Shown: positions 1 through 64,000 of the stretch, in pieces | Layout of the letters: the number at the start of each line of letters is the position of its first letter | Numbering within the stretch: position 1 is the first letter of the stretch | Assembly: GCF_964204865.1 (NCBI RefSeq) | Contig: NC_135252.1 | Location: 23,705,383-23,769,382 of the forward strand | DNA from: Styela clava | Taxonomy: Eukaryota; Chordata; Ascidiacea; Stolidobranchia; Styelidae | Direction: 5' to 3' | Length of the DNA: 64,000 nt | Translations under genes and position numbers: made by a program | Notes under the pieces: model-generated | Seen by the model: the letters and a program-made list of their open reading frames with translations, nothing else | What the model was told of the DNA's origin: nothing | The model's database searches: none

Positions 1-66
1 GCCGGGACTCGAACCCGAAACCTCTGGATTAGAAGTCCAGCGCGCTATCCATTGCGCCACGAAGAC
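1..66 (-). tRNA. tRNA-Arg(UCU), cut by window edge
   Basis: The 3' acceptor strand lies left of base 1. One T-stem mismatch (CCCGA). Identical in the visible part to the copy at 4666. Confidence 0.8.
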
Positions 67-208
67 TCGCAAGGTTTAATCGAATCCCGATCTCCCGCGT
101 GGCAGGCGAGAAATCCACCACTGAAACACCAATGCTCGTTGCGCAATAGGTTATCTTTTCACTATCGATTGCATTTTGATGTTCATATGTTAATAAAACA
201 ATATTAAA

Positions 209-290
209 CGCTGCGATCAGGGTACGAACCTGCGCGGGAATATCCCGCAAGATTTCAAGTCCAACGCCTTAATCACTCGGTCATCACAGC
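209..290 (-). tRNA. tRNA-Ser(UGA), slot A
   Basis: T loop UUCGUAC (A58U), plus an anticodon-stem change (GCAAGATTTC on plus strand). Confidence 0.45.
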
Positions 291-552
291 TTCACCGCTA
301 GTAACTTGTGGTTCACAGACTTTGTCTCTTTAGTAATAATTTAAAAAAGAAATGAGCATAAATTTAAAAAATACATAAGCAACGGATATTGATGGGAAAG
401 ATGTATTAATTAGAATTTAAAATGTATTCTGGATTAGAAGACCAGTGCGCTATCCATTGCGCCACGAAGTCTCGCAACTTTTAATAGAAAACAGATCATA
501 TTCCATATTTTGTACCATGAAATATTATTAAATTCTTGAAAATATTATGAGC

Positions 553-623
553 TGCATTGGCCGGGAATCGAACCCAGGCCTCCCGCGTGGAAGGCGAGAA
601 TTCTACCACTGAACCACCAATGC
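553..623 (-). tRNA. tRNA-Gly(UCC)
   Basis: Plus strand GTGGAAGG gives anticodon UCC instead of GCC, still a Gly anticodon. One T-stem mismatch. Confidence 0.75.
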
Positions 624-696
624 TCGTTCGCGGTAGGTTATCTTTTCACTCTCGATTGCATTTTAATGTTTTTATCTTAAATAAAACAAAATTAAA

Positions 697-778
697 CGCT
701 GCGAGCAGAGCTCGAACCTCCGTGAGAATATCCCGCTGGATTTCAAGTCCAACGCCTTAAGCACTCGGCCATCAAAGT
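697..778 (-). tRNA. tRNA-Ser(UGA), slot B
   Basis: Intact T loop UUCGAGC. A1:C72 mismatch and a second acceptor change (TCAAAGT). Confidence 0.45.
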
Positions 779-828
779 TACTACGTTAGCAATTTGTGGT
801 TCAATGTTCATATGTTTACAAAATTAAA

Positions 829-910
829 CGCTGCGAGCAGGGTTCGAACCTGCGCTGGAATATCTCATTGGATTTCAAGTCCAACGCCTTAACCACTCGG
901 CCATCACAGC
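829..910 (-). tRNA. tRNA-Ser(UGA), slot C
   Basis: Canonical 82-base fold with G1:C72 and T loop UUCGAAC. The long variable arm has two changes. Confidence 0.8.
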
Positions 911-1039
911 TTATACTTTAGTAACTTTTGGTATACAGATTTTATCTCTTTAGTAAAATTCAAAAAATACATGAGCAACAGATATTGACGGGAAAGATGT
1001 ATTAATGAGAATATAAAATGTATTCGCATAAATGAACAC

Positions 1040-1112
1040 CATCTTCGCCGGGACTCAAACCCGGAACCTCTTGATTAGAAGTCCAGCGCGCTATCCATTG
1101 CGCCACGAAGAC
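1040..1112 (-). tRNA. tRNA-Arg(UCU)
   Basis: T loop UUUGAGU (C56U) and one anticodon-stem change; likely weakened. Confidence 0.6.
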
Positions 1113-1254
1113 TTGCAAGGTTTAATCGAATCCCGATCTCCCGCGTGGCAGGCGAGAAATCTACCACAGAAACACCAATGCTCGTTGCGCAATAGGTTAT
1201 CTTTTCACTCTCGATTGCAATTTGCTGTTCATATGTTAATAAAACAATATTAAA

Positions 1255-1336
1255 CGCTGCGAGCAGGGTACGAACCTGCGCGGGAATATCCCGCTGGATA
1301 TCAAGTCCAACGCCTTAATCACTCGGTCATCACAGC
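1255..1336 (-). tRNA. tRNA-Ser(UGA), slot A
   Basis: A58U T loop; base 37 is U (plus strand GGATATCAAG). Confidence 0.45.
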
Positions 1337-1598
1337 TTCTCCGCTAGTAACTTGTGGTTCACAGACTTTGTCTCTTTAGTAATAATTTAAAAAAGAGATA
1401 AGCATAAATTTAAAAAATACATAAGAAACGGATATTGATGGGAAAGAGGTATTAATTAGAATTTAAAATGTATTCTGGATTAGAAGTCCAGTGCGCTATC
1501 CATTGCGCCACGAAGTCTCAAAACTTTTAATAGAAAACAGAACATTTTCCATATTTCGTACCATGAATTATAATCAAATTCTTGAAAATATTATGAGC

Positions 1599-1669
1599 TG
1601 CATTGACCGGGAATCGAACCCGGGCCTCCCGCGTGGCAGGCGAGAATTCTACCACTGAACCACCAATGC
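1599..1669 (-). tRNA. tRNA-Gly(GCC)
   Basis: Consensus except a G7:U66 wobble pair. Confidence 0.88.
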
Positions 1670-1742
1670 TCGTTCGCGGTAGGTTATCTTTTCACTCTCG
1701 ACTGCATTTTAATGTTTTTACCTTAAATAAAACAAATTTAAA

Positions 1743-1824
1743 CCCTGCGAGCAGGGCTCGAATCTCCGTGAGAATATCCCGCTCGATTTCAAGTCCAACG
1801 CCTTAAGCACTCGGCCATCACAGT
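1743..1824 (-). tRNA. tRNA-Ser(UGA), slot B
   Basis: The 1:72 pair is A:G. T loop UUCGAUU-like (CTCGAATCT on plus strand). Confidence 0.4.
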
Positions 1825-1874
1825 TACTACGTTAGTAATTTGTGGTTCAATTTTCATATGTTTTCAAAATTAAA

Positions 1875-1957
1875 CGCTGCGATCAGGGTTCGAACCTGCG
1901 CGGGAATATCCCATTGGATTTCAAGTCCAACGCCCATAACCACTCGACCATCACAGC
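1875..1957 (-). pseudogene. tRNA-Ser(UGA), slot C, one-base insertion
   Basis: 83 bases: an extra base in the D loop (CGCCCATAACC) and an unpaired T-stem base. Confidence 0.5.
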
Positions 1958-2086
1958 TTCTACTTTAGTAACTTTTGTTATACAGATTTTATCTCGTTAG
2001 TAAAATTCAAAAAATACATAAGCAACGGATATTGACGGGAAAGATGTATTAATTAGAATATAAAATGTATTCGCATAAATGAACAC

Positions 2087-2159
2087 CATCTTCGCCGGGA
2101 CTCGAACCCGGAACCTCTGGATTAGAAGTCCAGCGCGCTATCCATTGCGCCACGAAGAC
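2087..2159 (-). tRNA. tRNA-Arg(UCU), array consensus
   Basis: Reference copy: acceptor GTCTTCG/CGAAGAT with G1:U72 and discriminator G, A box TGGCGCAATGG, anticodon loop CTTCTAA, B box GGTTCGAGTCC, no intron. The body closely resembles the vertebrate nuclear Arg-UCU isodecoder that also has a G1:U72 pair. Confidence 0.95.
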
Positions 2160-2170
2160 TCGCAAGGTTT

Positions 2171-2228
2171 AATCGAATCCCGATCTCCCGCGTGGCAGGC
2201 GAGAAATCTACCACTGAAACACCAATGC
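2171..2228 (-). pseudogene. Gly remnant class (representative): tRNA-Gly(GCC) lacking 3' end
   Basis: The 5' acceptor strand, D arm, anticodon arm with GCC and the T-arm 5' strand are recognisable. After the T loop the sequence runs into TTAAACCTTGCGA, so the T-stem 3' strand and 3' acceptor strand are missing and the B box is broken. The same remnant begins 12 bases right of every Arg gene except the one at 4024. Compared with the intact Gly neighbourhood, about 100 bases between Arg and Gly have been deleted. Confidence 0.9.
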
Positions 2229-2301
2229 TCGTTGCGCAATAGGTTATCTTTTCACTCTCGATTGCATTTTGATGTTCATATGTTAATAAAACAATATTAA
2301 A

Positions 2302-2383
2302 CGCTGCGAGCAGGGTACGAACCTGCGCGGGAATATCCCGCTGGATTTCAAGTCCAACGCCTTAATCACTCGGTCATCACAGC
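2302..2383 (-). tRNA. tRNA-Ser(UGA), slot A reference
   Basis: Class reference: G1:C72 acceptor, 6-bp variable arm GCGGGA/TCCCGC, anticodon loop CTTGAAA. T loop UUCGUAC replaces the nearly universal A58 by U and spoils the B box. Confidence 0.5.
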
Positions 2384-2498
2384 TTCTCCGCTAGTAACTT
2401 GTGGTTCACAGACTTTGTCTCTTTAGTAATAATTTAAAAAATACATAAGCAACGGATATTGATGGGAAAGATGTATTAATTAGAATTTAAAATGTATT

Positions 2499-2541
2499 CT
2501 GGATTAGAAGACCAGTGCGCTATCCATTGCGCCACGAAGTC
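2499..2541 (-). pseudogene. Arg 5' half class (representative): tRNA-Arg cut after anticodon stem
   Basis: Contains the 5' acceptor strand (GACTTCG), D arm and a complete anticodon stem-loop, then AT-rich spacer exactly where the variable loop should begin. It has an A box but no B box. A copy of the same length ends 82 bases left of 47 of the 48 Gly genes (for example 429-471). The exception is the Gly gene at 4178, which follows a full Arg. The missing 3' part is a deletion of about 45 bases relative to the intact Arg neighbourhood. Confidence 0.9.
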
Positions 2542-2608
2542 TCGCACCTTTTAATAGAAAACAGAACATTTTCCATATTTCGTACCATGAATTATTATCA
2601 AATTCTTG

Positions 2609-2612
2609 AAAA
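2609..2612 (-). terminator. Pol III T4 terminators (representative: Gly at 2623)
   Basis: On the minus strand a TTTT run lies about 11 bases past the Gly 3' end. In the same unit T4 runs follow Arg (2062-2065), Ser A (2288-2291), Ser B (2758-2761) and Ser C (2890-2893). These recur in nearly all units, so each tRNA looks like an independent transcription unit. The exception is the Gly group that carries ATATATT in place of ATATTTT. Confidence 0.75.
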
Positions 2613-2622
2613 TATTATGAGC

Positions 2623-2693
2623 TGCATTGGCCGGTAATCGAACCCGGGCCTTCCGCGTGGCAGGCGAGAATTCTACCACTGAACCACCAATGC
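2623..2693 (-). tRNA. tRNA-Gly(GCC)
   Basis: One T-stem change (CCGGTAATCG) and one variable-region change. Confidence 0.75.
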
Positions 2694-2766
2694 TCGTTCG
2701 CGGTAAGTTATCTTTTCACTCTCGATTGCATTTTAATGTTTTTATCTTAAATAAAACAAAATTAAA

Positions 2767-2848
2767 CGCTGCGAGCAGGGCTCGAACCTCCGTGAGAATA
2801 TCCCGCTTGATTTCAAGTCCAACGCCTTAAGCACTCGGCCATCACAGT
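2767..2848 (-). tRNA. tRNA-Ser(UGA), slot B reference
   Basis: Class reference: T loop UUCGAGC and anticodon UGA are intact, but the first base is A against C72, and the variable arm GGGA/TCTC holds a wobble pair. Confidence 0.5.
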
Positions 2849-2898
2849 TACTACGTTAGTAATTTATGGTTCAATGTTCATATGTTTACAAAATTAAA

Positions 2899-2980
2899 CG
2901 CTGCGAGCAGGGTTTCAACCTGCGCGGGAATATCCCATTGGATTTCAAGTCCAACGCCTTAACCACTCGGCCATCACAGA
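2899..2980 (-). tRNA. tRNA-Ser(UGA), slot C
   Basis: U1:C72 mismatch (ACAGA) and T-loop change (GGTTTCAACC on plus strand). Confidence 0.45.
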
Positions 2981-3109
2981 TTCCACTTTAGTAACTTTTG
3001 GTATACAGATTTTATCTCTTTAGTAAAATTTAAAAAATACATAAGCAACGGATATTGACGAGAAAGATGTATTAATTAGAATTTAAAATGTATTCCCATA
3101 AATGAACAC

Positions 3110-3182
3110 CATCTCCGCCGGGACTCGAACCCAGAACCTCTGGATTAGAAGTCCAGCGCGCTATCCATTGCGCCACGAAGAC
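3110..3182 (-). tRNA. tRNA-Arg(UCU)
   Basis: One acceptor and one T-stem mismatch. Confidence 0.65.
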
Positions 3183-3324
3183 TCGCAAGGTTTAATCGAA
3201 TCCCGATCTCCCACGTGGCAGGCGAGAAATCTACCACTGAAACATCAATGCTCGTTGCGCAATAGGTTATATTTTCACTCTCGATTGCATTTTGATGTTC
3301 ATATGTTAATAAAACACGATTAAA

Positions 3325-3406
3325 CGCTGCGAGCAGGGTACGAACCTGCGCGGGAATATCCCGCTGTATTTCAAGTCCAACGCCTTAATCACTCGGTCAC
3401 CACAGC
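3325..3406 (-). tRNA. tRNA-Ser(UGA), slot A
   Basis: A58U T loop; further stem changes (CTGTATTTC, GTCACCAC). Confidence 0.4.
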
Positions 3407-3668
3407 TTCTCCGCTAATAACTTGTGGTTCACAGACTTTGCCTCTTTAGTAATCATTTAAAAAAGAGATAAGCATAAATTTAAAAAATACATAAGCAACG
3501 GATATTGATGGGAAAGATGTATTAATTAGAATTTAAAATGTATTCTGGATTAGAAGTCCAGTGCGCTAACCATTGCGCCACGAAGACTCGCAACTTTTAA
3601 TAGAAAACAGAACATTTTCCATATTTCGTACCCTGAATTATTATCAAATTCTTGAAAATATTATGAGC

Positions 3669-3739
3669 TGCATTGGCCGGGAATCTAACCCGGGCCTCCC
3701 GAGTGGCAGGCGAGAATTCTACCACTGAACCACCAATCC
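3669..3739 (-). pseudogene. tRNA-Gly(GCC), degenerate
   Basis: T-loop C56 to A (AATCTAA on plus strand), anticodon-stem change and 5' acceptor change (CCAATCC). Confidence 0.6.
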
Positions 3740-3812
3740 TCGTTCGCGGTAGGTTATCCTTTCACTCTCGATTGCAATTTAATGTTTTTAACTTAAATAA
3801 AACAAAATTAAA

Positions 3813-3894
3813 CGCTGCGATCAGGGTTCGAACCTGCGCGGGAATATCCCATTGGATTTCAAGTCCAACGCCTTAACCACTCGGCCATCACAGC
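3813..3894 (-). tRNA. tRNA-Ser(UGA), slot C type in slot B position
   Basis: This unit has only one Ser after Gly. A 131-base B-to-C deletion gives a 914-base unit. T-stem mismatch GATCAGG. Confidence 0.7.
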
Positions 3895-4023
3895 TTCTAC
3901 TTTAGTAACTTTTGGTATACAGATTTTATCTCTTTAGTAAAATTCAAAAAATACATAAGCAACGGATATTGACGGGAAAGATGTATTAATGAGAATATAA
4001 AATGTATTCGCATAAATGAACAC

Positions 4024-4096
4024 CATCTTCGCCGGGACCCGAACCCCGAACCTCTGGATTAGAAGTCCAGTGCGCTATCCATTGCGCCACGAGGTC
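4024..4096 (-). pseudogene. tRNA-Arg(UCU), degenerate, recombinant unit
   Basis: The left part is a full Arg; the right part and following spacer are those of the Arg 5' half. T loop and acceptor strand (GAGGTC) are mismatched. This unit is only 642 bases and is the only place where a full Arg directly precedes an intact Gly. Confidence 0.6.
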
Positions 4097-4177
4097 TCGC
4101 AACTTTTAATAGAAAACAGAACATTTTCCATATTTCGTACCATGAATTATTATCAAATTCTTGAAAATATCATGAGC

Positions 4178-4248
4178 TGCATTGGCCGGGAATCGAACCC
4201 GGGCCTCCCGCATGGCAGGCGAGAATTCTACCACTGAACCACCAATGC
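4178..4248 (-). tRNA. tRNA-Gly(GCC)
   Basis: Consensus except C38U in the anticodon loop. Confidence 0.85.
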
Positions 4249-4321
4249 TCGTTCGCGGTAGGTTATCTTTTCACTCTCGATTGCATTTTAATGTTTTTAA
4301 CTTAATTAAAACAAAATTAAA

Positions 4322-4403
4322 CGCTGCGAGCAGGGCTCGAACCTCCGTGAAAATATCCCGCTGGATTTCATGTCCAACGCCTTAAGGACTCGGCCATCAC
4401 AGT
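4322..4403 (-). tRNA. tRNA-Ser(UGA), slot B
   Basis: A1:C72 and loss of U33 (plus strand TTTCATGTCC). Confidence 0.35.
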
Positions 4404-4453
4404 AACTACGATAGTAATTTGTGGTTCAATGTTCATATGTTTACAAAATTAAA

Positions 4454-4535
4454 CGCTGCGAGCAGGGTTCGAACCTGCGCGGGAATATCCCATTGGATTT
4501 CAAGTCCAACGACTTAACCACTCGGCCATCACAGC
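4454..4535 (-). tRNA. tRNA-Ser(UGA), slot C
   Basis: Canonical but for one D-stem base (CGACTTAACC). Confidence 0.82.
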
Positions 4536-4665
4536 TTCTACTTTAGTAACTTTTGTTATACAAATTTTATCTCGTTAGTAAAATTCAAAAAAATACATAA
4601 GCAACGGATATTGACGGGAGAGATTAATTAATTGGAATATAAAATGTATTCGCATATATGAACAC

Positions 4666-4738
4666 CATCTTCGCCGGGACTCGAACCCGAAACCTCTGGA
4701 TTAGAAGTCCAGCGCGCTATCCATTGCGCCACGAAGAC
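4666..4738 (-). tRNA. tRNA-Arg(UCU)
   Basis: One T-stem mismatch (CCCGA); otherwise consensus. Confidence 0.82.
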
Positions 4739-4880
4739 TCGCAAGGTTTAATCGAATCCCGATCTCCCGCGTGGCAGGCGAGAAATCCACCACTGAAACA
4801 CCAATGCTCGTTGCGCAATAGGTTATCTTTTCACTATCGATTGCATTTTGATGTTCATATGTTAATAAAACAATATTAAA

Positions 4881-4962
4881 CGCTGCGATCAGGGTACGAA
4901 CCTGCGCGGGAATATCCCGCAAGATTTCAAGTCCAACGCCTTAATCACTCGGTCATCACAGC
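4881..4962 (-). tRNA. tRNA-Ser(UGA), slot A
   Basis: Duplicate of 209-290 (offset 4672). Confidence 0.45.
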
Positions 4963-5224
4963 TTCACCGCTAGTAACTTGTGGTTCACAGACTTTGTCTC
5001 TTTAGTAATAATTTAAAAAAGAAATGAGCATAAATTTAAAAAATACATAAGCAACGGATATTGATGGGAAAGATGTATTAATTAGAATTTAAAATGTATT
5101 CTGGATTAGAAGACCAGTGCGCTATCCATTGCGCCACGAAGTCTCGCAACTTTTAATAGAAAACAGATCATATTCCATATTTTGTACCATGAAATATTAT
5201 TAAATTCTTGAAAATATTATGAGC

Positions 5225-5295
5225 TGCATTGGCCGGGAATCGAACCCAGGCCTCCCGCGTGGAAGGCGAGAATTCTACCACTGAACCACCAATGC
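5225..5295 (-). tRNA. tRNA-Gly(UCC)
   Basis: Duplicate of 553-623; anticodon UCC. Confidence 0.75.
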
Positions 5296-5368
5296 TCGTT
5301 CGCGGTAGGTTATCTTTTCACTCTCGATTGCATTTTAATGTTTTTATCTTAAATAAAACAAAATTAAA

Positions 5369-5450
5369 CGCTGCGAGCAGGGCTCGAACCTCCGTGAGAA
5401 TATCCCGCTGGATTTCAAGTCCAACGCCTTAAGCACTCGGCCATCAAAGT
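5369..5450 (-). tRNA. tRNA-Ser(UGA), slot B
   Basis: Duplicate of 697-778; keeps GGGCTCG where the other copy has GAGCTCG. Confidence 0.45.
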
Positions 5451-5500
5451 TACTACGTTAGCAATTTGTGGTTCAATGTTCATATGTTTACAAAATTAAA

Positions 5501-5582
5501 CGCTGCGAGCAGGGTTCGAACCTGCGCTGGAATATCTCATTGGATTTCAAGTCCAACGCCTTAACCACTCGGCCATCACAGC
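5501..5582 (-). tRNA. tRNA-Ser(UGA), slot C
   Basis: Duplicate of 829-910. Confidence 0.8.
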
Positions 5583-5711
5583 TTATACTTTAGTAACTTT
5601 TGGTATACAGATTTTATCTCTTTAGTAAAATTCAAAAAATACATGAGCAACAGATATTGACGGGAAAGATGTATTAATGAGAATATAAAATGTATTCGCA
5701 TAAATGAACAC

Positions 5712-5784
5712 CATCTTCGCCGGGACTCAAACCCGGAACCTCTTGATTAGAAGTCCAGCGCGCTATCCATTGCGCCACGAAGAC
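5712..5784 (-). tRNA. tRNA-Arg(UCU)
   Basis: Duplicate of 1040-1112; C56U. Confidence 0.6.
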
Positions 5785-5926
5785 TTGCAAGGTTTAATCG
5801 AATCCCGATCTCCCGCGTGGCAGGCGAGAAATCTACCACAGAAACACCAATGCTCGTTGCGCAATAGGTTATCTTTTCACTCTCGATTGCAATTTGCTGT
5901 TCATATGTTAATAAAACAATATTAAA

Positions 5927-6008
5927 CGCTGCGAGCAGGGTACGAACCTGCGCGGGAATATCCCGCTGGATATCAAGTCCAACGCCTTAATCACTCGGTC
6001 ATCACAGC
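5927..6008 (-). tRNA. tRNA-Ser(UGA), slot A
   Basis: Duplicate of 1255-1336. Confidence 0.45.
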
Positions 6009-6270
6009 TTCTCCGCTAGTAACTTGTGGTTCACAGACTTTGTCTCTTTAGTAATAATTTAAAAAAGAGATAAGCATAAATTTAAAAAATACATAAGAAA
6101 CGGATATTGATGGGAAAGAGGTATTAATTAGAATTTAAAATGTATTCTGGATTAGAAGTCCAGTGCGCTATCCATTGCGCCACGAAGTCTCAAAACTTTT
6201 AATAGAAAACAGAACATTTTCCATATTTCGTACCATGAATTATAATCAAATTCTTGAAAATATTATGAGC

Positions 6271-6341
6271 TGCATTGACCGGGAATCGAACCCGGGCCTC
6301 CCGCGTGGCAGGCGAGAATTCTACCACTGAACCACCAATGC
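6271..6341 (-). tRNA. tRNA-Gly(GCC)
   Basis: Duplicate of 1599-1669; G7:U66. Confidence 0.88.
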
Positions 6342-6414
6342 TCGTTCGCGGTAGGTTATCTTTTCACTCTCGACTGCATTTTAATGTTTTTACCTTAAAT
6401 AAAACAAATTTAAA

Positions 6415-6496
6415 CCCTGCGAGCAGGGCTCGAATCTCCGTGAGAATATCCCGCTCGATTTCAAGTCCAACGCCTTAAGCACTCGGCCATCACAGT
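6415..6496 (-). tRNA. tRNA-Ser(UGA), slot B
   Basis: Duplicate of 1743-1824. Confidence 0.4.
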
Positions 6497-6546
6497 TACT
6501 ACGTTAGTAATTTGTGGTTCAATTTTCATATGTTTTCAAAATTAAA

Positions 6547-6629
6547 CGCTGCGATCAGGGTTCGAACCTGCGCGGGAATATCCCATTGGATTTCAAGTCC
6601 AACGCCCATAACCACTCGACCATCACAGC
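6547..6629 (-). pseudogene. tRNA-Ser(UGA), slot C, one-base insertion
   Basis: Duplicate of 1875-1957. Confidence 0.5.
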
Positions 6630-6758
6630 TTCTACTTTAGTAACTTTTGTTATACAGATTTTATCTCGTTAGTAAAATTCAAAAAATACATAAGCAACGG
6701 ATATTGACGGGAAAGATGTATTAATTAGAATATAAAATGTATTCGCATAAATGAACAC

Positions 6759-6831
6759 CATCTTCGCCGGGACTCGAACCCGGAACCTCTGGATTAGAAG
6801 TCCAGCGCGCTATCCATTGCGCCACGAAGAC
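6759..6831 (-). tRNA. tRNA-Arg(UCU), consensus
   Basis: Identical to the reference copy at 2087. Confidence 0.95.
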
Positions 6832-6973
6832 TCGCAAGGTTTAATCGAATCCCGATCTCCCGCGTGGCAGGCGAGAAATCTACCACTGAAACACCAATGC
6901 TCGTTGCGCAATAGGTTATCTTTTCACTCTCGATTGCATTTTGATGTTCATATGTTAATAAAACAATATTAAA

Positions 6974-7055
6974 CGCTGCGAGCAGGGTACGAACCTGCGC
7001 GGGAATATCCCGCTGGATTTCAAGTCCAACGCCTTAATCACTCGGTCATCACAGC
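6974..7055 (-). tRNA. tRNA-Ser(UGA), slot A
   Basis: Same as the slot A reference (A58U). Confidence 0.5.
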
Positions 7056-7317
7056 TTCTCCGCTAGTAACTTGTGGTTCACAGACTTTGTCTCTTTAGTA
7101 ATAATTTAAAAAAGAGATAAGCATAAATTTAAAAAATACATAAGCAACGGATATTGATGGGAAAGATGTATTAATTAGAATTTAAAATGTATTCTGGATT
7201 AGAAGACCAGTGCGCTATCCATTGCGCCACGAAGTCTCGCACCTTTTAATAGAAAACAGAACATTTTCCATATTTCGTACCATGAATTATTATCAAATTC
7301 TTGAAAATATTATGAGC

Positions 7318-7388
7318 TGCATTGGCCGGGAATCGAACCCGGGCCTCCCGCGGGGCAGGCAAGAATTCTACCACTGAACCACCAATGC
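7318..7388 (-). tRNA. tRNA-Gly(GCC)
   Basis: Anticodon GCC kept; loop and stem changes (CGGGGCAGGCAAG). Confidence 0.65.
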
Positions 7389-7461
7389 TCGTTCGCGGTA
7401 GATTATCTTTTCACTCTCGATTGCATTTTATTGTTTTTAACTTAAATAAAACAAAATAAAG

Positions 7462-7547
7462 CGCTGCGAGCAGGGCTCGAATCTCCGTGAGAATATCCCG
7501 CTCGATATCAAGTCCAACGCCTTAAGCACTCACTCGGCCATCACAGT
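7462..7547 (-). pseudogene. tRNA-Ser(UGA), slot B, four-base insertion
   Basis: 86 bases: duplicated CACT in the D loop (GCACTCACTCGG), plus the slot B 1:72 mismatch. Confidence 0.6.
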
Positions 7548-7597
7548 TACTACGTTAGTAATTTGTGGTTCAATGTTCATATGTTTACAAAACTAAT

Positions 7598-7679
7598 CGC
7601 TGCGAGCAGGGTTCCAACCTGCGCGGGAATATCCCATTGGATTTCAAGTCCAACGCCTTAACCACTCGGTCATCACAGC
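7598..7679 (-). tRNA. tRNA-Ser(UGA), slot C
   Basis: T-loop change (GGTTCCAACC) and D-stem change. Confidence 0.55.
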
Positions 7680-7808
7680 TTCTACTTTAGTAACTTTTGG
7701 TATACAGATTTTATCTCTTTAGTAAAATTTAAAAAATACATAGGCAACGGATATTGACGGGAAAGATGTATTAATTAGAATTAAAAATTTATTTGCATAA
7801 ATGAACAC

Positions 7809-7881
7809 ATTCTTCGCCGGGACTCGAACGCGAAACCTCTGGATTAGAAGTCCAGCGCGCTATCCCTTGCGCCACGAAGAC
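7809..7881 (-). pseudogene. tRNA-Arg(UCU), degenerate
   Basis: 1:72 pair lost (TTCTTCG), two T-stem mismatches (CGCGA) and a D-loop change. Confidence 0.5.
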
Positions 7882-8023
7882 TTGCAAGGTTTAATCGAAT
7901 CCCGATCTCCCGCGTGGCAGGCGAGAAATCTACCACAGAAACACCAATGCTCGTTGCGCAATAGGTTATCTTTTCACTCTCGATTGCATTTTAATGTTCA
8001 TATGTTAATAAAACAAGATTAAA

Positions 8024-8105
8024 CGCTGCGAGCAGGGTACGAACCTGCGCGGGAATATCCCGCTGGATTTCAAGTCCAACGCCTTAATCACTCGGTCATC
8101 ACAGC
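8024..8105 (-). tRNA. tRNA-Ser(UGA), slot A
   Basis: As slot A reference. Confidence 0.5.
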
Positions 8106-8367
8106 TTCTCCGCTAGTAACTTGTGGTTCACAGACTTTGTCTCTTTAGTAATAATTTAAAAAAGAGATAAGCATAAATTTAAAAAATACATAAGCAACGG
8201 ATATTGATGGGAAAGATGTATTAATTAGAATTTAAAATGTATTCTGGATTAGAAGTCCAGTGCGCTATCCATTGCGCCACGAAGTCTCGCAACTTTTAAT
8301 AGAAAACAGAACATTTTCCATATTTCGTACCATGAATTATAATCAAATTCTTGAAAATATTATGAGC

Positions 8368-8438
8368 TGCATTGACCGGGAATCGGACCCGGGCCCCCCG
8401 CGTGGCAGGCGAGAATTCTACCACTGAACCACCAATGC
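8368..8438 (-). tRNA. tRNA-Gly(GCC), weakened
   Basis: G7:U66, T loop U55C (AATCGGA on plus strand) and a variable-region change. Confidence 0.5.
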
Positions 8439-8511
8439 TCGTTCGCGGTAGGTTATCTTTTCACTCTCGATTGCATTTTAATGTTTTTAACTTAAATAAA
8501 ACAAAATTAAA

Positions 8512-8593
8512 CGCTGCGAGCAGGGCTCGTACCTCCGTGAAAATATCCCGCTGGATTTCATGTCCAACGCCTTAACCACTCGACCATCACAGC
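8512..8593 (-). pseudogene. tRNA-Ser(UGA), B/C hybrid
   Basis: 3' part is slot B, 5' part slot C (914-base unit). U33 lost and T loop changed (CTCGTACC). Confidence 0.5.
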
Positions 8594-8722
8594 TTCTACT
8601 TTAGTAACTTTTTTTATACAGATTTTATCTCGTTAGTAAAATTCAAAAAATACATAAGCAACGGATATTGACGGGAATAATGTATTAATTAGAATATAAA
8701 ATGTATTCGCATAAATGAACAC

Positions 8723-8795
8723 CATCTTCGCCGGGACTCGAACCCGGAACCTCTGGATTAGAAGTCCAGCGCGCTATCCATTGCGCCACGAAGAC
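8723..8795 (-). tRNA. tRNA-Arg(UCU), consensus
   Basis: All stems and boxes match the reference; in a 427-base short unit. Confidence 0.95.
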
Positions 8796-8937
8796 TCGCA
8801 AGGTTTAATCGAATCCCGATCTCCCGCGTGGCAGGCGAGAAATCTACCACTGAAACACCAATGCTCGTTGCGCAATAGGTTATCTTTTCACTCTCGATTG
8901 CATTTTAATGTTCATATGTTAATAAAACAAGATTAAA

Positions 8938-9019
8938 CGCTGCGAGCAGGGTTCGAACCTGCGCGGGAATATCCCATTGGATTTCAAGTCCAACGCCTTA
9001 ACCACTCGGTCATCTCAGC
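8938..9019 (-). tRNA. tRNA-Ser(UGA), C type in A slot
   Basis: The short-unit Ser has a restored T loop UUCGAAC. Acceptor mismatch TCTCAGC. Confidence 0.7.
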
Positions 9020-9149
9020 TTCTACTTTAGTAACTTTTGGTATACAGATTTTATCTCTTTAGTAAAATTTAAAAAAATACATAAGCAACGGATATTGACG
9101 GGAAAGATGTATTAATTAGAATTAAAAATTTATTTGCATAAATGAACAC

Positions 9150-9222
9150 ATTCTTCGCCGGGACTCGAACCCGAAACCTCTGGATTAGAAATCCAGCGCG
9201 CTATCCATTGCGCCACGAAGAC
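9150..9222 (-). tRNA. tRNA-Arg(UCU)
   Basis: 1:72 pair lost, T-stem CCCGA, C32U. Confidence 0.55.
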
Positions 9223-9364
9223 TCGCAAGGTTTAATCGAATCCCGATCTCCCGCGTGGCAGGCGAGAAATCTACCACTGAAACACCAATGCTCGTTGCGC
9301 AATAGGTTATCTTTTCACTCTCGATTGTATTTTGATGTTCATATGTTAATAAAACAAGATTAAA

Positions 9365-9446
9365 CGCTGCGAGCAGGGTACAAACCTGCGCGGGAATATC
9401 CCGCTGGATTTCAAGTCCAACGCCTTAATCACTCGGTCATCACAGC
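9365..9446 (-). tRNA. tRNA-Ser(UGA), slot A
   Basis: T loop UUUGUAC: both C56 and A58 changed. Confidence 0.35.
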
Positions 9447-9707
9447 TTCTCCGCTAAACACTTTTGGTTCACAGACTTTGTCTCTTTAGTAATAATTTAA
9501 AAAAGAGATAAACATAAATTTAAATAATACATAAGCAACGGATATTGATGGGAAAGATGTATTAATTAGAATTTAAAATGTATTCTGGATAGAAGTCCAG
9601 TGCGCTATCCATTGCGCCACGAAATCTCGCAACTTTTAATAGAAAACAGAACATTTTCCATATTTCGTACCATGAATTATTATCAAATTCTTGAAAATAT
9701 TATGAGC

Positions 9708-9778
9708 TGCATTGGCCGGGAATCGAACCCGGGCCTCCCGCGTGGCAGGCGAGAATTCTACCACTGAACCACCAATGC
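9708..9778 (-). tRNA. tRNA-Gly(GCC), array consensus
   Basis: Reference copy: acceptor GCATTGG/CCAATGC, discriminator A, A box TGGTTCAGTGG, anticodon loop CTGCCAC, B box GGTTCGATTCC, 71 bases. Nearly the same as the widely conserved animal Gly-GCC gene. Confidence 0.95.
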
Positions 9779-9851
9779 TCGTTCGCAGTAGGTTAACTTT
9801 TCACTCTCGATTGCATTTTAATGTTTTTAACTTAAATAAAACAAAATTAAA

Positions 9852-9933
9852 CGCTGCGAGCAGGGCTCGAACCTCCGTGAGAATATCCCGCTCGATTTCA
9901 AGTCCAACGCCTTAAGCACTCGGCCATCAAAGT
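9852..9933 (-). tRNA. tRNA-Ser(UGA), slot B
   Basis: A1:C72 and TCAAAGT acceptor. Confidence 0.45.
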
Positions 9934-9983
9934 TACTACGTTAGTAATTTGTGGTTCAATGTTCATATGTTTACAAAATTAAA

Positions 9984-10065
9984 CGCTGCGAGCAGGGTTC
10001 GAACCTGCGCGGGAATATTCCATTGGATTTCAAGTCCAACGCCTTAACCACTCGGCCATCACAGC
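9984..10065 (-). tRNA. tRNA-Ser(UGA), slot C
   Basis: Canonical; one variable-arm base (TATTCC). Confidence 0.88.
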
Positions 10066-10194
10066 TTCTACTTTAGTAACTTTTGGTATACAGATTTTAT
10101 CTCTTTAGTAAAATTCAAAAAATACATAAGCAACGGATATTGACGGGAAAGATGTATTAATCGAAATATAAAATGTATTCGCATAAATGAACAC

Positions 10195-10267
10195 CATCTT
10201 CGCCGGGACTCGAACCCGGAACCTCTGGATTAGAAGTCCAGCGCGCTATCCATTGCGCCACGAAGAC
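10195..10267 (-). tRNA. tRNA-Arg(UCU), consensus
   Basis: Matches reference at every position. Confidence 0.95.
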
Positions 10268-10409
10268 TCGCAAGGTTTAATCGAATCCCGATCTCCCGCG
10301 TGGCAGGCGAGAAATCTACCACTGAAACACCAATGCTCGTTGCGCAATAGGTTATCTTTTCACTCACGATTGCATTTTGATGTTCATATGTTAATAAAAC
10401 AATATTGAA

Positions 10410-10491
10410 CGCTGCGAGCAGGGTACGAACCTGCGCGGGAATATCCCGCTGGATATCAAGTCCAACGCCTTAATCACTCGGTCATCACAGC
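10410..10491 (-). tRNA. tRNA-Ser(UGA), slot A
   Basis: A58U; base 37 U. Confidence 0.45.
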
Positions 10492-10752
10492 TCCTCCGCT
10501 AGTAACTTGTGGTTCACAGACTTTGTCTCTTTAGTAATAATTTAAAAAAGAGATAAGCATAAATTTAAAAAATACATAAGCAACGGATATTGATGGGAAA
10601 GATGTATTAATTAGAATTTAAAATGTATTCTGGATAGAAGTCCAGTGCGCTATCCATTGCGCCACGAAGTCTCGCAACTTTTAATAGAAAACAGAACATT
10701 TTCCATATTTCGTACCATGAATTATTATCAAATTCTTGAAAATATTATGAGC

Positions 10753-10823
10753 TGCATTGGCCGGGAATCGAACCCGGGCCTCCCGCGTGGCAGGCGAGAA
10801 TTCTACCACTGAACCACCAATGC
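10753..10823 (-). tRNA. tRNA-Gly(GCC), consensus
   Basis: Identical to the Gly reference. Confidence 0.95.
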
Positions 10824-10896
10824 TCGTTCGCGGTAGGTTATCTCTTCTTTCTCGATTGCATTTTAATGTTTTTACCTTAAATAAAACAAAATTAAA

Positions 10897-10978
10897 CCAT
10901 GCGAGCAGAGCTCGAACCTGCGCGGGAATATCCCATTGGTTTTCAAGTCCAACGTCTTAACCACTTGGCCATCACAGC
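10897..10978 (-). tRNA. tRNA-Ser(UGA), B/C hybrid
   Basis: Single Ser after Gly. Body is C-like, acceptor altered (CCATGCG), D arm ACTTGG. Confidence 0.5.
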
Positions 10979-11107
10979 TTCTACTTTAGTAACTTTTGGT
11001 ATACAGATTTTATCTCTTTAGTAAAATTCAAAAAATACATAAGCAACGGATATTGACGGGAAAGATGTATTAATGAGAATATAAAATGTATTCGCATAAA
11101 TGAACAC

Positions 11108-11180
11108 CATCTTCGCCGGGACTCGAACCCGGAACCTCTGGATTAGAAGTCCAGCGCGATATCCATTGCGCCACGAAGAC
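11108..11180 (-). tRNA. tRNA-Arg(UCU)
   Basis: One D-arm base (GCGATATCC); rest consensus. Confidence 0.82.
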
Positions 11181-11322
11181 TCGCAAGGTTTAATCGAATC
11201 CCGATCTCCCGCGTGGCAGGCGAGAAATCTACCACAGAAACACCAATTCTCGTTGCGCAATAGGTTATCTTTTCACTCTCGATTGCAATTTGCTGTTCAT
11301 ATGTTAATAAAACAATATTAAA

Positions 11323-11404
11323 CGCTGCGAGCAGGGTACGAACCTGCGCGGGAATATCCCGCTGGATATCAAGTCCAACGCCTTAATCACTCGGTCATCA
11401 CAGC
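11323..11404 (-). tRNA. tRNA-Ser(UGA), slot A
   Basis: A58U; base 37 U. Confidence 0.45.
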
Positions 11405-11666
11405 TTCTCCGCTAGTAACTTGTGGTTCACAGACTTTGTCTCTTTAGTAATAATTTAAAAAAGAGATAAGCATAATTTTAAAAAATACATAAGCAACGGA
11501 TATTGATGGGAAAGATGTATTAATTAGAATTTAAAATGTATTCTGGATTAGAAGTCCAGTGCGCTATCCATTGCGCCACGAAGTCTCGCAACTTTTAATA
11601 GAAAACAGAACATTTTCCATATTTCGTACCATGAATTATAATCAAATTCTTGAAAATATTATGAGC

Positions 11667-11737
11667 TGCATTGACCGGGAATCGAACCCGGGCCTCCCGC
11701 GTGGCATGCGAGAATTCTACCACTGCACCACCAATGC
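11667..11737 (-). tRNA. tRNA-Gly(GCC)
   Basis: G7:U66, base 32 A (GGCATGCG), D-arm change (CTGCACC). Confidence 0.65.
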
Positions 11738-11810
11738 TCGTTCGCAGTAGGTTAACTTTTCACTCTCGATTGCATTTTAATGTTTTTAACTTAAATAAAA
11801 CAAAATTAAA

Positions 11811-11892
11811 CGCTGCGAGCAGGGCTCGAACCTCCGTGAGAATATCCCGCTGGATTTCATGTCCAACGCCTTAACCACTCGACCATCACAGC
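11811..11892 (-). tRNA. tRNA-Ser(UGA), B/C hybrid
   Basis: B-type 3' body with C-type 5' end; U33 lost. Confidence 0.45.
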
Positions 11893-12021
11893 TTCTACTT
11901 TAGTAACTTTTTTTATACAGATTTTATCTCGTTAGTAAAATTCAAAAAATACATAAGCAACGGATATTGACGGGAATAATGTATTAATTAGAATATAAAA
12001 TGTATTCGCATAAATGAACAC

Positions 12022-12094
12022 CATCTTCGCCGGGACTCGAACCCGGAACCTCTGGATTAGAAGTCCAGCGCGCTATCCATTGCGCCACGAAGAC
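12022..12094 (-). tRNA. tRNA-Arg(UCU), consensus
   Basis: Duplicate of 8723-8795 (offset 3299). Confidence 0.95.
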
Positions 12095-12236
12095 TCGCAA
12101 GGTTTAATCGAATCCCGATCTCCCGCGTGGCAGGCGAGAAATCTACCACTGAAACACCAATGCTCGTTGCGCAATAGGTTATCTTTTCACTCTCGATTGC
12201 ATTTTAATGTTCATATGTTAATAAAACAAGATTAAA

Positions 12237-12318
12237 CGCTGCGAGCAGGGTTCGAACCTGCGCGGGAATATTCCATTGGATTTCAAGTCCAACGCCTTAA
12301 CCACTCGGTCATCTCAGC
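12237..12318 (-). tRNA. tRNA-Ser(UGA), C type in A slot
   Basis: Duplicate of 8938-9019 with one variable-arm change. Confidence 0.7.
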
Positions 12319-12448
12319 TTCTACTTTAGTAACTTTTGGTATACAGATTTTATCTCTTTAGTAAAATTTAAAAAAATACATAAGCAACGGATATTGACGG
12401 GAAAGATGTATTAATTAGAATTAAAAATTTATTTGCATAAATGATCAC

Positions 12449-12521
12449 ATTCTTCGCCGGGACTCGAACCCGAAACCTCTGGATTAGAAATCCAGCGCGC
12501 TATCCATTGCGCCACGAAGAC
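12449..12521 (-). tRNA. tRNA-Arg(UCU)
   Basis: Duplicate of 9150-9222. Confidence 0.55.
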
Positions 12522-12663
12522 TCGCAAGGTTTAATCGAATCCCGATCTCCCGCGTGGCAGGCGAGAAATCTACCACTGAAACACCAATGCTCGTTGCGCA
12601 ATAGGTTATCTTTTCACTCTCGATTGTATTTTGATGTTCATATGTTAATAAAACAAGATTAAA

Positions 12664-12745
12664 CGCTGCGAGCAGGGTACAAACCTGCGCGGGAATATCC
12701 CGCTGGATTTCAAGTCCAACGCCTTAATCACTCGGTCATCACAGC
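12664..12745 (-). tRNA. tRNA-Ser(UGA), slot A
   Basis: Duplicate of 9365-9446; T loop UUUGUAC. Confidence 0.35.
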
Positions 12746-13006
12746 TTCTCCGCTAGTAACTTGTGGTTCACAGACTTTGTCTCTTTAGTAATAATTTAAA
12801 AAAGAGATAAACATAAATTTAAATAATACATAAGCAACGGATATTGATGGGAAAGATGTATTAATTAGAATTTAAAATGTATTCTGGATAGAAGTCCAGT
12901 GCGCTATCCATTGCGCCACGAAATCTCGCAACTTTTAATAGAAAACAGAACATTTTCCATATTTCGTACCATGAATTATTATCAAATTCTTGAAAATATT
13001 ATGAGC

Positions 13007-13077
13007 TGCATTGGCCGGGAATCGAACCCGGGCCTCCCGCGTGGCAGGCGAGAATTCTACCACTGAACCACCAATGC
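13007..13077 (-). tRNA. tRNA-Gly(GCC), consensus
   Basis: Identical to reference. Confidence 0.95.
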
Positions 13078-13150
13078 TCGTTCGCGGTAGGTTATCTCTT
13101 CTTTCTCGATTGCATTTTAATGTTTTTACCTTAAATAAAACAAAATTAAA

Positions 13151-13232
13151 CCATGCGAGCAGAGCTCGAACCTGCGCGGGAATATCCCATTGGATTTCAA
13201 GTCCAACGTCTTAACCACTTGGCCATCACAGC
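13151..13232 (-). tRNA. tRNA-Ser(UGA), B/C hybrid
   Basis: Duplicate of 10897-10978 (offset 2254). Confidence 0.5.
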
Positions 13233-13361
13233 TTCTACTTTAGTAACTTTTGGTATACAGATTTTATCTCTTTAGTAAAATTCAAAAAATACATAAGCAA
13301 CGGATATTGACGGGAAAGATGTATTAATGAGAATATAAAATGTATTCGCATAAATGAACAC

Positions 13362-13434
13362 CATCTTCGCCGGGACTCGAACCCGGAACCTCTGGATTAG
13401 AAGTCCAGCGCGATATCCATTGCGCCACGAAGAC
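13362..13434 (-). tRNA. tRNA-Arg(UCU)
   Basis: Duplicate of 11108-11180. Confidence 0.82.
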
Positions 13435-13576
13435 TCGCAAGGTTTAATCGAATCCCGATCTCCCGCGTGGCAGGCGAGAAATCTACCACAGAAACACCAA
13501 TTCTCGTTGCGCAATAGGTTATCTTTTCACTCTCGATTGCAATTTGCTGTTCATATGTTAATAAAACAATATTAAA

Positions 13577-13658
13577 CGCTGCGAGCAGGGTACGAACCTG
13601 CGCGGGAATATCCCGCTGGATATCAAGTCCAACGCCTTAATCACTCGGTCATCACAGC
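13577..13658 (-). tRNA. tRNA-Ser(UGA), slot A
   Basis: Duplicate of 11323-11404. Confidence 0.45.
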
Positions 13659-13920
13659 TTCTCCGCTAGTAACTTGTGGTTCACAGACTTTGTCTCTTTA
13701 GTAATAATTTAAAAAAGAGATAAGCATAATTTTAAAAAATACATAAGCAACGGATATTGATGGGAAAGATGTATTAATTAGAATTTAAAATGTATTCTGG
13801 ATTAGAAGTCCAGTGCGCTATCCATTGCGCCACGAAGTCTCGCAACTTTTAATAGAAAACAGAACATTTTCCATATTTCGTACCATGAATTATAATCAAA
13901 TTCTTGAAAATATTATGAGC

Positions 13921-13991
13921 TGCATTGACCGGGAATCGAACCCGGGCCTCCCGCGTGGCATGCGAGAATTCTACCACTGAACCACCAATGC
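13921..13991 (-). tRNA. tRNA-Gly(GCC)
   Basis: G7:U66 and base 32 A. Confidence 0.75.
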
Positions 13992-14064
13992 TCGTTCGCA
14001 GTAGGTTAACTTTTCACTCTCGATTGCATTTTAATGTTTTTAACTTAAATAAAACAAAATTAAA

Positions 14065-14146
14065 CGCTGCGAGCAGGGCTCGAACCTCCGTGAGAATATC
14101 CCGCTCGATTTCAAGTCCAACGCCTTAAGCACTCGGCCATCAAAGT
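14065..14146 (-). tRNA. tRNA-Ser(UGA), slot B
   Basis: A1:C72 and TCAAAGT acceptor. Confidence 0.45.
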
Positions 14147-14196
14147 TACTACGTTAGTAATTTGTGGTTCAATGTTCATATGTTTACAAAATTAAA

Positions 14197-14278
14197 CGCT
14201 GCGAGCAGGGTTCGAACCTGCGCGGGAATATTCCATTGGATTTCAAGTCCAACGCCTTAACCACTCGGCCATCACAGC
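14197..14278 (-). tRNA. tRNA-Ser(UGA), slot C
   Basis: Canonical; one variable-arm base. Confidence 0.88.
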
Positions 14279-14407
14279 TTCTACTTTAGTAACTTTTGGT
14301 ATACAGATTTTATCTCTTTAGTAAAATTCAAAAAATACATAAGCAACGGATATTGACGGGAAAGATGTATTAATCAGAATATAAAATGTATTCGCATAAA
14401 TGAACAC

Positions 14408-14480
14408 CATCTTCGCCGGGACTCGAACCCGGAACCACTGGATTAGAAGTCCAGCGCGCTTTCCATTGCGCCACGAAGAC
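14408..14480 (-). tRNA. tRNA-Arg(UCU)
   Basis: Two single-base changes (variable loop, D loop). Confidence 0.8.
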
Positions 14481-14622
14481 TCGCAAGGTTTAATCGAATC
14501 CCGATCTCCCGCGTGGCAGGCGAGAAATCTACCACTGAAACACCAATGCTCGTTGCGCAATAGGTTATCTTTTCACTCACGATTGCATTTTGATGTTCAT
14601 ATGTTAATAAAACAATATTGAA

Positions 14623-14704
14623 CGCTGCGAGCAGGGTACGAACCTACGCGGGAATAGCCCGCTGGATATCAAGTCCAACGCCTTAATCACTCGGTCATCA
14701 CAGC
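14623..14704 (-). tRNA. tRNA-Ser(UGA), slot A
   Basis: A58U; base 37 U; variable-arm changes. Confidence 0.4.
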
Positions 14705-14965
14705 TCCTCCGCTAGTAACTTGTGGTTCACAGACTTTGTCTCTTTAGTAATAATTTAAAAAAGAGATAAGCATAAATTTAAAAAATACATAAGCAACGGA
14801 TATTGATGGGAAAGATGTATTAATTAGAATTTAAAATGTATTCTGGATAGAAGTCCAGTGCGCTATCCATTGCGCCACGAAGTCTCGCAACTTTTAATAG
14901 AAAACAGAACATTTTCCATATTTCGTACCATGAATTATTATCAAATTCTTGAAAATATTATGAGC

Positions 14966-15036
14966 TGCATTGGCCGGGAATCGAACCCGGGCCTCCCGCG
15001 TGGCAGGCGAGAATTCTACCACTGAACCACCAATGC
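14966..15036 (-). tRNA. tRNA-Gly(GCC), consensus
   Basis: Identical to reference. Confidence 0.95.
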
Positions 15037-15109
15037 TCGTTCGCGATAGGTTATCTTTTCACTCTCGACTGCATTTTAATGTTTTTACCTTAAATAAAAC
15101 AAAATTAAA

Positions 15110-15191
15110 CCCTGCGAGCAGGGCTCGAACCTCCGTGAGAATAACCCGCTGGATTTCAAGTCCAACGCCTTAAGAACTCGGCCATCACAGT
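15110..15191 (-). tRNA. tRNA-Ser(UGA), slot B
   Basis: A1:G72; variable arm GAATAACCC. Confidence 0.4.
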
Positions 15192-15241
15192 TACTACGTT
15201 AGTGATTTGTGGTTCAATGTTCATATGTTTACAAAATTAAA

Positions 15242-15323
15242 CGCTGCGAGCAGGGTACGAACTTGCGCGGGAATATCCCATTGGATTTCAAGTCCAACGC
15301 CTTAACCACTCGGCCATCACAGA
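15242..15323 (-). tRNA. tRNA-Ser(UGA), slot C
   Basis: U1:C72 and A58U (GTACGAAC). Confidence 0.4.
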
Positions 15324-15452
15324 TTCTACTTTAGTAACTTTTGGTATACAGATTTTATCTCTTTAGTAAAATTTAAAAAATACATAAGCAACGGATATTG
15401 ACAGGAAGGATGTAATAATTAGAATTTAAAATGTATTCGCATAAATGAACAC

Positions 15453-15525
15453 CATCTTCGCCGGGACTCCAACCCGGAACCTCTGGATTAAAAGTCCAGC
15501 GCGCTATCCATTGCGCCACGAAGAC
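15453..15525 (-). tRNA. Arg-body tRNA with UUU (Lys) anticodon
   Basis: First type II unit in the window. Plus strand GGATTAAAAGTCC gives loop CTTTTAA. T loop UUGGAGU is also altered. Confidence 0.6.
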
Positions 15526-15667
15526 TCGCAAGGTTTAATCGAATCCCGATCGCCCGCGTGGCAGGCGAGAAATCTACCACTGAAACACCATTGCTCGTTG
15601 CGCAATAGGTTATCTTTTCATTCTCGATTGCATTTTGATGTTAATATATTAATAAAACGAGATTAAA

Positions 15668-15749
15668 CGCTGCGAGGAGGGTAAGAACCTGCGCAGGAAT
15701 ATCCCGCTGGATTTCTAGTACAACGCCCTAATCACTCGGTCATCACAGC
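15668..15749 (-). pseudogene. tRNA-Ser(AGA), slot A type II
   Basis: Loop CTAGAAA gives AGA. T loop UUCUUAC (57 and 58 changed); several stem mismatches. Confidence 0.5.
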
Positions 15750-16011
15750 TTCTCCGCTAGTAACTTGTGGTTCACAGACTTTGTCTCTTTAGTAATAATT
15801 TGAAAAATAGATAAGCATAATTTTAGAAAATACATAAGCAACGTATATTGATGGGAAAGATGTATTAATTACAATTTAAAATGTATTCTTGATTAGAAGT
15901 CCAGTGCGCTATCCATTGCTCCACGAAGTCTCGCAACTTTTATTAGGAAACAGAACATTTTCCATATTTCGTACCATGAATTATTATCAAATTCTTGAAT
16001 ATATTATGAGC

Positions 16012-16082
16012 TGCATTGGCCGGGAATCGAACCCGGGCCTCCCGCGTGGCAGGCGAGAATTCTACCACTGAACCACCAATGC
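16012..16082 (-). tRNA. tRNA-Gly(GCC), consensus body
   Basis: Near T4 terminator replaced by ATATATT, and the usual backup T4 is also interrupted (AGGAAACAG on plus strand). Confidence 0.93.
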
Positions 16083-16155
16083 TCGTTTGCGGTAGGTTAT
16101 CTTTTCACTCTCGACTGCATTTTAATGTTTTTACCTTAAATAAAACAAAATTAAA

Positions 16156-16237
16156 CCCTGCGAGCAGGGCTCGAACCTCCGTGAGAATAACCCGCTGGAT
16201 TTCAAGTCCAACGCCTTAAGAACTCGGCCATCACAGT
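16156..16237 (-). tRNA. tRNA-Ser(UGA), slot B
   Basis: A1:G72. Confidence 0.4.
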
Positions 16238-16287
16238 TACTACGTTAGTGATTTGTGGTTCAATGTTCATATGTTTACAAAATTAAA

Positions 16288-16369
16288 CGCTGCGAGCAGG
16301 GTACGAAATTGCGCGGGAATATCCCATTGGATTTCAAGTCCAACGCCTTAACCACTCGGCTATCACAGA
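16288..16369 (-). tRNA. tRNA-Ser(UGA), slot C
   Basis: U1:C72; T arm GTACGAAATT mismatched. Confidence 0.35.
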
Positions 16370-16498
16370 TTCTACTTTAGTAACTTTTGGTATACAGATT
16401 TTATCTCTTTAGTAAAATTTAAAAAATACATAAGCAACGGATATTGACGGGAAGGATGTAATAATTAGAATTTAAAATGTATTCGCATAAATGAACAC

Positions 16499-16571
16499 CA
16501 TCTTCGCCGGGACTCCAACCCGGAACCTCTGGATTAAAAGTCCAGCGCGCCATCCATTGCGCCACGAAGAC
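16499..16571 (-). tRNA. Arg-body tRNA with UUU (Lys) anticodon
   Basis: As 15453, with a D-arm change (GCGCCATCC). Confidence 0.55.
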
Positions 16572-16713
16572 TCGCAAGGTTTAATCGAATCCCGATCGCC
16601 CGCGTGGCAGGCGAGAAATCTACCACTGAAACACCATTGCTCGTTGCGCAATAGGTTTTCTTTTCACTCTCGATTGCATTTTGATGTTAATATATTAATA
16701 AAACAAGATTAAA

Positions 16714-16795
16714 CGCTGCGAGCAGGGTAAGAACCTGCGCGGGAATATCCCGCTGGATTTCTAGTCCAACGCCCTAATCACTCGGTCATCACAGC
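16714..16795 (-). pseudogene. tRNA-Ser(AGA), slot A type II
   Basis: T loop UUCUUAC. Confidence 0.5.
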
Positions 16796-17033
16796 TTCTC
16801 CGCTAGTAACTTGTGGTTCACAGACTTTTCTCTTTAGTAATAATTTGAAAAATACATAAGCAACGTATATTGATGGGAAAGATGTATTAATTAGAATTTA
16901 AAATGTATTCTTGATTAGAAGTCCAGTGCGCTATCCATTGCTCCACGAAGTCTCGCAACTTTTATTAGAAAAAAGAATATTTTCCATATTTCGTACCATG
17001 AATTATTATCAAATTCTTGAATATATTATGAGC

Positions 17034-17104
17034 TGCATTGGCCGGGAATCGAACCCGGGCCTCCCGCGTGGCAGGCGAGAATTCTACCACTGAACCACCA
17101 ATGC
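17034..17104 (-). tRNA. tRNA-Gly(GCC), consensus body
   Basis: Near terminator lost (ATATATT). Confidence 0.93.
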
Positions 17105-17177
17105 TCGTTCGCGGTAGGTTATCTTTTCACTCTCGACTGCATTTTAATGTTTTTACCTTAAATAAAACAAAATTAAA

Positions 17178-17259
17178 CCCTGCGAGCAGGGCTCGAACCT
17201 CCGTGAGAATATCCCGCTGGATTTCAAGTCCAACGCCTTAAGAATTCGGCCATCACAGT
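17178..17259 (-). tRNA. tRNA-Ser(UGA), slot B
   Basis: A1:G72; D arm AATTCGG. Confidence 0.4.
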
Positions 17260-17309
17260 TACTACGTTAGTGATTTGTGGTTCAATGTTCATATGTTTAC
17301 AAAACTAAA

Positions 17310-17391
17310 CGCTGCGAGGAGGGTTCAAACCTGCGCGGGAAAATCCCATTATATTTCAAGTCCAACGCCTTAACCACTCGGCCATCACAGC
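17310..17391 (-). tRNA. tRNA-Ser(UGA), slot C
   Basis: Several changes: GGAGGG, TTCAAAC, anticodon-stem TTATATTTC. Confidence 0.35.
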
Positions 17392-17520
17392 GTCTACTTT
17401 AGTAACTTTTGGTATAGAGATTTTATCTCTTTGGTAAAATTTAAAAAATAAATAAGTAACGGATATTGACGGGAAAGATGTATTAATTAGAATTTAAAAT
17501 GTATTCGCATAAATGAACAC

Positions 17521-17593
17521 TATCTTCGCCGTGACTTGAACCCGGAACATCTGGATTGGGAGTCCAGCGCGCTATCCATTGCGCCACGAAGAC
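17521..17593 (-). tRNA. Arg-body tRNA with CCC (Gly) anticodon
   Basis: Plus strand GGATTGGGAGTCC gives loop CTCCCAA. Discriminator A, T-stem mismatches; probably decaying. Confidence 0.45.
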
Positions 17594-17735
17594 TCGCAAG
17601 GTTTAATCGAATCCCGATCTCCCGCGTGGCAGGCGAGAAATCTACCACTGAAACCCCAATGCTCGTTGCACAATAGGTTATCTTTTCACTCTCGATTGCA
17701 TTTTGATGTTCATATGTTAATAAAACAAGATTGAA

Positions 17736-17817
17736 CGCTGCGAGCTGGGTACGAACCTGCGCGGGAATATCCCGCTGGATTTCAAGTCCAACGCCTTAAT
17801 CACTCGGTCATCACAGC
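17736..17817 (-). tRNA. tRNA-Ser(UGA), slot A
   Basis: A58U; T-stem change GAGCTGGG. Confidence 0.45.
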
Positions 17818-18079
17818 GTCTCCGCTAGTAACTTGTGGTTCACAGACTTCGTCTCTTTAGTAATAATTTAAAAAATAGATAAGCATAAATTTAAAAAATA
17901 CATAAGCAACGGATATTGATGGGAAAGATGTATTAATTAGAATTTAAAATGTATTCTGGATTAGAAGTCCAGTGCGCTATCCATTGCGCCACAAAGTCTC
18001 GCAACTTTTAATAGAAAACAGATCTTTTTCCATATTTCGTACCATGAATTATTATCAAATTTTTGAAAATATTATGAGA

Positions 18080-18149
18080 TGCATTGGCCGGGAATCGAAC
18101 CCGGCCTCCCGCGTGGCAGGCGAGAATTCTACCACTGAACCACCAATGC
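18080..18149 (-). tRNA. tRNA-Gly(GCC), one base short
   Basis: One G missing in the variable/T-stem junction (CCCGGCCTCCC); 70 bases. Confidence 0.6.
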
Positions 18150-18222
18150 TCGCTCGCGGTAGGTTATCTTTTCACTCTCGACTGCATTTTAATGTTTTTA
18201 CCTTAAACAAAACAAAATTAAA

Positions 18223-18304
18223 CCCTGCGAGCAGGGCTCGAACATCCGTGAGAATAACCCGCTGGATTTCAAGACCAACGCCTTAAGAACTCGGCCATCA
18301 CAGT
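18223..18304 (-). tRNA. tRNA-Ser(UGA), slot B
   Basis: A1:G72; anticodon-stem AAGACC. Confidence 0.35.
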
Positions 18305-18354
18305 TACTACGTTAGTGATTTGTGGTTCAATGTTCATATGTTTACAAAATTAAA

Positions 18355-18436
18355 CGCTGCGAGCAGGGTTCGAACCTGCGCGGGAATATCCCATTGGATT
18401 TCAAGTCCAACGCCTTAACCACTCGGCCATCACAGC
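18355..18436 (-). tRNA. tRNA-Ser(UGA), slot C reference
   Basis: Reference copy: GCTGTGA/TCGCAGC acceptor, discriminator G, anticodon loop CTTGAAA, variable arm GGGA-TAT-TCCC, B box GGTTCGAACCC; 82 bases, close to the vertebrate Ser-UGA gene. Confidence 0.95.
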
Positions 18437-18565
18437 TTCTACTTTAGTAACTTTTGGTATACACATTTTATCTCTTTGGTAAAATTTAAAAAATACATAA
18501 GCAACGGATATTGGCGGGAAAGTAGTATTAATTAGAATTTAAAATGTATTCGCATAAATGAACAC

Positions 18566-18638
18566 CATCTTCGCCGTGACTCGAACCCGGAACCTCTGGA
18601 TTAGAAGTACAGCGCGCTATCCATTGCGCCACGAAGAC
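18566..18638 (-). tRNA. tRNA-Arg(UCU)
   Basis: T-stem mismatch (CCGTG) and anticodon-stem mismatch (AGTACAG). Confidence 0.55.
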
Positions 18639-18780
18639 TCGCAAGGTTTAATCGAGTCCCGATCTCCCGCGTGGCAGGCGAGAAATCTACCACTGAAACC
18701 CCAATGCTCGTTGCGCAATAGGTTATCTTTTCACTCTCGATTGCATTTTGATGTTCATATGTTAATAAAATAAGATTAAA

Positions 18781-18862
18781 CGCTGCGAGCAGGATACGAA
18801 CCTGCGCGGGAATATCCCGCTGGAATTCAAGTCCAACGCCTTAATCACTCGGTCATCACAGC
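18781..18862 (-). tRNA. tRNA-Ser(UGA), slot A
   Basis: A58U; GGATACG; GGAATTC. Confidence 0.4.
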
Positions 18863-19015
18863 TTCTCCGCTGGTAACTTGTGGTTCACAGACTTTGTCTC
18901 TTTAGTAATAATTTAAAAAATAGATAAGCATAAATTTAAAAAATACATAAGCAACGGATATTGATGGGAAAGATGTATTAATTAGAATTTAAAATGTATT
19001 CGCATAAATGAACAC

Positions 19016-19088
19016 CATCTTCGCCGGGACTCGAACCCGGAACCTCTGGATTAAAAGTCCAGCGCGCTATCCATTGCGCCACGAAGAC
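19016..19088 (-). tRNA. Arg-body tRNA with UUU (Lys) anticodon, otherwise perfect
   Basis: Differs from the Arg(UCU) consensus only at base 35 (C to U). All stems, A and B boxes and discriminator G are intact, so nothing in the gene suggests silence. Confidence 0.85.
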
Positions 19089-19230
19089 TCGCAAGGTTTA
19101 ATCGAATCCCGATCTCCCGGGTGGCAGGCGAGAAATCTACCACTGAAACACCATTGCTCGTTGCGCAATAGGTTATCGTTTCACTCTCGATTGCATTTTG
19201 ATGTTAATATATTAATAAAACAAGATTAAA

Positions 19231-19312
19231 CGCTGCGAGCAGGGTAAGAACCTGCGCGGGAATATCCCGCTGGATTTCTAGTCCAACGACCTAATCACTC
19301 GGTCATCACAGC
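19231..19312 (-). pseudogene. tRNA-Ser(AGA), slot A type II
   Basis: T loop UUCUUAC. Confidence 0.5.
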
Positions 19313-19574
19313 TTCTCTGCTAGTAACTTGTGGTTCACAGACTTTGTCTCTTTAGTAATAATTTGAAAAATAGATAAGCATAATTTTAAAAAATACATAA
19401 GCAATGTATATTGATGGGAAAGATGTATTAATTAGAATTTAAAATGTATTCTTGATTAGAAGTCCAGTGCGCTATCCATTGCTACACGAAGTCTCGTAAC
19501 TTTTATTAGAAAACAGAACATTTTCCATATTTCGTACCATGAATTATTATCAAATTCTTGAATATATTATGAGC

Positions 19575-19645
19575 TGCATTGGCCGGGAATCGAACCCGGG
19601 CCTCCCGCGTTGCAGGCGAGAATTCCACCACTGAACTACCAATGC
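19575..19645 (-). tRNA. Gly-body tRNA with GCA (Cys) anticodon
   Basis: Plus strand GCGTTGCAGG gives loop CTGCAAC. D-arm changes also present; near terminator lost. Confidence 0.6.
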
Positions 19646-19718
19646 TCGTTCGCGGTAGGTTATCTTTTCACTCTCGACTGCATTTTAATGTTTTTACCTT
19701 AAATAAAACAAAATTAAA

Positions 19719-19800
19719 CCCTGCGAGCAGGGTACGAACCTGCGCGGGAATATCCCGCTGGATTTCAAGTCCAACGCCTTAATCACTCGGTCATCACAGC
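19719..19800 (-). tRNA. tRNA-Ser(UGA), A type after Gly
   Basis: A 488-base recombinant unit puts an A58U Ser directly after Gly. Confidence 0.45.
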
Positions 19801-20062
19801 TTCTCCTCTAGTAACTTGTGGTTCACAGACTTTGTCTCTTTAGTAATAATTTGAAAAATAGACAAGCATAATTTTAAAAAATACATAAGCAACGGATATT
19901 GATGGGAAAGATGTATTAATTAGAATTTAGAATGTATTCTGGATTAGAAGTCCAGTGCGCTATCCATTGCGCCACGAAGTCTCGTAACTTTTAATAGAAA
20001 ACAGATCTTTTTCCATATTTCGTACCATGAATTATTATCAAATTCTTGAAAATATTATGAGC

Positions 20063-20133
20063 TGCATTGGCCGGGAATCGAACCCGGGCCTCCCGCGTGG
20101 CAGGCGAGAATTCTACCACTGAACCACCAATGC
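20063..20133 (-). tRNA. tRNA-Gly(GCC), consensus
   Basis: Identical to reference, T4 present. Confidence 0.95.
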
Positions 20134-20206
20134 TCGTTCGCGGTAGGTTATCTTTTCACTCTCGACTGCATTTTAATGTTTTTACCTTAAATAAAACAAA
20201 ATTAAA

Positions 20207-20288
20207 CCCTGCGAGCAGGGCTCGAACCTCCGTGAGAATATCCCGCTGGATTTCAAGTCCAACGCCTTAAGAACTCGGCCATCACAGT
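20207..20288 (-). tRNA. tRNA-Ser(UGA), slot B
   Basis: A1:G72. Confidence 0.45.
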
Positions 20289-20338
20289 TACTACGTTAGT
20301 GATTTGTGGTTCAATGTTCATATGTTTACAAAATTAAA

Positions 20339-20420
20339 CGCTGCGAGCAGGGTTAGAACCTGCGCGGGAATATCCCATTGGATTTCAAGTCCAACGCCTT
20401 AACCACTAGGCCATCACAGC
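20339..20420 (-). tRNA. tRNA-Ser(UGA), slot C
   Basis: T loop UUCUAAC (G57U); D arm ACTAGGCC. Confidence 0.45.
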
Positions 20421-20549
20421 TTCTACTTTAGTAACTTTTGATATACAGATTTTATCTCTTTGGTAAAATTTAAAAAATACATAAGCAACGGATATTGGCG
20501 GGAAAGATGTATTAATTAGAATTTAAAATGTATTCGCATAAATGAACAC

Positions 20550-20622
20550 CATCTTCGCCGTGACTCGAACCCGGAACCTCTGGATTAGAAGTCCAGCGCG
20601 CTATCCATTGCGCCACGAAGAC
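20550..20622 (-). tRNA. tRNA-Arg(UCU)
   Basis: One T-stem mismatch (CCGTG). Confidence 0.8.
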
Positions 20623-20764
20623 TCGCAAGGTTTAATCGAATCCCGATCTCCCGCGTGGCAGGCAAGGAATCTACCACTGAAACACCAATGCTCGTTGCGC
20701 AATAGGTTATCTTTTCACTCTCGATTGCATTTTGATGTTCATATGTTAATAAAACAAGATTAAA

Positions 20765-20846
20765 CGCTGCGAGCAGGGTACGAACCTGCGCGGGAATATC
20801 CCGCTGGATTTCAAGTCCAACGCCTTAACCACTCGGCCATCACAGC
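20765..20846 (-). tRNA. tRNA-Ser(UGA), A/C hybrid
   Basis: A-type 3' two-thirds (A58U), C-type D arm; 426-base short unit. Confidence 0.5.
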
Positions 20847-20975
20847 TTCTACTTTAGTAACTTTTGGTATACAGATTTTATCTCTTTAGTAAAATTTAAA
20901 AAATACATAAGCAACGGATATTGACGGGAAAGATGTAATAATTAGAATTTAAAATGTATTCGCATAAATGAACTC

Positions 20976-21048
20976 CATCTTCGCCGGGACTCGAACCCGG
21001 AACCTCTGGATTAAAAGTCCAGCGCGCTATCCATTGCGCCACGAAGAC
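20976..21048 (-). tRNA. Arg-body tRNA with UUU (Lys) anticodon, otherwise perfect
   Basis: Only C35U separates it from consensus. Confidence 0.85.
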
Positions 21049-21190
21049 TCGCAAGGTTTAATCGAATCCCGATCTCCCGGGTGGCAGGCGAGAAATCTAC
21101 CACTGAAACACCATTGCTCGTTGCGCAATAGGTTATCTTTTCACTCTCGATTGCATTTTGATGTTAATATATTAATAAAACAAGATTAAA

Positions 21191-21272
21191 CGCTGCGAGC
21201 AGGGTAAGAACCTGCGCGGGAATATCCCGCTGGATTTCTAGTCCAACGACCTAATCACTCGGTCATCACAGC
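21191..21272 (-). pseudogene. tRNA-Ser(AGA), slot A type II
   Basis: T loop UUCUUAC. Confidence 0.5.
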
Positions 21273-21534
21273 TTTTCTGCTAGTAACTTGTGGTTCACAG
21301 ACTTTGTCTCTTTAGTAATAATTTGAAAAATAGATAAGCATAATTTTAAAAAATACATAAGCAACGTATATTGATGGGAAAGATGTATTAATTAGAATTT
21401 AAAATGTATTCTTGATTAGAAGTCCAGTGCGCTATCCATTGCTACACGAAGTCTCGTAACTTTTATTAGAAAACAGAACATTTTCCATATTTCGTGCCAT
21501 GAATTATTATCAAATTCTTGAATATATCATGAGC

Positions 21535-21605
21535 TGCATTGGCCGGGAATCGAACCCGGGCCTCCCGCGTGGCAGGCGAGAATTCTACCACTGAACTACC
21601 AATGC
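21535..21605 (-). tRNA. tRNA-Gly(GCC)
   Basis: One D-stem base (GAACTACC); near terminator lost. Confidence 0.85.
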
Positions 21606-21678
21606 TCGTTCGCGGTAGGTTATCTTTTCACTCTCGACTGCATTTTAATGTTTTTACCTTAAATAAAACAAAATTAAA

Positions 21679-21760
21679 CCCTGCGAGCAGGGTACGAACC
21701 TGCGCGGGAATATCCCGCTGGATTTCAAGTCCAACGCCTTAATCACTCGGTCATCACAGC
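21679..21760 (-). tRNA. tRNA-Ser(UGA), A type after Gly
   Basis: Second 488-base unit; same arrangement as 19719. Confidence 0.45.
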
Positions 21761-22022
21761 TTCTCCTCTAGTAACTTATGGTTCACAGACTTTGTCTCTT
21801 TAGTAATAATTTGAAAAACAGACAAGCATAATTTAAAAAAAAACATAAGCAACGGATATTGATGGGAAAGATGTATTAATTAGAATTTAGAATGTATTCT
21901 GGATTAGAAGTCCAGTGCGCTATCCATTGCGCCACGAAGTCTCGCAACTTTTAATAGAAAACAGATCTTTTTCCATATTTCGTACCATGAATTATTATCA
22001 AATTCTTGAAAATATTATGAGC

Positions 22023-22093
22023 TGCATTGGCCGGGAATCGAACCCGGGCCTCCCGCGTGGCAGGCGAGAATTCTACCACTGAACCACCAATGC
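22023..22093 (-). tRNA. tRNA-Gly(GCC), consensus
   Basis: Identical to reference. Confidence 0.95.
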
Positions 22094-22166
22094 TCGTTCG
22101 CGGTAGGTTATCTTTTCACTCTCGACTGCATTTTAATGTTTTTACCTTAAATAAAACAAAATTAAA

Positions 22167-22248
22167 CCCTGCGAGCAGGGCTCGAACCTCCGTGAGAATA
22201 TCCCGCTGGATTTCAAGTCCAACGCCTTAAGAACTCGGCCATCACAGT
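22167..22248 (-). tRNA. tRNA-Ser(UGA), slot B
   Basis: A1:G72. Confidence 0.45.
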
Positions 22249-22298
22249 TACTACGTTAGTGATTTGTGGTTCAATGTTCATATGTTTACAAAATTAAA

Positions 22299-22380
22299 CG
22301 CTGCGAGCAGGGTTAGAACCTGCGCGGGAATATCGCATTGGATTTCAAGTCCAACGCCTTAACCACTCGGCCATCACAGC
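22299..22380 (-). tRNA. tRNA-Ser(UGA), slot C
   Basis: T loop UUCUAAC; variable arm TATCGC. Confidence 0.45.
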
Positions 22381-22509
22381 TTCTACTTTAGTAACTTTTG
22401 GTATACAGATTTTATCTCTTTGGTAAAATTTAAAAAATACATAAGCAATGGATATTGGCGGGAAAGATGTATTAATTAGAATTTAAAATGTATTCGCATA
22501 AATGAACAC

Positions 22510-22582
22510 CATCTTCGCCGTGACTCGAACCCGGAACCTCTGGATTAGAAGTCCAGCGCGCTATCCATTGCGCCACGAAGAC
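22510..22582 (-). tRNA. tRNA-Arg(UCU)
   Basis: T-stem CCGTG mismatch. Confidence 0.8.
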
Positions 22583-22724
22583 TCGCAAGGTTTAATCGAA
22601 TCCCGATCTCCCGCGTGGCAGGCAAGGAATCTACCACTGAAACACCAATGCTCGTTGCGCAATAGGTTATCTTTTCACTCTCGATTGCATTTTGATGTTC
22701 ATATGTTAATAAAACAAGATTAAA

Positions 22725-22806
22725 CGCTGCGAGCAGGGTACGAACCTGCGCGGGAATATCCCGCTGGATTTCAAGTCCAACGCCTTAATCACTCGGTCAT
22801 CACAGA
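22725..22806 (-). tRNA. tRNA-Ser(UGA), slot A, recombinant end
   Basis: A58U; U1:C72 (ACAGA), from a slot C right border. Confidence 0.4.
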
Positions 22807-22935
22807 TTCTACTTTAGTAACTTTTGGTATACAGATTTTATCTCTTTAGTAAAATTTAAAAAATACATAAGCAACGGATATTGACGGGAAAGATGTAATA
22901 ATTAGAATTTAAAATGTATTCGCATAAATGAACAC

Positions 22936-23008
22936 CATCTTAGCCGGGACTCGAACCCGGAAACTCTGGATTAAAAGTCCAGCGCGCTATCCATTGGGCC
23001 ACGAAGAC
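22936..23008 (-). tRNA. Arg-body tRNA with UUU (Lys) anticodon
   Basis: Acceptor mismatch (ATCTTAG), variable-loop and D-stem changes. Confidence 0.5.
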
Positions 23009-23150
23009 TCGCAAGGTTTAATCGAATCCCGATCTCCCGCGTGGCAGGCGAGAAATCTACCACTGAAACCCCAATGCTCGTTGCGCAATAGGTTATCTTT
23101 TCACTCTCGATTGCATTTTGATGTTCATATGTTAATAAAACAAGATTAAA

Positions 23151-23232
23151 CGCTGCGAGCAGGGTACGAACCTGCGCGGGAATATCCCGCTGGATTTCAA
23201 GTCCAACGCCTTAATCACTCAGTCATCACAGC
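23151..23232 (-). tRNA. tRNA-Ser(UGA), slot A
   Basis: A58U; this UUU unit carries a type I Ser, so it is recombinant. Confidence 0.45.
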
Positions 23233-23494
23233 TTCTCCGCTAGTAACTTGTGGTTCACAGACTTTGTCTCTTTAGTAATAATTTGAAAAATAGACAAGCA
23301 TAATTTTAAAAAATACATAAGCAACAAATATTGATGGGAAAGATGTATTAATTAGAATTTAAAATGTATTCTGGATTAGAAGTCCAGTGCGCTATTCATT
23401 GCGCCACGAAGTCTCGCAACTTTTAATAGAAAACAGATCTTTTTCCATATTTCGTACCATGAATTATTATCAAATTCTTGAAAATATTATGAGC

Positions 23495-23565
23495 TGCATT
23501 GGCCGGGAATCGAACCCGGGCCTCCCGCGTGGCAGGCGAGAATTCTACCACTGAATCACCAATGC
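23495..23565 (-). tRNA. tRNA-Gly(GCC)
   Basis: One D-stem base (GAATCACC). Confidence 0.87.
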
Positions 23566-23638
23566 TCGTTCGCGGTAGGTTATCTTTTCACTCTGGACTG
23601 CATTTTAATGTTTTTACCTTAAATAAAACAAAATTAAA

Positions 23639-23720
23639 CCCTGCGAGCAGGGCTCGAACCTCCGTGAGAATATCCCGCTGGATTTCAAGTCCAACGCCTT
23701 AAGAACTCGGCCATCACAAT
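23639..23720 (-). tRNA. tRNA-Ser(UGA), slot B
   Basis: Acceptor doubly mismatched (TCACAAT). Confidence 0.35.
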
Positions 23721-23770
23721 TACTACGTTAGTGATTTGTGGTTCAATGTTCATATGTTTACAAAATTAAA

Positions 23771-23852
23771 CGCTGCGAGCAGGGTTCGAACCTGCGCGGG
23801 AATATCCCATTGGATTTCAAGTCCAACGCCTTAACCACTCGGCCATCACAGC
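23771..23852 (-). tRNA. tRNA-Ser(UGA), slot C consensus
   Basis: Matches reference. Confidence 0.94.
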
Positions 23853-23981
23853 TTCTACTTCAGTAACTTTTGTTATACAGATTTAATCTCTTTAGTAAAA
23901 TTTAAAAAATACATAAGCAATGGATATTGGCGGGAAAGATGTATTAATTAGAATTTAAAATGTATTCGCATAAATGAACAC

Positions 23982-24054
23982 CATCTTCGCCGTGACTCGA
24001 ACCCGGAACCTCTGGATTAGAAGTCCAGCGCGCTATCCATTGCGCCACGAAGAC
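23982..24054 (-). tRNA. tRNA-Arg(UCU)
   Basis: T-stem CCGTG mismatch. Followed by a type II Ser, so the unit is a type I/II recombinant. Confidence 0.8.
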
Positions 24055-24196
24055 TCGCAAGGTTTAATCGAATCCCGATCTCCCGCGTGGCAGGCAAGGA
24101 ATCTACCACTGAAACACCAATGCTCGTTGCGCAATAGGTTATCTTTTCACTGTCGATTGCATTTTGATGTTAATATATCAATAAAACAAGATTAAA

Positions 24197-24278
24197 CGCT
24201 GCGAGCAGGGTAAGAACCTGCGCGGGAATATCCCGCTGGATTTCTAGTCCAACGACCTAATCACTCGGTCATCACAGC
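24197..24278 (-). pseudogene. tRNA-Ser(AGA), slot A type II
   Basis: T loop UUCUUAC. Confidence 0.5.
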
Positions 24279-24540
24279 TTCTCTGCTAGTAACTTGTGGT
24301 TCACAGACTTTGTCTCTTTAGTAATAATTTGAAAAATAGATAAGCATAATTTTAAAAAATACATAAGCAACGTATATTGATGGGAAAGATGTATTAATTA
24401 GAATTTAAAATGTATTCTTGATTACAAGTCCAGTGCGCTATCCATTGCTCCACGAAGTCTCGTAACTTTTATTAGAAAACAGAACATTTTCCATATTTCG
24501 TACCATGAATTATTATCAAATTCTTGAATATATTATGAGC

Positions 24541-24611
24541 TGCATTGGCCGGGAATCGAACCCGGGCCTCCCGCGTGGCAGGCGAGAATTCTACCACTGA
24601 ACCACCAAAGC
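24541..24611 (-). tRNA. tRNA-Gly(GCC)
   Basis: 5' acceptor mismatch (CCAAAGC); near terminator lost. Confidence 0.7.
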
Positions 24612-24684
24612 TCGTTCGCGGTAGGTTATCTTTTCACTCTCGACTGCATTTTAATGTTTTTACCTTAAATAAAACAAAATTAAA

Positions 24685-24766
24685 CCCTGCGAGCAGGATT
24701 CGATCCTCCGTGAGAATATCCCGCTGGATTTCAAGTCCAACGCCTTAAGAACTCGGCCATCACAGT
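24685..24766 (-). tRNA. tRNA-Ser(UGA), slot B
   Basis: A1:G72; T arm GGATTCGATCC. Confidence 0.4.
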
Positions 24767-24816
24767 TACTACGTTAGTGATTTGTGGTTCAATGTTCATA
24801 TGTTTACAAAATTAAA

Positions 24817-24898
24817 CGCTGCGAGCAGGGTTCGAACCTGCGCGGGAATATCCCATTGGATTTCAAGTCCAACGCCTTAACCACTCGGCCATCACAGC
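24817..24898 (-). tRNA. tRNA-Ser(UGA), slot C consensus
   Basis: Matches reference. Confidence 0.94.
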
Positions 24899-25027
24899 TT
24901 CTACTTTAGTAACTTTTGGTATACAGATTTTATCTCTTTGGTACAATTTTAAAAATACATAAGCAACGGATATTGGCGGGAAAGATGTATTAATTAGAAT
25001 TTAAAGTGTATTCGCATAAATGAACAC

Positions 25028-25100
25028 CATCTTCGCCGTGACTCGAACCCGGAACCTCTGGATTAGAAGTCCAGCGCGCTATCCATTGGCCCACGAAGAC
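25028..25100 (-). tRNA. tRNA-Arg(UCU)
   Basis: T-stem CCGTG and D-stem GGCCCAC changes. Confidence 0.65.
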
Positions 25101-25242
25101 TCGCAAGGTTTAATCGAATCCCGATCTCCCGCGTGGCAGGCGAGAAATCTACCACTGGAACCCCAATGCTCGTTGCGCAATAGGTTATCTTTTCACTCTC
25201 GATTGCATTTTGATGTTCATATGTTGATAAAACAAGATTAAA

Positions 25243-25324
25243 CGCTGCGAGCAGGGTACGAACCTGCGCGGGAATATCCCGCTGGATTTCAAGTCCAACG
25301 CCTTAATCACTCGGTCATCACAGC
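25243..25324 (-). tRNA. tRNA-Ser(UGA), slot A
   Basis: A58U. Confidence 0.5.
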
Positions 25325-25586
25325 TTCTCCTCTAGTAACTTGTGGTTCACAGACTTTGTCTCTTTAGTAATAATTTGAAAAATAGACAAGCATAATTTTA
25401 AAAAATACATAAGCAACGGATATTGATGGGAAAGATGTATTAATTAGAATTTAAAATGTATTCTGGATTAGAAGTCCAGTGCGCTATCCATTGCTCCACG
25501 AAGTCTCGCAACTTTTAATAGAAAACAGATATTTTTCCATATTTCGTACCATGAATTATTATCAAATTCTTGAGAATATTATGAGC

Positions 25587-25657
25587 TGCATTGGCCGGGA
25601 ATCGAACCCGGGCCTCCCGCGTGGCAGGCGAGAATTCTACCACTGAACCACCAATGC
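25587..25657 (-). tRNA. tRNA-Gly(GCC), consensus
   Basis: Identical to reference. Confidence 0.95.
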
Positions 25658-25730
25658 TCGTTCGCGGTAGGTTATCTTTTCACTCTCGACTGCATTTTAA
25701 TGTTTTTACCTTAAATAAAACAAAATTAAA

Positions 25731-25812
25731 CCCTGCGAGCAGGGCTCGAACCTCCGTGAGAATATCCCGCTGGATTTCAAGTCCAACGCCTTAAGAACTC
25801 GGCCATCACAGT
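25731..25812 (-). tRNA. tRNA-Ser(UGA), slot B
   Basis: A1:G72. Confidence 0.45.
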
Positions 25813-25862
25813 TACTACGTTAGTGATTTGTGGTTCAATGTTCATATGTTTACAAAATTAAA

Positions 25863-25943
25863 CGCTGCGAGCAGGGTTCGAACCTGCGCGGGAATTTCCC
25901 ATTGGATTTCAAGTCCAACGCCTTAACCACTCGCCATCACAGC
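25863..25943 (-). pseudogene. tRNA-Ser(UGA), slot C, one-base deletion
   Basis: 81 bases; a D-arm G is missing (ACTCGCCATC). Confidence 0.5.
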
Positions 25944-26072
25944 ATCTACTTTAGTAACTTTTGGTATACAGATTTTATCTCTTTAGTAAAATTTAAAAAA
26001 TACATAAGCAACGGATATTGACGGGAAAGATGTAATAATTAGAATTTAAAATGTATTCGCATAAATGAACAC

Positions 26073-26145
26073 CATCTTCGCCGGGACTCGAACCCGGAAC
26101 CTCTGGATTAAAAGTCCAGCGCGCTATCCATTGCGCCACGAAGAC
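26073..26145 (-). tRNA. Arg-body tRNA with UUU (Lys) anticodon, otherwise perfect
   Basis: Only C35U. Confidence 0.85.
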
Positions 26146-26287
26146 TCGCAAGGTTTAATCGAATCCCGATCTCCCGAGTGGCAGGCGAGAAATCTACCAC
26201 AGAAACACCATTGCTCGTTGCGCAATAGGTTATCTTTTCACTCTCGATTGCATTTTGATGTTAATATATTAATAAAACAAGATTAAA

Positions 26288-26369
26288 CGCTGCGAGCAGG
26301 GTAAGAACCTGCGCGGGAATATCCCGCTGGATTTCTAGTCCAACGACCTAATCACTCGGTCATCACAGC
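26288..26369 (-). pseudogene. tRNA-Ser(AGA), slot A type II
   Basis: T loop UUCUUAC. Confidence 0.5.
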
Positions 26370-26631
26370 TTCTCCGCTAGTAACTTGTGGTTCACAGACT
26401 TTGTCTCTTTAGTAATAATTTGAAAAATAGATAAGCATAATTTTAAAAAATACATAAGCAACGTATATTGATGGGAAAGATGTATTAATTAGAATTTAAA
26501 ATGTATTCTTGATTAGAAGTCCAGTGCGCTATCTATTGCTCCACGAAGTCTCGTAACTTTAATTAGAAAACAGAACATTTTCCATATTTCGTACCATGAA
26601 TTATTATCAAACTCTTGAATATATTATGAGC

Positions 26632-26702
26632 TGCATTGGCCGGGAATCGAACCCGGGCCTCCCGCGTGGCAGGCGAGAATTCTACCACTGAACCACCAAT
26701 GC
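26632..26702 (-). tRNA. tRNA-Gly(GCC), consensus body
   Basis: Near terminator lost. Confidence 0.93.
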
Positions 26703-26775
26703 TCGTTCGCGGTAGGTTATCTTTTCACTCTCGACTGCATTTTAATGTTTTTACCTTAAATAAAACAAAATTAAA

Positions 26776-26857
26776 CCCTGCGAGCAGGACTCGAACCTCC
26801 GTGAGAATATCCCGCTGGATTTCAAGTCCAACGCCTTAAGAACTCGGCCATCACAGT
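26776..26857 (-). tRNA. tRNA-Ser(UGA), slot B
   Basis: A1:G72; GGACTCG. Confidence 0.42.
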
Positions 26858-26907
26858 TACTACGTTAGCGATTTGTGGTTCAATGTTCATATGTTTACAA
26901 AATCAAA

Positions 26908-26989
26908 CGCTGCGAGCAGGGTTCGAACCTGCGCGGGAATATCCCATTGGATTTCAAGTCCAACGCCTCAACCACTCGGCCATCACAGC
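26908..26989 (-). tRNA. tRNA-Ser(UGA), slot C
   Basis: Canonical; one D-loop base (CCTCAACC). Confidence 0.9.
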
Positions 26990-27118
26990 TTCTACTTTAG
27001 TAACTTTTGGTATACAGATTTTATCTCTTTGGTAAAATTTAAAAAATACATAAGCAACGGATATTAGCGGGAAATATGTATTAATTAGAAATTAAAATGT
27101 ATTCGCATAAATGAACAC

Positions 27119-27191
27119 CATCTTCGCCGTGACTCGAACCCGGAACCTCTGGATTAGAAGTCCAGCGCGCTATCCATTGGGCCACGAAGAC
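27119..27191 (-). tRNA. tRNA-Arg(UCU)
   Basis: T-stem CCGTG and D-stem GGGCCAC changes. Confidence 0.65.
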
Positions 27192-27333
27192 TCGCAAGGT
27201 TTAATCGAATCCCGATCTCCCGCGTGGCAGGCGAGAAATCTACCACTGAAATCCCAATGCTCGTTGCGCAATAGGTTATCTTTTCACTCTCGATTGCATT
27301 TTGATGTTCATATGTTAATAAAACAAGATTAAA

Positions 27334-27401
27334 CACTGCGAGCAGGGTACGAACCTGCGCGGGAATATCCCATTGGATTTCAAGTCCAACGCCTTAATCA
27401 C
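27334..27401 (-). pseudogene. tRNA-Ser 3' part, split by mobile element
   Basis: 3' acceptor through anticodon arm to the D loop, then the element. The 13-base 5' end of a Ser gene resumes at 29461-29473. Confidence 0.85.
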
Positions 27402-28245
27402 TTGGGCGTTGTCCAAAACGAATCGAATATTCGAATGTATTCGAATATCAAAGTATTCGAATACCTTTTCGGCTGATTTTCGAATAATTCCGAATAGTAG
27501 CCACTTTTCGCCGTAAACGTGGTGTTTCGTTTTACGGGAATCTTCAAACGACTTTTTACGCTGTCTCACGTATTGTAATGACGATGTCGGCAGAATAGAA
27601 TCGGCACTTTGATTGTTTATATTATGTGCGACCGTACGTCGCATAGTGTTGCGACACATTTGCACGTTTGCGTGGGTGTACATTGCCGACATTCGTCTAC
27701 GAGGCTTTTAATATACAAATTCAATCCATTACGTCGAAAAATTGACACTTACCGTATTTCCCGGGTAATCAGTTGCTGGGTCTTAGGGTCTGCCAATCAT
27801 GATATTTAATCGCAGGCCGGTTATCGTTACTTTAAAGAGAAACACGCCATCGAGATAAAGTGATTTGTGACCCTTTCGTTTTGCCGATTCAGCAGAACAC
27901 GACAGGGACAAGAAAACACAGCTGTGAAATAACCCGTGGACGTACAGTGTAGAACTTATCACATTCCAAAATTATTTCAACATTCGGGTTAATAGGTTGT
28001 CCAAAATGATTGCCGCTTTACAACCTAAATTTACCGCTCAATTGTTAAAAATAGTTAATTCTGTGAGTATGATTCTACCAAACTAACATGATCTGGTTCT
28101 AAACATATAAAATTATTAGCGCATAGCAGCATAACTGAACAACAGGGATGATTTTTTGTTGCGCAAAATAATCCAATCCATAACTTGTACCAGCATTTAA
28201 AATGCCATGCCGTATTAATTTAAGTTTGTTCAACGTAGCTCATGG

Positions 28246-29000
28246 TTGTATCGACAATCTGTAGACTTAAAATGTGTGGTAAACTGACCGATATTATAAA
28301 ATATTTATTCCTATTTTCATATTGATAAAATAATGAAAGTATTGATACCAAATACCACGGGTATTTGTGGACATGAAATCCGTGGTAAACTGCCCAATTA
28401 TAATTAATTTCGGATTCGTATTTACAAAATAATAAAACTATTATAATTCCAAAATGCAACGGCGATCTGTGGCCTTAAAATGTGTGGTAAACTGCCCGAT
28501 TTACCAACATTTGAATTATGATAATAGAATTAAATTAACACAGTAAGGCATTTAAAATAGTGGTATCGGTCATGGATTCGAATATTTTGCGCAGCACAAA
28601 ATCATCCTAGTAAAAAGTCCATACTTTTAAATACAAAAAAATGGCAACCATTATCCAAATTAGTTCCCAAAAAGCGGGATAAAGTATAAATTCTTTTTCC
28701 GATTTGTGACATTTTTTCGTAAGTACGAAAATAAGAATCAAAAACTAATTATATTCGGCACAATATCACGGCAATCTGCGGACATAAATTGTGTGGCAAA
28801 CTCGCGATTAATATTAGTTTTTGATTCCTATTTTCGTATTTACAAAATACAACGGCGATCTGTGGACTTAGAATGTGTGGTAAACTACCCGATTATAAAT
28901 AGCTTTTGATTCCTATTTTCATATTTATGAAATAATAAAAAGTATTATTACTCAAACATACAACGGCGATCTGCGGACTCAAAATGTGTGGTAAAGTTCC
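28246..29000. repeat. Six copies of a GTGTGGTAAACTG motif inside the element
   Basis: Diverged copies of CGGCGATCTGTGGACTTAAA followed by ATGTGTGGTAAACTGCCCGA lie near 28246, 28355, 28453, 28768, 28849 and 28961, separated by AT-rich linkers that share GATTCCTATTTTCRTATTTA. Confidence 0.75.
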
Positions 29001-29213
29001 GAATATAACTAATTTTTAATTTATATTTTTGTACTCACGAAAAAAGTGTCACGAGTCGGAAAAATAACTCGTACTTTATCCCGCTTTTTGGCAAATAATT
29101 TGGATAATGGTTGGTATTTGAAAGTATGGGTGTTTTACTAAAATGATTTTGAGTTGCGCAAATATTCAAATTCATCATCGATACCACTATTGCGGTATTA
29201 ATTTAATTCTGTT
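28523..29213. repeat. Long inverted repeat within the element
   Basis: Left arm about 28523-28727 and right arm about 29031-29213 are inverted relatives; both contain AAAAAGCGGGATAAAGTA and CAACCATTATCCAAATTA in opposite senses. A third arm at about 28139-28246 repeats the right arm directly, so two fold-back loops, each holding three motif copies, share the left arm. Confidence 0.75.
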
Positions 29214-29460
29214 AACATGACTCATGGTATATAAAATATATACTGCAATAATCTGCAAATATGAAATGCCTGGTAATATAGCTAGGTTGTAACTTGTAGA
29301 TAGCAGTTATTTCATTGCTTATTGTATGGAAATTCCTACATACATTTAGATAAGCTTCATTTAGTGGATTTTACTTTCGAAGTATTCGAAATTTCATATT
29401 CGAAAAAAATAATTTCGAATGTATTCGAAATAGTAAACTATTCGGTATTGGCCACCCCTG

Positions 29461-29473
29461 TCGGCCATCACAG
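29461..29473 (-). pseudogene. tRNA-Ser 5' end fragment right of element
   Basis: TCGGCCATCACAG resumes the interrupted gene and is followed by a slot C spacer. Confidence 0.7.
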
Positions 29474-29603
29474 ATTCTACTTTAGTAACTTTTGGTATAC
29501 AGATTTTATCTCTTTAGTAAAATTTAGAAAATACATAAGCAACGGATATTGACGGGAAAGATGTAATAATTAGAATTTAAAATGTATTCGCATAAATGAA
29601 CAC

Positions 29604-29676
29604 CATCTTCGCCGGGACTCGAACGCGGAACCTCTGGATTAAAAGTCCAGCGCGCTATCCATTGCGCTACGAAGAC
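29604..29676 (-). tRNA. Arg-body tRNA with UUU (Lys) anticodon
   Basis: T-stem (CGCGG) and D-stem (GCTACG) mismatches. Confidence 0.6.
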
Positions 29677-29818
29677 TCGCAAGGTTTAATCGAATCCCGA
29701 TCTCCCGCGTGGCAGGCGAGAAATCTACCACTGAAACACCATTGCTCGTTGCGCAATAGGTTATCTTTTCACTCTCGATTGCATTTTGATGTTAATATAT
29801 TAATAAAACAAGATTAAA

Positions 29819-41577: not shown

Positions 41578-41659
41578 CGCTGCGAGCAGGGTAAGAACCT
41601 GCGCGGGAATATCCCGCTGGATTTCTAGTCCAACGCCCTAATCACTCGGTCATCACAGC
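41578..41659 (-). pseudogene. tRNA-Ser(AGA), slot A type II
   Basis: T loop UUCUUAC. Confidence 0.5.
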
Positions 41660-41910
41660 TTCTCCGCTAGTAACTTGTGGTTCACAGACTTTGTCTCTTT
41701 AGTAATAATTTGAAAAATAGACAAGCATAATTTTAAAAAATACATAAGCAACTGATATTGATGGGAAAGATGTAATAATTAGAATTTAAAATGTATTCTG
41801 GATTAGAAGTCCAGTGCGCTATCCATTGCGCCACGAAGTCTCGCAACTTTTAATAGAAACAGATCTTTTTCCATATTTCGTACTATCAAATTCTTGAAAA
41901 TATTATGAGC

Positions 41911-41981
41911 TGCATTGGCCGGGAATCGAACCCGGGCCTCCCGCGTGGCAGGCGAGAATTCTACCACTGAACCACCAATGC
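41911..41981 (-). tRNA. tRNA-Gly(GCC), consensus
   Basis: Identical to reference; 3' spacer shortened. Confidence 0.95.
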
Positions 41982-42054
41982 TCGTTCGCGGTAGTCTATC
42001 TTTTCACTCTCGACTGCATTTTAATGTTTTTACCTTAAATAAAACAAAATTAAA

Positions 42055-42136
42055 CTCTGCGAGCAGGGCTCGAACCTCCGTGAGAATATCCCGCTGGATT
42101 TCAAGTCCAACGCCTTAAGAACTCGGCTATCACAGT
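42055..42136 (-). tRNA. tRNA-Ser(UGA), slot B
   Basis: A1:A72. Confidence 0.4.
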
Positions 42137-42186
42137 TACTACGTTAGTGATTTGTGGTTCAATGTTCATATGTTTACAAAATTAAA

Positions 42187-42268
42187 TGCTGCGAGCAGGG
42201 TTCGAACCTGCGCGGGAATATCCCATTGGATTTCAAGTCCAACGCCTTAACCACTCGGCCATCACAGC
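42187..42268 (-). tRNA. tRNA-Ser(UGA), slot C
   Basis: Consensus body; discriminator A instead of G. Confidence 0.88.
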
Positions 42269-42397
42269 TTCTACTTTAGTAACTTTTGGTATACAGATTT
42301 TATCTCTTTAATAAAATTTAAAAAATACATAAGCAACGGATATTGACCGGAAAGATGTAATAATTAGAAATTAAAATGTATTCGCATAAATGAACAC

Positions 42398-42470
42398 CAC
42401 CTTCCCCGGGACTCGAACCCGGAACCTCTGGATTAAAAGTCCAGCGCGCTATCCATTGCGCCACAAAGAC
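42398..42470 (-). tRNA. Arg-body tRNA with UUU (Lys) anticodon
   Basis: ACCTTCC/CAAAGAC acceptor as at 31076. Confidence 0.5.
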
Positions 42471-42612
42471 TCGCTAGGTTTAATCGAATCCCGATCTCCC
42501 GCGTGGCAGGCGAGAAATCTACCACTGAAACACCATTGCTCGTTGCGCAATAGGTTATCTTTTCACTCTCGATTGCATTTTGATGTTCATATATTAATAA
42601 AACAAGATTAAA

Positions 42613-42694
42613 CGCTGCGAGCAGGGTAAGAACCTGCGCGGGAATATCCCGCTGGATTTCTAGTCCAACGCCCTAATCACTCGGTCATCACAGC
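42613..42694 (-). pseudogene. tRNA-Ser(AGA), slot A type II
   Basis: T loop UUCUUAC. Confidence 0.5.
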
Positions 42695-42956
42695 TTCTCC
42701 GCTAGTAACTTGTGGTTCATAGACTTTGTCTTTTTAGTAATAATTTGAAAAATAAATAAGCATAATTTTAAAAAATACATAAGCAACGGATATTGATGGG
42801 AAAGATGTATTAATTAGAATTTAAAATGTATTCTTGATTAGAAGTCCAGTGCGCTATCCATTGCTCCACGAAGTCTCGCAACTTTTATTAGAAAACAGAA
42901 CATTTTCCATATTTCGTACCATGAATTATTATCAAATTCTTGAATATATTATGAGT

Positions 42957-43027
42957 TGCATTGGCCGGGAATCAAACCCGGGCCTCCCGCGTGGCAGGCG
43001 AGAATTCCACCACTGAACCACCAATGC
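42957..43027 (-). tRNA. tRNA-Gly(GCC), weakened
   Basis: C56U; D-loop change; near terminator lost. Confidence 0.62.
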
Positions 43028-43099
43028 TCGTTCGCGGAAGGTTATCTTTTCACTCTCGACTGCATTTTAATGTTTTACCTTAAATAAAACAAAATTAAA

Positions 43100-43181
43100 C
43101 CCTGCGAGCAGGGCTCGAACCTCCGTGAGAATATCCCGCTGGATTTCAAGTCCAACGCCTTAAGAACTCGGCCATCACAGT
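43100..43181 (-). tRNA. tRNA-Ser(UGA), slot B
   Basis: A1:G72. Confidence 0.45.
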
Positions 43182-43231
43182 TACTACGTTAGTGATTTGT
43201 GGTTCAATGTTTATATGTTTAGAAAATTAAA

Positions 43232-43313
43232 CGCTGCGAGCAGGGTTCGAACCTGAGCGGGAATATCCCATTGGATTTCAAGTCCAACGCCTTAACCACT
43301 CGGCCATCACAGC
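43232..43313 (-). tRNA. tRNA-Ser(UGA), slot C
   Basis: One change at the T-stem/variable-arm junction (CCTGAGCGGG). Confidence 0.88.
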
Positions 43314-43442
43314 ATCTACTTTAGTAACTTTTGGTATACAGATTTTATCTCTTTAGTAAAATTTAAAAAATACATAAGCAACGGATATTGACGGGAAAGA
43401 TGTATTAATTAGAATTTAAAATGTATTCGCATAAATGAACAC

Positions 43443-43515
43443 CATCTTCGCCGGGACTCGAACCAGGAACCTCTGGATTAGAAGTCCAGCGCGCTATCCA
43501 TTGCGCCACGAAGAC
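43443..43515 (-). tRNA. tRNA-Arg(UCU)
   Basis: T-stem CCAGG mismatch. Confidence 0.78.
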
Positions 43516-43657
43516 TCGCAAGGTTTAATCGAATCCCGATCTCCCGCGTGGCAGGCAAGGAATCTACCACTGAAACACCAATGCTCGTTGCGCAATAGGT
43601 TATCTTTTCACTCTCGATTGCATTTTGATGTTCATATGTTAATAAAACAAGATTAAA

Positions 43658-43739
43658 CGCTGCGAGCAGGGTACGAACCTGCGCGAGAATATCCCATTGG
43701 ATTTCAAGTCCAACGCCTTAACCACTCGGCCATCACAGA
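43658..43739 (-). tRNA. tRNA-Ser(UGA), A/C hybrid
   Basis: A58U, U1:C72; short unit. Confidence 0.42.
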
Positions 43740-43868
43740 TTCTACTTTAGTAACTTTTGGTATACAGATTTTATCTCTTTAGTAAAATTTAAAAAATACA
43801 TAAGCAACGGATATTGACGGGAAAGATGTAATAATTAGAATTTAAAATGTATTCGCATAAATGAACAC

Positions 43869-43935
43869 CATCTTCGCCGGGACTCGAACCCGGAACCTCT
43901 GGATTAAAAGTCCAGCGCGCTATCCATTGCGCCAC
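43869..43935 (-). pseudogene. Arg-body UUU copy lacking 5' acceptor
   Basis: Six bases (GAAGAC equivalent) are deleted, removing the 5' acceptor strand. Confidence 0.8.
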
Positions 43936-44077
43936 TCGCAAGGTTTAATCGAATCCCGATCTCCCGGGTGGCAGGCGAGAAATCTACCACTGAAACACCA
44001 TTGCTCGTTGCGCAATAGGTTATCTTTTCACTCTCGATTGCATTTTGATGTTAATATATTAATAAAACAAGATTAAA

Positions 44078-44159
44078 CGCTGCGAACAGGGTAAGAACCT
44101 GCGCGGGAATATCCCGCTGGATTTCTAGTCCAACGACCTAATCACTCGGTCATCACAGC
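44078..44159 (-). pseudogene. tRNA-Ser(AGA), slot A type II
   Basis: T loop UUCUUAC. First of two copies in a 242-base tandem duplication. Confidence 0.5.
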
Positions 44160-44319
44160 TTCTCTGCTAGTAACTTGTGGTTCACAGACTTTGTCTCTTT
44201 AGTAATGATTTGAAAAATAGATAAGCATAATTTTAAACACCATTGCTCGTTGCGCAATAGGTTATCTTTTCACTCTCGATTGCATTTTGATGTTAATATA
44301 TTAATAAAACAAGATTAAA

Positions 44320-44401
44320 CGCTGCGAGCAGGGTAAGAACCTGCGCGGGAATATCCCGCTGGATTTCTAGTCCAACGACCTAATCACTCGGTCATCACAG
44401 C
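44320..44401 (-). pseudogene. tRNA-Ser(AGA), slot A type II, extra copy
   Basis: Second copy of the 242-base duplication. Confidence 0.5.
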
Positions 44402-44659
44402 TTCTCTGCTAGTAACTTGTGGTTCACAGACTTTGTCTCTTTAGTAATGATTTGAAAAATAGATAAGCATAATTTTAAAAAATACATAAGCAACGTATAT
44501 TGATGGGAAAGATGTATTAATTAGAATTTAAAATGTATTCTTGATTAAAAGTCCAGTGCGCTATCCATTGCTCCACGAAGTCTCGTAACTTTTATTAGAA
44601 AACAGAACATTTTCCATATTTCGTACCATGAATTATAAATTCTTGAATATATTATGAGC

Positions 44660-44730
44660 TGCATTGGCCGGGAATCGAACCCGGGCCTCCCACGTGGCAG
44701 GCGAGAATTCTACCACTGAACCACCAATGC
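44660..44730 (-). tRNA. tRNA-Gly(GCC)
   Basis: One anticodon-stem change (CCCACGTGG); near terminator lost. Confidence 0.78.
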
Positions 44731-44803
44731 TCGTTCGCGGTAGGTTATCTTTTCACTCTCGACTGCATTTTAATGTTTTTACCTTAAATAAAACAAAATT
44801 AAA

Positions 44804-44885
44804 CCCTGCGAGCAGGACTCGAACCTCCGTGAGAATATCCCGCTGGATTTCAAGTCCAACGCCTTAAGAACTCGGCCATCACAGT
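44804..44885 (-). tRNA. tRNA-Ser(UGA), slot B
   Basis: A1:G72. Confidence 0.42.
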
Positions 44886-44930
44886 TACTACGTTAGTGAT
44901 TTGTGGTTCAATGTTCATTACAAAATTAAA

Positions 44931-45012
44931 CGCTGCGAGCAGGGTTCGAACCTGCGCGGGAATATCCCATTGGACTTCAAGCCCAACGCCTTAACCACTC
45001 GGCCATCACAGC
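44931..45012 (-). tRNA. tRNA-Ser(UGA), slot C
   Basis: Anticodon-arm changes (GGACTTCAAGCCC). Confidence 0.65.
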
Positions 45013-45141
45013 TTCTACTTTAGTAACTTTTGGCATGCAGATTTTATCTCTTTGGTAAAATTTAAAAAATACATAAGCAACGGATATTGGCGGGAAAGAT
45101 GTATTAATTAGAATTTAAAATGTATTCGCATAAATGAACAC

Positions 45142-45214
45142 CACCTTCGCCGTGACTCGAACCCGGAACCTCTGGATTAGAAGTCCAGCGCGCTATCCAT
45201 TGGGCCACGAAGAC
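45142..45214 (-). tRNA. tRNA-Arg(UCU)
   Basis: ACCTTCG acceptor, CCGTG T stem, GGGCCAC D stem. Confidence 0.55.
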
Positions 45215-45357
45215 TCGCAAGGTTTAATCGAATCCCGATCTCCCGCGAGGGCAGGCGAGAAATCTACCACTGAAACCCCAATGCTCGTTGCGCAATAGGT
45301 TATCTTTTCACTCTCGACTGCATTTTGATGTTCATATGTTAATAAAACAAGATTAAA

Positions 45358-45439
45358 CGCTGCGAGCAGGGTACGAACCTGCGCGGGAATATCCCGCTGG
45401 ATTTCAAGTCCAACGCCTTAATCACTCGGTCATCACAGC
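45358..45439 (-). tRNA. tRNA-Ser(UGA), slot A
   Basis: A58U. Confidence 0.5.
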
Positions 45440-45702
45440 TTCTCCGCTAGTAACTTGTGGTTCACAGACTTTGTCTCTTTAGTAATAATTTGAAAAATAG
45501 ACAAGCATAATTTTAAAAAATACATAAGCAACGGATATTGATGGGAAAGATGTATTAATTAGAATTTAAAATGTATTCTGGATTAGGAGTCCAGTGCGCT
45601 ATCCATTGCGCCACGAAGTCTCGCAACTTTTAATAGAAAACAGATCTTTTTCCATATTTCGTACCATGAATTATTATCAAATTTTTTGAAAATATTATGA
45701 GC

Positions 45703-45773
45703 TGCATTGGCCGGGAATCGAACCCGGGCCTCCCGCGTGGCAGGCGAGAATTCTACCACTGAACCACCAATGC
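45703..45773 (-). tRNA. tRNA-Gly(GCC), consensus
   Basis: Identical to reference. Confidence 0.95.
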
Positions 45774-45846
45774 TCGTTCGCGGTAGGTTATCTTTTCACT
45801 CTCGACTGCATTTTAATGTTTTTACCTTAAATAAAACAAAATTAAA

Positions 45847-45928
45847 CCCTGCGAGCAGGGCTCGAACCTCCGTGAGAATATCCCGCTGGATTTCAAGTCC
45901 AACGCCTTAAGAACTCAGCCATCACAGT
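45847..45928 (-). tRNA. tRNA-Ser(UGA), slot B
   Basis: A1:G72. Confidence 0.45.
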
Positions 45929-45978
45929 TACTACGTTAGTGATTTGTGGTTCAATGTTCATATGTTTACAAAATTGAA

Positions 45979-46060
45979 CGCTGCGAGCAGGGTTCGAACC
46001 TGCTCGGGAATATCTCATTGGATTTCAAGTCCAACGCCTTAACCACTCGGCCATCACAGC
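45979..46060 (-). tRNA. tRNA-Ser(UGA), slot C
   Basis: Variable-arm changes only (CTCGGGAATATCTC). Confidence 0.8.
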
Positions 46061-46190
46061 ATCTACTTTAGTAACTTTTGGTATACAGATTTTATCTCTT
46101 TAGTAAAATTTAAAAAATACATAAGCAACGGATATTGACGGGAAAGATGTATTAATTAGAATTTAAAAATGTATTCGCATAAATGAACAC

Positions 46191-46263
46191 CATCTTCGCC
46201 GGGACTCGAACCAGGAACCTCTGGATTAGAAGTCCAGCGCGCTATCCATTGCGCCACGAAGAC
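46191..46263 (-). tRNA. tRNA-Arg(UCU)
   Basis: T-stem CCAGG. Confidence 0.78.
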
Positions 46264-46405
46264 TCGCAAGGTTTAATCGAATCCCGATCTCCCGCGTGGC
46301 AGGCAAGGAATCTACCACTGAAACACCAATGCTCGTTGCGCAATAGGTTATCTTTTCACTCTCGATTGCATTTTGATGTTCATATGTTAATAAAACAAGA
46401 TTAAA

Positions 46406-46487
46406 CGCTGCGAGCAGGGTACGAACCTGCGCGAGAATATCCCATTGGATTTCAAGTCCAACGCCTTAACCACTCGGCCATCACAGA
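46406..46487 (-). tRNA. tRNA-Ser(UGA), A/C hybrid
   Basis: A58U, U1:C72; short unit. Confidence 0.42.
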
Positions 46488-46616
46488 TTCTACTTTAGTA
46501 ACTTTTGGTATACAGATTTTATCTCTTTAGTAAAATTTAAAAAATACATAAGCAACGGATATTGACGGGAAAGATGTAATAATTAGAAATTAAAATGTAT
46601 TCGCATAAATGAACAC

Positions 46617-46689
46617 CACCTTCCCCGGGACTCGAACCCGGAACCTCTGGATTGAAAGTCCAGCGCGCTATCCATTGCGCCACGAAGAC
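46617..46689 (-). tRNA. Arg-body tRNA with UUC (Glu) anticodon
   Basis: Plus strand GGATTGAAAGTCC gives loop CTTTCAA. Acceptor ACCTTCC has a broken 7:66 pair. Confidence 0.5.
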
Positions 46690-46831
46690 TCGCTAGGTTT
46701 AATCGAATCCCGATCTCCCGCGTGGCAGGCGAGAAATCTACCACTGAAACACCATTGCTCGTTGCGCAATAGGTTATCTTTTCACTTTCGATTGCATTTT
46801 GATGTTCATATATTAATAAAACAAGATTAAA

Positions 46832-46913
46832 CGCTGCGAGCAGGGTAAGAACCTGCGCGGGAATATCCCGCTGGATTTCTAGTCCAACGCCCTAATCACT
46901 CGGTCATCACAGC
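46832..46913 (-). pseudogene. tRNA-Ser(AGA), slot A type II
   Basis: T loop UUCUUAC. Confidence 0.5.
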
Positions 46914-47175
46914 TTCTCCGCTAGTAACTTGTGGTTCATAGACTTTGTCTTTTTAGTAATAATTTGAAAAATAAATAAGCATAATTTTAAAAAATACATA
47001 AGCAACGGATATTGATGGGAAAGATGTATTAATTAGAATTTAAAATGTATTCTTGATTAGAAGTCCAGTGCGCTATCCATTGCTCCACGAAGTCTCGTAA
47101 CTTTTATTAGAAAACAGAACATTTTCCATATTTCGTACCATGAATTATTATCAAATTCTTGAATATATTATGAGC

Positions 47176-47246
47176 TGCATTGGCCGGGAATCGAACCCGG
47201 GCCTCCCGCGTGGCAGGCGAGAATTCTACCACTGAACCACCAATGC
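47176..47246 (-). tRNA. tRNA-Gly(GCC), consensus body
   Basis: Near terminator lost. Confidence 0.93.
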
Positions 47247-47320
47247 TCGTTCGCGGTAGGTTATCTTTTCACTCTCGACTGCATTTTAATATTTTTACCT
47301 TAAAATAAAACAAAATTAAA

Positions 47321-47402
47321 CCCTGCGAGCAGGATTCGAACCTCCGTGAGAATATCCCGCTGGATTTCAAGTCCAACGCCTTAAGAACTCGGCCATCACA
47401 GT
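47321..47402 (-). tRNA. tRNA-Ser(UGA), slot B
   Basis: A1:G72; GGATTCG. Confidence 0.42.
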
Positions 47403-47452
47403 TACTACGTTAGTGATTTGTGGTTCAATGTTCATATGTTTATAAAATTAAA

Positions 47453-47534
47453 CGCTGCGAGAAGGGTTCGAACCTGCGCGGGAATATCCCATTGGATTTC
47501 AAGCCCAACGCCTTAACCCCTCGGCCATCACAGC
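47453..47534 (-). tRNA. tRNA-Ser(UGA), slot C
   Basis: T-stem GAGAAGG, anticodon-stem AAGCCC, D-loop AACCCC. Confidence 0.5.
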
Positions 47535-47663
47535 TTCTACTTTAGTAGCTTTTGGCATACAGATTTTATCTTTTTGGTAAAATTTAAAAAATACATAAGC
47601 AACGGCTATTGGCGGGAAAGATGTATTAATTAGAATTTAAAATGTATTCGCATAAATGAACAC

Positions 47664-47736
47664 CACCTTCGCCGTGACTCGAACCCGGAACCTCTGGATT
47701 AGAAGTCCAGCGCGCTATCCATTGGGCCACGAAGAC
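47664..47736 (-). tRNA. tRNA-Arg(UCU)
   Basis: ACCTTCG, CCGTG and GGGCCAC changes. Confidence 0.55.
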
Positions 47737-47878
47737 TCGCAAGGTTTAATCCAATCCCGATCTCCCGCGTGGCAGGCGAGAAATCTACCACTGAAACCCC
47801 AATGCTCGTTGCGCAATAGGTTATCTTTTCACTCTCGACTGCATTTTGATGTTCATATGTTAATAAAACAAGATTAAA

Positions 47879-47959
47879 CGCTGCGAGCAGGGTACGAACC
47901 TGCGCGGGATTATCCCATTGGATTTCAAGTCGACGCCTTAACCACTCGGCCATCACAGC
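47879..47959 (-). pseudogene. tRNA-Ser A/C junction gene, 81 bases
   Basis: A-type 3' end joined within the variable/anticodon region to the C copy that carries AAGTCGACGCC. A 620-base deletion compared with 51870-52570. Confidence 0.65.
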
Positions 47960-48088
47960 TTCTACTTTAGTAACTTTTGGTATACAGATTTTATCTCTTT
48001 AGTAAAATTTAAAAAATACATAAGCAACGGATATTGACGGGAAAGATGTATTAATTAGAATTTAAAATGTATTCGCATAAATGAACAC

Positions 48089-48161
48089 CATCTTCGCCGG
48101 GACTCGGACCCGGAACCTCTGGATTAGAAGTCCAGCGCGCTATCCATTGCGCCACGAAGAC
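48089..48161 (-). tRNA. tRNA-Arg(UCU)
   Basis: T loop U55C (CTCGGACC). Confidence 0.65.
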
Positions 48162-48303
48162 TCGCGAGGTTTAATCAATTCCCGATCTCCCGCGTGGCAG
48201 GCGAGGAATCTACCACTGAAACACCAATGCTCGTTGCGCAATAGATTATCTTTTCACTCTCGATTGCATTTTGATGTTCATATGTTAATAAAACAAGATT
48301 AAA

Positions 48304-48385
48304 CGCTGCGAGCAGGGTACGAACCTGCGCGGGAATATCCCATTGGATTTCAAGTCCAACGCCTTAATCACTCGGTCATCACAGC
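48304..48385 (-). tRNA. tRNA-Ser(UGA), slot A with C-type anticodon arm
   Basis: A58U. Confidence 0.48.
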
Positions 48386-48647
48386 TTCTCCGCTAGTAAC
48401 TTGTGGTTCACAGACTTTGTCTCTTTAGTAATAATTTAAAAAATAGACAAGCATAAATTTAAAAAATACATAAGCAACGGATATTGATGGGAAAGATGTA
48501 TAATTAGAATTTAAAATGTATTCTGGATTAGAAGTCCAGTGCGCTATCCATTGCGCCACGAAGTCTCGCAACTTTTAATAGAAAACAGATCTTCTTCCAT
48601 ATTTCGTACCATGAATTATTATCAAATTTTTTGAAAATATTATGAGC

Positions 48648-48718
48648 TGCATTGGCCGGGAATCGAACCCGGGCCTCCCGCGTGGCAGGCGAGAATTCTA
48701 CCACTGAACCATCAATGC
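48648..48718 (-). tRNA. tRNA-Gly(GCC)
   Basis: G7A acceptor mismatch (CATCAATGC). Confidence 0.75.
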
Positions 48719-48791
48719 TCGTTCGCGGTAGGTTATCTTTTCACTCTCGACTGCATTTTAATGTTTTTACCTTAAATAAAACAAATTTAAA

Positions 48792-48873
48792 CCCTGCGAG
48801 CAGGGCTCGAACCTCCGTGAGAATATCCCGCTGGATTTCAAGTCCAACGCCTTAAGAACTCGGCCATCACAGT
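48792..48873 (-). tRNA. tRNA-Ser(UGA), slot B
   Basis: A1:G72. Confidence 0.45.
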
Positions 48874-48923
48874 TACTACGTTAGTAATTTGTGGTTCAAT
48901 GTTCATATGTTTACAAAATTAAA

Positions 48924-49005
48924 CGCTGCAAGCAGGGTTCGAACCTGCGCGGGAATATCCCATTGGATTTCAAGTCCAACGCCTTAACCACTCGGCCATC
49001 ACAGC
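48924..49005 (-). tRNA. tRNA-Ser(UGA), slot C
   Basis: One acceptor/T-stem border base (GCAAGCAGG). Confidence 0.8.
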
Positions 49006-49134
49006 ATCTACTTTAGTAACTTTTGGTATACAGATTTTATCTCTTAAGTAAAATTTAAAAAATACATAAGCAACGGATATTGGCGGGAAAGATGTATTAA
49101 TTAGAATTTAAAATGTATTCGCATAAATGAACAC

Positions 49135-49207
49135 CATCTTCGCCGTGACTCAAACCCGGAACCTCTGAATTAGAAGTCCAGCGCGCTATCCATTGGGCCA
49201 CGAAGAC
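49135..49207 (-). tRNA. tRNA-Arg(UCU), weakened
   Basis: CCGTG, C56U (CTCAAAC), anticodon-stem wobble (CTGAA), GGGCCAC. Confidence 0.45.
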
Positions 49208-49349
49208 TCGCAAGGTTTAATCGAATCCCGATCTCCCGCGTGGCAGGCGAGAAATCTACCACTGAAACCCCAATGCTCGTTGCGCAATAGGTTATCTTTT
49301 TACTCTCGATTGCATTTTGATGTTCATATGTTAATAAAACAAGATTAAA

Positions 49350-49431
49350 CGCTGCGAGCAGGGTACGAACCTGCGCGGGAATATCCCGCTGGATTTCAAG
49401 TCCAACGCCTTAATCACTCAGTCATCACAGC
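49350..49431 (-). tRNA. tRNA-Ser(UGA), slot A
   Basis: A58U. Confidence 0.5.
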
Positions 49432-49693
49432 TTCTCCGCTAGTAACTTGTGGTTCACAGACTTTGTCTCTTTAGTAATAATTTGAAAAATAGACAAGCAT
49501 AATTTTAAAAAATACATAAGCAACGGATATTGATGGGAAAGATGTATTAATTAGAATTTAAAATGTATTCTGGATTAGAAGTCCAGTGCGCTATCCATTG
49601 CGCCACGAAGTCTCGCAACTTTTAATAGAAAACAGATCTTTTTCCATATTTCGTACCATGAATTATTATCAAATTCTTGAAAATATTATGAGC

Positions 49694-49764
49694 TGCATTG
49701 GCCGGGAATCGAACCCGGGCCTCCCGCGTGGCAGGCGAGAATTCTACCACTGAACCACCAATGC
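49694..49764 (-). tRNA. tRNA-Gly(GCC), consensus
   Basis: Identical to reference. Confidence 0.95.
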
Positions 49765-49837
49765 TCGTTCGCGGTAGGTTATCTTTTCACTCTCGACTGC
49801 ATTTTAATGTTTTTACCTTAAATAAAACAAAATTAAA

Positions 49838-49919
49838 CCCTGCGAGCAGGGCTCGAACCTCCGTGAGAATATCCCGCTGGATTTCAAGTCCAACGCCTTA
49901 AGAACTCGGCCATCACAGT
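49838..49919 (-). tRNA. tRNA-Ser(UGA), slot B
   Basis: A1:G72. Confidence 0.45.
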
Positions 49920-49969
49920 TACTACGTTAGTGATTTGTGGTTCAATGTTCATATGTTTACAAAATTAAA

Positions 49970-50051
49970 GGCTGCGAGCAGGGTTCGAACCTGCGCGGGA
50001 ATATCCCATTGGATTTCAAGTCCAACGCCTTAACCACTCGGCCATCACAGC
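49970..50051 (-). tRNA. tRNA-Ser(UGA), slot C
   Basis: Consensus body; discriminator C. Confidence 0.86.
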
Positions 50052-50181
50052 TTCTACTTTAGTAACTTTTGGTATACAGATTTTATCTCTTTAGTAAAAT
50101 TTAAAAAATACATAAGCAACGGATATTGACGGGAAAGATGTATTAATTAGAATTTAAAAATGTATTCGCATAAATGAACAC

Positions 50182-50254
50182 CATCTTCGCCGGGACTCGA
50201 ACCAGGAACCTCTGGATTAGAAGTCCAGCGCGCTATCCATTGCGCCACGAAGAC
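50182..50254 (-). tRNA. tRNA-Arg(UCU)
   Basis: T-stem CCAGG. Confidence 0.78.
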
Positions 50255-50396
50255 TCGCAAGGTTTAATCGAATCCCGATCTCCCGCGTGTCAGGCAAGGA
50301 ATCTACCACTGAAACACCAATGCTCGTTGCGCAATAGGTTATCTTTTCACTCTCGATTGCATTTTGATGTTCATATGTTAATAAAACAAGATTAAA

Positions 50397-50478
50397 CGCT
50401 GCGAGCAGGGTACGAACCTGCGCGAGAATATCCCATTGGATTTCAAGTCCAACGCCTTAACCACTCGGCCATCACAGA
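50397..50478 (-). tRNA. tRNA-Ser(UGA), A/C hybrid
   Basis: Duplicate of 46406-46487 (offset 3991). Confidence 0.42.
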
Positions 50479-50607
50479 TTCTACTTTAGTAACTTTTGGT
50501 ATACAGATTTTATCTCTTTAGTAAAATTTAAAAAATACATAAGCAACGGATATTGACGGGAAAGATGTAATAATTAGAAATTAAAATGTATTCGCATAAA
50601 TGAACAC

Positions 50608-50680
50608 CACCTTCCCCGGGACTCGAACCCGGAACCTCTGGATTGAAAGTCCAGCGCGCTATCCATTGCGCCACGAAGAC
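50608..50680 (-). tRNA. Arg-body tRNA with UUC (Glu) anticodon
   Basis: Duplicate of 46617-46689. Confidence 0.5.
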
Positions 50681-50822
50681 TCGCTAGGTTTAATCGAATC
50701 CCGATCTCCCGCGTGGCAGGCGAGAAATCTACCACTGAAACACCATTGCTCGTTGCGCAATAGGTTATCTTTTCACTTTCGATTGCATTTTGATGTTCAT
50801 ATATTAATAAAACAAGATTAAA

Positions 50823-50904
50823 CGCTGCGAGCAGGGTAAGAACCTGCGCGGGAATATCCCGCTGGATTTCTAGTCCAACGCCCTAATCACTCGGTCATCA
50901 CAGC
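50823..50904 (-). pseudogene. tRNA-Ser(AGA), slot A type II
   Basis: T loop UUCUUAC. Confidence 0.5.
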
Positions 50905-51166
50905 TTCTCCGCTAGTAACTTGTGGTTCATAGACTTTGTCTTTTTAGTAATAATTTGAAAAATAAATAAGCATAATTTTAAAAAATACATAAGCAACGGA
51001 TATTGATGGGAAAGATGTATTAATTAGAATTTAAAATGTATTCTTGATTAGAAGTCCAGTGCGCTATCCATTGCTCCACGAAGTCTCGTAACTTTTATTA
51101 GAAAACAGAACATTTTCCATATTTCGTACCATGAATTATTATCAAATTCTTGAATATATTATGAGC

Positions 51167-51237
51167 TGCATTGGCCGGGAATCGAACCCGGGCCTCCCGC
51201 GTGGCAGGCGAGAATTCTACCACTGAACCACCAATGC
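51167..51237 (-). tRNA. tRNA-Gly(GCC), consensus body
   Basis: Near terminator lost. Confidence 0.93.
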
Positions 51238-51311
51238 TCGTTCGCGGTAGGTTATCTTTTCACTCTCGACTGCATTTTAATATTTTTACCTTAAAATAAA
51301 ACAAAATTTAA

Positions 51312-51393
51312 CCCTGCGAGCAGGATTCGAACCTCCGTGAGAATATCCCGCTGGATTTCAAGTCCAACGCCTTAAGAACTCGGCCATCACAGT
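51312..51393 (-). tRNA. tRNA-Ser(UGA), slot B
   Basis: A1:G72; GGATTCG. Confidence 0.42.
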
Positions 51394-51443
51394 TACTACG
51401 TTAGTGATTTGTGGTTCAATGTTCATATGTTTACAAAATTAAA

Positions 51444-51525
51444 CGCTGCGAGAAGGGTTCGAACCTGCGCGGGAATATCCCATTGGATTTCAAGCCCAAC
51501 GCCTTAACCACTCGGCCATCACAGC
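51444..51525 (-). tRNA. tRNA-Ser(UGA), slot C
   Basis: T-stem GAGAAGG and anticodon-stem AAGCCC. Confidence 0.55.
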
Positions 51526-51654
51526 TTCTACTTTAGTAGCTTTTGGCATACAGATTTTATCTTTTTGGTAAAATTTAAAAAATACATAAGCAACGGCTAT
51601 TGGCGGGAAAGATGTATTAATTAGAATTTAAAATGTATTCGCATAAATGAACAC

Positions 51655-51727
51655 CACCTTCGCCGTGACTCGAACCCGGAACCTCTGGATTAGAAGTCCA
51701 GCGCGCTATCCATTGGGCCACGAAGAC
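51655..51727 (-). tRNA. tRNA-Arg(UCU)
   Basis: Duplicate of 47664-47736. Confidence 0.55.
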
Positions 51728-51869
51728 TCGCAAGGTTTAATCGAATCCCGATCTCCCGCGTGGCAGGCGAGAAATCTACCACTGAAACCCCAATGCTCGT
51801 TGCGCAATAGGTTATCTTTTCACTCTCGACTGCATTTTGATGTTCATATGTTAATAAAACAAGATTAAA

Positions 51870-51951
51870 CGCTGCGAGCAGGGTACGAACCTGCGCGGGA
51901 TTATCCCGCTGGATTTCAAGTCCAACGCCTTAATCACTCGGTCATCACAGC
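51870..51951 (-). tRNA. tRNA-Ser(UGA), slot A
   Basis: A58U; variable-arm base (GATTATCCC). Confidence 0.48.
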
Positions 51952-52213
51952 TTCTCCGCTAGTAACTTGTGGTTCACAGACTTTGTCTCTTTAGTAATAA
52001 TTTGAAAAATAGACAAGCATAATTTTAAAAAATACATAAGCAACGGATATTGATGGGAAAGATGTATTAATTAGAATTTAAAATGTATTCTGGATTAGAA
52101 GTCCAGTGCGCTATCCATTGCGCCACGAAGTCTCGCAACTTTCAATAGAAAACAGATCTTTTTTCATATTTCGTACCATGAATTATTATCAAATTCTTGA
52201 AAATATTATGAGC

Positions 52214-52284
52214 TGCATTGGCCGGGAATCGAACCCGGGCCTCCCGCGTGGCAGGCGAGAATTCTACCACTGAACCACCAATGC
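52214..52284 (-). tRNA. tRNA-Gly(GCC), consensus
   Basis: Identical to reference. Confidence 0.95.
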
Positions 52285-52357
52285 TCGTTCGCGGTAGGTT
52301 ATCTTTTCACTCTCGACTGCATTTTAATGTTTTTACCTTAAATAAAACAAAATTAAA

Positions 52358-52439
52358 CCCTGCGAGCAGGGCTCGAACCTCCGTGAGAATATCCCGCTGG
52401 ATTTCAAGTCCAACGCCTTAAGAACTCGGCCATCACAGT
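52358..52439 (-). tRNA. tRNA-Ser(UGA), slot B
   Basis: A1:G72. Confidence 0.45.
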
Positions 52440-52489
52440 TACTACGTTAGTGATTTGTGGTTCAATGTTCATATGTTTACAAAATTAAA

Positions 52490-52570
52490 CGCTGCGAGCA
52501 GGGTTCGAACCTGCGCGGGAATATCCCATTGGATTTCAAGTCGACGCCTTAACCACTCGGCCATCACAGC
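52490..52570 (-). pseudogene. tRNA-Ser(UGA), slot C, one-base deletion
   Basis: 81 bases; anticodon stem AAGTCGACG is shortened. Confidence 0.55.
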
Positions 52571-52699
52571 TTCTACTTTAGTAACTTTTGGTATACAGAT
52601 TTTATCTCTTTAGTAAAATTTAAAAAATACATAAGCAACGGATATTGACGGGAAAGATGTATTAATTAGAATTTAAAATGTATTCGCATAAATGAACAC

Positions 52700-52772
52700 C
52701 ATCTTCGCCGGGACTCGGACCCGGAACCTCTGGATTAGAAGTCCAGCGCGCTATCCATTGCGCCACGAAGAC
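52700..52772 (-). tRNA. tRNA-Arg(UCU)
   Basis: U55C in the T loop. Confidence 0.65.
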
Positions 52773-52914
52773 TCGCGAGGTTTAATCAATTCCCGATCTC
52801 CCGCGTGGCAGGCGAGGAATCTACCACTGAAACACCAATGCTCGTTGCGCAATAGATTATCTTTTCACTCTCGATTGCATTTTGATGTTCATATGTTAAT
52901 AAAACAAGATTAAA

Positions 52915-52996
52915 CGCTGCGAGCAGGGTACGAACCTGCGCGGGAATATCCCATTGGATTTCAAGTCCAACGCCTTAATCACTCGGTCATCACAGC
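52915..52996 (-). tRNA. tRNA-Ser(UGA), slot A with C-type anticodon arm
   Basis: A58U. Confidence 0.48.
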
Positions 52997-53258
52997 TTCT
53001 CCGCTAGTAACTTGTGGTTCACAGACTTTGTCTCTTTAGTAATAATTTAAAAAATAGACAAGCATAAATTTAAAAAATACATAAGCAACGGATATTGATG
53101 GGAAAGATGTATAATTAGAATTTAAAATGTATTCTGGATTAGAAGTCCAGTGTGCTATCCATTGCGCCACGAAGTCTCGCAACTTTTAATAGAAAACAGA
53201 TCTTCTTCCATATTTCGTACCATGAATTATTATCAAATTTTTTGAAAATATTATGAGC

Positions 53259-53329
53259 TGCATTGGCCGGGAATCGAACCCGGGCCTCCCGCGTGGCAGG
53301 CGAGAATTCTACCACTGAACCATCAATGC
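53259..53329 (-). tRNA. tRNA-Gly(GCC)
   Basis: G7A acceptor mismatch. Confidence 0.75.
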
Positions 53330-53402
53330 TCGTTCGCGGTAGGTTATCTTTTCACTCTCGACTGCATTTTAATGTTTTTACCTTAAATAAAACAAATTTA
53401 AA

Positions 53403-53484
53403 CCCTGCGAGCAGGGCTCGAACCTCCGTGAGAATATCCCGCTGGATTTCAAGTCCAACGCCTTAAGAACTCGGCCATCACAGT
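53403..53484 (-). tRNA. tRNA-Ser(UGA), slot B
   Basis: A1:G72. Confidence 0.45.
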
Positions 53485-53534
53485 TACTACGTTAGTAATT
53501 TGTGGTTCAATGTTCATATGTTTACAAAATTAAT

Positions 53535-53616
53535 CGCTGCAAGCAGGGTTCGAACCTGCGCGGGAATATCCCATTGGATTTCAAGTCCAACGCCTTAACC
53601 ACTCGGCCATCACAGC
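53535..53616 (-). tRNA. tRNA-Ser(UGA), slot C
   Basis: GCAAGCAGG change. Confidence 0.8.
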
Positions 53617-53745
53617 ATCTACTTTAGTAACTTTTGGTATACAGATTTTATCTCTTTAGTAAAATTTAAAAAATACATAAGCAACGGATATTGGCGGGAA
53701 AGATGTATTAATTAGAATTTAAAATGTATTCGCATAAATGAACAC

Positions 53746-53818
53746 CATCTTCGCCGTGACTCAAACCCGGAACCTCTGAATTAGAAGTCCAGCGCGCTAT
53801 CCATTGGGCCACGAAGAC
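53746..53818 (-). tRNA. tRNA-Arg(UCU), weakened
   Basis: Duplicate of 49135-49207 (offset 4611). Confidence 0.45.
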
Positions 53819-53960
53819 TCGCAAGGTTTAATCGAATCCCGATCTCCCGCGTGGCAGGCGAGAAATCTACCACTGAAACCCCAATGCTCGTTGCGCAATA
53901 GGTTATCTTTTTACTCTCGATTGCATTTTGATGTTCATATGTTAATAAAACAAGATTAAA

Positions 53961-54042
53961 CGCTGCGAGCAGGGTACGAACCTGCGCGGGAATATCCCGC
54001 TGGATTTCAAGTCCAACGCCTTAATCACTCGGTCATCACAGC
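53961..54042 (-). tRNA. tRNA-Ser(UGA), slot A
   Basis: A58U. Confidence 0.5.
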
Positions 54043-54304
54043 TTCTCCGCTAGTAACTTGTGGTTCACAGACTTTGTCTCTTTAGTAATAATTTGAAAAA
54101 TAGACAAGCATAATTTTAAAAAATACATAAGCAACGGATATTGATGGGAAAGATGTATTAATTAGAATTTAAAATGTATTCTGGATTAGAAGTCCAGTGC
54201 GCTATCCATTGCGCCACGAAGTCTCGCAACTTTTAATAGAAAACAGATCTTTTTCCATATTTCGTACCATGAATTATTATCAAATTCTTGAAAATATTAT
54301 GAGC

Positions 54305-54375
54305 TGCATTGGCCGGGAATCGAACCCGGGCCTCCCGCGTGGCAGGCGAGAATTCTACCACTGAACCACCAATGC
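54305..54375 (-). tRNA. tRNA-Gly(GCC), consensus
   Basis: Identical to reference. Confidence 0.95.
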
Positions 54376-54448
54376 TCGTTCGCGGTAGGTTATCTTTTCA
54401 CTCTCGACTGCATTTTAATGTTTTTACCTTAAATAAAACAAAATTAAA

Positions 54449-54530
54449 CCCTGCGAGCAGGGCTCGAACCTCCGTGAGAATATCCCGCTGGATTTCAAGT
54501 CCAACGCCTTAAGAACTCGGCCATCACAGT
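54449..54530 (-). tRNA. tRNA-Ser(UGA), slot B
   Basis: A1:G72. Confidence 0.45.
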
Positions 54531-54580
54531 TACTACGTTAGTGATTTGTGGTTCAATGTTCATATGTTTACAAAATTAAA

Positions 54581-54662
54581 CGCTGCGAGCAGGGTTCGAA
54601 CCTGCGCGGGAATATCCCATTGGATTTCAAGTCCAACGCCTTAACCACTCGGCCATCACAGC
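54581..54662 (-). tRNA. tRNA-Ser(UGA), slot C consensus
   Basis: Matches reference. Confidence 0.94.
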
Positions 54663-54791
54663 TTCTACTTTAGTAACTTTTGGTATACAGATTTTATCTC
54701 TTTAGTAAAATTTAAAAAATACATAAGCAACGGATATTGACGGGAAAGATGTAATAATTAGAAATTAAAATGTATTCGCATAAATGAACAC

Positions 54792-54864
54792 CACCTTCCC
54801 CGGGACTCGAACCCGGAACCTCTGGATTAAAAGTCCAGAGCCCTATCCATTGCGCCACGAAGAC
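54792..54864 (-). tRNA. Arg-body tRNA with UUU (Lys) anticodon
   Basis: ACCTTCC acceptor and D-arm change (CCAGAGCCCTATCC); weakened. Confidence 0.45.
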
Positions 54865-55006
54865 TCGCAAGGTTTAATCGAAACCCGATCTCCCGCGTGG
54901 CAGGCGAGAAATCTACCACTGAAACACCATTGCTCGTTGCGCAATAGGTTATCTTTTCACTCTCGATTGCATTTTGATGTTCATATATTAATAAAACAAG
55001 ATTAAA

Positions 55007-55088
55007 CGCTGCGAGCAGGGTAAGAACCTGCGCGGGAATATCCCGCTGGATTTCTAGTCCAACGCCTTAATCACTCGGTCATCACAGC
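55007..55088 (-). pseudogene. tRNA-Ser(AGA), slot A type II
   Basis: T loop UUCUUAC. Confidence 0.5.
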
Positions 55089-55350
55089 TTCTCCGCTAGT
55101 AACTTGTGGTTCATAGACTTTGTCTTTTTAGTAATAATTTGAAAAATAGATAAGCATAATTTTAAAAAATACATAAGCAACGGATATTGATGGGAAAGAT
55201 GTATTAATTAGAATTTAAAATGTATTCTTGATTAGAAGTCCAGTGCGCTAGACATTGCTCCACGAAGTCTCGCAACTTTTATTAGAAAACAGAACATTTT
55301 CCATATTTCGTACCATGAATTATTATCAAATTCTTGAATATATTATGAGT

Positions 55351-55421
55351 TGCATTGGCCGGGAATCGAACCCGGGCCTCCCGCGTGGCAGGCGAGAATT
55401 CTACCACTGAACCACCAATGC
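55351..55421 (-). tRNA. tRNA-Gly(GCC), consensus body
   Basis: Near terminator lost. Confidence 0.93.
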
Positions 55422-55494
55422 TCGTTCGCGGTAGGTTATCTTTTCACTCTCGACTGCATTTTAATGTTTTTACCTTAAATAAAACAAAATTAAA

Positions 55495-55576
55495 CCCTGC
55501 GAGCAGGGCTCGAACCTCCGTGAGAATATCCCGCTGGATTTCAAGTCCAACGCCTTAAGAACTCGGCCATCACAGT
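55495..55576 (-). tRNA. tRNA-Ser(UGA), slot B
   Basis: A1:G72. Confidence 0.45.
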
Positions 55577-55626
55577 TACTACGTTAGTGATTTGTGGTTC
55601 AATGTTCATATGTTTACAAAATTAAA

Positions 55627-55708
55627 CGCTGCGAGCAGGGTTCGAACCTGCGCGGGAATATCCCATTGGATTTCAAGTCCAACGCCTTAACCACTCGGCC
55701 ATCACAGC
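55627..55708 (-). tRNA. tRNA-Ser(UGA), slot C consensus
   Basis: Matches reference. Confidence 0.94.
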
Positions 55709-55837
55709 TTCTACTTTAGTAACTTTTGGTATACAGATTTTATCTCTTTGGTAAAATTTAAAAAATACATAAGCAACGGATATTTACGGGAAAGATGTAT
55801 TAATTAGAATTTAAAATGTATTCACATAAATGAACAC

Positions 55838-55910
55838 CATCTTCGCCGGGACTCGGACCCGGAACCTCTGGATTAGAAGTCCAGCGCGCTATCCATTGCG
55901 CCACGAAGAC
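55838..55910 (-). tRNA. tRNA-Arg(UCU)
   Basis: Duplicate of 52700-52772 (offset 3138); U55C. Confidence 0.65.
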
Positions 55911-56052
55911 TCGCGAGGTTTAATCAATTCCCGATCTCCCGCGTGGCAGGCGAGGAATCTACCACTGAAACACCAATGCTCGTTGCGCAATAGATTATCT
56001 TTTCACTCTCGATTGCATTTTGATGTTCATATGTTAATAAAACAAGATTAAA

Positions 56053-56134
56053 CGCTGCGAGCAGGGTACGAACCTGCGCGGGAATATCCCATTGGATTTC
56101 AAGTCCAACGCCTTAATCACTCGGTCATCACAGC
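56053..56134 (-). tRNA. tRNA-Ser(UGA), slot A with C-type anticodon arm
   Basis: A58U. Confidence 0.48.
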
Positions 56135-56396
56135 TTCTCCGCTAGTAACTTGTGGTTCACAGACTTTGTCTCTTTAGTAATAATTTAAAAAATAGACAAG
56201 CATAAATTTAAAAAATACATAAGCAACGGATATTGATGGGAAAGATGTATAATTAGAATTTAAAATGTATTCTGGATTAGAAGTCCAGTGTGCTATCCAT
56301 TGCGCCACGAAGTCTCGCAACTTTTAATAGAAAACAGATCTTCTTCCATATTTCGTACCATGAATTATTATCAAATTTTTTGAAAATATTATGAGC

Positions 56397-56467
56397 TGCA
56401 TTGGCCGGGAATTGAACCCGGGCCTCCCGCGTGGCAGGCGAGAATTCTACCACTGAACCATCAATGC
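56397..56467 (-). tRNA. tRNA-Gly(GCC)
   Basis: G7A; T loop G57A (AATTGAA). Confidence 0.7.
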
Positions 56468-56540
56468 TCGTTCGCGGTAGGTTATCTTTTCACTCTCGAC
56501 TGCATTTTAATGTTTTTACCTTAAATAAAACAAATTTAAA

Positions 56541-56622
56541 CCCTGCGAGCAGGGCTCGAACCTCCGTGAGAATATCCCGCTGGATTTCAAGTCCAACGCC
56601 TTAAGAACTCGGCCATCACAGT
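56541..56622 (-). tRNA. tRNA-Ser(UGA), slot B
   Basis: A1:G72. Confidence 0.45.
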
Positions 56623-56672
56623 TACTACGTTAGTAATTTGTGGTTCAATGTTCATATGTTTACAAAATTAAT

Positions 56673-56754
56673 CGCTGCAAGCAGGGTTCGAACCTGCGCG
56701 GGAATATCCCATTGGATTTCAAGTCCAACGCCTTAACCACTCGGCCATCACAGC
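56673..56754 (-). tRNA. tRNA-Ser(UGA), slot C
   Basis: GCAAGCAGG change. Confidence 0.8.
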
Positions 56755-56883
56755 ATCTACTTTAGTAACTTTTGGTATACAGATTTTATCTCTTTAGTAA
56801 AATTTAAAAAATACATAAGCAACGGATATTGGCGGGAAAGATGTATTAATTAGAATTTAAAATGTATTCGCATAAATGAACAC

Positions 56884-56956
56884 CATCTTCGCCGTGACTC
56901 AAACCCGGAACCTCTGAATTAGAAGTCCAGCGCGCTATCCATTGGGCCACGAAGAC
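56884..56956 (-). tRNA. tRNA-Arg(UCU), weakened
   Basis: Duplicate of 53746-53818. Confidence 0.45.
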
Positions 56957-57098
56957 TCGCAAGGTTTAATCGAATCCCGATCTCCCGCGTGGCAGGCGAG
57001 AAATCTACCACTGAAACCCCAATGCTCGTTGCGCAATAGGTTATCTTTTTACTCTCGATTGCATTTTGATGTTCATATGTTAATAAAACAAGATTAAA

Positions 57099-57180
57099 CG
57101 CTGCGAGCAGGGTACGAACCTGCGCGGGAATATCCCGCTGGATTTCAAGTCCAACGCCTTAATCACTCGGTCATCACAGC
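57099..57180 (-). tRNA. tRNA-Ser(UGA), slot A
   Basis: A58U. Confidence 0.5.
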
Positions 57181-57442
57181 TTCTCCGCTAGTAACTTGTG
57201 GTTCACAGACTTTGTCTCTTTAGTAATAATTTGAAAAATAGACAAGCATAATTTTAAAAAATACATAAGCAACGGATATTGATGGGAAAGATGTATTAAT
57301 TAGAATTTAAAATGTATTCTGGATTAGAAGTCCAGTGCGCTATCCATTGCGCCACGAAGTCTCGCAACTTTTAATAGAAAACAGATCTTTTTCCATATTT
57401 CGTACCATGAATTATTATCAAATTCTTGAAAATATTATGAGC

Positions 57443-57513
57443 TGCATTGGCCGGGAATCGAACCCGGGCCTCCCGCGTGGCAGGCGAGAATTCTACCACT
57501 GAACCACCAATGC
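57443..57513 (-). tRNA. tRNA-Gly(GCC), consensus
   Basis: Identical to reference. Confidence 0.95.
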
Positions 57514-57586
57514 TCGTTCGCGGTAGGTTATCTTTTCACTCTCGACTGCATTTTAATGTTTTTACCTTAAATAAAACAAAATTAAA

Positions 57587-57668
57587 CCCTGCGAGCAGGG
57601 CTCGAACCTCCGTGAGAATATCCCGCTGGATTTCAAGTCCAACGCCTTAAGAACTCGGCCATCACAGT
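57587..57668 (-). tRNA. tRNA-Ser(UGA), slot B
   Basis: A1:G72. Confidence 0.45.
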
Positions 57669-57718
57669 TACTACGTTAGTGATTTGTGGTTCAATGTTCA
57701 TATGTTTACAAAATTAAA

Positions 57719-57800
57719 CGCTGCGAGCAGGGTTCGAACCTGCGCGGGAATATCCCATTGGATTTCAAGTCCAACGCCTTAACCACTCGGCCATCACAGC
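57719..57800 (-). tRNA. tRNA-Ser(UGA), slot C consensus
   Basis: Matches reference. Confidence 0.94.
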
Positions 57801-57929
57801 TTCTACTTTAGTAACTTTTGGTATACAGATTTTATCTCTTTAGTAAAATTTAAAAAATACATAAGCAACGGATATTGACGGGAAAGATGTAATAATTAGA
57901 AATTAAAATGTATTCGCATAAATGAACAC

Positions 57930-58002
57930 CACCTTCCCCGGGACTCGAACCCGGAACCTCTGGATTAAAAGTCCAGAGCCCTATCCATTGCGCCACGAAG
58001 AC
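57930..58002 (-). tRNA. Arg-body tRNA with UUU (Lys) anticodon
   Basis: Duplicate of 54792-54864. Confidence 0.45.
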
Positions 58003-58144
58003 TCGCAAGGTTTAATCGAAACCCGATCTCCCGCGTGGCAGGCGAGAAATCTACCACTGAAACACCATTGCTCGTTGCGCAATAGGTTATCTTTTCACTC
58101 TCGATTGCATTTTGATGTTCATATATTAATAAAACAAGATTAAA

Positions 58145-58226
58145 CGCTGCGAGCAGGGTAAGAACCTGCGCGGGAATATCCCGCTGGATTTCTAGTCCAA
58201 CGCCTTAATCACTCGGTCATCACAGC
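58145..58226 (-). pseudogene. tRNA-Ser(AGA), slot A type II
   Basis: T loop UUCUUAC. Confidence 0.5.
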
Positions 58227-58488
58227 TTCTCCGCTAGTAACTTGTGGTTCATAGACTTTGTCTTTTTAGTAATAATTTGAAAAATAGATAAGCATAATTT
58301 TAAAAAATACATAAGCAACGGATATTGATGGGAAAGATGTATTAATTAGAATTTAAAATGTATTCTTGATTAGAAGTCCAGTGCGCTAGACATTGCTCCA
58401 CGAAGTCTCGCAACTTTTATTAGAAAACAGAACATTTTCCATATTTCGTACCATGAATTATTATCAAATTCTTGAATATATTATGAGT

Positions 58489-58559
58489 TGCATTGGCCGG
58501 GAATCGAACCCGGGCCTCCCGCGTGGCAGGCGAGAATTCTACCACTGAACCACCAATGC
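58489..58559 (-). tRNA. tRNA-Gly(GCC), consensus body
   Basis: Near terminator lost. Last Gly of the array. Confidence 0.93.
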
Positions 58560-58632
58560 TCGTTCGCGGTAGGTTATCTTTTCACTCTCGACTGCATTTT
58601 AATGTTTTTACCTTAAATAAAACAAAATTAAA

Positions 58633-58714
58633 CCCTGCGAGCAGGGCTCGAACCTCCGTGAGAATATCCCGCTGGATTTCAAGTCCAACGCCTTAAGAAC
58701 TCGGCCATCACAGT
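58633..58714 (-). tRNA. tRNA-Ser(UGA), slot B
   Basis: A1:G72. Confidence 0.45.
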
Positions 58715-58764
58715 TACTACGTTAGTGATTTGTGGTTCAATGTTCATATGTTTACAAAATTAAA

Positions 58765-58846
58765 CGCTGCGAGCAGGGTTCGAACCTGCGCGGGAATATC
58801 CCATTGGATTTCAAGTCCAACGCCTTAACCACTCGGCCATCACAGC
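58765..58846 (-). tRNA. tRNA-Ser(UGA), slot C consensus
   Basis: Matches reference. Confidence 0.94.
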
Positions 58847-58975
58847 TTCTACTTTAGTAACTTTTGGTATACAGATTTTATCTCTTTGGTAAAATTTAAA
58901 AAATACATAAGCAACGGATATTTACGGGAAAGATGTATTAATTAGAATTTAAAATGTATTCACATAAATGAACAC

Positions 58976-59048
58976 TATCTTCGCCGTGACTCGAACCCGG
59001 AACCTCTGGATTAGGAGTCCAGCGCGCTATCCATTGCGCCACGAAGAC
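58976..59048 (-). tRNA. tRNA-Arg(CCU)
   Basis: Last tRNA of the array. Plus strand GGATTAGGAGTCC gives CCU, still an Arg (AGG) anticodon. One T-stem mismatch, discriminator A. A Gly remnant follows at about 59060-59117, then the array ends. Confidence 0.7.
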
Positions 59049-59149
59049 TCGCAAGGTTTAATCGAATCCCGATCTCCCACGTGACAGGCGAGAAATCTAC
59101 CACTAAAACCCCAATGCTCGTTGCGCAATAGGTTATCTTTTCACTCTCG

Positions 59150-59283
59150 GTGAAAATGGGTTGTGAAAATGAAATATGTGACTGGACTTGCACAAACTCA
59201 CGGTGTCCATACCCTGGGGACTGGGCCATAAGTAGGGCTGGGAATTATTTAATTAGTTAAACAATTTTTAGGTGGGTAATAAT
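59150..59283. other. Array right border and unique flank
   Basis: Array homology ends at CACTCTCGG near 59149. After it lies unique sequence containing TAGGGCTGGGAATTA (59234 on), which resembles a DNA-transposon end. No gene is seen. Confidence 0.6.
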
Positions 59284-59348
59284 AGTCATGATTTATTTTA
59301 ACCATTCATCGGTACGGTACCGATTAATGGTTAAAATAAATCATGACT
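59284..59348. repeat. 65-base near-perfect palindrome
   Basis: The left arm starts AGTCATGATTTATTTTAACC and the right arm ends with its complement. The centre is CGGTACGGTACCG. Probably the core of a MITE-like element. Confidence 0.85.
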
Positions 59349-60009
59349 GACTGGCGGTACCACACATGTTTTCTCCTAATCTAATATGTTTTACATCCAT
59401 ATGTGAAAAATTAACTCACAACAATCCTATTTTAGTGAACTTCAATTTCAAACGATGTCACTGTGCTCTCAATTTTGTAGCAGGAAATTTTTGATATATT
59501 TGCAAAAAATCATTACTAATGAAAGAAATTAATACAATATTTTTCAATTGCTGCATTTGCAATCGAATGTCAACGAGCGGATGAGCCTATTGCGATTTGC
59601 GACAACTGGGGGCTAGGAGGATCTGGAGTTTTCTGGTTTGGCAATTGCATTCCTGGCCCACTGACAGTTTTTTGTTTATCCCTTGACAAGGCACGATACA
59701 TTATAAATACCTGACATTTTTACTATTTTTGTCCAGTGTTTGTGTTTTTACTATTTTGGTGATGAGATGACAGGACGTTTTCCAATTTTCATATGTGAAA
59801 CCTATTCGCCATTTCAGTTCGGCCTTTTTCCAGGTTCTTCGGTGACATAAACCCCAGAGGCACTAAGTCGAAAAAAAGTAAAGGCAAAGATGTTTATGCA
59901 AAAGTAATCGGCCTTGCAAGAAGAGTGAATCTATCACAGGCGTTATATGTGCCGTTGTTAGAAGTTGATGTTTAAGTAAACTCTGGTGGTGTTACTGCAG
60001 CTTACATCA
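59349..60009. other. No recognisable feature
   Basis: AT-rich single-copy-looking sequence. No tRNA, long ORF or repeat recognised. Confidence 0.5.
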
Positions 60010-60017
60010 CTTTTGAC

Positions 60018-60148
60018 CAGGGGTGAAAACTCGATCAAATTCTCACATGCCTTTGATTGAGTTTCTCAAGTTCGAGTTCATTACCCTGGTCAGGGGTTTG
60101 AGTTCATGTATTTGATAGCGTTTTTCGAAGTTCGAGTTCGCAGCCCTG
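60018..60148. mobile_element. hAT-type MITE, 131 bases
   Basis: The left end CAGGGGTGAAAACTCGA and the right end (read inward) CAGGGCTGCGAACTCGA form terminal inverted repeats. CTTTTGAC (60010-60017) and CTTTTGGC (60149-60156) are an 8-base target duplication with one mismatch, the size expected for hAT elements. Confidence 0.8.
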
Positions 60149-60156
60149 CTTTTGGC

Positions 60157-60798
60157 TAATCGATTAATTTGATAAAAAATGATTTAGCTGTGTGTTGGGT
60201 GTGAAGTCTGGATAATTTTAAACAAACTCTGCCCCGTGATCTTCTTCAACCACAAAATTTCTGGCTTCCACTCATGTCTATCATCTCGCACATTTGCAAA
60301 TATATGACTCCGTCTCCTGCTCAAGACTCCTTCAAAATATGAATTAAAACTCTTGACTCCCTGATCTTTTAAGATTTGACTGCTGCTATGCTAGCTGCTT
60401 TAGTGTAACTTTTTGTCCAGTTTTATAATTTTAACATTTTCGAATTTGCAACTTCTGCAAACTCTGCTCCTAGCTCATGAGCTTTCCAGTCAAACTCTAT
60501 TCATAAGTGTGGATAAACTCCGACTATGATTAACTCTATAGACTCTGGAAGCTTCAAAATTTAGAACTCCCACTCATGCTCCTACCAAAATCCTCAAACT
60601 CCCGCTCTTCGACTCCACGCCCCTTGAAATCTTATTTTGAAAATTATCTTGCAAAATTAACTTTAGAATTTGTCATCTTTGAAACTCTTGCCATAGCTAC
60701 AAAATAGGTTGCATGATATTTCCCAAAATTTTCATTTTGAAACATTATAATTAAAGTAAAGTGCAAAAAATCGTGAAATTCTTACAATAGTCTCGTTA
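60157..60798. other. AACTCC/AACTCT-rich noncoding stretch
   Basis: From 60225 to about 60620 the words AACTCC, AACTCT and GACTCC recur irregularly, as in decayed repeats. No ORF or RNA gene recognised. Confidence 0.4.
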
Positions 60799-61182
60799 TT
60801 ATGTCACGTTTGCCAGCGTCTCATAGCCTGGTATCCAGAAATTTGATATCAAAATAAGTTTGTCAACTAAACAACCCAGTCCTAAAACGTTTTCTTGTTT
60901 GACTTTATTTGAATCTATTGAGATAAATAAATAGACCTTGAAATGTATAGACCAGATTTCTAACAAGTGCCGATAGAAACTCAATTTTGATCCATTACAT
61001 ACAGAATTCCTATGTCCTACAAGAACTTGTGCCCTCATTTTATTGCATGGATAGCCTTCAACGTCTCCTAATAGGTGTTTAAATTTGACTGCAGACCATA
61101 AATTTTCTGAAATTTCTTTCGAAACTGTTTTACAAGCCTTATAGGCATTCAGTGTGTATTCATGGTTTGATAAAAATATCAA
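60799..61182 (-). CDS. Unidentified ORF, 127 codons, doubtful
   Basis: Open from ATG to stop, starting MIFLSNHEYTLNAYKACKTV. It has four internal Cys residues and no family signature, signal peptide or repeat that I recognise. It has no visible partner exons and lies opposite in strand to the receptor exons. It may be a chance ORF or a retroelement fragment. Confidence 0.2.
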   Translation of the reverse strand: MIFLSNHEYTLNAYKACKTVSKEISENLWSAVKFKHLLGDVEGYPCNKMRAQVLVGHRNSVCNGSKLSFYRHLLEIWSIHFKVYLFISIDSNKVKQENVLGLGCLVDKLILISNFWIPGYETLANVT

Positions 61183-61609
61183 TTGTTATAAAATGATTTT
61201 CGATTCCAGAATCTCGTTTTTTTTATTTTAACTGTAATATTCTGTGTGTTTACTGTTGTGTCGTGCCAGTAAATAGCTTTGCTACTCTCGTAGTGGTTCG
61301 GTCATCGCGAGTGAGAAATTACCATCATGCTAGTATTGTATGGTACTACTGTCGGGCAAGGTAGCTGCCATCGAGATAGTAATTTTATTTACTATTTTAA
61401 GGTAAAAAATATTACTACTGGTAGTATTTTAGTAGTAAAAAAGTAATATTTTTTACAGTTTTATATTAATTTTTTGTTACCATCAATCTCTGTAAATTTA
61501 CTGAAAATACTGTTAATAATACTACTGATTGGGCCTGTAAATTTTTTTACATGAGCCAGTATTTTTGCTGCCATTTTTTTTAGTAAATTTGGAAAAAAAA
61601 TTTTAACAG
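61183..61609. other. AT-rich probable intron with stem-loop
   Basis: Contains an inverted repeat GTAAAAAATATTACT (61402 on) with its complement ending at 61456. It ends in an A/T tract and TTTTAACAG, the acceptor used for the exon at 61610. Confidence 0.5.
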
Positions 61610-61810
61610 AGTAGAAACCCCGACCCTACTTTCAACCAATCGTATCGCTCCAACTACCCAGACAAACAAACCAAACCAGACGACCTTTAACCCGGTCTCC
61701 ACTAAATCAGACTCCAGCATCCCTCTCACTACGATTTTTATAGTAGTTGGATCTGTGATAGTATTAGTAATAGCTGTTGCAATTGGAGTTGTCGTTTATT
61801 GGAAAAAGAG
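61610..61810 (+). CDS. Transmembrane exon of a putative single-pass receptor
   Basis: Bounded by a TTTTAACAG acceptor and an AAGAG/GTGAAA donor, 201 bases with no stop. One base completes the previous codon and two start the next. It encodes a 40-residue Thr/Ser/Pro/Asn-rich stalk (VETPTLLSTNRIAPTTQTNK...), then a strong transmembrane helix (TIFIVVGSVIVLVIAVAIGV), then YWKK as a positive stop-transfer. This is the layout of a type I membrane protein just outside and across the membrane. The ectodomain exons are not recognisable between the array and this exon, so I cannot name the family. Confidence 0.7.
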
Positions 61811-61879
61811 GTGAAATGAATTTTCTGCACTCCTCCACCCACCTTTTATATCTCAACTAACCCTTAGTTTTCGTTGCAG
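61811..61879 (+). other. 69-base intron
   Basis: GTGAAA...TTTTCGTTGCAG with a pyrimidine-rich 3' end. Removing it keeps frame (AG+A = Arg). Confidence 0.7.
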
Positions 61880-62350
61880 ACAAGGCCACGAGGAAAGTAT
61901 TGCAATGTCGACCTCAATCCATGTGTACGCAGAGATTGGCGAACCGGTAGATGAGGAAGGATATCTGTCACCAATGTCAAACCCCAACATAATAATTCAA
62001 ATACCGAGTGTGGAGGAGGCTTACGCTGATCCTGATTATATTGTCCCAGACAATATTCCACCACTCCTATACCATATTTCATGTATGATAGTTTACAGCC
62101 ACCAAGAGCACCACCCAACCCTACTGTATCTTCAAATCCCCACTCTTCTCATCAAATACCAAGTGTCCAAGGCGTTTATGACGAACCCGATTATGCCCCA
62201 ACAGAAAATATCACTGCTCCGTCCATATACGATGATACTGGCCCACCAGATAATATCACTGCCCCGTCTATATACGATGATACTGCCCCACCTATATTCG
62301 ATGAAACTGCGACACCTATTACCCTCTCCGATTATGATGATATCATATAG
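61880..62350 (+). CDS. Cytoplasmic-tail exon(s) of the same receptor, with a frame problem
   Basis: Continues the frame of the transmembrane exon: QGHEESIAMSTSIHVYAEIG, then an acidic tail with Tyr motifs (VYAEI, EGYLSP, AYADPDYI). At about 62043-62098 the likely frame changes. From there the sensible frame reads PPRAPPNPT, then IPSVQGVYDEPDYAPTENI and a tandem NITAPSIYDDT repeat, ending at TAG 62348-62350. Two readings fit: a 56-base GT-AG intron at 62043-62098 (phase 0, weak donor GTCCCA, acceptor TTTACAG) or a one-base frameshift near 62060. The repeated IPSVxxxYxxPDY motif on both sides shows that both frames belong to one tail. The tyrosines suggest phosphotyrosine signalling; this is inference. 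Confidence 0.6.
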
Positions 62351-63080
62351 ACGTAATTGCTTCTTCTGTAGAATTCAGTAACTATGAAAATCCCCTGTTA
62401 GGAAGAACTTTATTTAAAAAGTGTAGAAAATGTGTGTCTTACTTCTTTTATGTCATGTAATCACAATTTAAATTTTTCATCGATAATTTGATGAGGTATT
62501 TTGTTCATTTCAATCTCTGTGATTTACAGAGTATTTCAACCATGACTAAACAATTACTGACATTGAGCTTTTAGAAGAATTAATTTTTGAATTATGTTAC
62601 ACGTTACGAGTCAAACAAATTCTTGTATTGCTAAAACTGGGTCGCCTGAAAATCCTTTTGGGTTACTTTTTTCAACAAAATTCTAAAATTTATGGATTTT
62701 TTTTCTAGTAATTACTTTGTTAATTTTTTATTTTATATATAAGCATCGCTCAGTAAATTTATATACATATGGAAAGCATCACGGCGTAAAACGTAAAAAC
62801 CTGGCGGCATCTTTTTTGCGAAGTGAAACCATACCGCTAGTTTGAAAACTTGCTCATGTCTGACAAGCGCAGCTTTCTCACTTTGAGATAAAAAAAAAAG
62901 TTAGAAGTTAATTGCATTCAATTATTTACTCCAATTTGCTGTTGTTTGTCTGTTTACTTTTTCTATTATTGTATGTCAGAGAACCAAAATAAATGATTGA
63001 TTGATTTGTGTTTGAAGTTCCACCCTTCTTCTTTACATCTGATTGCTTTTACTGCAGCAGTGTTTTTGTCATAAGATGTT
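62351..63080. other. 3' UTR-like and repeat-tail sequence
   Basis: AT-rich, no ORF. AATAAA at 62988-62993 is followed by TGATTGATTGATT, a tail seen on many invertebrate non-LTR retroelements and SINEs. It could instead be the receptor's polyadenylation signal. Confidence 0.45.
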
Positions 63081-63169
63081 TCAATCTTTAAGTCTGAATA
63101 AGGCTCTAAACTCGGTGAAGTGTTTCATTTGACTCCGAATAGCTGATTTCGCGGCCAAGTTGGGTATAA

Positions 63170-63590
63170 ATTTAGAATCTGACAATACCTTGACTAAACA
63201 GTTTGGCTCTGACAATGCATTAGCTAAACAAGTCGACTCCGACAAAGCCTTAGCTAAACAATTCGATTCGGACAACACTTTGGCTAATCAGTTTGACTCT
63301 GACAAATGCCTTGGCTAAACAGCTTGACTCGGACAAGACCTTGGCTAAACAATTCGACTCTGACAAGCCCTTGGCTAAACAGCTTGACTCGGACAAGACC
63401 TTGGCTAAACAGTTCGACTCTGACAATGCCTTGACTGAACGATTTGAGTCCGCCAAGGCCTTGGCTAAACAATGTCAATCCGACAAGGATCTGTTTTACA
63501 ATTTGACTCGAAAGAAGCCTTGGCTAAACAGCTTGACTCCAAAGAAGCCTTGGCTAAACAATTTGACTCAGACTCGGATACAAATTTCAA
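63170..63590 (+). repeat. 30-base coding-like minisatellite (DSDKTLAKQF repeat)
   Basis: About 14 units of GACAAGRCCTTGGCTAAACA plus a variable TTCGACTC part. In the plus strand each unit reads as a decapeptide like DSDKTLAKQF. The decapeptide phase shifts by +1 at about 63304-63310 (GACAAATGCC, one extra base) and returns at about 63490 (GACAAGGATCTGTTTTACAA, one base short), after which it ends FDSDSDTNFNS-stop at 63597. Whether it is translated is unknown; the minus strand is also open. Confidence 0.65.
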
Positions 63591-63689
63591 TTCCTAGCTT
63601 TAGACTTGCTGCTGCGTCTCAAATACCAGCGAAAAAACATCAAACTCTTGACTTTTCAGCCCTGCTTCGAATCAAGTTTTATTGAGTGT

Positions 63690-64000
63690 ATTTGTTTTAT
63701 TTCACATAATTAGATTTTGATTTTTTCATTGAAATTGAGTTAAATAATTTGTTCATTGTAAGCTTTGTGATTTCTAGAATAATCCAACCATATCCAACCT
63801 AATCAATTTGTCTTATCCATTCGCCAATTACCTTACTGAGTCGCCAACTGTCTCAGGGGTGAGTGAGAAAAAAAACATTTTTAACTTGTGTAACATTTTT
63901 AACTTTAAATAAAATATTCATACAAATGGCTTCCATAGGCGCCCGACAACCGTGACTATTCTCAATGCATTCCTGATAAGTGCGGCATGCCCGTAGTTAT
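63690..64000. other. No recognisable feature
   Basis: AT-rich sequence to the window end; no ORF, tRNA or repeat recognised. Confidence 0.5.

Follow-up and report, generated by a model that had tools for sequence, protein, structure and literature searches.

Arg-bodied tRNA genes with a UUU anticodon: probable anticodon drift in a redundant tandem array

The Arg-type tRNA genes with a Lys (UUU) anticodon described here most probably reflect neutral anticodon drift, spread by duplication of repeat units within a redundant array; we put the probability of this reading at roughly 0.8. Given that the array is partly decayed and that clean Arg and Lys genes lie elsewhere in the genome, drifting spare copies are the most likely explanation, not a change in how a codon is read.

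Changed anticodons in a tandem tRNA array

The window, meaning the whole stretch of 64,000 nucleotides that was analysed, is the right end of a tandem tRNA array of about 274 kb on contig C3 of a 377-Mb eukaryotic genome. The whole array (C3:23490245-23764431) contains 1,074 tRNA calls by ARAGORN. Its commonest repeat spacing is about 1,046 bp (ARAGORN, BLAST map), and a unit contains Arg, truncated Gly(1-58), Ser, truncated Arg(3-44), Gly, Ser, and Ser. A Pfam search with four open reading frames inside or adjoining the array gave no match. Among the 258 full-length Arg bodies of the array, the anticodon differs from UCU in 56 and is UUU in 51. Other bodies have shifted as well, with Gly changed to GTC in 11 copies and Ser to TTA in 9, TAA in 5, and TGT in 3; Gly copies enter the array counts where they are free of N.

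The initial annotation reported sixteen Arg-type genes with a UUU anticodon in the window, and this holds: ARAGORN calls TTT at 16/16, all on the minus strand and all with Arg-type bodies. In four of them (19016, 20976, 26073, and 34639) C35T is indeed the sole departure from the array consensus; the remaining 12 carry 1 to 5 changes beyond it. In the manner of an alloacceptor shift, an otherwise recognisable Arg body carries the anticodon of another isotype, and all 16 have the same 7-base loop, CUUUUAA. The array continues upstream (left) of the window, where there are 35 further TTT Arg bodies. The features of the window are as follows.

1..59117, minus strand: in-window section of the tandem tRNA array (ARAGORN, BLAST map, array extent)
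15453..15525, minus strand: Arg body, TTT; C56G in the B box (ARAGORN, consensus comparison)
16499..16571, minus strand: Arg body, TTT; A21G, C56G (ARAGORN, consensus comparison)
19016..19088, minus strand: Arg body, TTT, otherwise consensus; T4 at +22 (ARAGORN, consensus comparison)
19231..19312, minus strand: Ser copy, AGA; T loop altered to TTCTTAC; example of a U35-linked neighbour
20976..21048, minus strand: Arg body, TTT, otherwise consensus; T4 at +22 (ARAGORN, consensus comparison)
22936..23008, minus strand: Arg body, TTT; two stem pairs broken (ARAGORN, consensus comparison)
26073..26145, minus strand: Arg body, TTT, otherwise consensus; surroundings near-identical to 34639
29604..29676, minus strand: Arg body, TTT; G9A, G52C (ARAGORN, consensus comparison)
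31076..31148, minus strand: Arg body, TTT; C6T, C66G, A71G (ARAGORN, consensus comparison)
34639..34711, minus strand: Arg body, TTT, otherwise consensus; surroundings near-identical to 26073
38170..38242, minus strand: Arg body, TTT; G9A, C50T, G52C (ARAGORN, consensus comparison)
40317..40389, minus strand: Arg body, TTT; G9A, C50T, G52C (ARAGORN, consensus comparison)
41363..41435, minus strand: Arg body, TTT; G29T, anticodon-stem pair broken (ARAGORN, consensus comparison)
42398..42470, minus strand: Arg body, TTT; C6T, C66G, A71G (ARAGORN, consensus comparison)
43869..43945, minus strand: Arg body, TTT; five acceptor-stem pairs broken (ARAGORN, consensus comparison)
46617..46689, minus strand: copy related to the U35 set, anticodon TTC (Glu-type) (ARAGORN)
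50608..50680, minus strand: copy related to the U35 set, anticodon TTC (Glu-type) (ARAGORN)
54792..54864, minus strand: Arg body, TTT; C23G, G26T, C66G, A71G (ARAGORN, consensus comparison)
57930..58002, minus strand: Arg body, TTT; haplotype of 54792 (ARAGORN, consensus comparison)

Structural damage and sequence constraint

We scored each copy for its stem pairs and invariant bases. Across the whole array, only 4/51 UUU copies pass this structure test compared to 88/202 UCU copies (Fisher p 5e-7); because array copies are related, p values at the level of copies overstate independence, and on distinct haplotypes the rates are 1/25 and 20/80 (p 0.022). Within the window alone, the two classes do not differ in damage (4/16 UUU vs 9/39 UCU copies pass, p 1.0). 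The intact stems and invariant bases of a functional tRNA-Lys(UUU) are therefore found in 4/16 window copies but not in the class as a whole. All four passing copies are one body haplotype. These perfect U35 copies have the top Rfam score among the tRNAs of the window, 71.1 bits compared to 70.6 for the UCU consensus. The copies at 26073 and 34639 lie 8,566 bp apart with 0.997 identity across ±400 bp, near-identical surroundings that a single segmental duplication would explain, so the four perfect copies do not count as independent cases.

The Arg class of the array is under low constraint and varies like the dead fragments that adjoin it. Over sites 5-41 without base 35, 245 full Arg genes have a pairwise diversity of 0.0361 (13 of the 258 copies, with insertions or gaps, were left out); the truncated Arg(3-44) fragments, which have no T arm, give 0.0365 over sites 5-41 (243 fragments; 9 of 252, gapped or missing required sites, were left out). 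Diversity over the whole Arg body is 0.047, with 0.053 and 0.059 in the flanks. Anticodon changes are fewer in the fragments, 6/243 (2 of them TTT) compared to 56/258 in full genes, so U35 is commoner in full genes than in this control; we put the excess down to two putative clonal expansions.

Outside the array there are intact Arg(UCU) genes. We found 15 with a single 28-place pattern centred on UCU and allowing up to 2 mismatches, and because of this design more damaged or intron-bearing copies would be missed. All 15 pass the structure test and none has a changed anticodon, compared to 92/258 array Arg bodies that pass. When the same pattern is applied to the array, the structure test is passed by 91/249 copies (p 6e-7 vs the 15 outside genes) and the anticodon is altered in 54 (p 0.046), such that array copies are more damaged than genes for the same isoacceptor elsewhere. 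Distances among the outside genes are 0.012 in the body and 0.62 in the flanks, and their terminator is a T4 at +3 in 10/15, one gene having none within 56 nt. A pattern for the array Arg body gave the same counts genome-wide as in the array (2 + 192), indicating that, at up to 3 mismatches, the body is confined to the array.

Lys(UUU) genes are also present elsewhere. Contig C2 has at least 45 matches, at least 40 of them full length, in a set that also forms an array and includes damaged members. The seven C2 genes that we fetched all have TTT; a stem mismatch is absent in 3/7 and present in 4/7, and 32 places on C2 share the Rfam score of one of the three mismatch-free genes. The bodies of these Lys genes differ from the Arg-type bodies of the UUU copies. 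The two sets share discriminator G73 (7/7 fetched Lys genes) and the anticodon loop (6/7), and 15/17 bases of the anticodon arm are common to the UUU copies and one Lys gene, L034.

Charging and decoding of the UUU copies

If the intact UUU copies are transcribed, Lys charging would be likelier than Arg charging, given that C35 is lost and that UUU suffices for human lysine identity. C35 is a main ArgRS determinant and A20 another, in mammals, and human tRNA-Asp and initiator Met each acquire lysine identity when UUU is moved into them (PMC9976931). The initial annotation had raised the prospect of Arg at AAA codons through ArgRS. The body does retain A20, and a yeast Arg tRNA scaffold with anticodon CUU is still arginylated, tolerated mutants in yeast being explained by determinants that slide within the anticodon (PMC4742068). 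We nevertheless rejected this candidate, which would require charging by ArgRS in the absence of C35: UUU, by our extension of the yeast argument, would offer no C to slide, and there would be competition from LysRS for the complete UUU anticodon, which gives lysine identity to two other human tRNAs (PMC9976931). Arginine at AAA is thus barely tenable.

It is unlikely, though less so, that the four intact copies work as remoulded Lys(UUU) tRNAs, with Pol III transcription from undamaged internal promoters, charging by LysRS, and AAA read as Lys beside the ordinary Lys genes. In their favour, stems and invariant bases are intact, and the A and B boxes, compared by eye, match what we take to be the consensus. 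A T4 run at +22, a nearby Pol III terminator, is kept by 16/16 window UUU copies, and the loop, arm, and discriminator resemble those of the genome's own Lys(UUU) genes as described above. The human UUU transplants (PMC9976931) and the Asn/Lys shift in Drosophila, which occurs through the anticodon alone (PMC3923123), provide precedent. Against this stand the single body haplotype, the near-identical surroundings of two of the four copies, the structure-test failure of 47/51 UUU copies, the lack of constraint on the class, and the presence of other Lys(UUU) genes. Remoulding, as the initial annotation put it, is still the likelier identity of an intact copy, if one is made. It is distinctly doubtful that the intact copies are a second Lys tRNA type whose expression is confined to stages that use the array, for example oocytes or early embryos; if true, an Arg tRNA body would have been recruited to read AAA as Lys through one base change.

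Spread of U35 and related arrays

U35 occurs on two backgrounds defined by flank sites: one holds the 16 UUU copies of the window and 2 UUC derivatives, the other the 35 copies upstream. The window U35 copies have private flank sites in common, and, among minus-strand copies, a Ser(AGA) gene lies about 143 nt upstream of 17/18 U35 copies compared to 1/39 UCU copies. Tandem arrays are difficult to assemble, and the initial annotation had allowed for a sequencing error at base 35. Such an error is very unlikely because U35 travels with these linked variants; with U35 so phased, and present in 25 distinct body haplotypes, we give next to no weight to an artefact of sequencing or assembly. Selection or a non-decoding role, such as tRNA-derived small RNAs or chromatin boundary activity, might instead have driven the spread. 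U35 is the most frequent single variant of the Arg body (53/258), is far commoner than TTT in the Arg fragments, and its presence on two backgrounds might point to a change that recurred and was favoured. This too is highly improbable: the stem-breaking C62A is about as frequent (51/258), 3' spacer variants are found in as many as 122 and 109 copies, and 30/35 upstream U35 copies lack the T4 at +22. Bases 35 and 62 occur in all four combinations, and flank sites differ among UUU copies. Fewest-change counts on flank trees give 10 and 11 changes at base 35, which we read as exchange between units and do not rely on; the 51 UUU copies may have one origin or several, exchange between copies being indistinguishable from recurrent change.

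Under neutral drift, unequal exchange and segmental duplication would make the array of Ser, Arg, and Gly units expand and turn over. Individual copies would be under weak selection, since the outside Arg(UCU) genes and the C2 Lys(UUU) genes can supply the cell. A C-to-U change at base 35, on two backgrounds, would then have been copied with its unit to give the 16 TTT and 2 TTC copies of the window and the 35 upstream. Any transcripts of the four intact copies would probably be Lys-charged and redundant.

Among alloacceptor shifts of nuclear genes, position 35 is the site changed most often (Rogers and Griffiths-Jones 2014, PMC3923123). As in those cases, one anticodon base change alters the predicted isotype here; unlike them, being syntenic orthologues across species filtered for stable structure, our copies are related members of an array in a single genome, and most of those with UUU are damaged. 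The SYY cluster of Arabidopsis likewise combines tandem multi-tRNA units with a separate dispersed gene set, although it is a smaller plant array of other tRNA species; it is silent in most tissues, 13/54 clustered Tyr genes give tRNA-like products compared to 1/16 dispersed ones, and the part of the account available to us mentions no anticodon change (PMC12308677). Entamoeba arrays also have several tRNA genes per tandem unit, but they contain nearly all of its tRNA genes (PMC2652664), whereas in our genome intact Arg(UCU) genes stand apart from the array. Nematostella, zebrafish, and stickleback resemble our case in their large numbers of tRNA genes, many clustered, with pseudogenes; the source is a survey (Genomic organization of eukaryotic tRNAs, 2010; PMC2888827), and the part available to us has nothing on anticodon subtypes within arrays. 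Among literature titles and abstracts, of partial coverage, none described Arg bodies with UUU within a nuclear tRNA array.

The view that amplification makes either charging outcome notable loses its force given the structural failures, the fragment-like variation, and the Arg(UCU) and Lys(UUU) genes elsewhere. A long tRNA array can carry dozens of changed-anticodon copies with no sign of a code change, given intact genes elsewhere, and is in effect a natural mutant library. Automated annotation calls for caution, as the ARAGORN output for the array includes 51 'Lys' genes. Stop or missense anticodons occur in 17/746 Ser-bodied copies; 0/17 pass the structure test compared to 127/708 with UGA. 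This excess of damage is not significant (copies, p 0.054; haplotypes, p 0.61) and hints weakly, but does not prove, that anticodons which do harm persist only on damaged bodies.

The UUU copies and the array that holds them

The window (C3:23705383-23769382, in a genome of 376.6 Mb and 379 contigs) contains 243 tRNA genes by ARAGORN. On a joined 344 kb, the same program extends the array leftward past the window to 1,074 genes between C3:23490245 and 23764431, all but 12 of which lie on the - strand. Units, most commonly spaced ~1,046 bp apart, each combine one full Arg and one full Gly gene with Ser genes, a Gly gene cut short at base 58, and an Arg fragment spanning bases 3-44. Most Arg copies lie on the - strand ~11 nt after the shortened Gly gene (for example, window 1041-1181), which retains an A-box and B-box-like sequence; judging by sequence, the two might be transcribed jointly. 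To the right of the array are 30-base tandem repeats (63178-63573), and a Pfam search with the ORF at 63293-63682 gave no match.

The initial annotation described 16 Arg-type genes in the window with a UUU anticodon, four of them otherwise perfect. All 16 indeed carry TTT in an Arg-type body, and in four C35T is the sole difference from the array consensus; two of these four, at 26073 and 34639, are separated by 8,566 bp, and the sequence around them is nearly identical. The change extends further than was claimed, to 35 TTT copies upstream of the window, making 51 in the whole array, and to two TTC copies within it:

46617 (window), Arg-type copy with a TTC anticodon
50608 (window), Arg-type copy with a TTC anticodon

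The anticodons of the 258 full-length Arg bodies in the array are TCT (202), TTT (51), TTC (2), TAT (1), CCC (1), and CCT (1). A 72-base U35 pattern, allowing up to 3 mismatches, was found at 2 + 192 places in the genome and likewise at 2 + 192 in the array.

Arg and Lys genes elsewhere in the genome

We searched for Arg(UCU) genes with a 28-place pattern (up to 2 mismatches) that would match UUU too, finding 11 + 492 places genome-wide and 6 + 482 within the array. The 15 places outside the array, on contigs C3, C4, and C16, were all fetched; every one has a TCT anticodon and passes a structure test that demands every stem pair and a set of invariant bases. Their mean distance is 0.012 in the body and 0.62 in the flanks, and the first T4 run falls at +3 in ten and at +10 to +16 in four, with none in the 56 nt examined for the remaining gene. 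Among array copies matching the same pattern, 91/249 pass the test and 54/249 have a changed anticodon. We infer that the 15 outside genes are the working set.

Lys(UUU) genes gave at least 45 matches, at least 40 of them full-length, these being lower bounds with 40 of 367 candidates scored; among the matches listed, all fall within a second large array of tRNA genes, at C2:15.88-15.99 Mb. Seven Lys genes were fetched, six from these matches and one from a separate genome search, and all have TTT and G73. Three lack any stem mismatch; because one to three pairs are mismatched in each of the other four, the C2 array may likewise be partly decayed. Since the Rfam score of one intact copy recurs at 32 places on C2, further candidate copies there are probably intact. 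On C4, at locus L036 (C4:21180500-21184500), two Ser(UGA) genes stand alone outside the C3 array, and both match its best Ser consensus exactly:

L036 1255-1336, Ser(UGA) gene
L036 2498-2580, Ser(UGA) gene

Lineages and constraint of the U35 copies

A Ser copy whose anticodon is AGA and whose T loop is altered lies ~143 nt from 15/16 window TTT copies and both TTC copies, but from only 1/39 window TCT copies. All 35 upstream TTT copies share A62, a change that disrupts a T-stem pair; five keep a T4 run at +22, and the remaining 30 have their first such run at +73 to +75. The window and upstream groups each have private flank sites. This linkage, A62, and the flank sites indicate that U35 and its unit were duplicated together, on two or more backgrounds; either two mutations or exchange between units may account for these.

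The likeliest reading of these sequences is neutral anticodon drift within a redundant array. Pairwise diversity at sites 5-41 is 0.0361 in full Arg genes (base 35 excluded) and 0.0365 in the truncated fragments, and diversity across the whole Arg body is 0.047, versus 0.053 and 0.059 in the flanks. The frequency of U35 (53/258) is close to that of the stem-breaking C62A (51/258), and spacer variants 3' of the Arg body reach 122 copies. Across the array, 88/202 TCT versus 4/51 TTT copies pass the structure test (p = 5e-7 on copies, p = 0.022 on haplotypes); in the window alone the classes are alike (9/39 versus 4/16, p = 1.0). All these p values treat related copies as more independent than they are. 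Counting against drift under low constraint, anticodon changes occur in only 6/243 Arg fragments versus 56/258 full genes. The closest parallels are anticodon shifts in eukaryotes (PMC3923123) and clustered tRNA genes that stand beside a separate intact set, as in the Arabidopsis SYY cluster (PMC12308677); animal genomes holding tDNAs and pseudogenes by the thousand, many of them clustered, are also described (PMC2888827).

Predicted charging and other changes in the array

In mammals, the Arg identity determinants are A20 and C35, and UUU alone is enough for human lysine identity (PMC9976931). The U35 consensus copies have A20 and a complete UUU loop, and C35 is gone. In yeast, an Arg scaffold with CUU is still arginylated, which that study attributes to sliding of anticodon determinants (PMC4742068); UUU would offer no C for such sliding. 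With C35 lost, the UUU loop complete, and no C to slide, lysine is likelier than arginine as the predicted charge. A lysine-charged U35 tRNA would be redundant and harmless.

Other anticodons have also changed. Nine Ser-bodied copies upstream of the window (C3:23578369-23674071, loci L008-L017) carry TTA, predicted to pair with the stop codon UAA; in eight the B box is altered (T loop TTGAA.), in the ninth an anticodon-stem pair is broken, and none passes the structure test. With copies containing N excluded, eleven Gly-bodied copies, also upstream (C3:23545412-23699264), have the Asp-type GTC, 4/11 being mismatch-free in the three stems tested, and three other Gly-bodied copies have GCA, one of these inside the window (19575-19645).

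An AT-rich insertion of ~2 kb splits a Ser tRNA copy at window 27400-29470. It has one CAGGGGTGGCCAA-like end, with TCGAATATTCGAA near the other, and recurs with the array at ~35970-38030 and partly near 39100-40180; by its motif, it looks like a non-autonomous hAT-type element. Finally, a high-scoring 71-nt tRNA match recurs every ~45 kb on several small contigs (C54, C98, C125, C131, C138, C154, C191, C216, C296, C318, and others), a spacing that makes it look as if it were part of a long tandem repeat.
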